NCBI GenBank assembly: GCA_018806915.1
Contig: JAGKQI010000094.1
Coordinates: forward strand, 1,116,001-1,180,000
DNA from: Phytophthora colocasiae
Taxonomy: Eukaryota; Oomycota; Peronosporomycetes; Peronosporales; Peronosporaceae
DNA length: 64,000 bases
Reading direction: 5' to 3'
The notes under the pieces are model-generated. The model searched no databases and was not told where the DNA came from. It saw only the letters and a program-made list of their open reading frames with translations. Numbering within the stretch: position 1 is the first letter of the stretch; each line of letters begins with the position of its first letter. The translations under genes were made by a program, and so were the position numbers. Below are positions 1 through 64,000 of the stretch, piece by piece.

Positions 1-1557
1 GAGCAGGAGGTTAAGAAGTTAGCCGTCGAACGTGATGAGTTTGCCCGATATCAGCAGGAGCAGCGTGTTCAAATCGAGAAAGAGTGGGAACGGGAGCGAG
101 CCAAAATGAAGAAAGAAGCAAAGTTACAAGAGCGGCAGTGGAAGCTGCGTATGAATGCGACAATCTCTCATCAGGATCGAAAAGGTCATGGCGAAGCCGA
201 AATGCTCAAGGCCCAGATTGTGAAAATGCAGCTTGATGAGAAGGCGCGTGCGGGCAAATGGAAAGCCGAGAATGAGAACCTGCGGCAGCGTATCGCGGTA
301 CGTGGTGATTGAAAGGGCTTCAGGTTGTCAAGTTTTCCTATGATGACCTTATTGCTGCTACTTCGTGTGTGTACAGGAACTGGATAAGAAGAACCAGGAG
401 CTAAACGATGAAATCAGGTTCCTGGAAAATGGTCGCTTAGAACAGTGGGGGAAGTATGAGCGCCTACTGAAGGAGAAGCAGGACACTTCTGGATCGACAA
501 CAAAGCTTGGAACTAGTTCTTCTGCTGCCGTGCTCAATGACAGAAGCGAGCTTCGTACGATGGATGACATTGCTGTGATCAAAGGAACAGCCGATGAACT
601 CTTACAGAGATGGAGTTTCCCTAATGAGGATCCATCCAAACTTGGCGAGATAGATCATTCCAGCTCAGAATATCATCGATTCGCTAAGTTGAGCCAAGTG
701 AACAACTACAACCCCAAGCGATACAGCCTAGAGCGAGATGGTTCTCACGAGTTGGATGATCTTACGGAAGGTGGTGAGTTGGAAAACGCTGACGCAAATA
801 GTTTCATCGGCGACGTGAGTCTCGCACATAAAGACAACGCTGCCGCTACTTTCGAATGGGCGCTTCCTGAAGCTGAGGATGGAGGCTTGACTGCCCAGAA
901 ACTTGGTGACGGCGATGTAGATGGCATCATATCAGCGTCAACGTCGTCCCTATCGGAGAACGTGTCGCAAGAGATCGAGCATCCTGGTGGAAAGAAAGAA
1001 ATTTTGTTTGCGGACGGAAGCAAGAAGATCATTTTTCCAGACGGCAATGAAAAGGACATTGACGTGAATGGCCACGTCGTCATCAAATTCACGAATGGTG
1101 ATCACAAAGAGGTAAGTCGTTCACTGTCGTCCTGAACCCCTAGTGGCATTGGATAGTAACGTTGATATTGCTGCTGATACAGGTTTCCCCAGACACGGGG
1201 ATCAGTGTATATTACTACTACGAGGCGCGGACCAAGCTAACGACGTACCCAGATAACCGGAAGGTGTATGAGTTCCCGAACCAACAGATCGAGACGAGTC
1301 TGCCTGACGGCACCACGGAGATTGAGTTTGCGGATGGTATCAAGAAGACAATCCGTCCAAATGGAGACGAGTTCTCCGTGTTTCCGGACGGAACTACAAT
1401 GCTGGAACAGCCCGACGGTCTGCGCGAAGTTACTCTACTCAACCAGAAGAAGATCCGGTACTTCCCGGACGGCCAAATGGCCTGTGTGAGCTCTGGTGGT
1501 CAGGAAACTCGTGTTCGCTCGGACTCGGAGCTGCAGCAGCTCATGGAAAGCACGTAA
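1..1557 (+). CDS. SAS4: CPAP/SAS-4-like centriole assembly protein, 3' part
   Basis: The gene enters the window already open, so its start and upstream exons lie outside. I read three exons, 1-297, 377-1111 and 1183-1557, all joining in phase 0 across GT-AG introns (donors gtacgt at 298 and gtaagt at 1112; acceptors cag ending 376 and 1182), giving 468 residues to the stop. Residues 1 to about 120 are charged and heptad-like, as in a coiled coil. From about residue 300 to the end there are tandem short beta-strand repeats of the FPDG/FADG/YPDG type (EILFADGSKKIIFPDG, TTYPDNRKVYEFPN, EIEFADGIKK, RYFPDG). This is the T-complex-10 C-terminal (G-box) domain of the CPAP/CENPJ/SAS-4 family, which binds STIL/SAS-5-type partners and sets centriole length. 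Oomycetes build basal bodies for zoospore flagella, so the role fits. The exon model is inferred; the family call is firm. Confidence 0.85.
298..376 (+). other. Intron 1 of the SAS-4-like gene
   Basis: Donor gtacgt, acceptor gtacag, 79 bp. Removing it joins ...RQRIA to ELDKKNQE and keeps the coiled-coil frame; without removal the upstream frame stops at 310-312. Confidence 0.75.
1112..1182 (+). other. Intron 2 of the SAS-4-like gene
   Basis: Donor gtaagt, acceptor atacag, 71 bp. Removal joins NGDHKE to VSPDTGIS and restores the run of PDG-type beta repeats on both sides. Confidence 0.75.
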
Positions 1558-1742
1558 AGCACTTGATAAATGCACACGCACATATTTAAGCCAGGAAACC
1601 TACATGTAGCCATGTGACGCGCACTTCAAAAGTCCGATTACGGCTAATGGGGCGCAATCTTTCGGACAGATCACTGTCCTAGCACCTAGTTTTTGTATCG
1701 TCCACCGTCTCTGTCCGCACATAAGTGTCTCGGATGACGTCC

Positions 1743-1749
1743 TCATTTT
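1743..1749 (+). promoter_or_regulatory. Possible oomycete initiator element
   Basis: TCATTTT at this position fits the oomycete initiator consensus TCAYTYY. It sits 14 nt before the ATG of the sphingosine kinase gene, which would give a very short leader. A match this short can occur by chance. Confidence 0.3.
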
Positions 1750-1762
1750 CGAATTCGCACTC

Positions 1763-3575
1763 ATGGACGGATATCTGCGCAAGTATTGGCCTCTGGGCTC
1801 CGTGGCCGTGAGCTGCCGCGTATACGCAAGCCAACGCCGTGCAGATGAGCACAAGCGTCTGCAGTTGTCGGCTGAGGGCATTGAACTGCGCTCTGTGGGG
1901 CCTTCAGCCTCGGAGCCTGACGTGATCCCTTGGGCGTCCATTCTCGGTGCTTCTGAGTCCACGGGCGGCATTCGACGTCGCTTTGTGCCTTCATATGAAG
2001 GTAGTGAGTATGGAGAAGAGAAGGAGTTCGTGGTCTTTGGCTGTGCGAAGGCTGAGAATGAAGGCAGAGGAGGACTTTTAGGCGGTTTGGCGTCTTTAGC
2101 CACTGCAGTTCTACCTACTGCATTGACTGGAAGTAAACCTAGAGACCAGGGGGTGGAGAGGAAGCTCTTGCAGTGGGTTTTCAGGTGTGACGATGACGAC
2201 GGGGACTCTGTAGCCATGAAGACAGTTAAAGCCATCAGGTTTCTGGCTGACCCAAGGGCACAACAAAGTATCAAAGCGGCCGAGAAGCTGTTGGATCCGT
2301 ACGGATTCATGCCGCCCAGAAAGGTGAGAAGCAGTGGGTAATAAGAGAAAGTTGGAGTTAATTCTCACTACTATTTGCTGCAGTTTATGGTGGTAATCAA
2401 TCCTGCAGGAGGCACAGGAAACGCCCAGCAGACGTTTGAGAAGGAGGTGGCACCGATGCTGGAGCAGGCCAATGTGGAAGTGGAGACGGTCATCACTCGT
2501 CAAGCTGCACATGCGACCGAGATATTGGCGAAGGTGCCGCTGAACAAGTATGATTGCATCGTAGCAGTCGGAGGTGACGGTTTGCTGTCAGAGAGTGAGT
2601 AAACGATTGCTTGATTTGGTATCTGGTAAGAACTGACGGTATGAGTATCGTTATAGTGCTGCAGGGATTACTGAACCGGAAGGACTGGCAACAAGCAAGC
2701 TTACAGCCTCTAGGAGTGAGTATGAGCCTCAGTTTCGGTCTTCATGTTCTACCTAGTTTAACGTGTGATTTGTTTTATGGTAGATCATCCCTGGTGGATC
2801 TGGAAATGGCCTCTCTGCGTCGTTGCTGTCACGTGCAGGCGAGCGTTTTGAGGCGATCAACGCAGCTTATTCTCTGGCTAAGGGCCAAGTTCAAGAGTTA
2901 GACCTCTTCACTGCTACAAATACCGATGGCAAGGTCATGTACGGATTCTTGTCGCTCGAATGGGCATTCATCGCCGATATGGACATAAAATCTGAGCGGT
3001 ATCGCATTTTCGGTGACATGCGCTTCCTCATCGCGTCCACTCTACAGATCTTCGGTTTTGGCCGGACAGATTTCCCTGGACGACTGAAGTATATCGTATC
3101 CAAGGACGATGAACCAGAACCAGCCAAGTACCACGACACATTTAGTGCTGCTGAGATGAAAGACAAGCCGACTTGCGTTTGCTTGGAGAAGGAACAAAAG
3201 GGAGAGGAGGCTGACAAGTGGCAGGAAATGGATGGACCGTTCTATATGTTCTGGAGCATGAATGTCTCTCATGCTGCTGCGGACGCGTACATTGCTCCAC
3301 CGGCTGAGATCTCCGATGGCTACTTCCACATGATGCTTGTTTCTGGAGAGAGCTACTCGCGCATGGGGCTCGCTAAACTGATGATGGGAATTGAGGATGG
3401 TTCACACCTGGATGTGGATCGCGTTCAGCTAATCCGTACTCGAGCTTTCACGGTGCGCGCAAGTAGTGCGAACGATCTCATGTGCGTTGATGGTGAGCTA
3501 TTCCCTGGCCCAGAAGTGAAGGTGGAGGCGCACCGCGCAATGGGTCGTGTGCTCTGTTTGCCAAGTACGAAATAG
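1763..3575 (+). CDS. SPHK: Sphingosine kinase (diacylglycerol-kinase-fold lipid kinase)
   Basis: Predicted to phosphorylate sphingoid bases to sphingosine-1-phosphate with ATP. I read four exons, 1763-2323, 2384-2594, 2657-2715 and 2784-3575, giving 540 residues. Seen in the sequence: NPAGGTGNA at about 192-200 (phosphate loop), GGDGLLSE at 250-257 (the SGDG nucleotide motif), PGGSGNG at 280-286, and the stretch from GFLSLEWAFIADMD (331-344) through SERYRIFGDMRF. That last stretch matches the sphingosine-kinase C4 region better than diacylglycerol or ceramide kinases. Exon 3 starts at 2657, not at the stronger-looking cag at 2664, because only the former keeps GLLNRKDW in frame. Residues 1-187 form an extension upstream of the catalytic domain containing PWASILGAS and an acidic-rich segment; it could be a PH-like lipid-binding domain, which I cannot confirm. 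The 3' neighbour is a dead transposon. Confidence 0.85.
2324..2383 (+). other. Intron 1 of the sphingosine kinase gene
   Basis: Donor gtgaga, acceptor gctgcag, 60 bp, phase 0. Joins MPPRK to FMVVINPAGG at the beginning of the catalytic domain. Confidence 0.75.
2595..2656 (+). other. Intron 2 of the sphingosine kinase gene
   Basis: Donor gtgagt, acceptor ttatag, 62 bp, phase 1. The choice of this acceptor over the cag eight bases downstream is fixed by the reading frame: it gives GDGLLSEMLQGLLNRKDW, matching the family. Confidence 0.7.
2716..2783 (+). other. Intron 3 of the sphingosine kinase gene
   Basis: Donor gtgagt, acceptor atggtag, 68 bp, phase 0. Joins LQPLG to IIPGGSGNG and recreates the conserved glycine-rich motif. 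Confidence 0.75.
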
Positions 3576-3863
3576 CAAGCAAGAAGGGATTGAAGAGCAG
3601 TTTCGTAGGACTTGGTCATCGTAAACGAAGCAACCTACGAATTTTGTTAATGTTTCCCATTTCCAGCTATTATAGCCCGGTGAATAGTATTCCCATTTAA
3701 TCCGAGAAGTAGAATACATGTTTGTTTCGAACGCAACATACACCACAGTGACGTAATGGGAAGAGCTTACTGTAGTACAGTCTGTACAGATACTTTTCTT
3801 AGGTGACTGGCACAGACTCGTAGTGGAGTTGTGAATCTGCCCTGACATCGTCAATGACGGCTA
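3576..3863. other. Intergenic stretch between SPHK and the pogo element
   Basis: I see no gene here. It is AT-rich and holds the 3' flank of the kinase gene; the TA at 3862-3863 is the left target site of the pogo-like element. Confidence 0.6.
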
Positions 3864-3888
3864 CAGATTTGGACGGAAAGATGCGACG
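3864..3888 (+). repeat. Left terminal inverted repeat of the pogo-like element
   Basis: 25 bp, pairs with 5227-5251 with one mismatch (position 21, C versus T). A TA dinucleotide precedes it. Confidence 0.8.
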
Positions 3889-4000
3889 GACACTAAACAG
3901 CGACACATTAGGTTTTTTAAAAAGGCAGTATACAAATTTTATATCCAATGAAATCACTGCGCAGGCAAACCCTCTCAAGCCACTCAAAATTAGAATCGAA

Positions 4001-4937
4001 ATGGAGACCACAGACGCTACCCGCTTGCGAACGTGGGGAATGTGTGACGATAGCACAGTTGGGAGCGACTCAAGCGAGGAGGACAATGACATAGATGATG
4101 AGTGCATGATCCATCGGGACCGTCGGAATGCCTATTCCAACGCACTTAAACTTAAAGTGCTAGAAGATATCAATGCTGGCATTAAAATTACCCATGCCGC
4201 GAGGCTACACGGTATCAAGTCGAGGACAGCGGTGCATCGATGGACAAAGCAAGAAGCTGAAATAAGGGAGGCGTGCAGCAACAATAGACGATCTAAGTGT
4301 ACGTTGGGGGGGCAGGGAAGAAACAATTTGTTTCCTCATTGCGACGAGCTCGTACAGTGGATCAAAGCCATGCGAAGAGATGACTTTCCGCTAAAAACCT
4401 CTCATGTACTGGCGTTTCTTCGAGAAGAATACGGTACCTTCACAAGAGAATACCTAAAACAAAATTATGAGGCTGCTCTGCTTCAAGGTCTATTGTCGAC
4501 AAGATAGACTCGGAAGGGCGTCTAAATGAAAAGCCCCGCTGCCGAACGATCCGCCGAATCATCCGCCCTAAGCTCTCCTGGCCCTCTTGCGCTCTACGTC
4601 GACAATCTTAAGTGTCACGTTAGTATGGAGGCCCAGGAGGCGCTGGCTGCTGGGGCACCGAGGTCGTCCCACTACCGAAAAACACGACTTCTGTTCTCCA
4701 GCCTCTTGATGTTGGAGTTATGGGGCCCTTTAAGCGAAGCTACGCGCCCTAACACTATCCTACGAGCTTACCATGATTGGATCAAGGAGCAATCTGCCAC
4801 TCCGTGAACGTCTTCTAAAGCTTCAGCGTCTTTCAGCTCCCGAGAAACGAAAGCTCCTCGTTGAGCGAGTGATTGCCGCATGGGACGCCGTCAGTGAAAG
4901 TAGCATAAAGAGAGCTTGGCATAAAGCTGGATTGTAG
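4001..4937 (+). pseudogene. pogo-like transposase (HTH plus DDE), disrupted
   Basis: The ATG at 4001 is preferred, since upstream ATGs fall in or before the terminal repeat. The frame first gives an acidic region and then an HTH-like segment around KLKVLEDINAGIKITHAARL (about residues 46-65), ending at a stop at 4505-4507. The DDE domain resumes from about 4580: LYVDNLKCHV carries the second catalytic aspartate, and after a frameshift near 4650 comes PKNTTSVLQPLD, the usual third-aspartate motif. Another shift near 4745 leads to AYHDWIKEQ, and one near 4807 to a lysine/arginine-rich tail ending at TAG 4935-4937. The part that should carry the first catalytic aspartate is missing between about 4507 and 4580. 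The element is therefore dead. Confidence 0.7.
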
Positions 4938-5226
4938 ACCAATTAGGACAGGGGACGTCAACAGTCTGTTGCCTTGGAACCCTGGCACCAAGGTCACTCG
5001 TCAGTGATTAACTTTACCATTTTGGCCATGGGGGGAATTGAACCCTCGTCACTTTATCAAAAAATAGAAGTCACTATTATGCGACTATTTATTTGCCCCA
5101 AGGTTCATTTTATTGTGCATGTCTCGATTATATTTGACGTAATCGGATTGGCTATATATCTAAAATGGCTACAAGCGTCACACATTTGTGTCCGTACCCA
5201 TCGCTATACAAAAGAAAAACCTAACG
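4938..5226. other. Non-coding 3' part of the pogo-like element
   Basis: AT-rich sequence between the transposase stop and the right inverted repeat. No motif recognised. Confidence 0.5.
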
Positions 5227-5251
5227 CGTCACATCTTTCCGTCCAAATCTG
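5227..5251 (-). repeat. Right terminal inverted repeat of the pogo-like element
   Basis: Inverted copy of 3864-3888; followed by TA at 5252-5253. Confidence 0.8.
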
Positions 5252-5495
5252 TATGACAGGACATTTCATTGCACCAATAACAGCTCAGTGTGCTAACACG
5301 TAGATTTTGCACGATAACCTCACGCAAGCTCAGATTAGTCACCGCAACAAATACTATGCATTTCCATAGCGGTACTGCACCGGATACATGTACATGTATC
5401 ACAAACCTTTGACCACCACGTTAGTGCGCAAGCGCTAGCCGCGAATCTCTCTCGAGTCGTGGAATCTATTTCATAACTCGCTTCCAACTGCGCAG
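5252..5495. other. Upstream region of the transporter gene
   Basis: 244 bp between the pogo element and the transporter ATG. A CCAAT pentamer occurs near 5274. No convincing oomycete initiator was found; TCATAAC near 5472 is only a partial match. Confidence 0.35.
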
Positions 5496-7322
5496 ATGTC
5501 GAAACAAGCATCTTCATCTCCAATACTCACGCCCCAGTTAACTCCTTCCGTCATTGACTATGTTAGCACCAAGCTCTGGGACGAACGTCCAGCCAAATAT
5601 GCCAAGCACGTGCTCAAAAATGTCTGCATCGTGCTGTTCGTGTTGTCTGCCTTCAGTCAAGTCACCAACTTCACCATCACCCAATCGCTCAAGAATTTCT
5701 TCCAGAAGCTAGGTTGGTCCAACAAGGGGTCCACCTCCATGAGGCTAACGTACACTTCTTTCAGCCAATTCATGTGTATTGTATCCGGTTACATCTCGGA
5801 CGAACGCCTGGGGAAATTTAATACTCTGCTTTCGGCCGCTACTCTTGCTGTTTTCGGGCTTCTCACCATCGCCATTGCTGCGTTACCCTCAGTTGTCAAC
5901 CAAGTTGGAACAAGCAAAATCATTTTCAGCCTCGGATTGTTCCTCGGTGTCGCCACAACTCAAGTTTCTCTCCGGTCGCTTGTCATCTCGTACGGTGGTG
6001 ATCAGTTTTCCCCCGCAAGCCCGCCAAGTGAGAAATCGCTCTTCTTCAGCATCCAATACGCGGTGGCGAACGTCGGCGCGTTCATCGGCTTCGGTGCGTT
6101 CCCATATGTCTCCATCCACGGAATTGGCGCCATCCCTGCAGAATATGGCTACTTCATCGTCTACCTCATTGGTTTCCTCATGATTTTGCTGTTCTTGGCT
6201 ACACTCTGGTTCTCACGTAAACGCTATGTCAACGTACCACCAACGAGGAAATCGATCGCCCTAGTGATCAAGATCGTGACAAACCACGCAAAGAAAAATT
6301 CTACTGCGAAAATGGTTGCCTTTGGTACGGTGTTGTATATCACGGCCTTCGCTCTCAACATCTAGGCGTCCTTCTTGTCGGACCACGGTGAAACCGGCCA
6401 CAACATCTCGTACGCTTGCGGAGTGATGATCGTTATCGCCATAATACTGTGGGTTTACTTCGGCCGCAGTTCGGAATTCATGGAGAGTGCCAAAGACAGA
6501 GTGGGCGGACGATTCGATGGGGAGTTAGTTGACGGAGTGAAGCAAGTCATCCGAATTTTACCGCTCAACGCTTTCCAGGTCGTCTTCTGGATGTGTCAAA
6601 ACCAGGGAGGAAACAACCAGTCGATCATCCAACAGACCGATGTTCGGCTCGGAAGTGGTCCGGATGCCTCTCAAATGCCAGGACCCAACGTTCAAATGTT
6701 TAACCCCATTGGTTGCATGCTCTTCGTCCCATTGACGGAAAAGGTCATCTACCCTCTGTACGAGAAGTACACTGGGAAACCACCGAGTCGCTATGGGAAG
6801 CTACTTGCTGGATACTGCGTCGTCACCGTGGCCATGATCTGGACTGGTTGCTTCGAGGTCATTCGTCGTAGTGCTTCCCCTTTGACCTATGTTGACTCCA
6901 ATGGCGATACGCAATTCATTCTGAACGACGATGGCGGGCAAGTGATGAACGACATCGCGTGGTGGACCGCAATTCCGCAGTATCTGCTTGTCGCCCTGGC
7001 CGAAGTGTTGACAGCCGTTGCGTGCTATGACATCAACTACTCGGAAGTACCGGCGAGCATGCGAAGTACATCCATCGCACTCGCTTTCTTTGCCAGTTCC
7101 ATGGGCAGTACGTTGCTTTCGATCATGGTGTTACTCTTCGGCCAGTTTATCCCGTCGGATCTCAACGATGGCCACATGGAGTACCTTCACTTTACTCTAG
7201 CTGGGATCATGGTCATGACTATCTTCCTCTTTGTGAAAGTCATGGACAAAATGCAGCTCGGAATGAGTTCTTCTGCGGGGACGACTCAGGAGGGGGAGGA
7301 GACTAAGGACACCACCGTGTAG
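5496..7322 (+). pseudogene. POT/PTR2-family peptide transporter, one in-frame TAG
   Basis: A single frame of 609 codons runs from ATG 5496 to TAG 7320-7322, broken only by TAG at codon 290 (6363-6365); the frame is the same on both sides. The product is a polytopic membrane protein of the major facilitator type. SYGGDQFSP (about 165-173) corresponds to the FGADQF-type signature of proton-coupled oligopeptide transporters, and FFSIQYAVANVGAFIG to the PTR2 FYxxINxG-type signature. The first half has about six hydrophobic segments; the second half has more, for example GVMIVIAIILWVYFG and YCVVTVAMIWTGCF. The family's proton-coupling ExxER motif in helix 1 is not present; the equivalent stretch (about 41-62) reads SAFSQVTNF. 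The stop could be a real inactivating mutation, a heterozygous allele, or an error. An intron is unlikely because no GT-AG pair is needed to keep the frame. It converges on the SHPRH-like gene with a 106-bp gap. Confidence 0.75.
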
Positions 7323-7428
7323 TTAAGATTTTGGTCCATTTTGCCTTTAAAAGTTCACCCTTAATCCATTGTCGTCCAATTCGTTCGTGAAACTTGTCGA
7401 TCTAGCCCCTGTTAAGTAGAGAATCTAC

Positions 7429-10400
7429 TTAATCACCAGAGCTTACGCCAGCAGGAAACGGAAGGTGAAGCAGCTCCTCAGCTACCACTTGCTCCATTGA
7501 CCTCCCATACAGCTTTGTTTGGGTACTCTGATTGTCAATGTGCTGGTTTTGACCCTCCTCACGTGATTGAGTGGAAAAGCGACGCTGCAAAAACTCATAC
7601 GCAGCTGTGCGGTTGACGGTTTTGCCATTTAACACCACCAGCTTCTCCCAGAATGCCCTTGTTATTTCAGGATCATCCACATTTCCACTCAGTAAACCAC
7701 GCAGACCCTGCATAGTCAACTTTTCTTGCTCCTTCCGTCCAGGTGCGACACCCAAGCGTCGCAGTCCTTCATCCCCGTCTTCTTCATTGGTGGCCTGTTC
7801 CACCCCAGCATTATTTACCTGAAGTGTGTGTCCAAATCGAAAAATACGCTCCTCCACTGAGTCTTGAACGATAAAGCGGTGGACGCGTGTTCGCTGAGTT
7901 TGCCCCAAACGATGCACGCGGTTTACAGCTTGTGCCTCGATGCTGGGGGTGAGTAAGGGCTCAATGAGAAGCACCTCAGTTGCTTCCACGATGTTCAGTC
8001 CATTTGCTCCAACTTTGAATGGAAGCGCCAGCACACACGCAGATGGGCATGTCTGGAACTGGGTCAAAAGTTTCGGAAGCTGTCGCTTTGTTCCGTACAG
8101 GAAGCAGCGAACACCCAGTCTAGGTAGCGCGTGGACAGCCATCTCCAACATCTGAGTCCACTGTGAGAACAACAGGCACTTCACACTCGGGTTTTCCTGT
8201 CGAAGAAAATCCACACGTGCTAGTAGCGCATCTAACTTTGAGCCCAAGCTCCCACCATTACGGAAGGAAGGCCGATTGGGCACTTCAGATACGACTTCGA
8301 CTTGCATTTCCCTTTCCACAACAATAGTAACGCTATCAGCTGGACAGACACGGCGACATGTAGGGCATCGAACATTTCTTCTGGAGTGTTGGACAACTTG
8401 GTGTCCTGCCAACGTAGATACGCAGTTTGTACAGAACACGTGAGCACAAGGTAGAACAGCGCGTCTTTGGTTGAATTCTTGTAGACAGACGGCGCATAAT
8501 GGATGCTCTGGCTGTGAAGAAGAGTTCGACTTTGATTCTTCTTCCTCATGCACACCTGCCTCCCGCTGGAGTTGTACAAGATACCGTAGTTGAGCCATTT
8601 GATCCCGTAATTTCAGGTCAGCTGCTACACGATCTGCTTCCAATACAGCCGTGCGTACAGGCATCTCTTCAGGTTCCAGTGTAGATATTTGTTCAGCTTT
8701 AGTACGAGCTGATGGTTCATCTGGCTGGCGTAAGCGTAGCTGGCTACATGCCATCGCTAACTCGTCCAACGCACCCAAACGTTGATGCTGAGTATGGAAA
8801 AGCTTTTTCGCAGCCTGCCACTCTTGGTGTAGCTTTCCCCAGAACTCCGTCTCCATTTGCATCGCACTCTGGATGTCAGCAGCAACTCCTCTGTCATTCC
8901 TCTGTGAGCGAAGTGCAGTGCGTGCACAGCCTGAAATCTCCTTGAAAATCTCGACAAACAGAGATACAGCCAACATTCCGTTCGAAGTATTTGCCGTCTC
9001 AGCAGTATCTCCATCCTCCATGTCGTCGTCATCAAACAAATCCACAATCCTTGCTTTGCTGGCCGACGTCTTGTCAATTCCTAGGAAATGTCGACGATAC
9101 GCATCCAGTTCCTTGTACAATTGACAGTGAGTACAAACCGGGCCTGTGCCGCCATCTCGACACTTCTTGCAATTCCCAGACAACTCGACGTCAGCATTTG
9201 TCGGTGTTCCATTGCTTAGTGACGTCAAATGGTCAAACAACTTGCGGCGTCGTTTTGCCAGAGCTTCAAGCTCCTGCACCAATAAAAGTCTCAGAGACCG
9301 AGAACTGATAAGCTGAGAGCTAAAGGTGCCCCCCCACCGAGTGTCAAACCCTGAAAGCCGTGCTTGCACTCGAGCAACAAGCTGCGGGTCGTCGTGTTTC
9401 TCATTTTCCTCGATTATGGACAGAGCATCACTCCACCAATTCCCAGAGGTGCAAAGCATTTCCGCGCGGGGTCTGGCGGTGTGCTGTTGGGCTTTGTCAA
9501 TCACCTGGAAAGCTTTCTGGAAGTTCGTGAGAGCTTGAGTGTGCTTCATCTCAGTCTGCAGAAGGTAATATTGACGGACTTGCTGAGCGCATTGTCCAAG
9601 CACCGCGTATTCTCGACTGATGGCAGTCCGGATCTCATCGCTTAGATCTTCTGATCCGGGTTGGAGCCCAGTTGCCGAGATGCGTCTTTGCAGCACAGGG
9701 ATGTCTGGTAATACGCAAGTCTTCTTCGCATCTACCATAAGTCCATCGTCCTCTTTGCTGCCGTATTCATTTGCAGGAAGCGAATATAACTGTTGGACGC
9801 ACTTTACAAGATTCTGTAGTATGTGCAGCCTCGGTAGCAGATCAGCACGGAATTGCAGCCAATTCGTCCGAATTAAACTCATGACAGCGATATACTTGAG
9901 TGCAGCCCCTGACAGATCGCCATTTAGCACGAGTAGCCCCGCCAGACCGTTTTGAGCTCCGATAAGTTGTCGTTGGGCCTCTTCGCATTCTCGAGTAGCC
10001 TTGTTCACAAGCTCCTGAAGGAAAACATCCATCGTCATAACTTTCCCATTCGTAGCAGCTCCAGAAGCCCCCCAAGCTTGTCGAGCACCACCAACCTGGG
10101 GATGGCAGCATAGTTGCCGCAAGAGCAGTAAGTCTTGCCACAGGCGGTCGTCTCGATCAATAACTTCGCTGGATATTTGTTGCCGCTGCTGAATTAAAGA
10201 TACGATACGCTTCTCCTGTTGGTCGTAAAAATGCCGTTCTACAGCCGCAAAGTGACACCAAACAATCTCACTGATCTGCGGAGGGAGACCCAGCTGATCC
10301 AAAACGTGCTTTTTGCCAGTACGCCACAAAATACCGCCCCCACTTACAGCATCCACCTCTCCCTCCTGACCGTTCCACAAGAGCAAATCCAGCACGCGGC

Positions 10401-12462
10401 GGACTGCACCACGCGTAAAGTTGTGCTCTACTGTTTCACGAAAGAATCCAGAATCCAAATTCTCCTTCTCATTGTGTTCTGCCTGCAACAGTTGAAGATT
10501 CTGGCCTGGTATATCTTCTTCTTGGGAGGTGTAAGGCGAAATACGCAGAAACCGCAGATAGCCGAACAATTCACTCACATGTGATGAAAAGGGCGTTCCC
10601 GTCACAACCCACCGATTCTCAACGCTGAGTCTTGATAAAGTCAATGCTGCTTGCAGACGGGTGTTCTCCACTCCTACCTGGGCTTCGTCCATACACACGC
10701 GCCAAAACTTTAACGCTACGAGAGGAGAGCCCACAAAAGCGTAACGCTTGATCTGGGACCGCGTGCTGGATCGCCGGTCTCCACCTTCAGACGTTGGCAC
10801 ATGGCGGAGGTCCGCACCCAACGCTTCATACGTCGTTAACACAATATCGTAGCGGGCAAGGACAAGGCCAGGAGATGCTAGCACTTGCCATTCAGCACTA
10901 GGACCAACAGCCTCCAACCGAGTCCTTAACGCACGTACACCTGGATAACGCGTCACAGATAGAGCACCCGTGTTTGTATGGCGAGTAATCTCGTGCTCCC
11001 ACTGAGCATGAATAGGCTCTGGTGATACAATAAGTGTTGTTCGACTCGCAAAGCTTGGTCTTTCATGACTTTGGCAGTGATAACACATGAATCCACCACT
11101 TGACCACGCGGAAGCTGCTGTAACTTCATCTTTCTCCGACACTTCAAAGCCCCATACACCAGTCGTACCGGTGGTTGCGTCTAAGTCAACGTCGCCTCCA
11201 TACCCCGTGCACAAACAATGGTGCCACGTACCACAGAATTCACACTGTACAAGTCCCATTGGATGGTCTACCGATGATCCACAGATACACGCCACTACGT
11301 CGTCGTCGTCATCGTTAGGAGGTCGAGTGGAGTGTGTAGACAGCAGTTTAGGTCTTAACGAGGAACTTCGGTGGCTCAGAATGAGTGCAATCACTTCAAC
11401 AGTCTTACCAAGACCCATTTCATCGGCCAGAATCCCACCTTGTACAGATGAAAGATCCATTCCAGCAGATCGGAGCTGCATCGACGAGGCAGTGTAGAAT
11501 ACCGCACAGTAGGGATCATATGCCCGCAAGTTATTTCCTTCTGCTTCTGCAAAGGTGACACACAACGGCAATGAATAGGCATTTCCACCAGACGACTTTT
11601 CCCTCGACTGCATCCACGATACCGCAGCTTTCTGATACTGCCGCAATGTCGGTAGAAGATCTCGTGAAGTCTCACTGTCCCCAATGTCGCGACTTAATTG
11701 TCGAGCTGCATCGATTCTTGCGTAGATTTCAGGCATAGGAAACGTCTCATTCTCAAACTGTGCACACACAGCTGTGTTATCCCCCACAAAGCGATTATAG
11801 AGCACCTCAATCTCGCTCCAGTACCGAAACCTGCACGTTACGCCGACTTTGCTCTGCGAATCATGCATCCGTTTCAGCAACCAGATCATCACGTGGTGCA
11901 TTGCTCGCACCGGAAACGCGCGGGGAGCAGCTAGTCCCAGTGACAGACCGCGAGAGGTGCAGTCCTTCATGTATTTCCGCCACGCCACCTCAACTTCAAA
12001 GGTGATGCTCCATTCATCTCTATCGGACTGTCTTTTGGCCTTTATTTGAAGCCTCAACAGCTCTCGCTCAGCTAAAGTCGCGATATGTGCTCTCCAAGCC
12101 TCGTACGTGTCTGGGAAGAACTCTGCAAGTGACACATGAGAGTTTGCCCCTTCTTCTTCGTGCTCTTTGACGTTCAGTTTCACTTGATCATTCTCTAAAA
12201 GTGTGAGATCGATTTGCAGTTGGAGAGAACCATGGACTTTGCATAGGACCGTTAACGAGAGTTCGAGTGCGGAATCCACAGCGAATTCCAGTCTTAGCGC
12301 GTCCTCCTCGCCCCAATTGACGGGGTTCGAGAGGGAAAGAGGACTAGTTCGTTGCCGCTGAAATATTGGACGGCGTTTGCCTTGCCTCGGACGCTTAGGA
12401 ACGTCGCTACACGAGGCAGGAGGCAGCGATCGCTTTGAGGGTGTTGACTTGCGGCGAGGCAT
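7429..12462 (-). CDS. SHPRH: SHPRH-like SNF2 helicase / RING E3 ubiquitin ligase
   Basis: Intronless, 1,677 residues, close to the length of animal SHPRH (about 1,680). Domains in order: basic N-terminus; SNF2 N-lobe with GGILADEMGLGKT (Walker lysine at 353); a PHD finger inserted in the helicase domain (about 390-463, CICGS, CEFCGTWHHCLC, CYHC); the DEAQ box (about 592); WVVTGTPF (motif III); a long helical insertion with coiled-coil character; a RING finger (about 1326-1370, CAVCLQEF, CAHVFCTNC, CPTC); and the helicase C-lobe (about 1430-1540, CLLFSQW and QAVNRVHRLGQTQR). A PHD finger and a RING finger inside a split SNF2 domain are diagnostic of SHPRH. In animals and in Rad5 relatives this family polyubiquitinates PCNA during DNA-damage tolerance and acts on chromatin. 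The linker-histone-like domain of animal SHPRH was not recognised. The start is the first ATG, 46 bp from a Tc1 element. Confidence 0.92.
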   Translation of the reverse strand: MPRRKSTPSKRSLPPASCSDVPKRPRQGKRRPIFQRQRTSPLSLSNPVNWGEEDALRLEFAVDSALELSLTVLCKVHGSLQLQIDLTLLENDQVKLNVKEHEEEGANSHVSLAEFFPDTYEAWRAHIATLAERELLRLQIKAKRQSDRDEWSITFEVEVAWRKYMKDCTSRGLSLGLAAPRAFPVRAMHHVMIWLLKRMHDSQSKVGVTCRFRYWSEIEVLYNRFVGDNTAVCAQFENETFPMPEIYARIDAARQLSRDIGDSETSRDLLPTLRQYQKAAVSWMQSREKSSGGNAYSLPLCVTFAEAEGNNLRAYDPYCAVFYTASSMQLRSAGMDLSSVQGGILADEMGLGKTVEVIALILSHRSSSLRPKLLSTHSTRPPNDDDDDVVACICGSSVDHPMGLVQCEFCGTWHHCLCTGYGGDVDLDATTGTTGVWGFEVSEKDEVTAASAWSSGGFMCYHCQSHERPSFASRTTLIVSPEPIHAQWEHEITRHTNTGALSVTRYPGVRALRTRLEAVGPSAEWQVLASPGLVLARYDIVLTTYEALGADLRHVPTSEGGDRRSSTRSQIKRYAFVGSPLVALKFWRVCMDEAQVGVENTRLQAALTLSRLSVENRWVVTGTPFSSHVSELFGYLRFLRISPYTSQEEDIPGQNLQLLQAEHNEKENLDSGFFRETVEHNFTRGAVRRVLDLLLWNGQEGEVDAVSGGGILWRTGKKHVLDQLGLPPQISEIVWCHFAAVERHFYDQQEKRIVSLIQQRQQISSEVIDRDDRLWQDLLLLRQLCCHPQVGGARQAWGASGAATNGKVMTMDVFLQELVNKATRECEEAQRQLIGAQNGLAGLLVLNGDLSGAALKYIAVMSLIRTNWLQFRADLLPRLHILQNLVKCVQQLYSLPANEYGSKEDDGLMVDAKKTCVLPDIPVLQRRISATGLQPGSEDLSDEIRTAISREYAVLGQCAQQVRQYYLLQTEMKHTQALTNFQKAFQVIDKAQQHTARPRAEMLCTSGNWWSDALSIIEENEKHDDPQLVARVQARLSGFDTRWGGTFSSQLISSRSLRLLLVQELEALAKRRRKLFDHLTSLSNGTPTNADVELSGNCKKCRDGGTGPVCTHCQLYKELDAYRRHFLGIDKTSASKARIVDLFDDDDMEDGDTAETANTSNGMLAVSLFVEIFKEISGCARTALRSQRNDRGVAADIQSAMQMETEFWGKLHQEWQAAKKLFHTQHQRLGALDELAMACSQLRLRQPDEPSARTKAEQISTLEPEEMPVRTAVLEADRVAADLKLRDQMAQLRYLVQLQREAGVHEEEESKSNSSSQPEHPLCAVCLQEFNQRRAVLPCAHVFCTNCVSTLAGHQVVQHSRRNVRCPTCRRVCPADSVTIVVEREMQVEVVSEVPNRPSFRNGGSLGSKLDALLARVDFLRQENPSVKCLLFSQWTQMLEMAVHALPRLGVRCFLYGTKRQLPKLLTQFQTCPSACVLALPFKVGANGLNIVEATEVLLIEPLLTPSIEAQAVNRVHRLGQTQRTRVHRFIVQDSVEERIFRFGHTLQVNNAGVEQATNEEDGDEGLRRLGVAPGRKEQEKLTMQGLRGLLSGNVDDPEITRAFWEKLVVLNGKTVNRTAAYEFLQRRFSTQSREEGQNQHIDNQSTQTKLYGRSMEQVVAEELLHLPFPAGVSSGD

Positions 12463-12508
12463 TTTTGAAGTGTCGACAGGGTCAACTTAAATCAATACTA
12501 CAGTAGTA

Positions 12509-12710
12509 CAGTGCACGCCGGAATTATAAACGCACCAGAAAATTGACTTTCCTGAAAACCATCTTCAGTGTTTCCAGCCGAACCAACCCTTACAGACTAC
12601 TGGACGACAATAGAAAACGTATGCAAAACGGAGAAATGGAAAAGCTGGTGTCGTTCAAGAGCAATCGGCAAAAATCATGTTTTGGCTCGGGTCAAAAGTA
12701 TAAACGCACT
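12509..12710 (+). repeat. Left long terminal inverted repeat of the Tc1 element
   Basis: 202 bp, inverted copy at 13877-14078, two mismatches (G/A in the CCAGCC(G/A)AACC stretch and T/A in GGCAAAAA(T/A)CATG). It contains a spurious open frame caused only by lack of stops. Confidence 0.9.
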
Positions 12711-12841
12711 GGTCAGTTTTTTATTACGGGCGGTAATAAACGAAATATAAGCGGTCTTATTGGTAATAAATGAAACAGATAAATAGCGGTTTGAAAAACG
12801 TTTCAGATACCACCACTTGTTTTTTTGGGGAGGTGACAACT

Positions 12842-13852
12842 ATGCCTCGCGGCAAGCAGTTGCTTAAGCCAGGAAGAATGCATGAAGATAAACAAGCTGC
12901 TAAGAGAGGGAAAAAGCAACAGAGCAGTGGCAAATGAGATTGGACGCAGTGAGACGGCTATAAGGAACTACTTAAAGCGCGGCAATGCTTCATTAGTGAC
13001 CAAGAGAACCAGGAGAAGGCCAAAATTGAATGACCGAGAGTCGAGGCGTGTTGTTTGGCTGGCTGTAGCGCGAAATCTATCAGCTTCCCACATATCTGGT
13101 CATTTGCCATGCCGTCCTAGTAAGTCTACCGTGCTACGTGTGCTGCGTAAACACCGCTACATCACATTTGCTAAACGCAAACTCACTCCAACCATCAAGC
13201 CTCACCACAAGAAGGCTCGAGTGGCTTTTGCGGAACGTTACCGTGGCAAACGCGTATTCTGGCGGCGCGTGGTGTTCACAGACGAAAAGAAGTTCAATTT
13301 GGATGGCCCTGATGGGTTCCGTTACTACTGGCATGACATGCGAGCCGAGCCGAAATACATGTCGAAGCGGGTGAACGGTGGGGAAGCGTCATGATTTGGG
13401 CAGGGGTGAACTGGTACGGCAACACGAGATCGTCTTTTTAAAGGGCAAGCAAGGTGCTAGCAACTACACTGAAACTCTTCGCAGCAGCTTGCTACCTTAC
13501 ATGAGAGAACTTAAGTCGAATATTGGCGATTTGGACCCAATATTTCAGCACGATAACGCGTCCATTCACTAGGCAAGACTCACGAAGGACTTCCTCGCGG
13601 TAAATAACATTACTACGCTACCATGGCCGGCGAAGAGCCTGATCTCAACATCATAGAGAACGTTTGGGGACTTCTGGCTCGCATAAAGTATATGCAAACG
13701 GTCGCCAATTTGAGAGGGCCGCCGATTTGATCAAACAGATCAAGTTAGAGTGGTCTCGAATTGATCCAACGTACATTAAAAAGTTAGTTAGGAGTGTTCC
13801 TAAGCGACTGGAAGCGACACGGTTGCTGAAAGGCTCGAAGACTCCCTACTAG
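12842..13852 (+). pseudogene. Tc1-like DD34E transposase, multiply frameshifted
   Basis: The natural start is probably ATG 12842 (MPRGKQLLKPGR), with a frameshift before REGKSNRAVANEIGRSETAI, a paired HTH DNA-binding segment at about 12905-12965. The catalytic domain shows VFTDEKKFNLDG (first aspartate, about 13275-13310), a loss of one G near 13383, another shift near 13425, FQHDNASIH followed by TAG at 13570-13572 (second aspartate), a shift near 13640, and PDLNIIENVWG (third residue, glutamate). Allowing for the shifts, 34 residues lie between the second and third catalytic residues, typical of Tc1 transposases. A final shift near 13715 leads to the C-terminal tail ending at 13850-13852. 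It cannot make a functional protein. Confidence 0.85.
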
Positions 13853-13876
13853 AGCCCAACCAATTTTGGCAAGTAG

Positions 13877-14078
13877 AGTGCGTTTATACTTTTGACCCGA
13901 GCCAAAACATGTTTTTTGCCGATTGCTCTTGAACGACACCAGCTTTTCCATTTCTCCGTTTTGCATACGTTTTCTATTGTCGTCCAGTAGTCTGTAAGGG
14001 TTGGTTTGGCTGGAAACACTGAAGATGGTTTTCAGGAAAGTCAATTTTCTGGTGCGTTTATAATTCCGGCGTGCACTG
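13877..14078 (-). repeat. Right long terminal inverted repeat of the Tc1 element
   Basis: Inverted copy of 12509-12710, followed by TA at 14079-14080 and by 58 bp that end at the stop codon of the neighbouring membrane-protein gene. Confidence 0.9.
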
Positions 14079-14138
14079 TATATTCTAGCGTTCTAAATAC
14101 ATGTACCGATTTAAGTTAATGTTAGTAGTATTCAAGGA

Positions 14139-17075
14139 TCAGTCTGTCATGGAAACTTGTAGTAATGGCTGCAGCGAATTCTCCAGATTGTCCATTTGCT
14201 GCTCTAAGGAGTCGAGTTGAGCTGCAGTTTTGGCTTGTCTTGACACCATCCAGATCTCCACCTCGCGCGAATAGAAGGCGGATAATCCACTCTTCTGAAG
14301 AACAAGAGATGCGTTAGCGGACTGCATCGGCTTACGTTTGCGGCATAGCTTAAATTGTTGTACAGCATTCACCAATCTTCGATCTGGCTTCCGTACGTTC
14401 TGCTGCTTCGAGCCGCTAACCTTGGCTCGGTGACACTGCCACAGTGACTGGATGAGCTGTGCACCATATATACGTAAGGAGCGTTCCCATTTCAGCTTTT
14501 CCATTGCGGATAACACTGCATGCTCTCTCTTTGTTCCTGTGAGAGAATCAAGAAACTCGGAAGTCATGAGAGACATAAAGGTCAAACCACCAACAACCGC
14601 TCCAAGGACGATAGCAATGCGACCACCAAGCGTGATCGAATAGGCATCACCATACCCCACCCCAGTCATCGTGACGAGGGTGAGCCAAAGAGCGTGACCC
14701 TCACCATCCAGCTTGGACGGAAATGGCCGCTCAAAGATTGACACTGCAGCAGCTGTGCTCACCCAAAGCGTTGTAAACAGAGTGAGAAGAACCTTGGACG
14801 GTCTCAATGCGAATGATATCCGGAAACTCCACCATAACGAATCTACTGACACTTCTTTTCCAGAGAAAATAGCTGGTCTTGCAGTTGCTTTATCTGCGAC
14901 CAATTGTTTCGAGAGTTGGTTTCGAATGACACGTGCAAACCAATAGAGACGCAGCAACACGACCATATTCACGATCTCCAGTGGGTATGAGTATTCGAGG
15001 TCACAGGACTGGTTACTGATTGTCATCGTTAAAGGCCTAGGACAGGCTGGAAGGACTTCCAAAGTGGCTTTCGGGAGCGAATATCGTTCTTCGTCAAAAT
15101 ATACGCTGCCGTGTATCAATGGAGGCAGGAACACGCCACAAAGCAGCAATTCAATGAGGAATGGCAGGAGTAGCAGCCGTGGCGACCTCCAGAGCAAGAA
15201 GCGACAATCTGGGGGAAGCTGATTCCGCAGCACCATTATCTCCAACTTCACGCAGTAGCGGTAGTGAACTTGATGAAGTAGAATCAACGTAATCAGTAAC
15301 AGCAATGCAGCATACGCTTCTCCTGGAGTTTGCAAAGGGAGATCGTGGTGATACTTAGCAGGCGAGCGCCAAATAGCTCGGAATTGCAGCCATACAGTAA
15401 GGACCGAGAATATTGCCAACCAAATACAAAAACTGTCGCTGCGAGCACGGAGCTTGTACAGGCTTCGCAACCGTTGCTGGGTGCGTAACTCTCGGTTGAC
15501 TGTAGCTGGCACAGATCTGCTAATCTTTGATAGAACCTTGGCGCGCCTCTCCTGTTCGCCAGACAGTCCAAGAAATACTGCAAAGCACATCTTGCATCGC
15601 TCTTTGGCTGAGAGCCATAGTAACCCGGTTGTTGCAAGCAGCAAAACAATACAAGCAGGCGCGCGGTCCCATTCTGACCACTGAAAATACCGACTCAGCG
15701 AGCCGGCTTGCAAAATTAACCGGCTTGTAGAATCGAGTTTGTTATTGAAGCTAGAATCACTCTCTGTGACGTTCAGGGGAAAAACTCGAAACGATGTTAC
15801 GTGTACGTGCTGTGCATACATTTCTGGTGAATAGTCAGCAATTTGGAGGAATTGACATATTTCGAGAGGCAAAAGTAGTGCCATCACAAGAAATCCCCCA
15901 ATCCATTTGCTTGATAACACCAGTTGAAATCGAAAAGGAAATCGAAGTTTGATGTGATCCACGTGCAATCCAAACATTCGCAAACCAAGTGGCGAGGTGA
16001 AACTGGGGAAATTCCAGTCCTGGAGAACCCAGAGGAGATCCAAAGCTATGAGCAGTGAGCTGAGCAGTGTGTTCCAAGAAGCGTTGCTCAACCACGACTC
16101 CAAGTCGTTCACACCATCTACATTCTCCAATTTCCAGCGTATCCATTCATTTTGAAGCATTGATATTGCGCCAAAGCAAACGCCACCGATAGCTACCCCA
16201 AGCATAGCAAACCAGCACCACAGAATACGCGCAGCCAGAAGTTTGGCATACACTCGACGTACAGGGCCCAACCAATTTCTAAACAGAACACGAGTATATT
16301 CGTGGTCCTGAAGTACCCAATCCAGCGTCACAAGCATCCTCAAACAGCTCAGTGAGAGCAAAGCAGTCGACAAAGCTTGCTGCAATTTATTTTGGGTCAG
16401 ATCAGTCCAAGTTTCGTTCATATCTTCCGGAAAGAGCCACTCCTCGAGATCAGAACCATGAGCAATCTTTCTGACTACCCACATCACTGTTGCCCACAGG
16501 AATGGAAATGTTGCAGCTATAAACGTCCAGGATCCTTTGGAAGACCCAACGATCCAAGCGTTTAATCGCACCGCTGGTGTATCACGCACGCCTCCAGACA
16601 CAAAAGTTTGCAGAGCTATCACATCCGTTCGATTTACTGTTCCAGATTGACTCATATCAGCTGTGATATCACTTGCAGAAGCTCTTGACAATCTTGAAAA
16701 TGTCTGAGTAGCGTGGCGGTAAGATGTTTTCCAGTTCCAGTGGTGCTGTACCAGTCTCGGGTATGCTACAATTCGTAGGAATACAATCAGCGATAAGTTC
16801 ATGACCAGTTGAAAGACGATCTTCTGCCACGTGAAGCCTGTAGTTGCAGCTTTCACTAGGTTTCCATACACTGGGAATCGTGGAGGAGATTGAAGCGAAG
16901 TCAACAACGGGGAAGTGACGGCCAAATAAAAGCTTAAGACTAGGTGCACAAAGCAGCACAACATACGCAACGCCGGGTGCCGTAGCGACGTAACCACCCA
17001 CGTAGACTTGAGATATACCTGATCGCTCGAGTCGGAGAGATCATCGCTCTGGGGACGAGCCTTCTGCAGCTCCAT
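14139..17075 (-). CDS. TMEM117-like domain fused to an SK-type K+ channel
   Basis: One uninterrupted 978-residue frame. Residues about 30-500 have about eight hydrophobic segments (near 37-57, 84-104, 183-201, 233-253, 284-306, 337-353, 391-411, 473-490). From memory of the family they carry TMEM117 landmarks: GSWTFI, LDWVLQDHEY, EWIRWKLEN, LDLLWVLQDWNFPSF and the FRFQLVLSSKWIGG stretch. Residues about 540-900 look like a small-conductance (SK/KCa2) potassium channel: six segments (549-566, 587-607, 633-653, S4-like 700-718 with VVLLRLYWFARVIRN, S5 761-780, S6 819-838) and the selectivity filter TMTGVGYGD (802-810). A basic region about 847-885 sits where SK channels bind calmodulin. Animal TMEM117 and SK are separate genes. 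It should be a plasma or internal membrane K+ channel; the role of the N-terminal half is unknown. The start is the only ATG before the first membrane segment. Confidence 0.8.
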   Translation of the reverse strand: MELQKARPQSDDLSDSSDQVYLKSTWVVTSLRHPALRMLCCFVHLVLSFYLAVTSPLLTSLQSPPRFPVYGNLVKAATTGFTWQKIVFQLVMNLSLIVFLRIVAYPRLVQHHWNWKTSYRHATQTFSRLSRASASDITADMSQSGTVNRTDVIALQTFVSGGVRDTPAVRLNAWIVGSSKGSWTFIAATFPFLWATVMWVVRKIAHGSDLEEWLFPEDMNETWTDLTQNKLQQALSTALLSLSCLRMLVTLDWVLQDHEYTRVLFRNWLGPVRRVYAKLLAARILWCWFAMLGVAIGGVCFGAISMLQNEWIRWKLENVDGVNDLESWLSNASWNTLLSSLLIALDLLWVLQDWNFPSFTSPLGLRMFGLHVDHIKLRFPFRFQLVLSSKWIGGFLVMALLLPLEICQFLQIADYSPEMYAQHVHVTSFRVFPLNVTESDSSFNNKLDSTSRLILQAGSLSRYFQWSEWDRAPACIVLLLATTGLLWLSAKERCKMCFAVFLGLSGEQERRAKVLSKISRSVPATVNRELRTQQRLRSLYKLRARSDSFCIWLAIFSVLTVWLQFRAIWRSPAKYHHDLPLQTPGEAYAALLLLITLILLHQVHYRYCVKLEIMVLRNQLPPDCRFLLWRSPRLLLLPFLIELLLCGVFLPPLIHGSVYFDEERYSLPKATLEVLPACPRPLTMTISNQSCDLEYSYPLEIVNMVVLLRLYWFARVIRNQLSKQLVADKATARPAIFSGKEVSVDSLWWSFRISFALRPSKVLLTLFTTLWVSTAAAVSIFERPFPSKLDGEGHALWLTLVTMTGVGYGDAYSITLGGRIAIVLGAVVGGLTFMSLMTSEFLDSLTGTKREHAVLSAMEKLKWERSLRIYGAQLIQSLWQCHRAKVSGSKQQNVRKPDRRLVNAVQQFKLCRKRKPMQSANASLVLQKSGLSAFYSREVEIWMVSRQAKTAAQLDSLEQQMDNLENSLQPLLQVSMTD

Positions 17076-17173
17076 CGATCAGAATATGATTTGTGCTTGC
17101 GCATTTTGTGGTAAAACACAAAACAAAATAAAAAAATCCCGATAAAACTTCAACTTAACATCCAAAGTTTTCT

Positions 17174-17830
17174 TTAAATGCACTGATCCTGGACGACACT
17201 CTTTGGCTCGCCGGATGTGGAACCCTGCGACCACGCGCACACGTCCACCTTCTTGCCCTTGATCTTGATGTTCTCGAGCGTGGCCTGGTCGCCCCAGTTC
17301 TTGTTGACCGTCACGATGCTCTTCTTGCCGTTCACGGCGTAAACGTTCTTGACCGTGACCTTGCGCGACTTGTTTCCGCACGTGCCACAGGAGCGGTAGA
17401 GCTTGCCAAAGTCCTGCGCGTAGAATCCCTCGATGGACACCGTGCCGAGACCGTTGTGTTGCACGACCTTGTCGTCGGCAGAGCGAGCGCCGCCACCGAT
17501 CACCTTGGACACACTGCTGGCTGAACCGCCTTTGATGCTGAGAGCGTCCTCGCACACGTCGTCCCACCACACGTTCTGGATCGTGCAACCACTTTGGTCG
17601 CAGTGCACACCCTCCATTTGGTCTTTGCCAATGATCACGTTCTTGAGTGTGGCGCCGGACTCCACAAGAAAGACAGCAGTCTTGGAACCACTCTCCTCCT
17701 GCCCGTTGCACTTGATGTCCTTGCGCTGGTAAGTCTTCATGCCACCGTCGAAGGTCTCGCCCTTCTTGACTGTGTACGGCTCCGAAAAGTAAACGTTGCC
17801 CTTGCTGGAGGGCCACGACCCAGTGGGCAT
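17174..17830 (-). CDS. Pectate lyase, polysaccharide lyase family 3
   Basis: The 218-residue frame matches PL3 from its mature N-terminus (GSWPSSKGNVYFSEPY, GETFDGGMKTYQR) to the end (VVQDQCI). Family landmarks: AVFLVESGATLKNVIIG, EGVHCDQSGCTIQNVWWDD, CEDALSIKGG and SADDKVVQHNGLG, with conserved acidic calcium ligands and the basic residue expected at the active site; paired cysteines suit an extracellular enzyme. PL3 enzymes cleave de-esterified pectin by beta-elimination with calcium and are expanded in plant-pathogenic oomycetes. As drawn, the start lacks a signal peptide. The same frame stays open upstream without ATG to a TGA near 17905, and a good signal-peptide segment lies in another frame at 17912-18013. 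The true gene probably starts at 18013 with an intron or a frameshift between. The 98-bp gap to the downstream channel gene is compact. Confidence 0.85.
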   Translation of the reverse strand: MPTGSWPSSKGNVYFSEPYTVKKGETFDGGMKTYQRKDIKCNGQEESGSKTAVFLVESGATLKNVIIGKDQMEGVHCDQSGCTIQNVWWDDVCEDALSIKGGSASSVSKVIGGGARSADDKVVQHNGLGTVSIEGFYAQDFGKLYRSCGTCGNKSRKVTVKNVYAVNGKKSIVTVNKNWGDQATLENIKIKGKKVDVCAWSQGSTSGEPKSVVQDQCI

Positions 17831-17911
17831 CGAGGCCAGAGCGCATGGATGCAGCCCGGATCGCTCTGCAAGTATTCGACCAGCACTGTCCAGTTCGTCT
17901 AAGTGCCGTCA

Positions 17912-18013
17912 CCCCCAACCAAGTAAGCGAGCAAGTAGAAGCCAAAGAAGCGGTGAAACGACCGAAGAGGTGGCAACAAGTGCGACAGCGATGGTGGAGA
18001 AGACGTTGACCAT
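17912..18013 (-). other. Probable signal-peptide exon of the pectate lyase
   Basis: ATG at 18013 encodes MVNVFSTIAVALVATSSVVS, a basic-free start followed by a hydrophobic core and small residues, as in secreted oomycete enzymes; the frame ends at TGA 17909-17911. It is in a different frame from the lyase body. The only junction I can build that restores frame uses a weak donor (g/gttggg) and the acceptor cttgcag, so a frameshift is as likely as an intron. Confidence 0.5.
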
Positions 18014-18148
18014 GGCTGATGCTGGGGTTGGTGAGGATCACGAAGTGGAGCTTGCTTGGTGCGAAGAGCGCGAATTGAATAGTGAGAAAACTCGGACAAC
18101 ACGCCGAGTCGACCGCAGTGGAGGTGCTAGACAAGCATACTGCAGCAC

Positions 18149-18170
18149 GGTGGTGTGGTGTGGTGTGGTG
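18149..18170 (+). repeat. Short (GGTGT)n microsatellite
   Basis: About four GGTGT units in the region upstream of the pectate lyase. Confidence 0.7.
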
Positions 18171-18599
18171 AATGCCTGACGGACAACTTGGCGATTGCCT
18201 GTTGTTGCAGAGGAACGGTTGAGCTCGAGATGCGCCATACTACTGCATTACGTGATGCGTTTAATCGTTTAATCATCCATCCAAGTGACGTTGCAACCGA
18301 TGCGAACTGCAAAACTACAGTAGGTACTGTACCTCGACTCAAATCCTGCTGTTTCAGTCTGTACTACTAGTACTCCGTGGGTTTTTCCAACCGGATTCCT
18401 ACCATCGTCAATGTGGCGTCTCCAAGATTTTTGGGCTCGATTTCGTAAGGAAATTAACACGACCTCCTTGCCTCCGCCTTTGTGGCGGATGCCCCTACAC
18501 ACTTGCCAAGAGATTTACCTTTGACGAATTTCGATTAAATGTTTTCTATTCGAGTAAAAACATACTCTTGCGTGAGCTGGTACAGTAGAAGCGCATGGC
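18171..18599. other. Intergenic stretch upstream of the pectate lyase
   Basis: No gene recognised. Short frames on both strands overlap each other and show no family motif. Confidence 0.5.
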
Positions 18600-18935
18600 A
18601 TGACTCACGGTACACTCTCTGTAGATGTGCACGGCACACCAGGCGCAATTCAACAGTCGAACTTCAACTACAAACAGCGAAAAGAACAGTCAAACGGACT
18701 TTTGCCAAAAGCTGGTACTATTCTACTAATGCAGACAAATTATGATCGCAACCTTCGTTACTGCAAGACGACTTTGAAGACTCCACAAGGTCTACACAAA
18801 CATTTAGTCCGCAAGAATCGCTGTGATAAGCGATCGGTGGCTGCTCGTGCTCAAGCACGCATTCTCGACCGGCGTCTCGCCAGCAAGGCGTACTACGTAC
18901 GCAAGAGAGATGGATTTTTTACTCTTCCAGCGTAT
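18600..18935 (+). pseudogene. Degenerate zinc-finger-like fragment cut by the LTR element
   Basis: The open frame contains KTPQGLHKHLVRKNRCDKR followed by an arginine/alanine-rich helix, resembling the second half of a C2H2-type finger (…TPQGLxxHL…C). The first cysteine pair appears lost (NLRYCKTT). The frame runs into the LTR retrotransposon inserted at 18936; after the element, host sequence resumes at 24354 and the frame soon stops. It may be a piece of an older transposon. Weak call. Confidence 0.25.
18931..18935. repeat. Target-site duplication, left copy
   Basis: CGTAT, repeated at 24349-24353 on the other side of the retrotransposon. Confidence 0.85.
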
Positions 18936-19169
18936 TGTAGTCGGTCCACGAACACTTATTAGGGAAGCTGGTGGCTTCCTTGGATCCTTGCTTGTATTGA
19001 TGCTGATTCAGAAGTGAGCTCTACTCTTGCTCCAGAGCTCCAAGAAAACGGAGGTCTTCGAGCCTAGTCCTCTAGCAATGATCCTACAATCTCTACCACC
19101 AGCTCGGTCTCGGTACCTTATCCGAGTCCCAGTGAGTAGGCACGTCTTACACGTCTTCGACCCACTACA
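18936..19169 (-). repeat. 3' LTR of the Ty3/Gypsy element
   Basis: 234 bp, TG...CA ends, same sequence as 24115-24348. Being downstream of pol on the minus strand, it is the 3' LTR. Confidence 0.93.
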
Positions 19170-19180
19170 CCGCCCTTCCA
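19170..19180 (-). promoter_or_regulatory. Polypurine tract candidate
   Basis: The minus strand reads TGGAAGGGCGG immediately before the 3' LTR, the usual place and composition for the plus-strand primer of reverse transcription. Confidence 0.5.
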
Positions 19181-19243
19181 AGACGTGGCTCACGAACGTA
19201 GTTGTGGCTCCACCATCTTGAACTGTCTTCATCTTGGTTACAG

Positions 19244-22200
19244 CTAACGTTGGCTGTGTACTGCCTTCAGGAGTAACTCGTCGCCCTTAGCTACCGCATA
19301 CGAATTTACCATCACAGGGATATCCTTGCATAGTCCTGGTAATGTTTCCCACGAATCTTCAATGGGCTCCAAACCTTTCCAGGATACCAAGATCTCGAAT
19401 GCACGCTTCGCGTCATTCCACCTGTGATCAAGGAGCTCGGCCACGGTCAGTATAATACCTTGTGCAGCAACATGCTCTCGAATCTCCTCTGTCACTTCGA
19501 AGCTTTCATCAGCGTAGAACTTTAGCCTAGAACTGTGCACATCTTGCTGTGCCCCAGTTACGAGATGTTTTACTCGAAACGAGTGCTCGTCCGCTTTTAC
19601 CACCTGATACGGCCCAATCCAGGTCACCAATAACTTGTCGTTGTGCTTTTGGTCAACTCGCGAGCGAAGAACGTAGTCACCCACATCGAAATTGGGCTTA
19701 GTTCCACGCTTCTGATTTCGCATGTTACGAGCCGTTTGTTTTGAGCGTGCAGTGATCACTTTCTTGTGCATAAGTTGAGCGCTCTCACGTAGCGCCTCTA
19801 ACTTCGCGGTGATGTGCTCAGGATGCTCACCGATATCCACCAAGCGCTTCTGCTTGCCGTCTAAGTAGAAGTCTAGTGGCGAAGCAGCCGGTAACACACA
19901 GAAAACTTCCACTGGTGCATGATTGCCTAATGAAGGTACCGGTGTGTGATTCAGGTTTGCTTGAAGCGTTGCCACGAAGTAGGTCCAATCTTTGATGTCA
20001 ACCTTGTACTCCAGACATAGCGCCCTCAAAACTTGCACGATGTCTTTGTTTAGCCTCTCCACAGACCCATTAATCCATGGCGAATACGCTAACGTGAAGT
20101 TCTGGATCGAGTTCAGCCGCTTACTCACGTCCTTGACCACTTCATTCTTAAAGTGAGATCCGTTGTCACTAACCCACACGTGGGGTGCACCGAATCTGCT
20201 ATGCCAATCCATGATGGCCTGAGCAGTAATTGCACTTGTTGGTACAGCACACGGCACCAGCTCACAATAGTGAGTTGCATCGTCTTTCATCACTAGGAGA
20301 TATGCATAGTCACCGAATGACTTGCCGAGATACAGATAATCCCAGTGTAGACCCTCATTCCTCGCTTTACTTCGATACGTTTCCGCCCAAGGTCGCTGAA
20401 CAATCCTTCCCCCTTTAACGTGGTGGCACATCAGACATCCACGTAGGAAGAGATCCACTCGTTCACGTAGGTGAGCAATACGAAATCGTCTCTGCAGAGT
20501 TTCTATAAGAGCATCACGTCCTCGGTGACCCTGCGGACCACAGTGCGCTATCACCAGCAGTCGGTACACAATATCGCTGTCAGCGTCAGGAATCCAGATG
20601 CGGTCTTTACTCATCCACACACCATCATCTCCTTGCACTAAGTCGCCCGGTTTCATTGCTACGTGTTGCCTCTGACTTGCGCGTAGAGTATCTATTGTCG
20701 GCCATACGAAGGAATCGTCACCAAACGGTCGAATTGTCACAGTACTCGGCGCTGATTGTTGATCCGTGGTTTCGTCTTCGCTTGGAAGTTCACGTTTCTT
20801 CTTCAATCGCTTGATTGTACTCCCGGTCGATCGCTTGCAGCCTGTCCAGCGGGATATCATATCTGCCCACACGTTCTTTACACCTTCGATATGCTCGATC
20901 GAAAAGCGAAACTCCATGAGCTTCATCGACCATCGCAATAATTTGCCTCTGACGTGCTTTTTGACTTCTTGAGCAGGAGCGAAAATGTGTATCAAGTTCC
21001 TGTGATCGCAGTACATTCGGAATCCCTTCGGCCGCATCAACAGGTAAGAGAGCTTGTCACAAGCGGTGACTATTGGGTAAGCCTCTTTCTCGATTACACT
21101 CCAGTTGCGCTGTGCTCCCGTGAAAGTACCTCCCATACACACTAACAACTCATGTTCTTGCTCGTGGATGGAGGTCTCAACATTCCAGACTGCTACCTGA
21201 GTCACAATAACAGACCAGCCGACGTCACTCGCGTCCGTTATCAGAATTGTCTCCGCTTCAGGCTTCGGAAACGCTAGTGTTGCACTGTTGGATAACGCCT
21301 TTTTCAGCTGATCAAACGCCTTTAGTTCCACCGTACTCAGCGTGATCGGAATACCACTTGCCACACGCTTCGAACGTCGCGACGCAGTCACCATGACAGA
21401 GTCAAACTTGTCTTGAAGGGGCCTCACCAGACGCCCATAGTCAATGATAGAGGTCCTCATCCAGTTGGTAGAGCAGATAAACTGCTGTAACTCACCTGCC
21501 GTCGATGGATACGGCAACGCAGTGAGAGCCTCGATCCGAGCTGGATCATGCCGTACACCGCTTCCATCGATCAGTTTCCCGCACCACTTGACTTCTTTCT
21601 TGTACACGCAAGACTTGGATGCACTGAGCTTAAACCCAAAGTCGTTGACCAAAGTGAACAACTCTGTCAGCTTGTCCAAATACTCGTCCACAGTCTTCGC
21701 ATACAGGAGAAGATCATCAATCCACACTAGCAGGTGTTCGTACAAAAGAGAAGCAAAGCACCGCTCGATAGTTGCTTGGAAATACAATGCTGCGTCCGAA
21801 CACCCTTGTGGTACACGTCTCGGGGTGAATATTTTCCTATGCGTCATGTAAGACAGGATTTCCTGTGATTCTTCGTCTAAAGGTAATTGCCAATAACCCT
21901 TTATGAAGTCGAACAACCCGAAGAACAAGCACCCAGCTACTCGTTCTAAGTCCACATCCAAGTTCGGCATAGTTCCAACGAGAGGCTCCACTTGAGCGTT
22001 CACCGGTTTGTAGTCGGTCGTTTGCCTGTACTCGTTTGCACCACCTGCCTTCTTAACCGGCAGCGCAGGGCATGCCCACCTCGCGTTCGGGTTCTCATAG
22101 ACCCAGCCAAGACTGACCAACGTGTTGTTGAAGTCCTCCAGGAAATGCTGTAGTTCAGGCGAATACTTCCTAGCCTTAGTCTTGTACGGCTTAGCCCCAG

Positions 22201-22891
22201 GCTTTAGCCGCACTTTCAGGGGTGGCACTTTAGCTGGCGGGTCATCTCCAAGTTTCACACGCCAAATATCGTACATGAAAATCACAGTTCGAAGCCGCTC
22301 CACTCGATCACTTGGGAATCCTTCGTCCAATGCTCGAGCGATCATCAACTCCACTGCTTGCTTGATTTCATCCTCGTCTTTCCTGCTTACAGCAGGATCC
22401 TCGACGATATCATCATCATCGACACCGTCGGACCAGGCCAACAACTCTAGTTGCCTGTCGACGTCAATTCCCAGCATGGCCAGTACATCCTGACCAAGTA
22501 GGAAATCATCATCACCTTCAACAATCAGACACTCCACCGGAGTGTGGATGTTGACAGGCCCTGCTGCCGTCCGTAACGACAGCTTGAGGTACGCGACCTC
22601 CTTCACCTCCAATGACTGCCCTCCAACTAAATCACACGAGACCGGTTGGCGCAGCTTCACAATTTCGATTTCCGTTCCTTTTAGTTTCTCCACGTCTCCA
22701 CGAGAGATACACGACTTGTACGCCCCACTATCTGCACAATAGGGCAGCTCGAGTAAGTCGTTCACCCGAACTGTTGGTTTGCCTTCAGGGAGACATTGTC
22801 TAATCCTTCGTAGGCGTGCGTTGCCTCCCCTGATTGAACGGTTGTCGACGATGCCCCTCGCGCTGTGTTGAGGTGCTAGTACTCTCCACAC
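19244..22891 (-). CDS. pol: Pol polyprotein of the Ty3/Gypsy element
   Basis: About 1,215 open codons. Domains in order: retropepsin (YCADSGAYKSC, catalytic aspartate about 54); reverse transcriptase with LVWIDDLLLYA at about 387-397 in place of the usual YxDD; RNase H; integrase with an HHCC zinc segment (about 780-815) and DD35E core (aspartates about 849 and 904, glutamate about 940 in SPWINGSVERL); and a C-terminal chromodomain (FEILVSWKGLEPIEDSWE, about 1165-1182) that in chromoviruses directs integration to modified chromatin. There is no ATG at the front; the frame overlaps gag by 92 bp and lies +1 relative to it, so expression by +1 ribosomal frameshifting, as in Ty3, is the simple reading. 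The slip site was not identified. No inactivating mutation was seen. Confidence 0.93.
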   Translation of the reverse strand: MWRVLAPQHSARGIVDNRSIRGGNARLRRIRQCLPEGKPTVRVNDLLELPYCADSGAYKSCISRGDVEKLKGTEIEIVKLRQPVSCDLVGGQSLEVKEVAYLKLSLRTAAGPVNIHTPVECLIVEGDDDFLLGQDVLAMLGIDVDRQLELLAWSDGVDDDDIVEDPAVSRKDEDEIKQAVELMIARALDEGFPSDRVERLRTVIFMYDIWRVKLGDDPPAKVPPLKVRLKPGAKPYKTKARKYSPELQHFLEDFNNTLVSLGWVYENPNARWACPALPVKKAGGANEYRQTTDYKPVNAQVEPLVGTMPNLDVDLERVAGCLFFGLFDFIKGYWQLPLDEESQEILSYMTHRKIFTPRRVPQGCSDAALYFQATIERCFASLLYEHLLVWIDDLLLYAKTVDEYLDKLTELFTLVNDFGFKLSASKSCVYKKEVKWCGKLIDGSGVRHDPARIEALTALPYPSTAGELQQFICSTNWMRTSIIDYGRLVRPLQDKFDSVMVTASRRSKRVASGIPITLSTVELKAFDQLKKALSNSATLAFPKPEAETILITDASDVGWSVIVTQVAVWNVETSIHEQEHELLVCMGGTFTGAQRNWSVIEKEAYPIVTACDKLSYLLMRPKGFRMYCDHRNLIHIFAPAQEVKKHVRGKLLRWSMKLMEFRFSIEHIEGVKNVWADMISRWTGCKRSTGSTIKRLKKKRELPSEDETTDQQSAPSTVTIRPFGDDSFVWPTIDTLRASQRQHVAMKPGDLVQGDDGVWMSKDRIWIPDADSDIVYRLLVIAHCGPQGHRGRDALIETLQRRFRIAHLRERVDLFLRGCLMCHHVKGGRIVQRPWAETYRSKARNEGLHWDYLYLGKSFGDYAYLLVMKDDATHYCELVPCAVPTSAITAQAIMDWHSRFGAPHVWVSDNGSHFKNEVVKDVSKRLNSIQNFTLAYSPWINGSVERLNKDIVQVLRALCLEYKVDIKDWTYFVATLQANLNHTPVPSLGNHAPVEVFCVLPAASPLDFYLDGKQKRLVDIGEHPEHITAKLEALRESAQLMHKKVITARSKQTARNMRNQKRGTKPNFDVGDYVLRSRVDQKHNDKLLVTWIGPYQVVKADEHSFRVKHLVTGAQQDVHSSRLKFYADESFEVTEEIREHVAAQGIILTVAELLDHRWNDAKRAFEILVSWKGLEPIEDSWETLPGLCKDIPVMVNSYAVAKGDELLLKAVHSQR

Positions 22892-24077
22892 GCGGGCAAT
22901 CGCGAACTAGATGTCCTCCTCCACAATTGTAGCAACCCCTTTTACTACGGCCTCCTTGCCGCAATTCTCCCGCATCGTTCACAACTCGACGGTCTTGGTC
23001 ACTGCGCGAACGCTTACCCAGGTATTGCTGTTTGGGAGCTGAAGATCCTTTTTGTTTGTTTGCATTGTTCTTAGCAGAGTAGTTGGTGGCGCATTGGTTG
23101 CGTTTACCACCTTCTCTATGCACTGCCCCGTCAATCTTGGCATCGTCAAGTGCTTGTTCCATAATGAGGTTGAACAGCACAGGTACACTCGATTTGGCTC
23201 CAGGCGCCCTAAAGTCGATTTCATTTTTGACCTTTTTCTTCAGTCTTGCAGGCAATCCATTCACCAAGATCTTACACTTCTTCTTCGTTCCATCCTCAGT
23301 CTTAAAAAGACTCACGAGTCCGTTGGTGCGTATCAGCATGTTGCATGCGTGGAAGTAGTTAGTAACTTGAGCTTCCACATCACCATGACTCTCCTCCATT
23401 GACAGTTCTCGCTTGAACAGCTCTTCGATGTTTGGTAGTTGCCTGTTTTTGAAGCTCTCCACCGTCTTCATCACCCAATCCCACAGGAACTCCTCCGTGA
23501 GCTCGGACTTTTCCTTCACCCAGACGACTTCACACAACGTGTCCAGCAAAGCTTCATCGAACGAGTTGCGTACGCTCGTCATTACTGCGTCTAGCGATTC
23601 ACCTGTCGTTTTGCAACGAGCCTTAAAAGCTTCTTCATACTCGAGTCGCAGGTCCAGCCATTTCGTCATCCCGTCATGGGAGATATCCGTCACTTTAGGA
23701 GCAGTCACAATCGTAAAGATCGGCTGCGGCACCGTGGGGTGGCTGCTGGTCAGTGCTCCGTTCGCCACTTCTCCATCCTGCCTCGCCTCCTGTCCATTAG
23801 CTTGCTGCCGTGCAGCTCGGCGTGTTGCGACTGTTCCACGTTTTCCTCTTGCTGCTCGACCACGTCCTCTTGGTTGGTCGAAATCACCTGTCGCACTTCC
23901 AACGGCACCAACCGACACAGTCGGTTGCGCCGGGCTGTCATCTTCACTTGCGGTAGATGTGACCACTCGGTCACTGGTGTCCGAGCGAGTCGTTCGTCTT
24001 GAACGCAGAACTCGCGTCGTAGAAGTCTCACTTGCTCCACTTGCCATGTTGCCCGCATTGTCCGTCGATGTAGCCAT
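22800..24077 (-). CDS. gag: Gag protein of the Ty3/Gypsy element
   Basis: 425 residues from ATG 24077, 37 bp after the 5' LTR. The N-terminus is low-complexity, Ser/Thr/Arg-rich; the middle is the capsid-like helical region; near the C-terminus is a zinc knuckle GCYNCGGGHLVRDCPR (about 382-397). Its spacing is CX2CX3HX4C, one residue shorter than the canonical CX2CX4HX4C. The 3' end overlaps pol. Confidence 0.9.
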   Translation of the reverse strand: MATSTDNAGNMASGASETSTTRVLRSRRTTRSDTSDRVVTSTASEDDSPAQPTVSVGAVGSATGDFDQPRGRGRAARGKRGTVATRRAARQQANGQEARQDGEVANGALTSSHPTVPQPIFTIVTAPKVTDISHDGMTKWLDLRLEYEEAFKARCKTTGESLDAVMTSVRNSFDEALLDTLCEVVWVKEKSELTEEFLWDWVMKTVESFKNRQLPNIEELFKRELSMEESHGDVEAQVTNYFHACNMLIRTNGLVSLFKTEDGTKKKCKILVNGLPARLKKKVKNEIDFRAPGAKSSVPVLFNLIMEQALDDAKIDGAVHREGGKRNQCATNYSAKNNANKQKGSSAPKQQYLGKRSRSDQDRRVVNDAGELRQGGRSKRGCYNCGGGHLVRDCPRVESTSTSTQREGHRRQPFNQGRQRTPTKD

Positions 24078-24114
24078 CTTCCGCTGTCGAACCTTAGTTC
24101 ACTAAAGTTAACTT

Positions 24115-24348
24115 TGTAGTCGGTCCACGAACACTTATTAGGGAAGCTGGTGGCTTCCTTGGATCCTTGCTTGTATTGATGCTGATTCAGAAGTGAGCTC
24201 TACTCTTGCTCCAGAGCTCCAAGAAAACGGAGGTCTTCGAGCCTAGTCCTCTAGCAATGATCCTACAATCTCTACCACCAGCTCGGTCTCGGTACCTTAT
24301 CCGAGTCCCAGTGAGTAGGCACGTCTTACACGTCTTCGACCCACTACA
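24115..24348 (-). repeat. 5' LTR of the Ty3/Gypsy element
   Basis: 234 bp, upstream of gag on the minus strand and so the promoter-bearing LTR; same sequence as 18936-19169. Confidence 0.93.
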
Positions 24349-24353
24349 CGTAT
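24349..24353. repeat. Target-site duplication, right copy
   Basis: CGTAT, matching 18931-18935. Confidence 0.85.
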
Positions 24354-24485
24354 GCCACTTACGCGCCTCCAAGCTGCGCGCTGAGCTGCATGGTTCAAGG
24401 CTAACCGATAAGTAGGATTCTCTACCGTTAAATGCTTTAAATGCACGCGCATGAGAGACTGATATCTTTTCTTGTAATATAAGTA

Positions 24486-24545
24486 ACTGAAAACGATGCC
24501 AAGTGAGAGAAAATATATTTTCTCTCACTTGGCATCGCTTTCAGT
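24486..24545. repeat. 60-nt near-perfect palindrome
   Basis: Two 29-nt arms around a 2-nt centre (AT), with one mismatch (A versus G) eight bases from the outer ends. Arms begin ACTGAAAACGATGCCAAGTG. It lies downstream of the Helitron helicase on the minus strand. It could be a foldback element, a Helitron-family terminal hairpin or a strong transcription-ending hairpin. Confidence 0.9.
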
Positions 24546-24884
24546 TCGAACGTAGTGTTACGCACATCAAACAACGCTGCTGCGACATCGAGCAACTGTA
24601 AAGCAACTGCCAGCAACATTAGCAAAATACCATTCGCTACTGGTATTTTACCGGTTGCATCAGAGAACAACATTCGACTTCGGTACATATATCGGTGTTG
24701 CCGCAACAGTGCAACATTGGAGTATCGACTCTGCCGTCAGAAGAGTGGGCAATAGCAGCAACAGCAGCAACATTAGGCATCATTTGCCGCAACTGGGGAG
24801 CAACAAAACAGCAACAGTGAATCCGTTATTAATATGCAACTGAGTATTGAGCTACTGACTGACGCATCGGGTTATTGACGCAGA
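24546..24884. repeat. GCAAC-rich non-coding stretch
   Basis: 339 bp between the palindrome and the helicase stop. GCAAC recurs many times, including CAGCAACATTAG at 24611-24622 and again near 24766. No gene seen. It probably belongs to the 3' non-coding part of the Helitron. Confidence 0.6.
24619..24649 (-). other. Candidate Helitron 3' end (hairpin plus CTAA)
   Basis: On the minus strand, AAAATACCA and TGGTATTTT form a 9-bp stem with an 8-nt loop (24624-24649). One base follows, then CTAA (24622-24619) and T. A hairpin followed by CTRR before a host T is the canonical Helitron 3' terminus. The distance of 266 bp from the helicase stop is reasonable, but CTAATGTTGCTG also recurs within the GCAAC repeats. 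Confidence 0.35.
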
Positions 24885-26500
24885 TTATATACGGACGGCG
24901 GCTGCGTCAACGGGCTGGAATTGCTGGAATTTCTGTAAGGTGGCGTCGCTAACGCGCCATAGTCGATCTTCTTCGTTAAGTGCGCTTGCAGGCGGCTTTG
25001 ACCACGCTGCAAGCTCGTTGGTGAACGGAGCTAAAGCAACGAGTGCGTTCCTGGACGTTACACGCGATACGAGCAGATAGGTTTGCTGCGGTTTGTTGAT
25101 GAGGTGCTGTTTGGATCTCCAGTCCATGACGACCATGGATTCAAGCGTCTCTCCCTGGACTTTATACACGGTCGATCCAACAGCGCAGACGAAGGGCAGT
25201 TGTTGCGGCTTCACTGTAACTGTGTGGGCGCGTCCATTGGTTTTTTTTTGGAGAGTGATGGTCGTTTTCTGGTACGATTCCGTCGTATATAGGACGGGAA
25301 ACAATTCTGGGTCGAGCTCAGGTCGGATCGGCGTCGCATTCGGCCGGAGTGCTACACGAAGTACGGCATAGTTAGGTGGACGACTAGGCAGTTGGACAAT
25401 CGTGTTTGTGGCGCCATCATGAGGTGGAAGGTTGTATTGTCGGGAAAGTGGACTGACTCAAGGTTGCCGAGTGTGCCATTCGCAATGCCTCTGGCAGTGG
25501 CGATATTTTGCGTAACTTGGACGGGCATGCCAAGTATGAGGTCCAGATAGGGGACCATGCGACCGAAACGATTATCTGGAAGACTGAGGACGTACCGAAG
25601 ATCGCTGCGGCTAAGTCCATTCAAGGCACCTTTAAAGTTTGCGAGAACGCGCACGGGAAACACATCGCTCGGCAGCATTGCTGCTGTCTCTGTCACGAAC
25701 GCGTTATTGACGGCAAGGCGTGTGGCATTTTCAGGCGTCACAAATACAGTGCCGGAGCCAACAGCAGTGTCACGATCGGCACATTGAATCTGTGCAGACG
25801 TGTCGAGGTGATCGTGTTGCTGTTCTTGTTGGCGTACGAGGACGCGACTGTTGATCAAGTTTATGAATGAAGGTGTCCACTGGCCGAGCCGCGCGAGACG
25901 GCAACCTTCCCCCCATTCTGGATCGCGTCGGAAGCGAACCGATTCCTGGAGAATGATGACAGTTGTAAATTTGCGCCACAGTGCAAAGCCTTCGATGTCC
26001 GCGGTGCTTACGTTTCGCGTTTTGTGGGTGGGGTCGAGGTAGATCGGATCGGCCCGTACGGGGGGCATTTGCAGGAAATCGCCGACAAGCGCTATATGGA
26101 CACCCCCGAACGCCACTCTGGGCACCTGCTTGTACGCGCGCAGCAACTTATCCAGCCGCAACCACTCGGTCTTATTCAACATCAAAATCTCGTCGATGAT
26201 GAGGAGGTCAATTGGAGTGAAGTGCTTTTGTTTAATGGCGTGCTTCAGTCGCATGAGAAAGCTAGCGAGCGTTCGCCCGCCAATCAGTGTCGAAGCTTTG
26301 CCTGTCAGCGCTGTCTTCACGATAGAGTCGTCGTGGTGCCAGCTCGCGCAAAATGCATCAACAGCATCGATTACGCGGCTCTTGCCGGTGCCACCAGCTC
26401 CGCCAAGGAACAGCAACAACTGGTCATCTCGAAAGCGGTCTTCGAAGTTCTCATTACGATAGCCGCTAGCACTGTCGCCGTTCTGTACACTCCCGAGCTC
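24885..26500 (-). pseudogene. Helitron PIF1-like helicase domain, frameshifted
   Basis: Superfamily 1B helicase portion of the Helitron protein, in two open pieces. The upstream piece (about 25440-26500) has FLGGAGGTGKS (Walker A, about 26379-26405), LLIIDEILML (Walker B, about 26191-26208), VALVGDFLQMPPV-type motif III and GMPVQVTQNI. The downstream piece (24885-about 25435) has VYKVQGETLESMVVMDWR, the motif V/VI region, and ends at a natural C-terminus. A frameshift near 25430 separates them: one frame ends at 25352 and the other carries GATNTIVQLPSRPP, which belongs to the same protein. Another break near 26490 separates the helicase from the linker. In active Helitrons this domain unwinds DNA during rolling-circle transposition. 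Confidence 0.85.
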
Positions 26501-27123
26501 TTGGCGAAGAAACCGTCGGAGAAGCGAAGTTGTAATAAGCGTAAACGCGTCGCTGGCGCTGGTTTAGTGTGAATGCTTGTGATACTTCTTGGATTGATAC
26601 GTACGGCCGAAAATGCGACTGTGAAGGATTAGAATCATCTGGAGGCACCACTGGGGACCATTCACAAACGTCATCAAGTGCTTTTTGGAGAAGTGCAATT
26701 ACTTCGGTAGGTCGCTCTTTGTAGAGCGGCCTCAAACTCGGTGCTTCGATTTTTTTAGTTGAGGTGTCTTTGATGAATCGTTGCAGTTCGTCGACAGAGA
26801 ATTCGGGCATTGTCGAGTTATCCTGATGTAAATCTGCTGATGTGTCAGCCGTCGTCCGTGAGGTTACGCCTAGCAGATCTTGAAAGTTTCCGCTAGAAAT
26901 GGATGATGGGGCATTCAGAAAAATTGGCAAGCTGTCTTCGTCGTCGTCAAAGAGGCTATTGAAAGCGTCGATTTCTGGGGCAACAGAACTTGCTGACAGG
27001 TCGCATCCAGTGTCTACACGGTCGAGCATGGCCTCGACATCGTAGCGGGTACCTGTAATCTCGTCATCATCGCTTTCACTATCACTCTTACCACGTTCTG
27101 CGCTGCTTGTTTCTCTGCATTGT
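26466..27123 (-). pseudogene. Helitron Rep-to-helicase linker, single copy
   Basis: Continues the Rep C-terminal frame out of unit A1. It is acidic and Ser/Asp-rich (SDSESDDDEITG, SLFDDDEDSLP), then LNQRQRRVYAYYNF, which is the QxxVY start of the helicase region. The frame ends at 26466 by a shift before the helicase. It is not part of the repeated unit: the repeats start exactly at 27124. Confidence 0.75.
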
Positions 27124-28843
27124 TCTGCGTGTTTGGCGGCACGACTGTAATCGTCCATGTTTACCATGATCTGGCACGTGAATGCTGATCGTGTGGATTG
27201 CCACTCGGAGAATTTGTTTTGCCATTCGCCGCCATTTGTTGGGTCGGCTACAAGATCAGTCACCGCGCGAAATGGTTTAAACAGCACAAGAGCGCACTGG
27301 CTTCGTTTAACGACGGTCTCTTCGGGTGATTCATCATCTACCAATGGCATACGTGTACCTGACACGACTGGTACGACTTCGGACTTGTGCGCACCCACAC
27401 AGTGTGTACTGAAGGGCGGATGTCTGGGTAGGTAAGTCGCAGAATGACGACACCCGCCTCCGGTGAAAATGGGTCGCCACAAACTCGTATAAGCTAAGTT
27501 CACTGAGAGCAAGTGGCCGAAACAAATAGTCGTCCAAAAGGGAAGCCGCACGGAAAGTGACATCATTCAAATTATGTGGTTCCAGCTCAATGAGGTCGCA
27601 CGAGTGAACTGTTTGTTCCACGAGTTCATGCAACACGTTTCCAAGTGGCAGTGGCGCGCATGGTGTACTCATATACGCGCACGATCCACGGAGTACATAC
27701 AGGGCGGCAAGTGGTCCGGCGATCTCGCGTCTATTCGTAATTGCATACAGCATTGACGCCACACGTCGACGCCCAATTGCTGCGCGTTGTTGTGAACTTT
27801 CAGTTCACATTCTCCATTGGCGGCACTGTCGCGTGCTTCCCGAAGTTCACGCCGCTTGAATGCAGCGAGTGCGACGGCTGTAACCGAGTCAACCTGCTCT
27901 TGCATTTTGGTAACGTATTTCGTTGCATAATAAATGCGCAGTAGGGCGTTGCGCCCACCAATCATGACTTGAATGTCGTGGTTCGATCGGAACGCCAACA
28001 ACATCTCCTGGTTGAAGCCATTCACGTACTCGAATGGCGTTCGTCGCGCAAGAATAACTCCGTCGGTAGAGCAGCATGTATGCGTTTGACGAGCGCGTGG
28101 AAATCCATAGCGACATTGACCAGATTTCGATGCACGTCTTTTCTTAAAGCAACTACCAACGTGAGACCACCAATGAAGGTTGAGCAGAAATACAAGCATG
28201 GAGACCGCAAACGCCAAAGCACGAGGCATCCACCGTCTATCGTCAACTGAAGGGAAGCATGACAAGTGCACGGGAAACGGCATCATCTCGGAATGCGTCG
28301 TGCTCGTGTAGTTCTGATCGATGAGCTACTTGATTCAACTCATGCAGAAATTTGCCATACTCGTTGCCATCACGGTCTTCTTGAGTCTCAAATAAATGCA
28401 GGTCACGACGGTAAATCGCGGCTTTTGCTGCCGCGACGCTGCCTCGACATGGCATTTCTAATTTCACGGCTGCCGCCAACTCCAGACGAAGCGTATGGCC
28501 GCATCGGAGGGGGCCACGATGCTGGGCGGTGATCGAGTAAGAGACGCCGAATAACGTGCTGAGAGCTAAGGGCAGTGCTGCACCCGGGACACTGTACCAG
28601 TTTTTGTTCACCGCGTGCTTTATGACCACGATGGTGCTTGTTGGGATCTTCGTAAGCCTCGGACGGAATAAAGAGCTCCTGTAGATCGGCGTACGACTGT
28701 CCGCAGAAGACACACGACGAATCCGCTACACGGATAGGCATCGACGTCGACACAATACTATCCGTGAACGCCTCAATATCACGGTAATATTGGTTTCCAT
28801 AAGCATTCAACGCTCGATCAAACGCATCCGTATTGGGCGGTGC
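27124..28843 (-). repeat. Unit A1
   Basis: 1,720 bp. The only A unit joined to the helicase linker. It has a private one-base deletion near 27801 (CAGTTCACA versus CGGATTCACA elsewhere) that shifts the Rep frame. Confidence 0.93.
28339..28843 (-). repeat. Shared core (first copy) present in both unit types
   Basis: About 504 bp, from CTCATGCAG to GGCGGTGC on the + strand; 22 complete copies in the window. It encodes the Rep stretch from APPNTDAFDRALN, through a four-cysteine zinc-ribbon-like segment (CVFCGQ and CPGC), to KFLHEL. It is the only sequence common to A and B units and so the natural place for recombination between them. Confidence 0.93.
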
Positions 28844-30675
28844 TCTGCGTGTTTGGCGGCACGACTGTAATCGTCCATGTTTACCATGATCTGGCACGTG
28901 AATGCTGATCGTGTGGATTGCCACTCGGAGAATTTGTTTTGCCATTTGCCGCCATTTGTTGGGTCGGCTACAAGATCAGTCACCGCGCGAAATGGTTTAA
29001 ACAGCACAAGAGCGCACTGGCTTCGTTTAACGACGGTCTCTTCGGGTGATTCATCATCTACCAATGGCATACGTGTACCTGACACGACTGGTACGACTTC
29101 GGACTTGTGCGCACCCACACAGTGTGTACTGAAGGGCGGATGTCTGGGTAGGTAAGTCGCAGAATGACGGCACCCGCCTCCGGTGAAAATGGGTCGCCAC
29201 AAACTCGTATAAGCTAAGTTCACTGAGAGCAAGTGGCCGAAACAAATAGTCGTCCAAAAGGAAGCCGCACGGAAAGTGACATCATTCAAATTATGTGGTT
29301 CCAGCTCAATGAGGTCGCACGAGTGAACTGTTTGTTCCACGAGTTCATGCAACACGTTTCCAAGTGGCAGTGGCGCGCATGGTGTACTCATATACGCGCA
29401 CGATCCACGGAGTACATACAGGGCGGCAAGTGGTCCGGCGATCTCGCGTCTATTCGTAATTGCATACAGCATTGACGCCACACGTCGACGCCCAATTGCT
29501 GCGCGTTGTTGTGAACTTTCGGATTCACATTCTCCATTGGCGGCACTGTCGCGTGCTTCCCGAAGTTCACGCCGCTTGAATGCAGCGAGTGCGACGGCTG
29601 TAACCGAGTCAACCTGCTCTTGCATTTTGGTAACGTATTTCGTTGCATAATAAATGCGCAGTAGGGCGTTGCGCCCACCAATCATGACTTGAATGTCGTG
29701 GTTCGATCGGAACGCCAACAACATCTCCTGGTTGAAGCCATTCACGTACTCGAATGGCGTTCGTCGCGCAAGAATAACTCCGTCGGTAGAGCAGCATGTA
29801 TGTGTTTGACGAGCGCGTGGAAATCCATAGCGACATTGACCAGATTTCGATGCACGTCTTTTCTTAAAGCAACTACCAACGTGAGACCACCAATGAAGGT
29901 TGAGCAGAAATACAAGCATGGAGACCGCAAACGCCAAAGCACGAGGCATCCACCGTCTATCGTCAACTGAAGGGGGAAGCATGACAAGTGCACGGGAAAC
30001 GGCATCATCTCGGAATGCGTCGTGCTCGTGTAGTTCTGATCGATGAGCTACTTGATTCAACTCATGCAGAAATTTGCCATACTCGTTGCCATCACGGTCT
30101 TCTTGAGTCTCAAATAAATGCAGGTCACGACGGTAAATCGCGGCTTTTGCTGCCGCGACGCTGCCTCGACATGGCATTTCTAATTTCACGGCTGCCGCCA
30201 ACTCAGACGAAGCGTATGGCCGCATCGGAGGGGGCCACGATGCTGGGCGGTGATCGAGTAAGAGACGCCGAATAACGTGCTGAGAGCTAAGGGCAGTGCT
30301 GCACCCGGGACACTGTACCAGTTTTTGTTCACCGCGTGCTTTATGACCACGATGGTGCTTGTTGGGATCTTCGTAAGCCTCGGACGGAATAAAGAGCTCC
30401 TGTAGATCGGCGTACGACTGTCCGCAGAAGACACACGACGAATCCGCTACACGGATAGGCATCGACGTCGACACAATACTATCCGTGAACGCCTCAATAT
30501 CACGGTAATATTGGTTTCCATAAGCATTCAACGCTCGATCAAACGCATCCGTATTGGGCGGTGCTCTGCGTGTTTGGCGGCACGACTGTAATCGTCCATG
30601 TTTACCATGATCTGGCACGTGAATGCTGATCGTGTGGATTGCCACTCGGAGAATTTGTTTGCCATTCGCCGCCAT
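28807..30675 (-). pseudogene. Rep C-terminal half, longest open copy (A type)
   Basis: 622 codons crossing the A3/A2 join, core, the YYATKYVTKMQ tyrosine region, and on into the VVKRSQCALVLFKPF region of A2. A base loss near 29258 lets the frame bypass the usual break, at the cost of reading LDDYLFRP out of frame. It lacks the HUH motif. Confidence 0.65.
28844..30564 (-). repeat. Unit A2
   Basis: 1,721 bp. One G fewer in AAAAGG near 29258 and five Gs near 29970 let one frame stay open for 622 codons across this unit. Confidence 0.93.
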
Positions 30676-32284
30676 TTGTTGGGTCGGCTACAAGATCAGT
30701 CACCGCGCGAAATGGTTTAAACAGCACAAGAGCGCACTGGCTTCGTTTAACGACGGTCTCTTCGGGTGATTCATCATCTACCAATGGCATACGTGTACCT
30801 GACACGACTGGTACGACTTCGGACTTGTGCGCACCCACACAGTGTGTACTGAAGGGCGGATGTCTGGGTAGGTAAGTCGCAGAATGACGACACCCGCCTC
30901 CGGTGAAAATGGGTCGCCACAAACTCGTATAAGCTAAGTTCACTGAGAGCAAGTGGCCGAAACAAATAGTCGTCCAAAAGGGAAGCCGCACGGAAAGTGA
31001 CATCATTCAAATTATGTGGTTCCAGCTCAATGAGGTCGCACGAGTGAACTGTTTGTTCCACGAGTTCATGCAACACGTTTCCAAGTGGCAGTGGCGCGCA
31101 TGGTGTACTCATATACGCGCACGATCCACGGAGTACATACAGGGCGGCAAGTGGTCCGGCGATCTCGCGTCTATTCGTAATTGCATACAGCATTGACGCC
31201 ACACGTCGACGCCCAATTGCTGCGCGTTGTTGTGAACTTTCGGATTCACATTCTCCATTGGCGGCACTGTCGCGTGCTTCCCGAAGTTCACGCCGCTTGA
31301 ATGCAGCGAGTGCGACGGCTGTAACCGAGTCAACCTGCTCTTGCATTTTGGTAACGTATTTCGTTGCATAATAAATGCGCAGTAGGGCGTTGCGCCCACC
31401 AATCATGACTTGAATGTCGTGGTTCGATCGGAACGCCAACAACATCTCCTAGTTGAAGCCATTCACGTACTCGAATGGCGTTCGTCGCGCAAGAATAACT
31501 CCGTCGGTAGAGCAGCATGTATGCGTTTGACGAGCGCGTGGAAATCCATAGCGACATTGACCAGATTTCGATGCACGTCTTTTCTTAAAGCAACTACCAA
31601 CGTGAGACCACCAATGAAGGTTGAGCAGAAATACAAGCATGGAGACCGCAAACGCCAAAGCACGAGGCATCCACCGTCTATCGTCAACTGAAGGGGAAGC
31701 ATGACAAGTGCACGGGAAACGGCATCATCTCGGAATGCGTCGTGCTCGTGTAGTTCTGATCGATGAGCTACTTGATTCAACTCATGCAGAAATTTGCCAT
31801 ACTCGTTGCCATCACGGTCTTCTTGAGTCTCAAATAAATGCAGGTCACGACGGTAAATCGCGGCTTTTGCTGCCGCGACGCTGCCTCGACATGGCATTTC
31901 TAATTTCACGGCTGCCGCCAACTCCAGACGAAGCGTATGGCCGCATCGGAGGGGCCACGATGCTGGGCGGTGATCGAGTAAGAGACGCCGAATAACGTGC
32001 TGAGAGCTAAGGGCAGTGCTGCACCCGGGACACTGTACCAGTTTTTGTTCACCGCGTGCTTTATGACCACGATGGTGCTTGTTGGGATCTTCGTAAGCCT
32101 CGGACGGAATAAAGAGCTCCTGTAGATCGGCGTACGACTGTCCGCAGAAGACACACGACGAATCCGCTACACGGATAGGCATCGACGTCGACACAATACT
32201 ATCCGTGAACGCCTCAATATCACGGTAATATTGGTTTCCATAAGCATTCAACGCTCGATCAAACGCATCCGTATTGGGCGGTGC
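30565..32284 (-). repeat. Unit A3
   Basis: 1,720 bp. It carries a nonsense change (minus-strand TAG at 31449-31451, replacing Gln in FNQEML) shared only with A4, and a T-run one base shorter near 30660. Confidence 0.93.
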
Positions 32285-34008
32285 TCTGCGTGTTTGGCGG
32301 CACGACTGTAATCGTCCATGTTTACCATGATCTGGCACGTGAATGCTGATCGTGTGGATTGCCACTCGGAGAATTTGTTTTGCCATTCGCCGCCATTTGT
32401 TGGGTCGGCTACAAGATCAGTCACCGCGCGAAATGGTTTAAACAGCACAAGAGCGCACTGGCTTCGTTTAACGACGGTCTCTTCGGGTGATTCATCATCT
32501 ACCAATGGCATACGTGTACCTGACACGACTGGTACGACTTCGGACTTGTGCGCACCCACACAGTGTGTACTGAAGGGCGGATGTCTGGGTAGGTAAGTCG
32601 CAGAATGACGACACCCGCCTCCGGTGAAAATGGGTCGCCACAAACTCGTATAAGCTAAGTTCACTGAGAGCAAGTGGCCGAAACAAATAGTCGTCCAAAA
32701 GGGAAGCCGCACGGAAAGTGACATCATTCAAATTATGTGGTTCCAGCTCAATGAGGTCGCACTTTTGAGTGAACTGTTTGTTCCACGAGTTCATGCAACA
32801 CGTTTCCAAGTGGCAGTGGCGCGCATGGTGTACTCATATACGCGCACGATCCACGGAGTACATACAGGGCGGCAAGTGGTCCGGCGATCTCGCGTCTATT
32901 CGTAATTGCATACAGCATTGACGCCACACGTCGACGCCCAATTGCTGCGCGTTGTTGTGAACTTTCGGATTCACATTCTCCATTGGCGGCACTGTCGCGT
33001 GCTTCCCGAAGTTCACGCCGCTTGAATGCAGCGAGTGCGACGGCTGTAACCGAGTCAACCTGCTCTTGCATTTTGGTAACGTATTTCGTTGCATAATAAA
33101 TGCGCAGTAGGGCGTTGCGCCCACCAATCATGACTTGAATGTCGTGGTTCGATCGGAACGCCAACAACATCTCCTAGTTGAAGCCATTCACGTACTCGAA
33201 TGGCGTTCGTCGCGCAAGAATAACTCCGTCGGTAGAGCAGCATGTATGCGTTTGACGAGCGCGTGGAAATCCATAGCGACATTGACCAGATTTCGATGCA
33301 CGTCTTTTCTTAAAGCAACTACCAACGTGAGACCACCAATGAAGGTTGAGCAGAAATACAAGCATGGAGACCGCAAACGCCAAAGCACGAGGCATCCACC
33401 GTCTATCGTCAACTGAAGGGGAAGCATGACAAGTGCACGGGAAACGGCATCATCTCGGAATGCGTCGTGCTCGTGTAGTTCTGATCGATGAGCTACTTGA
33501 TTCAACTCATGCAGAAATTTGCCATACTCGTTGCCATCACGGTCTTCTTGAGTCTCAAATAAATGCAGGTCACGACGGTAAATCGCGGCTTTTGCTGCCG
33601 CGACGCTGCCTCGACATGGCATTTCTAATTTCACGGCTGCCGCCAACTCCAGACGAAGCGTATGGCCGCATCGGAGGGCCACGATGCTGGGCGGTGATCG
33701 AGTAAGAGACGCCGAAAAACGTGCTGAGAGCTCAGGGCAGTGCTGCACCCGGGACACTGTACTAGTATTTGATCACCGCGTGCTTTATGACCACGATGGT
33801 GCTTGTTGGGATCTTCGTAAGCCTCGGACGGAATAAAGAGCTCCTGTAGATCGGCGTACGACTGTCCGCAGAAGACACACGACGAATCCGCTACACGGAT
33901 AGGCATCGACGTCGACACAATACTATCCGTGAACGCCTCAATATCACGGTAATATTGGTTTCCATAAGCATTCAACGCTCGATCAAACGCATCCGTATTG
34001 GGCGGTGC
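32285..34008 (-). repeat. Unit A4
   Basis: 1,724 bp. Shares the A3 nonsense change (33174-33176). A 4-bp TTTT insertion lies near 32763. The core has a cluster of private changes at 33715-33775. Confidence 0.93.
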
Positions 34009-35728
34009 TCTGCGTGTTTGGCGGCACGACTGTAATCGTCCATGTTTACCATGATCTGGCACGTGAATGCTGATCGTGTGGATTGCCACTCGGAGAATTT
34101 GTTTTGCCATTCGCCGCCATTTGTTGGGTCGGCTACAAGATCAGTCACCGCGCGAAATGGTTTAAACAGCACAAGAGCGCACTGGCTTCGTTTAACGACG
34201 GTCTCTTCGGGTGATTCATCATCTACCAATGGCATACGTGTACCTGACACGACTGGTACGACTTCGGACTTGTGCGCACCCACACAGTGTGTACTGAAGG
34301 GCGGATGTCTGGGTAGGTAAGTCGCAGAATGACGGCACCCGCCTCCGGTGAAAATGGGTCGCCACAAACTCGTATAAGCTAAGTTCACTGAGAGCAAGTG
34401 GCCGAAACAAATAGTCGTCCAAAAGGGAAGCCGCACGGAAAGTGACATCATTCAAATTATGTGGTTCCAGCTCAATGAGGTCGCACGAGTGAACTGTTTG
34501 TTCCACGAGTTCATGCAACACGTTTCCAAGTGGCAGTGGCGCGCATGGTGTACTCATATACGCGCACGATCCACGGAGTACATACAGGGCGGCAAGTGGT
34601 CCGGCGATCTCGCGTCTATTCGTAATTGCATACAGCATTGACGCCACACGTCGACGCCCAATTGCTGCGCGTTGTTGTGAACTTTCGGATTCACATTCTC
34701 CATTGGCGGCACTGTCGCGTGCTTCCCGAAGTTCACGCCGCTTGAATGCAGCGAGTGCGACGGCTGTAACCGAGTCAACCTGCTCTTGCATTTTGGTAAC
34801 GTATTTCGTTGCATAATAAATGCGCAGTAGGGCGTTGCGCCCACCAATCATGACTTGAATGTCGTGGTTCGATCGGAACGCCAACAACATCTCCTGGTTG
34901 AAGCCATTCACGTACTCGAATGGCGTTCGTCGCGCAAGAATAACTCCGTCGGTAGAGCAGCATGTATGCGTTTGACGAGCGCGTGGAAATCCATAGCGAC
35001 ATTGACCAGATTTCGATGCACGTCTTTTCTTAAAGCAACTACCAACGTGAGACCACCAATGAAGGTTGAGCAGAAATACAAGCATGGAGACCGCAAACGC
35101 CAAAGCACGAGGCATCCACCGTCTATCGTCAACTGAAGGGAAGCATGACAAGTGCACGGAAACGGCATCATCTCGGAATGCGTCGTGCTCGTGTAGTTCT
35201 GATCGATGAGCTACTTGATTCAACTCATGCAGAAATTTGCCATACTCGTTGCCATCACGGTCTTCTTGAGTCTCAAATAAATGCAGGTCACGACGGTAAA
35301 TCGCGGCTTTTGCTGCCGCGACGCTGCCTCGACATGGCATTTCTAATTTCACGGCTGCCGCCAACTCCAGACGAAGCGTATGGCCGCATCGGAGGGGGCC
35401 ACGATGCTGGGCGGTGATCGAGTAAGAGACGCCGAATAACGTGCTGAGAGCTAAGGGCAGTGCTGCACCCGGGACACTGGACTAGGTTTTGTTCACCGCG
35501 TGCTTTATGACCACGATGGTGCTTGTTGGGATCTTCGTAAGCCTCGGACGGAATAAAGAGCTCCTGTAGATCGGCGTACGACTGTCCGCAGAAGACACAC
35601 GACGAATCCGCTACACGGATAGGCATCGACGTCGACACAATACTATCCGTGAACGCCTCAATATCACGGTAATATTGGTTTCCATAAGCATTCAACGCTC
35701 GATCAAACGCATCCGTATTGGGCGGTGC
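34009..35728 (-). repeat. Unit A5
   Basis: 1,720 bp. One G fewer near 35158 (GCACGGAAACGG); private changes in the core near 35478-35487. Confidence 0.93.
34219..35364 (-). pseudogene. Rep C-terminal half in A5
   Basis: 381 codons from the core's end through the tyrosine region and LDDYLFRP, running off frame at the break shared by all A units near the GGCGGG stretch. Confidence 0.6.
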
Positions 35729-36892
35729 TCTGCGTGTTTGGCGGCACGACTGTAATCGTCCATGTTTACCATGATCTGGCACGTGAATGCTGATCGTGTG
35801 GATTGCCACTCGGAGAATTTGTTTTGCCATTCGCCGCCATTTTGTTGGGTCGGCTACAAGATCAGTCACCGCGCGAAATGGTTTAAACAGCACAAGAGCG
35901 CACTGGCTTCGTTTAACGACGGTCTCTTCGGGTGATTCATCATCTACCAATGGCATACGTGTACCTGACACGACTGGTACGACTTCGGACTTGTGCGCAC
36001 CCACACAGTGTGTACTGAAGGGCGGATGTCTGGGTAGGTAAGTCGCAGAATGACGGCACCCGCCTCCGGTGAAAATGGGTCGCCACAAACTCGTATAAGC
36101 TAAGTTCACTGAGAGCAAGTGGCCGAAACAAATAGTCGTCCAAAAGGAAGCCGCACGGAAAGTGACATCATTCAAATTATGTGGTTCCAGCTCAATGAGG
36201 TCGCACGAGTGAACTGTTTGTTCCACGAGTTCATGCAACACGTTTCCAAGTGGCAGTGGCGCGCATGGTGTACTCATATACGCGCACGATCCACGGAGTA
36301 CATACAGGGCGGCAAGTGGTCCGGCGATCTCGCGTCTATTCGTAATTGCATACAGCATTGACGCCACACGTCGACGCCCAATTGCTGCGCGTTGTTGTGA
36401 ACTTTCGGATTCACATTCTCCATTGGCGGCACTGTCGCGTGCTTCCCGAAGTTCACACCGCTTGAATGCAGCGAGTGCGACGGCTGTAACCGAGTCAACC
36501 TGCTCTTGCATTTTGGTAACGTATTTCGTTGCATAATAAATGCGCAGTAGGGCGTTGCGCCCACCAATCATGACTTGAATGTCGTGGTTCGATCGGAACG
36601 CCAACAACATCTCCTGGTTGAAGCCATTCACGTACTCGAATGGCGTTCGTCGCGCAAGAATAACTCCGTCGGTAGAGCAGCATGTATGCGTTTGACGAGC
36701 GCGTGGAAATCCATAGCGACATTGACCAGATTTCGATGCACGTCTTTTCTTAAAGCAACTACCAACGTGAGACCACCAATGAAGGTTGAGCAGAAATACA
36801 AGCATGGAGACCGCAAACGCCAAAGCACGAGGCATCCACCGTCTATCGTCAACTGAAGGGAAGCATGACAAGTGCACGGGAAACGGCATCAT
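35288..36892 (-). pseudogene. Rep C-terminal half, open copy in A6/A5
   Basis: 534 codons from the A segment of A6 (tyrosine region, FKPF region) through the join into the core of A5. No HUH motif; carries the Arg-to-Cys change. Confidence 0.6.
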
Positions 36893-37448
36893 CTCGGAAT
36901 GCGTCGTGCTCGTGTAGTTCTGATCGATGAGCTACTTGATTCAACTCATGCAGAAATTTGCCATACTCGTTGCCATCACGGTCTTCTTGAGTCTCAAATA
37001 AATGCAGGTCACGACGGTAAATCGCGGCTTTTGCTGCCGCGACGCTGCCTCGACATGGCATTTCTAATTTCACGGCTGCCGCCAACTCCAGACGAAGCGT
37101 ATGGCCGCATCGGAGGGGCCACGATGCTGGGCGGTGATCGAGTAAGAGACGCCGAATAACGTGCTGAGAGCTAAGGGCAGTGCTGCACCCGGGACACTGT
37201 ACCAGTTTTTGTTCACCGCGTGCTTTATGACCACGATGGTGCTTGTTGGGATCTTCGTAAGCCTCGGACGGAATAAAGAGCTCCTGTAGATCGGCGTACG
37301 ACTGTCCGCAGAAGACACACGACGAATCCGCTACACGGATAGGCATCGACGTCGACACAATACTATCCGTGAACGCCTCAATATCACGGTAATATTGGTT
37401 TCCATAAGCATTCAACGCTCGATCAAACGCATCCGTATTGGGCGGTGC
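35729..37448 (-). repeat. Unit A6
   Basis: 1,720 bp. Extra T near 35841. First of three consecutive units with the Arg-to-Cys change (TTCACACCGC near 36452-36461). Confidence 0.93.
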
Positions 37449-39172
37449 TCTGCGTGTTTGGCGGCACGACTGTAATCGTCCATGTTTACCATGATCTGGC
37501 ACGTGAATGCTGATCGTGTGGATTGCCACTCGGAGAATTTGTTTTGCCATTCGCCGCCATTTGTTGGGTCGGCTACAAGATCAGTCACCGCGCCGAAATG
37601 GTTTAAACAGCACAAGAGCGCACTGGCTTCGTTTAACGACGGTCTCTTCGGGTGATTCATCATCTACCAATGGCATACGTGTACCTGACACGACTGGTAC
37701 GACTTCGGACTTGTGCGCACCCACACAGTGTGTACTGAAGGGCGGATGTCTGGGTAGGTAAGTCGCAGAATGACGGCACCCGCCTCCGGTGAAAATGGGT
37801 CGCCACAAACTCGTATAAGCTAAGTTCACTGAGAGCAAGTGGCCGAAACAAATAGTCGTCCAAAAGGAAGCCGCACGGAAAGTGACATCATTCAAATTAT
37901 GTGGTTCCAGCTCAATGAGGTCCCTTTTGAGTGAACTGTTTGTTCCACGAGTTCATGCAACACGTTTCCAAGTGGCAGTGGCGCGCATGGTGTACTCATA
38001 TACGCGCACGATCCACGGAGTACATACAGGGCGGCAAGTGGTCCGGCGATCTCGCGTCTATTCGTAATTGCATACAGCATTGACGCCACACGTCGACGCC
38101 CAATTGCTGCGCGTTGTTGTGAACTTTCGGATTCACATTCTCCATTGGCGGCACTGTCGCGTGCTTCCCGAAGTTCACACCGCTTGAATGCAGCGAGTGC
38201 GACGGCTGTAACCGAGTCAACCTGCTCTTGCATTTTGGTAACGTATTTCGTTGCATAATAAATGCGCAGTAGGGCGTTGCGCCCACCAATCATGACTTGA
38301 ATGTCGTGGTTCGATCGGAACGCCAACAACATCTCCTGGTTGAAGCCATTCACGTACTCGAATGGCGTTCGTCGCGCAAGAATAACTCCGTCGGTAGAGC
38401 AGCATGTATGCGTTTGACGAGCGCGTGGAAATCCATAGCGACATTGACCAGATTTCGATGCACGTCTTTTCTTAAAGCAACTACCAACGTGAGACCACCA
38501 ATGAAGGTTGAGCAGAAATACAAGCATGGAGACCGCAAACGCCAAAGCACGAGGCATCCACCGTCTATCGTCAACTGAAGGGGGAAGCATGACAAGTGCA
38601 CGGGAAACGGCATCATCTCGGAATGCGTCGTGCTCGTGTAGTTCTGATCGATGAGCTACTTGATTCAACTCATGCAGAAATTTGCCATACTCGTTGCCAT
38701 CACGGTCTTCTTGAGTCTCAAATAAATGCAGGTCACGACGGTAAATCGCGGCTTTTGCTGCCGCGACGCTGCCTCGACATGGCATTTCTAATTTCACGGC
38801 TGCCGCCAACTCAGACGAAGCGTATGGCCGCATCGGAGGGGGCCACGATGCTGGGCGGTGATCGAGTAAGAGACGCCGAATAACGTGCTGAGAGCTAAGG
38901 GCAGTGCTGCACCCGGGACACTGTACCAGTTTTTGTTCACCGCGTGCTTTATGACCACGATGGTGCTTGTTGGGATCTTCGTAAGCCTCGGACGGAATAA
39001 AGAGCTCCTGTAGATCGGCGTACGACTGTCCGCAGAAGACACACGACGAATCCGCTACACGGATAGGCATCGACGTCGACACAATACTATCCGTGAACGC
39101 CTCAATATCACGGTAATATTGGTTTCCATAAGCATTCAACGCTCGATCAAACGCATCCGTATTGGGCGGTGC
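37449..39172 (-). repeat. Unit A7
   Basis: 1,724 bp. Shares the Arg-to-Cys change; extra C near 37594; altered CCCTTTTGAGTG near 37922, similar to the insertion in A4. Confidence 0.93.
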
Positions 39173-39274
39173 TCTGCGTGTTTGGCGGCACGACTGTAAT
39201 CGTCCATGTTTACCATGATCTGGCACGTGAATGCTGATCGTGTGGATTGCCACTCGGAGAATTTGTTTTGCCAT
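37892..39274 (-). pseudogene. Rep C-terminal half, open copy in A8/A7
   Basis: 460 codons from the end of A8 through the core and tyrosine region of A7, ended by the altered CCCTTTTGAG stretch. Confidence 0.6.
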
Positions 39275-40890
39275 TCGCCGCCATTTGTTGGGTCGGCTAC
39301 AAGATCAGTCACCGCGCGAAATGGTTTAAACAGCACAAGAGCGCACTGGCTTCGTTTAACGACGGTCTCTTCGGGTGATTCATCATCTACCAATGGCATA
39401 CGTGTACCTGACACGACTGGTGCGACTTCGGACTTGTGCGCACCCACACAGTGTGTACTGAAGGGCGGATGTCTGGGTAGGTAAGTCGCAGAATGACGAC
39501 ACCCGCCTCCGGTGAAAATGGGTCGCCACAAACTCGTATAAGCTAAGTTCACTGAGAGCAAGTGGCCGAAACAAATAGTCGTCAAAGGGAAGCCGCACGG
39601 AAAGTGACATCATTCAAATTATGTGGTTCCAGCTCAATGAGGTCGCACGAGTGAACTGTTTGTTCCACGAGTTCATGCAACACGTTTCCAAGTGGCAGTG
39701 GCGCGCATGGTGTACTCATATACGCGCACGATCCACGGAGTACATACAGGGCGGCAAGTGGTCCGGCGATCTCGCGTCTATTCGTAATTGCATACAGCAT
39801 TGACGCCACACGTCGACGCCCAATTGCTGCGCGTTGTTGTGAACTTTCGGATTCACATTCTCCATTGGCGGCACTGTCGCGTGCTTCCCGAAGTTCACAC
39901 CGCTTGAATGCAGCGAGTGCGACGGCTGTAACCGAGTCAACCTGCTCTTGCATTTTGGTAACGTATTTCGTTGCATAATAAATGCGCAGTAGGGCGTTGC
40001 GCCCACCAATCATGACTTGAATGTCGTGGTTCGATCGGAACGCCAACAACATCTCCTGGTTGAAGCCATTCACGTACTCGAATGGCGTTCGTCGCGCAAG
40101 AATAACTCCGTCGGTAGAGCAGCATGTATGCGTTTGACGAGCGCGTGGAAATCCATAGCGACATTGACCAGATTTCGATGCACGTCTTTTCTTAAAGCAA
40201 CTACCAACGTGAGACCACCAATGAAGGTTGAGCAGAAATACAAGCATGGAGACCGCAAACGCCAAAGCACGAGGCATCCACCGTCTATCGTCAACTGAAG
40301 GGGAAGCATGACAAGTGCACGGAAACGGCATCATCTCGGAATGCGTCGTGCTCGTGTAGTTCTGATCGATGAGCTACTTGATTCAACTCATGCAGAAATT
40401 TGCCATACTCGTTGCCATCACGGTCTTCTTGAGTCTCAAATAAATGCAGGTCACGACGGTAAATCGCGGCTTTTGCTGCCGCGACGCTGCCTCGACATGG
40501 CATTTCTAATTTCACGGCTGCCGCCAACTCAGACGAAGCGTATGGCCGCATCGGAGGGGGCCACGATGCTGGGCGGTGATCGAGTAAGAGACGCCGAATA
40601 ACGTGCTGAGAGCTAAGGGCAGTGCTGCACCCGGGACACTGTACCAGTTTTTGTTCACCGCGTGCTTTATGACCACGATGGTGCTTGTTGGGATCTTCGT
40701 AAGCCTCGGACGGAATAAAGAGCTCCTGTAGATCGGCGTACGACTGTCCGCAGAAGACACACGACGAATCCGCTACACGGATAGGCATCGACGTCGACAC
40801 AATACTATCCGTGAACGCCTCAATATCACGGTAATATTGGTTTCCATAAGCATTCAACGCTCGATCAAACGCATCCGTATTGGGCGGTGC
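39173..40890 (-). repeat. Unit A8
   Basis: 1,718 bp. Has the Arg-to-Cys change of A6-A7 and also a Val-to-Ala change (CTGGTGCGAC near 39418) shared with A9. Two bases are lost in GTCAAAGGG near 39582. Confidence 0.93.
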
Positions 40891-41882
40891 TCTGCGTGTT
40901 TGGCGGCACGACTGTAATCGTCCATGTTTACCATGATCTGGCACGTGAATGCTGATCGTGTGGATTGCCACTCGGAGAATTTGTTTTGCCATTCGCCGCC
41001 ATTTGTTGGGTCGGCTACAAGATCAGTCACCGCGCGAAATGGTTTAAACAGCACAAGAGCGCACTGGCTTCGTTTAACGACGGTCTCTTCGGGTGATTCA
41101 TCATCTACCAATGGCATACGTGTACCTGACACGACTGGTGCGACTTCGGACTTGTGCGCACCCACACAGTGTGTACTGAAGGGCGGATGTCTGGGTAGGT
41201 AAGTCGCAGAATGACGGCACCCGCCTCCGGTGAAAATGGGTCGCCACAAACTCGTATAAGCTAAGTTCACTGAGAGCAAGTGGCCGAAACAAATAGTCGT
41301 CCAAAGGGAAGCCGCACGGAAAGTGACATCATTCAAATTATGTGGTTCCAGCTCAATGAGGTCGCACGAGTGAACTGTTTGTTCCACGAGTTCATGCAAC
41401 ACGTTTCCAAGTGGCAGTGGCGCGCATGGTGTACTCATATACGCGCACGATCCACGGAGTACATACAGGGCGGCAAGTGGTCCGGCGATCTCGCGTCTAT
41501 TCGTAATTGCATACAGCATTGACGCCACACGTCGACGCCCAATTGCTGCGCGTTGTTGTGAACTTTCGGATTCACATTCTCCATTGGCGGCACTGTCGCG
41601 TGCTTCCCGAAGTTCACGCCGCTTGAATGCAGCGAGTGCGACGGCTGTAACCGAGTCAACCTGCTCTTGCATTTTGGTAACGTATTTCGTTGCATAATAA
41701 ATGCGCAGTAGGGCGTTGCGCCCACCAATCATGACTTGAATGTCGTGGTTCGATCGGAACGCCAACAACATCTCCTGGTTGAAGCCATTCACGTACTCGA
41801 ATGGCGTTCGTCGCGCAAGAATAACTCCGTCGGTAGAGCAGCATGTATGCGTTTGACGAGCGCGTGAAATCCATAGCGACAT
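40854..41882 (-). pseudogene. Rep C-terminal fragment in A9
   Basis: 342 codons with the tyrosine region, FKPF region and the join into the next core; begins after the base loss near 41865. Confidence 0.55.
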
Positions 41883-42607
41883 TGACCAGATTTCGATGCA
41901 CGTCTTTTCTTAAAGCAACTACCAACGTGAGACCACCAATGAAGGTTGAGCAGAAATACAAGCATGGAGACCGCAAACGCCAAAGCACGAGGCATCCACC
42001 GTCTATCGTCAACTGAAGGGAAGCATGACAAGTGCACGGGAAACGGCATCATCTCGGAATGCGTCGTGCTCGTGTAGTTCTGATCGATGAGCTACTTGAT
42101 TCAACTCATGCAGAAATTTGCCATACTCGTTGCCATCACGGTCTTCTTGAGTCTCAAATAAATGCAGGTCACGACGGTAAATCGCGGCTTTTGCTGCCGC
42201 GACGCTGCCTCGACATGGCATTTCTAATTTCACGGCTGCCGCCAACTCCAGACGAAGCGTATGGCCGCATCGGAGGGGCCACGATGCTGGGCGGTGATCG
42301 AGTAAGAGACGCCGAATAACGTGCTGAGAGCTAAGGGCAGTGCTGCACCCGGGACACTGTACCAGTTTTTGTTCACCGCGTGCTTTATGACCACGATGGT
42401 GCTTGTTGGGATCTTCGTAAGCCTCGGACGGAATAAAGAGCTCCTGTAGATCGGCGTACGACTGTCCGCAGAAGACACACGACGAATCCGCTACACGGAT
42501 AGGCATCGACGTCGACACAATACTATCCGTGAACGCCTCAATATCACGGTAATATTGGTTTCATAAGCATTCAACGCTCGATCAAACGCATCCGTATTGG
42601 GCGGTGC
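40891..42607 (-). repeat. Unit A9
   Basis: 1,717 bp. Val-to-Ala change shared with A8. Single-base losses near 41865 (GCGTGAAATCC) and 42561 (GTTTCATAAG) break the Rep frame. Followed by B1 in native order, so HUH and tyrosine segments are contiguous here. Confidence 0.93.
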
Positions 42608-44213
42608 ATCGGCCAGCCATACTAAAAGTGAGCGTGCAATGTTCCACCTCCTTGCATCTCAACCATGCCAAAGTACGCCTTCACGTCTCCAAAAAAGACC
42701 ATCAAATGGTTTGCCTTTCATCTCATTTAATGGAACGCCAAGAACATGCTCAACAAACGCATCGATATTGCGCATAAAGAGTCGGGCCGACGCAACGTCA
42801 TTGCGCATGCAAGCACTATGCATATTCGAGCGACCGGGTGGATCAGCCAACGCAGCGTCAAACAGCGGGTCGACCGACGTGATACCACAGTATTGTGCCA
42901 TCACGAACGATCCTGCAACGTCCGGGGTTAGCGTCACAAAAAGAGCTGGTTGCCCGAATCGCGCTTGATACGCGAATGCTCCACGTCGACATTGCGCTCG
43001 TTCGCCATCACTTCCCCACATCGCGCTGCCACTAATGTCGACAGTCTTCAAAAACGCGGCTGCACTGGAGTCTTGGGTACGCGTGGAGGTTTTGCGTCCC
43101 TGTCGGCGTAGCTCTTTTGTCAGCCAACGCATCTCGCAAAGCGTCTTCACTAATATTACTGTACGGCTCAAACATCATCGTATTTCGCTGGCACTTTAAA
43201 GCCACTTGTGTGTACATCCTGTGAAGCGATAGATAGTCGAAGCTTGCGAGCATGAAAAGCTCATCTTCAGCGAATCGTCTCGAGCTGAGATTCGCGTAAT
43301 ATCGAATACAGGTATTGAAAGCAACAGGCACGTGTCGTTGTTCACCCGGGTGCCCTCGTCCGTACGGGAACAAATGTGGGAACATACGCGCGAAAAGTGA
43401 TGCATCACGTTGTGCAAATTGGGTCGAATGTCTGACGAGAAATTGAGATTGTGATGTACTTTGGGACGCATGTTCATAACTCCCAGCCTAGCCCCACCGC
43501 ACCAAGGCTAAGCTGTAAACGCTCAAGGCAATTCTTTTTGCAAGCATCGGAAACTGGGTGTAACCTTGGTATTGAATCGACAGAATCCCAAATGTGATCA
43601 ACTTCACAACCTTGAGCACGCTGTCGCGTATTCTCCATTTGCTGTCTTGAAGCGGTTCTATTTGCACGTCCTCGTTCTCGATTGCGACGCAATCTTTCTT
43701 CTCTGTCTAACTCATGCAGAAATTTGCCATACTCGTTGCCATCACGGTCTTCTTGAGTCTCAAATAAATGCAGGTCACGACGGTAAATCGCGGCTTTGCT
43801 GCCGCGACGCTGCCTCGACATGGCATTTCTAATTTCACGGCTGCCGCCAACTCCAGACGAAGCGTATGGCCGCATCGGAGGGGCCACGATGCTGGGCGGT
43901 GATCGAGTAAGAGACGCCGAATAACGTGCTGAGAGCTAAGGGCAGTGCTGCACCCGGGACACTGTACCAGTTTTTGTTCACCGCGTGCTTTATGACCACG
44001 ATGGTGCTTGTTGGGATCTTCGTAAGCCTCGGACGGAATAAAGAGCTCCTGTAGATCGGCGTACGACTGTCCGCAGAAGACACACGACGAATCCGCTACA
44101 CGGATAGGCATCGACGTCGACACAATACTATCCGTGAACGCCTCAATATCACGGTAATATTGGTTTCCATAAGCATTCAACGCTCGATCAAACGCATCCG
44201 TATTGGGCGGTGC
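42608..44213 (-). repeat. Unit B1
   Basis: 1,606 bp. Six-A run near 42690 and an enlarged T-run near 43112 break the frame. Confidence 0.93.
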
Positions 44214-45819
44214 ATCGGCCAGCCATACTAAAAGTGAGCGTGCAATGTTCCACCTCCTTGCATCTCAACCATGCCAAAGTACGCCTTCACGTCTCCAAAA
44301 AGACCATCAAATGGTTTGCCTTTCATCTCATTTAATGGAACGCCAAGAACATGCTCAACAAACGCATCGATATTGCGCATAAAGAGTCGGGCCGACGCAA
44401 CGTCATTGCGCATGCAAGCACTATGCATATTCGAGCGACCGGGTGGATCCAGCCAACGCAGCGTCAAACAGCGGGTCGACCGACGTGATACCACAGTATT
44501 GTGCCATCACGAACGATCCTGCAACGTCCGGGGTTAGCGTCACAAAAGAGCTGGTTGCCCGAATCGCGCTTGATACGCGAATGCTCCACGTCGACATTGC
44601 GCTCGTTCGCCATCACTTCCCACATCGCGCTGCCACTAATGTCGACAGTCTTCAAAAACGCGGCTGCACTGGAGTCTTGGGTACGCGTGGAGGTTTTGCG
44701 TCCCCTGTCGGCGTAGCTCTTTGTCAGCCAACGCATCTCGCATAAGCGTCTTCACTAATATTACTGTACGGCTCAAACATCATCGTATTTCGCTGGCACT
44801 TTAAAGCCACTTGTGTGTACATCCTGTGAAGCGATAGATAGTCGAAGCTTGCGAGCATGAAAAGCTCATCTTCAGCGAATCGTCTCGAGCTGAGATTCGC
44901 GTAATATCGAATACAGGTATTGAAAGCAACAGGCACGTGTCGTTGTTCACCCGGGTGCCCTCGTCCGTACGGGAACAAATGTGGGAACATACGCGCGAAA
45001 AGTGATGCATCACGTTGTGCAAATTGGGTCGAATGTCTGACGAGAAATTGAGATTGTGATGTACTTTGGGACGCATGTTCATAACTCCCAGCCTAGCCCC
45101 ACCGCACCAAGGCTAAGCTGTAAACGCTCAAGGCAATTCTTTTTGCAAGCATCGGAAACTGGGTGTAACCTTGGTATTGAATCGACAGAATCCCAAATGT
45201 GATCAACTTCACAACCTTGAGCACGCTGTCGCGTATTCTCCATTTGCTGTCTTGAAGCGGTTCTATTTGCACGTCCTCGTTCTCGATTGCGACGCAATCT
45301 TTCTTCTCTGTCTAACTCATGCAGAAATTTGCCATACTCGTTGCCATCACGGTCTTCTTGAGTCTCAAATAAATGCAGGTCACGACGGTAAATCGCGGCT
45401 TTTGCTGCCGCGACGCTGCCTCGACATGGCATTTCTAATTTCACGGCTGCCGCCAACTCCAGACGAAGCGTATGGCCGCATCGGAGGGGCCACGATGCTG
45501 GGCGGTGATCGAGTAAGAGACGCCGAATAACGTGCTGAGAGCTAAGGGCAGTGCTGCACCCGGGACACTGTACCAGTTTTTGTTCACCGCGTGCTTTATG
45601 ACCACGATGGTGCTTGTTGGGATCTTCGTAAGCCTCGGACGGAATAAAGAGCTCCTGTAGATCGGCGTACGACTGTCCGCAGAAGACACACGACGAATCC
45701 GCTACACGGATAGGCATCGACGTCGACACAATACTATCCGTGAACGCCTCAATATCACGGTAATATTGGTTTCCATAAGCATTCAACGCTCGATCAAACG
45801 CATCCGTATTGGGCGGTGC
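44214..45819 (-). repeat. Unit B2
   Basis: 1,606 bp. Extra C near 44450, C-run shortened near 44618, extra base near 44751 (GCATAAGCG). Confidence 0.93.
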
Positions 45820-45897
45820 ATCGGCCAGCCATACTAAAAAGTGAGCGTGCAATGTTCCACCTCCTTGCATCTCAACCATGCCAAAGTACGCCTTCAC
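45079..45897 (-). pseudogene. Chimeric HUH-core-N-terminal fragment
   Basis: 272 codons: HUH motif near the start, full core, then the arginine-rich stretch to a stop (GLGWEL). It shows that the B/core join keeps one frame open for about 75 codons past the join. Confidence 0.55.
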
Positions 45898-47422
45898 GTC
45901 TCCAAAAGACCATCAAATGGTTTGCCTTTCATCTCATTTAATGGAACGCCAAGAACATGCTCAACAAACGCATCGATATTGCGCATAAAGAGTCGGGCCG
46001 ACGCAACGTCATTGCGCATGCAAGCACTATGCATATTCGAGCGACCGGGTGGATCAGCCAACGCAGCGTCAAACAGCGGGTCGACCGACGTGATACCACA
46101 GTATTGTGCCATCACGAACGATCCTGCAACGTCCGGGGTTAGCGTCACAAAAAGAGCTGGTTGCCCGAATCGCGCTTGATACGCGAATGCTCCACGTCGA
46201 CATTGCGCTCGTTCGCCATCACTTCCCCACATCGCGCTGCCACTAATGTCGACAGTCTTCAAAAACGCGGCTGCACTGGAGTCTTGGGTACGCGTGGAGG
46301 TTTTGCGTCCCTGTCGGCGTAGCTCTTTGTCAGCCAACGCATCTCGCAAAGCGTCTTCACTAATATTACTGTACGGCTCAAACATCATCGTATTTCGCTG
46401 GCACTTTAAAGCCACTTGTGTACATCCTGTGAAGCGATAGATAGTCGAAGCTTGCGAGCATGAAAGCTCATCTTCAGCGAATCGTCTCGAGCTGAGATTC
46501 GCGTAATATCGAATACAGGTATTGAAAGCAACAGGCACGTGTCGTTGTTCACCCGGGTGCCCTCGTCCGTACGGGAACAAATGTGGGAACATACGCGCGA
46601 AAAGTGATGCATCACGTTGTGCAAATTGGGTCGAATGTCTGACGAGAAATTGAGATTGTGATGTACTTTGGGACGCATGTTCATAACTCCCAGCCTAGCC
46701 CCACCGCACCAAGGCTAAGCTGTAAACGCTCAAGGCAATTCTTTTTGCAAGCATCGGAAACTGGGTGTAACCTTGGTATTGAATCGACAGAATCCCAAAT
46801 GTGATCAACTTCACAATCTTGAGCACGCTGTCGCGTATTCTCCATTTGCTGTCTTGAAGCGGTTCTATTTGCACGTCCTCGTTCTCGATTGCGACGCAAT
46901 CTTTCTTCTCTGTCTAACTCATGCAGAAATTTGCCATACTCGTTGCCATCACGGTCTTCTTGAGTCTCAAATAAATGCAGGTCACGACGGTAAATCGCGG
47001 CTTTTGCTGCCGCGACGCTGCCCTCGACATGGCATTTCTAATTTCACGGCTGCCGCCAACTCCAGACGAAGCGTATGGCCGCATCGGAGGGGCCACGATG
47101 CTGGGCGGTGATCGAGTAAGAGACGCCGAATAACGTGCTGAGAGCTAAGGGCAGTGCTGCACCCGGGACACTGTACCAGTTTTTGTTCACCGCGTGCTTT
47201 ATGACCACGATGGTGCTTGTTGGGATCTTCGTAAGCCTCGGACGGAATAAAGAGCTCCTGTAGATCGGCGTACGACTGTCCGCAGAAGACACACGACGAA
47301 TCCGCTACACGGATAGGCATCGACGTCGACACAATACTATCCGTGAACGCCTCAATATCACGGTAATATTGGTTTCCATAAGCATTCAACGCTCGATCAA
47401 ACGCATCCGTATTGGGCGGTGC
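45820..47422 (-). repeat. Unit B3
   Basis: 1,603 bp. Two-base loss in CTTGTGTACATCC near 46417; CACAATCTTG variant shared with B4; extra C in the core near 47031. Confidence 0.93.
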
Positions 47423-49024
47423 ATCGGCCAGCCATACTAAAAGTGAGCGTGCAATGTTCCACCTCCTTGCATCTCAACCATGCCAAAGTACGCCTTCACG
47501 TCTCCAAAAGACCATCAAATGGTTTGCCTTTCATCTCATTTAATGGAACGCCAAGAACATGCTCAACAAACGCATCGATATTGCGCATAAAGAGTCGGGC
47601 CGACGCAACGTCATTGCGCATGCAAGCACTATGCATATTCGAGCGACCGGGTGGATCAGCCAACGCAGCGTCAAACAGCGGGTCGACCGACGTGATACCA
47701 CAGTATTGTGCCATCACGAACGATCCTGCAACGTCCGGGGTTAGCGTCACAAAAAGAGCTGGTTGCCCGAATCGCGCTTGATACGCGAATGCTCCACGTC
47801 GACATTGCGCTCGTTCGCCATCACTTCCCCACATCGCGCTGCCACTAATGTCGACAGTCTTCAAAAACGCGGCTGCACTGGAGTCTTGGGTACGCGTGGA
47901 GGTTTGCGTCCCTGTCGGCGTAGCTCTTTGTCAGCCAACGCATCTCGCAAAGCGTCTTCACTAATATTACTGTACGGCTCAAACATCATCGTATTTCGCT
48001 GGCACTTTAAAGCCACTTGTGTGTACATCCTGTGAAGCGATAGATAGTCGAAGCTTGCGAGCATGAAAAGCTCATCTTCAGCGAATCGTCTCGAGCTGAG
48101 ATTCGCGTAATATCGAATACAGGTATTGAAAGCAACAGGCACGTGTCGTTGTTCACCGGGTGCCCTCGTCCGTACGGGAACAAATGTGGGAACATACGCG
48201 CGAAAAGTGATGCATCACGTTGTGCAAATTGGGTCGAATCGTCTGACGAGAAATTGAGATTGTGATGTACTTTGGGACGCATGTTCATAACTCCCAGCCT
48301 AGCCCCACCGCACCAAGGCTAAGCTGTAAACGCTCAAGGCAATTCTTTTTGCAAGCATCGGAAACTGGGTATAACCTTGGTATTGAATCGACAGAATCCC
48401 AAATGTGATCAACTTCACAATCTTGAGCACGCTGTCGCGTATTCTCCATTTGCTGTCTTGAAGCGGTTCTATTTGCACGTCCTCGTTCTCGATTGCGACG
48501 CAATCTTTCTTCTCTGTCTAACTCATGCAGAAATTTGCCATACTCGTTGCCATCACGGTCTTCTTGAGTCTCAAATAAATGCAGGTCACGACGGTAAATC
48601 GCGGCTTTTGCTGGCGCGACGCTGCCTCGACATGGCATTTCTAATTTCACGGCTGCCGCCAACTCAGACGAAGCGTATGGCCGCATCGGAGGGGCCACGA
48701 TGCTGAGCGGTGATCGAGTAAGAGACGCCGAATAACGTGCTGAGAGCTAAGGGCAGTGCTGCACCCGGGACACTGTACCAGTTTTTGTTCACCGCGTGCT
48801 TTATGACCACGATGGTGCTTGTTGGGATCTTCGTAAGCCTCGGACGGAATAAAGAGCTCCTGTAGATCGGCGTACGACTGTCCGCAGAAGACACACGACG
48901 AATCCGCTACACGGATAGGCATCGACGTCGACACAATACTATCCGTGAACGCCTCAATATCACGGTAATATTGGTTTCCATAAGCATTCAACGCTCGATC
49001 AAACGCATCCGTATTGGGCGGTGC
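47423..49024 (-). repeat. Unit B4
   Basis: 1,602 bp. Last unit with GCGTGGAGG (near 47896); later B units have GCGTCGAGG. Its core has CTGGCGCGAC and GCTGAGCGG, also found in B6. Confidence 0.93.
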
Positions 49025-50629
49025 ATCGGCCAGCCATACTAAAAAGTGAGCGTGCAATGTTCCACCTCCTTGCATCTCAACCATGCCAAAGTACGCCTTC
49101 ACGTCTCCAAAAAGACCATCAAATGGTTTGCCTTTCATCTCATTTAATGGAACGCCAAGAACATGCTCAACAAACGCATCGATATTGCGCATAAAGAGTC
49201 GGGCCGACGCAACGTCATTGCGCATGCAAGCACTATGCATATTCGAGCGACCGGGTGGATCAGCCAACGCAGCGTCAAACAGCGGGTCGACCGACGTGAT
49301 ACCACAGTATTGTGCCATCACGAACGATCCTGCAACGTCCGGGGTTAGCGTCACAAAAGAGCTGGTTGCCCGAATCGCGCTTGATACGCGAATGCTCCAC
49401 GTCGACATTGCGCTCGTTCGCCATCACTTCCCCACATCGCGCTGCCACTAATGTCGACAGTCTTCAAAAACGCGGCTGCACTGGAGTCTTGGGTACGCGT
49501 CGAGGTTTTGCGTCCCCTGTCGGCGTAGCTCTTTGTCAGCCAACGCATCTCGCAAAGCGTCTTCACTAATATTACTGTACGGCTCAAACATCATCGTATT
49601 TCGCTGGCACTTTAAAGCCACTTGTGTGTACATCCTGTGAAGCGATAGATAGTCGAAGCTTGCGAGCATGAAAGCTCATCTTCAGCGAATCGTCTCGAGC
49701 TGAGATTCGCGTAATATCGAATACAGGTATTGAAAGCAACAGGCACGTGTCGTTGTTCACCCGGGTGCCCTCGTCCGTACGGGAACAAATGTAGGAACAT
49801 ACGCGCGAAAAGTGATGCATCACGTTGTGCAAATTGGGTCGAATGTCTGACGAGAAATTGAGATTGTGATGTACTTTGGGACGCATGTTCATAACTCCCA
49901 GCCTAGCCCCACCGCACCAAGGCTAAGCTGTAAACGCTCAAAGGCAATTCTTTTTGCAAGCATCGGAAACTGGGTGTAACCTTGGTATTGAATCGACAGA
50001 ATCCCAAATGTGATCAACTTCACAACCTTGAGCACGCTGTCGCGTATTCTCCATTTGCTGTCTTGAAGCGGTTCTATTTGCACGTCCTCGTTCTCGATTG
50101 CGACGCAATCTTTCTTCTCTGTCTAACTCATGCAGAAATTTGCCATACTCGTTGCCATCACGGTCTTCTTGAGTCTCAAATAAATGCAGGTCACGACGGT
50201 AAATCGCGGCTTTTGCTGCCGCGACGCTGCCTCGACATGGCATTTCTAATTTCACGGCTGCCGCCAACTCAGACGAAGCGTATGGCCGCATCGGAGGGGC
50301 CACGATGCTGGGCGGTGATCGAGTAAGAGACGCCGAATAACGTGCTGAGAGCTAAGGGCAGTGCTGCACCCGGGACACTGTACCAGTTTTTGTTCACCGC
50401 GTGCTTTATGACCACGATGGTGCTTGTTGGGATCTTCGTAAGCCTCGGACGGAATAAAGAGCTCCTGTAGATCGGCGTACGACTGTCCGCAGAAGACACA
50501 CGACGAATCCGCTACACGGATAGGCATCGACGTCGACACAATACTATCCGTGAACGCCTCAATATCACGGTAATATTGGTTTCCATAAGCATTCAACGCT
50601 CGATCAAACGCATCCGTATTGGGCGGTGC
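49025..50629 (-). repeat. Unit B5
   Basis: 1,605 bp. First unit with GCGTCGAGG. AATGTAGGAAC near 49789 and an A-run expansion near 49939 are private or rare. Confidence 0.93.
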
Positions 50630-52232
50630 ATCGGCCAGCCATACTAAAAAGTGAGCGTGCAATGTTCCACCTCCTTGCATCTCAACCATGCCAAAGTACG
50701 CCTTCACGTCTCCAAAGACCATCAAATGGTTTGCCTTTCATCTCATTTAATGGAACGCCAAGAACATGCTCAACAAACGCATCGATATTGCGCATAAAGA
50801 GTCAGGCCGACGCAACGTCATTGCGCATGCAAGCACTATGCATATTCGAGCGACCGGGTGGATCAGCCAACGCAGCGTCAAACAGCGGGTCGACCGACGT
50901 GATACCACAGTATTGTGCCATCACGAACGATCCTGCAACGTCCGGGGTTAGCGTCACAAAAAGAGCTGGTTGCCCGAATCGCGCTTGATACGCGAATGCT
51001 CCACGTCGACATTGCGCTCGTTCGCCATCACTTCCCCACATCGCGCTGCCACTAATGTCGACAGTCTTCAAAAACGCGGCTGCACTGGAGTCTTGGGTAC
51101 GCGTCGAGGTTTTGCGTCCCTGTCGGCGTAGCTCTTTGTCAGCCAACGCATCTCGCAAAGCGTCTTCACTAATATTACTGTACGGCTCAAACATCATCGT
51201 ATTTCGCTGGCACTTTAAAGCCACTTGTGTGTACATCCTGTGAAGCGATAGATAGTCGAAGCTTGCGAGCATGAAAAGCTCATCTTCAGCGAATCGTCTC
51301 GAGCTGAGATTCGCGTAATATCGAATACAGGTATTGAAAGCAACAGGCACGTGTCGTTGTTCACCCGGGTGCCCTCGTCCGTACGGGAACAAATGTGGGA
51401 ACATACGCGCGAAAAGTGATGCATCACGTTGTGCAAATTGGGTCGAATGTCTGACGAGAAATTGAGATTGTGATGTACTTTGGGACGCATGTTCATAACT
51501 CCCAGCCTAGCCCCACCGCACCAAGGCTAAGCTGTAAACGCTCAAGGCAATTCTTTTTGCAAGCATCGGAAACTGGGTGTAACCTTGGTATTGAATCGAC
51601 AGAATCCCAAATGTGATCAACTTCACAACCTTGAGCACGCTGTCGCGTATTCTCCATTTGCTGTCTTGAAGCGGTTCTATTTGCACGTCCTCGTTCTCGA
51701 TTGCGACGCAATCTTTCTTCTCTGTCTAACTCATGCAGAAATTTGCCATACTCGTTGCCATCACGGTCTTCTTGAGTCTCAAATAAATGCAGGTCACGAC
51801 GGTAAATCGCGGCTTTTGCTGGCGCGACGCTGCCTCGACATGGCATTTCTAATTTCACGGCTGCCGCCAACTCAGACGAAGCGTATGGCCGCATCGGAGG
51901 GGGCCACGATGCTGAGCGGTGATCGAGTAAGAGACGCCGAATAACGTGCTGAGAGCTAAGGGCAGTGCTGCACACGGGACACTGTACCAGTTTTGTTCAC
52001 CGCGTGCTTTATGACCACGATGGTGCTTGTTGGGATCTTCGTAAGCCTCGGACGGAATAAAGAGCTCCTGTAGATCGGCGTACGACTGTCCGCAGAAGAC
52101 ACACGACGAATCCGCTACACGGATAGGCATCGACGTCGACACAATACTATCCGTGAACGCCTCAATATCACGGTAATATTGGTTTCCATAAGCATTCAAC
52201 GCTCGATCAAACGCATCCGTATTGGGCGGTGC
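50630..52232 (-). repeat. Unit B6
   Basis: 1,603 bp. Core variants CTGGCGCGAC and GCTGAGCGG as in B4; private CACACGGGAC near 51970. Confidence 0.93.
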
Positions 52233-53836
52233 ATCGGCCAGCCATACTAAAAGTGAGCGTGCAATGTTCCACCTCCTTGCATCTCAACCATGCCAAAGTA
52301 CGCCTTCACGTCTCCAAAGACCATCAAATGGTTTGCCTTTCATCTCATTTAATGGAACGCCAAGAACATGCTCAACAAACGCATCGATATTGCGCATAAA
52401 GAGTCGGGCCGACGCAACGTCATTGCGCATGCAAGCACTCTGCATATTCGAGCGACCGGGTGGATCAGCCAACGCAGCGTCAAACAGCGGGTCGACCGAC
52501 GTGATACCACAGTATTGTGCCATCACGAACGATCCTGCAACGTCCGGGGTTAGCGTCACAAAGAGCTGGTTGCCCGAATCGCGCTTGATACGCGAATGCT
52601 CCACGTCGACATTGCGCTCGTTCGCCATCACTTCCCCACATCGCGCTGCCACTAATGTCGACAGTCTTCAAAAACGCGGCTGCACTGGAGTCTTGGGTAC
52701 GCGTCGAGGTTTTGCGTCCTGTCGGCGTAGCTCTTTGTCAGCCAACGCATCTCGCAAAGCGTCTTCACTAATATTACTGTACGGCTCAAACATCATCGTA
52801 TTTCGCTGGCACTTTAAAGCCACTTGTGTACATCCTGTGAAGCGATAGATAGTCGAAGCTTATGCGAGCATGAAAGCTCATCTTCAGCGAATCGTCTCGA
52901 GCTGAGATTCGCGTAATATCGAATACAGGTATTGAAAGCAACAGGCACGTGTCGTTGTTCACCCGGGTGCCCTCGTCCGTACGGGAACAAATGTGGGAAC
53001 ATACGCGCGAAAAGTGATGCATCACGTTGTGCAAATTGGGTCGAATGTCTGACGAGAAATTGAGATTGTGATGTACTTTGGGACGCATGTTCATAACTCC
53101 CAGCCTAGCCCCACCGCACCAAGGCTAAAGCTAGTTTTGTAAACGCTCAGGCAATTTTTTGCAAGCATCGGAAACTGGGTGTAACCTTGGTATTGAATCG
53201 ACAGAATCCCAAATGTGATCAACTTCACAACCATGAGCACGCTGTCGCGTATTCTCCATTTGCTGTCTTGAAGCGGTTCTATTTGCATCGTCCTCGTTCT
53301 CGATTGCGACGCAATCTTTCTTCTCTGTCTAACTCATGCAGAAATTTGCCATACTCGTTGCCATCACGGTCTTCTTGAGTCTCAAATAAATGCAGGTCAC
53401 GACGGTAAATCGCGGCTTTTGCTGCCGCGACGCTGCCTCGACATGGCATTTCTAATTTCACGGCTGCCGCCAACTCAGACGAAGCGTATGGCCGCATCGG
53501 AGGGGGCCACGATGCTGAGCGGTGATCGAGTAAGAGACGCCGAATAACGTGCTGAGAGCTAAGGGCAGTGCTGCACCCGGGACACTGTACTAGTTTTTGT
53601 TCACCGCGTGCTTTATGACCACGATGGTGCTTGTTGGGATCGTCGTAAGCCTCGGACGGAATAAAGAGCTCCTGTAGATCGGCGTACGACTGTCCGCAGA
53701 AGACACACGACGAATCCGCTACACGGATAGGCATCGACGTCGACACAATACTATCCGTGAACGCCTCAATATCACGGTAATATTGGTTTCCATAAGCATT
53801 CAACGCTCGATCAAACGCATCCGTATTGGGCGGTGC
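52233..53836 (-). repeat. Unit B7
   Basis: 1,604 bp. Private CACTCTGCAT near 52438, an insertion near 52861 and one near 53125-53140. Its core has the Glu-to-Asp change (GGATCGTCGTAAG near 53640) shared only with B8. Confidence 0.93.
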
Positions 53837-54598
53837 ATCGGCCAGCCATACTAAAAAGTGAGCGTGCAATGTTCCACCTCCTTGCATCTCAACCATGCCA
53901 AAGTACGCCTTCACGTCTCCAAAAAGACCATCAAATGGTTTGCCTTTCATCTCATTTAATGGAACGCCAAGAACATGCTCAACAAACGCATCGATATTGC
54001 GCATAAAGAGTCGGGCCGACGCAACGTCATTGCGCATGCAAGCACTATGCATATTCGAGCGACCGGGTGGATCAGCCAACGCAGCGTCAAACAGCGGGTC
54101 GACCGACGTGATACCACAGTATTGTGCCATCACGAACGATCCTGCAACGTCCGGGTTAGCGTCACAAAGAGCTGGTTGCCCGAATCGCGCTTGATACGCG
54201 AATGCTCCACGTCGACATTGCGCTCGTTCGCCATCACTTCCCCACATCGCGCTGCCACTAATGTCGACAGTCTTCAAAAACGCGGCTGCACTGGAGTCTT
54301 GGGTACGCGTCGAGGTTTTGCGTCCCTGTCGGCGTAGCTCTTTGTCAGCCAACGCATCTCGCAAAGCGTCTTCACTAATATTACTGTACGGCTCAAACAT
54401 CATCGTATTTCGCTGGCACTTTAAAGCCACTTGTGTGTACATCCTGTGAAGCGATAGATAGTCGAAGCTTGCGAGCATGAAAAGCTCATCTTCAGCGAAT
54501 CGTCTCGAGCTGAGATTCGCGTAATATCGAATACAGGTATTGAAAGCAACAGGCACGTGTCGTTGTTCACCCGGGTGCCCTCGTCCGTACGGGAACAA
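53279..54598 (-). pseudogene. Rep N-terminal half with chimeric tail (B8 into B7)
   Basis: 439 codons from the FPYGRG region through the HUH motif and the core. It then crosses the B/core join in frame into the arginine-rich N-terminal segment of the next unit (KFLHEL continuing as DREERLRRNRERG). The tail order does not exist in a normal Rep. Confidence 0.65.
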
Positions 54599-55438
54599 AT
54601 GTGGAACATACGCGCGAAAAGTGATGCATCACGTTGTGCAAATTGGGTCGAATGTCTGACGAGAAATTGAGATTGTGATGTACTTTGGGACGCATGTTCA
54701 TAACTCCCAGCCTAGCCCCACCGCACCAAGGCTAAGCTGTAAACGCTCAAGGCAATTCTTTTTGCAAGCATCGGAAACTGGGTGTAACCTTGGTATTGAA
54801 TCGACAGAATCCCAAATGTGATCAACTTCACAACCTTGAGCACGCTGTCGCGTATTCTCCATTTGCTGTCTTGAAGCGGTTCTATTTGCACGTCCTCGTT
54901 CTCGATTGCGACGCAATCTTTCTTCTCTGTCTAACTCATGCAGAAATTTGCCATACTCGTTGCCATCACGGTCTTCTTGAGTCTCAAATAAATGCAGGTC
55001 ACGACGGTAAATCGCGGCTTTTGCTGCCGCGACGCTGCCTCGACATGGCATTTCTAATTTCACGGCTGCCGCCAACTCAGACGAAGCGTATGGCCGCATC
55101 GGAGGGGGCCACGATGCTGAGCGGTGATCGAGTAAGAGACGCCGAATAACGTGCTGAGAGCTAAGGGCAGTGCTGCACCCGGGACACTGTACTAGTTTTT
55201 GTTCACCGCGTGCTTTATGACCACGATGGTGCTTGTTGGGATCGTCGTAAGCCTCGGACGGAATAAAGAGCTCCTGTAGATCGGCGTACGACTGTCCGCA
55301 GAAGACACACGACGAATCCGCTACACGGATAGGCATCGACGTCGACACAATACTATCCGTGAACGCCTCAATATCACGGTAATATTGGTTTCCATAAGCA
55401 TTCAACGCTCGATCAAACGCATCCGTATTGGGCGGTGC
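53837..55438 (-). repeat. Unit B8
   Basis: 1,602 bp. Shares GGATCGTCGTAAG and GTACTAGTTT core variants with B7; AATGTGGAACAT near 54600, also in B9. Its core is followed by an A unit. Confidence 0.93.
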
Positions 55439-57154
55439 TCTGCGTGTTTGGCGGCACGACTGTAATCGTCCATGTTTACCATGATCTGGCACGTGAATGC
55501 TGATCGTGTGGATTGCCACTCGGAGAATTTGTTTTGCTATTCGCCGCCATTTGTTGGGTCGGCTACAAGATCAGTCACCGCGCGAAATGGTTTAAACAGC
55601 ACAAGAGCGCACTGGCTTCGTTTAACGACGGTCTCTTCGGGTGATTCATCATCTACCAATGGCATACGTGTACCTGACACGACTGGTAACGACTTCGACT
55701 TGTGCGCACCCACACAGTGTGTACTGAAGGGCGGATGTCTGGGTAGGTAAGTCGCAGAATGACGGCACCCGCCTCCGGTGAAAATGGGTCGCCACAAACT
55801 CGTATAAGCTAAGTTCACTGAGAGCAAGTGGCCGAAACAAATAGTCGTCCAAAAGGGAAGCCGCACGGAAAGTGACATCATTCAAATTATGTGGTTCCAG
55901 CTCAATGAGGTCGCACGAGTGAACTGTTTGTTCCACGAGTTCATGCAACACGTTTCCAAGTGGCAGTGGCGCGCATGGTGTACTCATATACGCGCACGAT
56001 CCACGGAGTACATACAGGGCGGCAAGTGGTCCGGCGATCTCGCGTCTATTCGTAATTGCATACAGCATTGACGCCACACGTCGACGCCCAATTGCTGCGC
56101 GTTGTTGTGAACTTTCGGATTCACATTCTCCATTGGCGGCACTGTCGCGTGCTTCCCGAAGTTCACGCCGCTTGAATGCAGCGAGTGCGACGGCTGTAAC
56201 CGAGTCAACCTGCTCTTGCATTTTGGTAACGTATTTCGTTGCATAATAAATGCGCAGTAGGGCGTTGCGCCCACCAATCATGACTTGAATGTCGTGGTTC
56301 GATCGGAACGCCAACAACATCTCCTGGTTGAAGCCATTCACGTACTCGAATGGCGTTCGTCGCGCAAGAATAACTCCGTCGGTAGAGCAGCATGTATGCG
56401 TTTGACGAGCGCGTGGAAATCCATAGCGACATTGACCAGATTTCGATGCACGTCTTTTCTTAAAGCAACTACCAACGTGAGACCACCAATGAAGGTTGAG
56501 CAGAAATACAAGCATGGAGACCGCAAACGCCAAAGCACGAGGCATCCACCGTCTATCGTCAACTGAAGGGGGAAGCATGACAAGTGCACGGAAACGGCAT
56601 CATCTCGGAATGCGTCGTGCTCGTGTAGTTCTGATCGATGAGCTACTTGATTCAACTCATGCAGAAATTTGCCATACTCGTTGCCATCACGGTCTTCTTG
56701 AGTCTCAAATAAATGCAGGTCACGACGGTAAATCGCGGCTTTGCTGCCGCGACGCTGCCTCGACATGGCATTTCTAATTTCACGGCTGCCGCCAACTCAG
56801 ACGAAGCGTATGGCCGCATCGGAGGGCCACGATGCTGGGCGGTGATCGAGTAAGAGACGCCGAATAACGTGCTGAGAGCTAAGGGCAGTGCTGCACCCGG
56901 GACACTGTACCAGTTTTGTTCACCGCGTGCTTTATGACCACGATGGTGCTTGTTGGGATCTTCGTAAGCCTCGGACGGAATAAAGAGCTCCTGTAGATCG
57001 GCGTACGACTGTCCGCAGAAGACACACGACGAATCCGCTACACGGATAGGCATCGACGTCGACACAATACTATCCGTGAACGCCTCAATATCACGGTAAT
57101 ATTGGTTTCCATAAGCATTCAACGCTCGATCAAACGCATCCGTATTGGGCGGTG
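55439..57154 (-). repeat. Unit A10
   Basis: 1,716 bp. Compensating one-base shifts near 55687-55697; shares TGCTATTCG with A11 only. Confidence 0.93.
55649..56578 (-). pseudogene. Rep C-terminal fragment in A10
   Basis: 309 codons with the tyrosine region and LDDYLFRP; no HUH motif. Confidence 0.55.
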
Positions 57155-58871
57155 CTCTGCGTGTTTGGCGGCACGACTGTAATCGTCCATGTTTACCATG
57201 ATCTGGCACGTGAATGCTGATCGTGGATTGCCACTCGGAGAATTTGTTTTGCTATTCGCCGCCATTTGTTGGGTCGGCTACAAGATCAGTCACCGCGCGA
57301 AATGGTTTAAACAGCACAAGAGCGCACTGGCTTCGTTTAACGACGGTCTCTTCGGGTGATTCATCATCTACCAATGGCATACGTGTACCTGACACGACTG
57401 GTACGACTTCGGACTTGTGCGCACCCACACAGTGTGTACTGAAGGGCGGATGTCTGGGTAGGTAAGTCGCAGAATGACGGCACCCGCCTCCGGTGAAAAT
57501 GGGTCGCCACAAACTCGTATAAGCTAAGTTCACTGAGAGCAAGTGGCCGAAGCAAATAGTCGTCCAAAAGGGAAGCCGCACGGAAAGTGACATCATTCAA
57601 ATTATGTGGTTCCAGCTCAATGAGGTCGCACGAGTGAACTGTTTGTTCCACGAGTTCATGCAACACGTTTCCAAGTGGCAGTGGCGCGCATGGTGTACTC
57701 ATATACGCGCACGATCCACGGAGTACATACAGGGCGGCAAGTGGTCCGGCGATCTCGCGTCTATTCGTAATTGCATACAGCATTGACGCCACACGTCGAC
57801 GCCCAATTGCTGCGCGTTGTTGTGAACTTTCGGATTCACATTCTCCATTGGCGGCACTGTCGCGTGCTTCCCGAAGTTCACGCCGCTTGAATGCAGCGAG
57901 TGCGACGGCTGTAACCGAGTCAACCTGCTCTTGCATTTTGGTAACGTATTTCGTTGCATAATAAATGCGCAGTAGGGCGTTGCGCCCACCAATCATGACT
58001 TGAATGTCGTGGTTCGATCGGAACGCCAACAACATCTCCTGGTTGAAGCCATTCACGTACTCGAATGGCGTTCGTCGCGCAAGAATAACTCCGTCGGTAG
58101 AGCAGCATGTATGCGTTTGACGAGCGCGTGGAAATCCATAGCGACATTGACCAGATTTCGATGCGTCTTTTCTTAAAGCAACTACCAACGTGAGACCACC
58201 AATGAAGGTTGAGCAGAAATACAAGCATGGAGACCGCAAACGCCAAAGCACGAGGCATCCACCGTCTATCGTCAACTGAAGGGGAAGTATGACAAGTGCA
58301 CGGGAAACGGCATCATCTCGGAATGCGTCGTGCTCGTGTAGTTCTGATCGATGAGCTACTTGATTCAACTCATGCAGAAATTTGCCATACTCGTTGCCAT
58401 CACGGTCTTCTTGAGTCTCAAATAAATGCAGGTCACGACGGTAAATCGCGGCTTTTGCTGCCGCGACGCTGCCTCGACATGGCATTTCTAATTTCACGGC
58501 TGCCGCCAACTCAGACGAAGCGTATGGCCGCATCGGAGGGGCCACGATGCTGGGCGGTGATCGAGTAAGAGACGCCGAATAACGTGCTGAGAGCTAAGGG
58601 CAGTGCTGCACCCGGGACACTGTACCAGTTTTTGTTCACCGCGTGCTTTATGACCACGATGGTGCTTGTTGGGATCTTCGTAAGCCTCGGACGGAATAAA
58701 GAGCTCCTGTAGATCGGCGTACGACTGTCCGCAGAAGACACACGACGAATCCGCTACACGGATAGGCATCGACGTCGACACAATACTATCCGTGAACGCC
58801 TCAATATCACGGTAATATTGGTTTCCATAAGCATTCAACGCTCGATCAAACGCATCCGTATTGGGCGGTGC
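57155..58871 (-). repeat. Unit A11
   Basis: 1,717 bp. Two-base losses near 57223 and 58164 and a private substitution near 57551. Followed by B9 in native order. Confidence 0.93.
57364..58545 (-). pseudogene. Rep C-terminal half in A11, beside an HUH copy in B9
   Basis: 393 codons holding the tyrosine region and LDDYLLRPLALSELSLYEF. Immediately upstream, in another frame, 58494-58967 holds the HUH motif and core start. Only a G-run length difference near 58538 separates the two. It is one of two places where both catalytic halves are in native order. Confidence 0.65.
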
Positions 58872-60475
58872 ATCGGCCAGCCATACTAAAAAGTGAGCGT
58901 GCAATGTTCCACCTCCTTGCATCTCAACCATGCCAAAGTACGCCTTCACGTCTCCAAAGACCATCAAATGGTTTGCCTTTCATCTCATTTAATGGAACGC
59001 CAAGAACATGCTCAACAAACGCATCGATATTGCGCATAAAGAGTCGGGCCGACGCAACGTCATTGCGCATGCAAGCACTATGCATATTCGAGCGACCGGG
59101 TGGATCAGCCAACGCAGCGTCAAACAGCGGGTCGACCGACGTGATACCACAGTATTGTGCCATCACGAACGATCCTGCAACGTCCGGGGTTAGCGTCACA
59201 AAAGAGCTGGTTGCCCGAATCGCGCTTGATACGCGAATGCTCCACGTCGACATTGCGCTCGTTCGCCATCACTTCCCCACATCGCGCTGCCACTAATGTC
59301 GACAGTCTTCAAAAACGCGGCTGCACTGGAGTCTTGGGTACGCGTCGAGGTTTTGCGTCCCTGTCGGCGTAGCTCTTTGTCAGCCAACGCATCTCGCAAA
59401 GCGTCTTCACTAATATTACTGTACGGCTCAAACATCATCGTATTTCGCTGGCACTTTAAAGCCACTTGTGTGTACATCCTGTGAAGCGATAGATAGTCGA
59501 AGCTTGCGAGCATGAAAAGCTCATCTTCAGCGAATCGTCTCGAGCTGAGATTCGCGTAATATCGAATACAGGTATTGAAAGCAACAGGCACGTGTCGTTG
59601 TTCACCCGGGTGCCCTCGTCCGTACGGGAACAAATGTGGAACATACGCGCGAAAAGTGATGCATCACGTTGTGCAAATTGGGTCGAATGTCTGACGAGAA
59701 ATTGAGATTGTGATGTACTTTGGGACGCATGTTCATAACTCCCAGCCTAGCCCCACCGCACCAAGGCTAAGCTGTAAACGCTCAAGGCAATTCTTTTTGC
59801 AAGCATCAGGAAACTGGGTGTAACCTTGGTATTGAATCGACAGAATCCCAAATGTGATCAACTTCACAACCTTGAGCACGCTGTCGCGTATTCTCCATTT
59901 GCTGTCTTGAAGCGGTTCTATTTGCATCGTCCTCGTTCTCGATTGCGACGCAATCTTTCTTCTCTGTCTAACTCATGCAGAAATTTGCCATACTCGTTGC
60001 CATCACGGTCTTCTTGAGTCTCAAATAAATGCAGGTCACGACGGTAAATCGCGGCTTTTGCTGCCGCGACGCTGCCTCGACATGGCATTTCTAATTTCAC
60101 GGCTGCCGCCAACTCAGACGAAGCGTATGGCCGCATCGGAGAGGGCCACGATGCTGGGCGGTGATCGAGTAAGAGACGCCGAATAACGTGCTGAGAGCTA
60201 AGGGCAGTGCTGCACCCGGGACACTGTACCAGTTTTTGTTCACCGCGTGCTTTATGACCACGATGGTGCTTGTTGGGATCTTCGTAAGCCTCGGACGGAA
60301 TAAAGAGCTCCTGTAGATCGGCGTACGACTGTCCGCAGAAGACACACGACGAATCCGCTACACGGATAGGCATCGACGTCGACACAATACTATCCGTGAA
60401 CGCCTCAATATCACGGTAATATTGGTTTCCATAAGCATTCAACGCTCGATCAAACGCATCCGTATTGGGCGGTGC
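58872..60475 (-). repeat. Unit B9
   Basis: 1,604 bp. AATGTGGAAC near 59634 as in B8; extra base near 59807; GGAGAGGGCC in the core near 60139. Confidence 0.93.
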
Positions 60476-62084
60476 ATCGGCCAGCCATACTAAAAAGTGA
60501 GCGTGCAATGTTCCACCTCCTTGCATCTCAACCATGCCAAAGTACGCCTTCACGTCTCCAAAAAAGACCATCAAATGGTTTGCCTTTCATCTCATTTAAT
60601 GGAACGCCAAGAACATGCTCAACAAACGCATCGATATTGCGCATAAAGAGTCGGGCCGACGCAACGTCATTGCGCATGCAAGCACTATGCATATTCGAGC
60701 GACCGGGTGGATCAGCCAACGCAGCGTCAAACAGCGGGTCGACCGACGTGATACCACAGTATTGTGCCATCACGAACGATCCTGCAACGTCCGGGGTTAG
60801 CGTCACAAAAAGAGCTGGTTGCCCGAATCGCGCTTGATACGCGAATGCTCCACGTCGACATTGCGCTCGTTCGCCATCACTTCCCCACATCGCGCTGCCA
60901 CTAATGTCGACAGTCTTCAAAAACGCGGCTGCACTGGAGTCTTGGGTACGCGTCGAGGTTTTGCGTCCCTGTCGGCGTAGCTCTTTGTCAGCCAACGCAT
61001 CTCGCAAAGCGTCTTCACTAATATTACTGTACGGCTCAAACATCATCGTATTTCGCTGGCACTTTAAAGCCACTTGTGTGTACATCCTGTGAAGCGATAG
61101 ATAGTCGAAGCTTGCGAGCATGAAAAGCTCATCTTCAGCGAATCGTCTCGAGCTGAGATTCGCGTAATATCGAATACAGGTATTGAAAGCAACAGGCACG
61201 TGTCGTTGTTCACCCGGGTGCCCTCGTCCGTACGGGAACAAATGTGGGAACATACGCGCGAAAAGTGATGCATCACGTTGTGCAAATTGGGTCGAATGTC
61301 TGACGAGAAATTGAGATTGTGATGTACTTTGGAACGCATGTTCATAACTCCCAGCCTAGCCCCACCGCACCAAGGCTAAGCTGTAAACGCTCAAAGGCAA
61401 TTCTTTTTGCAAGCATCGGAAACTGGGTGTAACCTTGGTATTGAATCGACAGAATCCCAAATGTGATCAACTTCACAATCTTGAGCACGCTGTCGCGTAT
61501 TCTCCATTTGCTGTCTTGAAGCGGTTCTATTTGCACGTCCTCGTTCTCGATTGCGACGCAATCTTTCTTCTCTGTCTAACTCATGCAGAAATTTGCCATA
61601 CTTCGTTGCCATCACGGTCTTCTTGAGTCTCAAATAAATGCAGGTCACGACGGTAAATCGCGGCTTTTGCTGCCGCGACGCTGCCTCGACATGGCATTTC
61701 TAATTTCACGGCTGCCGCCAACTCAGACGAAGCGTATGGCCGCATCGGAGGGGGCCACGATGCTGGGCGGTGATCGAGTAAGAGACGCCGAATAACGTGC
61801 TGAGAGCTAAGGGCAGTGCTGCACCCGGGACACTGTACCAGTTTTTGTTCACCGCGTGCTTTATGGCCACGATGGTGCTTGTTGGGATCTTCGTAAGCCT
61901 CGGACGGAATAAAGAGCTCCTGTAGATCGGCGTACGACTGTCCGCAGAAGACACACGACGAATCCGCTACACGGATAGGCATCGACGTCGACACAATACT
62001 ATCCGTGAACGCCTCAATATCACGGTAATATTGGTTTCCATAAGCATTCAACGCTCGATCAAACGCATCCGTATTGGGCGGTGC
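60476..62084 (-). repeat. Unit B10
   Basis: 1,609 bp. Six-A run near 60559, TTGGAACGCATG near 61330, extra T in ACTTCGTTGCC near 61603 and ATGGCCACG near 61863. Confidence 0.93.
60528..61253 (-). pseudogene. Rep N-terminal fragment in B10
   Basis: 241 codons from MFPHLFPYGRG to just before the HUH motif, ended by the six-A run near 60559. Confidence 0.55.
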
Positions 62085-62954
62085 ATCGGCCAGCCATACT
62101 AAAAAGTGAGCGTGCAATGTTCCACCTCCTTGCATCTCAACCATGCCAAAGTACGCCTTCACGTCTCCAAAAAGACCATCAAATGGTTTGCCTTTCATCT
62201 CATTTAATGGAACGCCAAGAACATGCTCAACAAACGCATCGATATTGCGCATAAAGAGTCGGGCCGACGCAACGTCATTGCGCATGCAAGCACTATGCAT
62301 ATTCGAGCGACCGGGTGGATCAGCCAACGCAGCGTCAAACAGCGGGTCGACCGACGTGATACCACAGTATTGTGCCATCACGAACGATCCTGCAACGTCC
62401 GGGGTTAGCGTCACAAAAAGAGCTGGTTGCCCGAATCGCGCTTGATACGCGAATGCTCCACGTCGACATTGCGCTCGTTCGCCATCACTTCCCCACATCG
62501 CGCTGCCACTAATGTCGACAGTCTTCAAAAACGCGGCTGCACTGGAGTCTTGGGTACGCGTCGAGGTTTTGCGTCCCTGTCGGCGTAGCTCTTTGTCAGC
62601 CAACGCATCTCGCAAAGCGTCTTCACTAATATTACTGTACGGCTCAAACATCATCGTATTTCGCTGGCACTTTAAAGCCACTTGTGTGTACATCCTGTGA
62701 AGCGATAGATAGTCGAAGCTTGCGAGCATGAAAAGCTCATCTTCAGCGAATCGTCTCGAGCTGAGATTCGCGTAATATCGAATACAGGTATTGAAAGCAA
62801 CAGGCACGTGTCGTTGTTCACCCGGGTGCCCTCGTCCGTACGGGAACAAATGTGGGAACATACGCGCGAAAAGTGATGCATCACGTTGTGCAAATTGGGT
62901 CGAATGTCTGACGAGAAATTGAGATTGTGATGTACTTTGGGAACGCATGTTCAT
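61581..62954 (-). pseudogene. Helitron Rep N-terminal half, longest open copy (B type)
   Basis: 457 codons. In order: MFPHLFPYGRGHPGE (about 31-45), the conserved helical region (EDELFMLASFDYL), FVTLTPDVAG (the FxTxTP-type strand), GGGTLHAHFLVWL (HUH metal-binding motif, about 284-296), the zinc-ribbon-like cysteines of the core, then KAAIYRRDLHLF. A single T insertion near 61603 ends the frame. This is the best preserved HUH half of Rep in the window, but there is no tyrosine half behind it; the next sequence is another B unit. HUH Reps nick DNA through tyrosines, so this product could bind but not cleave. Confidence 0.7.
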
Positions 62955-63691
62955 AACTCCCAGCCTAGCCCCACCGCACCAAGGCTAAGCTGTAAACGCT
63001 CAAGGCAATTCTTTTGCAAGCATCGGAAACTGGGTGTAACCTTGGTATTGAATCGACAGAATCCCAAATGTGATCAACTTCACAACCTTGAGCACGCTGT
63101 CGCGTATTCTCCATTTGCTGTCTTGAAGCGGTTCTATTTGCATCGTCCTCGTTCTCGATTGCGACGCAATCTTTCTTCTCTGTCTAACTCATGCAGAAAT
63201 TTGCCATACTCGTTGCCATCACGGTCTTCTTGAGTCTCAAATAAATGCAGGTCACGACGGTAAATCGCGGCTTTTGCTGCCGCGACGCTGCCTCGACATG
63301 GCATTTCTAATTTCACGGCTGCCGCCAACTCCAGACGAAGCGTATGGCCGCATCGGAGGGGCCACGATGCTGGGCGGTGATCGAGTAAGAGACGCCGAAT
63401 AACGTGCTGAGAGCTAAGGGCAGTGCTGCACCCGGGACACTGTACCAGTTTTTGTTCACCGCGTGCTTTATGACCACGATGGTGCTTGTTGGGATCTTCG
63501 TAAGCCTCGGACGGAATAAAGAGCTCCTGTAGATCAGCGTACGACTGTCCGCAGAAGACACACGACGAATCCGCTACACGGATAGGCATCGACGTCGACA
63601 CAATACTATCCGTGAACGCCTCAATATCACGGTAATATTGGTTTCCATAAGCATTCAACGCTCGATCAAACGCATCCGTATTGGGCGGTGC
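62085..63691 (-). repeat. Unit B11
   Basis: 1,607 bp. An extra base near 62941 (GGGAACGCATG) opens the Rep N-terminal frame; the 457-codon frame ending at 61581 begins here. Confidence 0.93.
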
Positions 63692-64000
63692 ATCGGCCAG
63701 CCATACTAAAAGTGAGCGTGCAATGTTCCACCTCCTTGCATCTCAACCATGCCAAAGTACGCCTTCACGTCTCCAAAAAGACCATCAAATGGTTTGCCTT
63801 TCATCTCATTTAATGGAACGCCAAGAATATGCTCAACAAACGCATCGATATTGCGCATAAAGAGTCGGGCCGACGCAACGTCATTGCGCATGCAAGCACT
63901 ATGCATATTCGAGCGACCGGGTGGATCAGCCAACGCAGCGTCAAACAGCGGGTCGACCGACGTGATACCACAGTATTGTGCCATCACGAACGATCCTGCA
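63692..64000 (-). repeat. Unit B12, cut by the window end
   Basis: First 309 bp of a B segment, holding the HUH motif. One private change AGAATATGC near 63824. Confidence 0.9.

Follow-up and report, generated by a model that had tools for sequence, protein, structure and literature searches.

The tandem array that starts at position 27124 of the window is composed of two kinds of units, A and B, which are two overlapping in-place tandem duplications inside the Rep region of one Helitron. We consider it probable, at roughly 0.8, that two such duplications in one decaying Helitron were followed by homologous unequal exchange mediated by the core that both kinds of units share. The window is the whole analysed stretch of 64,000 nucleotides (C30:1,116,001-1,180,000, in a genome of 92.5 Mb and 105 contigs), and all positions are given in its coordinates, also where the array was traced past the window in the same contig. 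The array is a readable case of a transposon interior becoming a satellite-like array: the founding joins, the native order, the ancestral stretch in segment B23 and the variants shared by neighbours are all still visible, which allows the history to be reconstructed in large part.

Anatomy and extent of the array

Inside the window, the units run head to tail from 27124 onward and amount to 22 complete units, 11 A and 11 B, in the order A9-B8-A2-B3, followed by part of B12. The original prediction was exact in the start and correct in unit count and order, and its common core of about 504 bp was measured at 502-508 bp. A units are 1,716-1,724 bp long, and B units, by their segment coordinates, 1,602-1,609 bp in the window and about 1,601-1,609 bp in the whole array. 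Position 64000 is the edge of the window and not the end of the array, which lies at 84,877 in the same contig. With copy number and block order as given by the assembly, the full array is A9-B8-A2-B16 and spans 57.8 kb, with 11 A-specific, 24 B-specific and 34 core segments. The two-period tandem array is real, and it is slightly richer than first described. As its units are about 99% identical along alignments of 5-14 kb, chance is excluded as the cause of the repeat. Tandem Repeats Finder, for which 500 is the longest period handled, reported no repeats.

The left flank, the blocks and the cores are all on the minus strand. The native left flank (24572-27123) is the 3' part of the Helitron with its PIF1-like helicase region, and is collinear with two related copies, on C52 and C84. 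The first A block (27124-42607, A1 to C9) has nine A-specific segments with a core after each, the first of the array's core copies being the 507 bp at 28337-28843. The first B block (42608-55438, B1 to C17) has eight B-specific segments, again with a core after each, and all eight are without an 843-bp stretch, the deletion breakpoint in B1 lying at 43489-43490. The last core of this block, C17 (54933-55438), has variants in common with the neighbouring B-block core C16 and is the sole transition from a B unit to an A unit. It is followed by the second A block (55439-58871; A10, C18, A11, C19) and by the second B block, which starts with B9, occupies 58872-64000 in the window and reaches 84,877 with 16 B-specific segments in all. 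The last of these, B24, has no core after it and passes into the native 5' flank of the Helitron, which extends from 84,877 to about 86,820 and has deletions relative to C52.

The host Helitron and its coding content

The HUH motif and the two-tyrosine motif YxxxY are the Rep motifs of Helitrons. In the C84 copy, an ORF of 1,493 amino acids combines Helitron_like_N (PF14214, 2.3e-19) with PIF1 (PF05970, 8.1e-18), so that Rep and helicase lie in one gene as in Helitrons, and it contains both Rep motifs as LHAHF and YATKY. A DUF6570 is encoded upstream of this ORF in another frame. At least 30 proteins related to the C84 transposase were found among the best 8,000 candidates scored, and 14 of the 30 relatives listed have Helitron_like_N, PIF1 and DUF6570 in one protein according to precomputed domains. 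Organism names were attached to eight of the 30: six oomycetes (among them Phytophthora palmivora, P. megakarya, P. fragariae and Nothophytophthora), one Chara braunii and one Pleurotus. By these names, the source genome very probably belongs to a Phytophthora-like oomycete. When 22 of the 30 were aligned, the H.H motif was present in 20 and gapped in two, and YxxxY was present in 18, gapped in three and altered to H at the second Y in one.

In the window copy, the Rep/helicase gene is broken. PF05970 is found in ORF 25355-26563, and three further window ORFs scanned from 26469-30687 gave no Pfam match. A HUH-like peptide occurs in all 24 B-specific segments and only there, the YxxxY peptide occurs in all 11 A-specific segments and only there, and neither unit has both catalytic motifs. 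At the two places where A-specific, core and B-specific segments still follow each other natively, the two motifs are in different frames. With the motifs split in this way, the array multiplies halves of Rep but no intact Rep, and selection for more Rep appears unlikely from the coding content. Most likely, the array is neutral or nearly neutral satellite-like DNA.

On the coding strand, the 5' end of the Helitron is ATTGGCTACC. The 3' ends of C52 and C84 differ from each other, and the copy on C30 lacks the last 60 bp or so of the 3' terminus as it is found in C84.

Native order and founding joins

The related copies come from searches in the organism's own genome, with the best 39 of 57 and the best 40 of 55 candidates scored, so that distant relatives may have further arrays in this genome. 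C52 shows the parts in their native succession of A-specific segment, core and B-specific segment, and C84 is collinear with C52 along this stretch. In C84, part of the B-specific region is present twice because of a separate, larger duplication. This order defines the A unit as a tandem duplication of A-specific segment plus core, and the B unit as one of core plus B-specific segment. The outermost segments, A1 at the left edge and B24 at the right edge, both pass into native element sequence, so that native Helitron is found on both sides of the array. Together with the variation common to neighbouring units, these edges point to an expansion in place. Two circles or two tandem duplications sharing the core had been envisaged as the origin; the duplications are supported, and circles are neither needed nor supported, given the native flanks at both edges and the variants common to neighbours.

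The native order also changes the reading of the block structure. As A-core-B is the native arrangement, a change from A to B is simply collinear sequence and requires no recombination. Among the 35 segments of the block sequence, only one switch needs unequal exchange, namely that from B8 to A10 via core C17, which re-uses the existing core-to-A join. The earlier view that A and B blocks switch through the core by recombination thus holds as far as exchange via the core is concerned, but not for every switch, since the A-to-B changes are native in C52 and C84.

That each founding join was made once and then multiplied had been predicted, and the breakpoints agree with it. All 10 core-to-A joins, the first at 28843-28844, share one breakpoint and are identical across the 90 bp compared. 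The B-to-core joins, the first at 43707-43709, also share a single breakpoint in all 23 copies (the 11 predicted within the window and 12 more beyond), with small differences some 24-45 bp from the join in six of the 23 rows. At the core-to-A join, GGTGC is followed by TCTGCG without exact overlap, so that the join is blunt or has a 2-bp imperfect overlap, and at the B-to-core join one extra or changed T lies beside a possible 3-bp overlap. Both joins therefore have no overlap or an imperfect one of 2-3 bp, and end joining or template switching commonly leaves such joins.

Variation among units

After masking of the columns next to indels, the mean pairwise substitution difference within the array is 0.32% for A-specific, 0.32% for core and 0.24% for B-specific segments, and the array differs from C52 and C84 by 2.5-3.5% (2.4-3.6% unmasked). 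The neighbour and four-gamete tests used shared sites of the unmasked alignments. At the substitution sites common to at least two units, which number just 5 (A), 6 (core) and 6 (B), the carriers of shared minor alleles are closer together than in shuffled arrays, an equally tight arrangement having arisen in 323 (A), 14 (core) and 50 (B) of 20,000 shuffles. All four allele combinations occur in 3 (A), 2 (core) and 6 (B) site pairs, which means that segments were exchanged among units or that the same change recurred.

The 843-bp stretch, which spans the DUF6570-coding region as located from the C84 copy, is present in C52 and C84 but missing from 23 of the 24 B-specific segments, with the same breakpoint by BLAST in all 23 and by base-by-base reading in 11 of them. 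Its sole keeper is B23 (81331-83271), near the right edge of the array. B23 keeps the stretch and yet ends in the B-to-core join, so the simplest reading is that the B duplication came before the deletion, although the relative ages could be reversed if B23 arose by a crossover with an undeleted allele. The deletion is present in both B1 and B24, the two outer ends, and its spread amounts to concerted evolution through unequal exchange or conversion. Re-acquisition of the B23 stretch from C52 or C84 was considered and rejected, since its divergence from them, 4.1% and 3.2%, resembles that of the rest of the array. The idea that A10-A11-B9 is a recent copy of A8-A9-B1 was likewise dropped: in alignment columns, A8 and A9 have a derived G at 252, A10 and A11 a derived T at 100, and B1-B4 a derived G at 481 that is not found in B9-B12. 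Without derived alleles in common, the exchange from B8 to A10 does not belong to the latest events.

Variants shared by neighbours and a deletion with one breakpoint support stepwise unequal exchange or gene conversion rather than one rolling-circle burst. This bears directly on the possibility that two extrachromosomal circles, one for each unit, were formed from the Helitron, amplified by rolling circle and re-entered the chromosome by homology via the core. Such circles would yield the same joins and core-mediated switches as observed, and head-to-tail Helitron junctions do occur in the genome, as the 5'|3' junction in C84 and the permuted C52 copy with its 617-bp terminal repeat demonstrate. 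The anatomy of the array does not require circles, however, and the neighbour-shared variants as well as the 843-bp stretch that survives in a unit by the edge would need more than a one-shot amplification, which is why we judge this origin improbable. Somewhat more doubtful again is a variant in which a Helitron without a 3' end produced circles of its own interior, or re-replicated locally, and a mosaic array grew by their re-entry via the core; if it were true, a transposon could turn into a satellite without the involvement of element ends.

Could the assembler have produced the array, by expanding a short real one or by shuffling its blocks? The 57.8 kb of 99% identical units exceed the length of many reads, 124 of the 144 indel events relative to the consensus are in homopolymer context, so that the indel variation may in part be sequencing or consensus error, and the left stretch 14500-17000, which is single copy, leaves no allelic contig for comparison. 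Neighbouring units nevertheless share variants in an orderly fashion, one unit alone has kept the 843 bp, and native Helitron is joined at both edges. An assembler may have miscounted the copies but would hardly have generated the two joins and the tandem arrangement, and we give an artefact very little credence.

Unit borders and Helitron ends

Canonical Helitron ends are 5'-TC and CTRR-3' with a hairpin. On the minus strand, the units begin with GCACC / AGACA and end with GCAGA / GAGTT, which is unlike TC and CTRR. The end stretches of C52, 5' and 3', have matches in C30 (longer than 150 bp) only outside the array and none within it, and Helitron ends at the unit borders are ruled out accordingly. 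Five folds, covering the A join and the B join on both strands and the deletion point on one strand, gave z-scores of -1.28 to 0.68 and no unusual hairpin at the joins, so neither join coincides with a Helitron end or an unusual fold. As had been expected, the array consists of internal Rep-region segments, with no Helitron ends detected in between among matches above 150 bp.

For Helitron arrays in plant centromeres, an origin by rolling-circle replication of the Helitron itself has been proposed, in which Rep restarts or misses the 3' stop. In favour of such an origin here, the host is a Helitron by the Helitron_like_N and PIF1 domains of the C84 copy, its 3' terminus is missing in the C30 copy, and passages of PMC12628747 describe loss of the 3' terminator as a source of arrays. 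This replication should, however, yield units with 5' ends, and among the C30 matches above 150 bp no Helitron end was found in the units, so that we regard this origin as highly improbable and, by the absence of ends, largely refuted.

Proposed mechanism

Two overlapping duplications followed by unequal exchange would account for the array in the following way. In one decaying Helitron copy with its Rep/helicase gene on the minus strand, two overlapping tandem duplications would have occurred in the Rep region, one comprising A-specific segment plus core, the other core plus B-specific segment, and each would have created one new join. Ordinary end-joining or template switching away from the Helitron ends may have made these joins. 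The 0.5-kb core, then present in all units, would have allowed sister or homologous chromosomes to misalign and recombine by homology, so that the A and B blocks could have grown stepwise by unequal crossing-over, gene conversion or break-induced replication, and one larger misaligned exchange in a core would have produced the mosaic A9-B8 | A2-B16. The 843-bp deletion presumably originated in a single B unit, from which it reached nearly all others.

In a simulation, arrays grew from AABB to 35 segments by random unequal exchange via the cores, with maximal offsets of 1, 2, 4, 8 and 16. Exactly one B-to-A switch resulted in 0 of 2,857 runs at offset 1, and in 43 of 2,994, 32 of 3,000, 23 of 3,000 and 18 of 2,972 runs at offsets 2, 4, 8 and 16. 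At these four offsets, most runs ended with no switch (2,858, 2,614, 2,390 and 2,355), and 50, 297, 542 and 555 ended with four or more. The single switch is thus reachable but atypical for a simple core-exchange model, and a history of mainly small steps within blocks and a single large one would fit better. An apparently complex two-period mosaic can arise from two overlapping duplications and one unequal exchange, and the array could serve as a length-polymorphic marker of array turnover in this lineage.

Comparison with known arrays

Single joins, native order, local sharing of variants and native flanks were all found, as they would be in a satellite-like array that stems from overlapping duplications and unequal exchange, and the array is a clear fresh example of known transposon-to-satellite transitions. 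That known Helitron arrays repeat whole elements end to end, as had been assumed, is too narrow: passages of PMC12628747 describe arrays of truncated Helitrons as well as satellites from transposon sub-segments. The internal satellite arrays of Helitrons and Helentrons presented there resemble ours in that a transposon interior became tandem and satellite-like, but the units here are 1.6-1.7 kb long, lie in the Rep coding region, and come in two overlapping kinds, which have a core in common and occur in alternating blocks. The truncated plant Helitron arrays (Xiong et al. 2016, as related in the same passages) also consist of many tandem incomplete copies, yet in many of them several 5' ends accompany just one 3' end, whereas no unit ends were found here and the array lies within one element. 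Circular Helitrons with joined ends in Fusarium and tandem Helitron copies in Metarhizium, as portrayed in parts of PMC5148889, have whole-element head-to-tail junctions that resemble those of C84 and C52; the C30 array shows no such junction. Among oomycetes, PpSat1 and PpSat2 of Phytophthora parasitica (PMC7290008) are satellite arrays for which homogenisation is discussed, but their monomers are near 330 bp and 142 bp, and the word Helitron has 0 occurrences in the main text of that source. No array of the present type in an oomycete is described in any of the paper titles listed.

Related loci and neighbourhood

The C52 copy (C52:469,109-481,244) is circularly permuted, with the 5' end joined to the 3' part and the 617-bp direct repeat at its outer ends, and is flanked, to within 3 bp, by inverted arms about 2.0 and 3.2 kb long. 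It looks like circular or concatemeric Helitron DNA that inserted at the centre of a palindrome. At C84:1,395,441-1,411,561, a head-to-tail Helitron junction is accompanied by a partial tandem duplication across the 5'|3' junction, with a unit of 6.76 kb and a second copy of 4.3 kb at 99.5%.

On the flanks of the array, the left stretch 14500-17000 has one copy in the assembly. The right flank stretch has a 100% match only in C30 and 48 weaker matches, which characterise it as repeat-rich and thus as giving little information on alleles. Left of the array lie genes for an SNF2/SHPRH-like helicase with a RING finger (7429-12486), a TMEM117/ion-channel-like protein (14139-17078) and a pectate lyase (PF03211, 17174-17908); the long open frames of these neighbours speak for reliable base calls outside the array. 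Beside the truncated 3' side of the Helitron, the region 19244-24098 holds an LTR-retrotransposon-type frame (19244-22906; reverse transcriptase, RNase H and integrase domains) and a second long frame that follows it (22800-24098). A near-perfect palindrome at 24485-24546 ends close to the missing 3' terminus of the Helitron and may mark a deletion or another small element.
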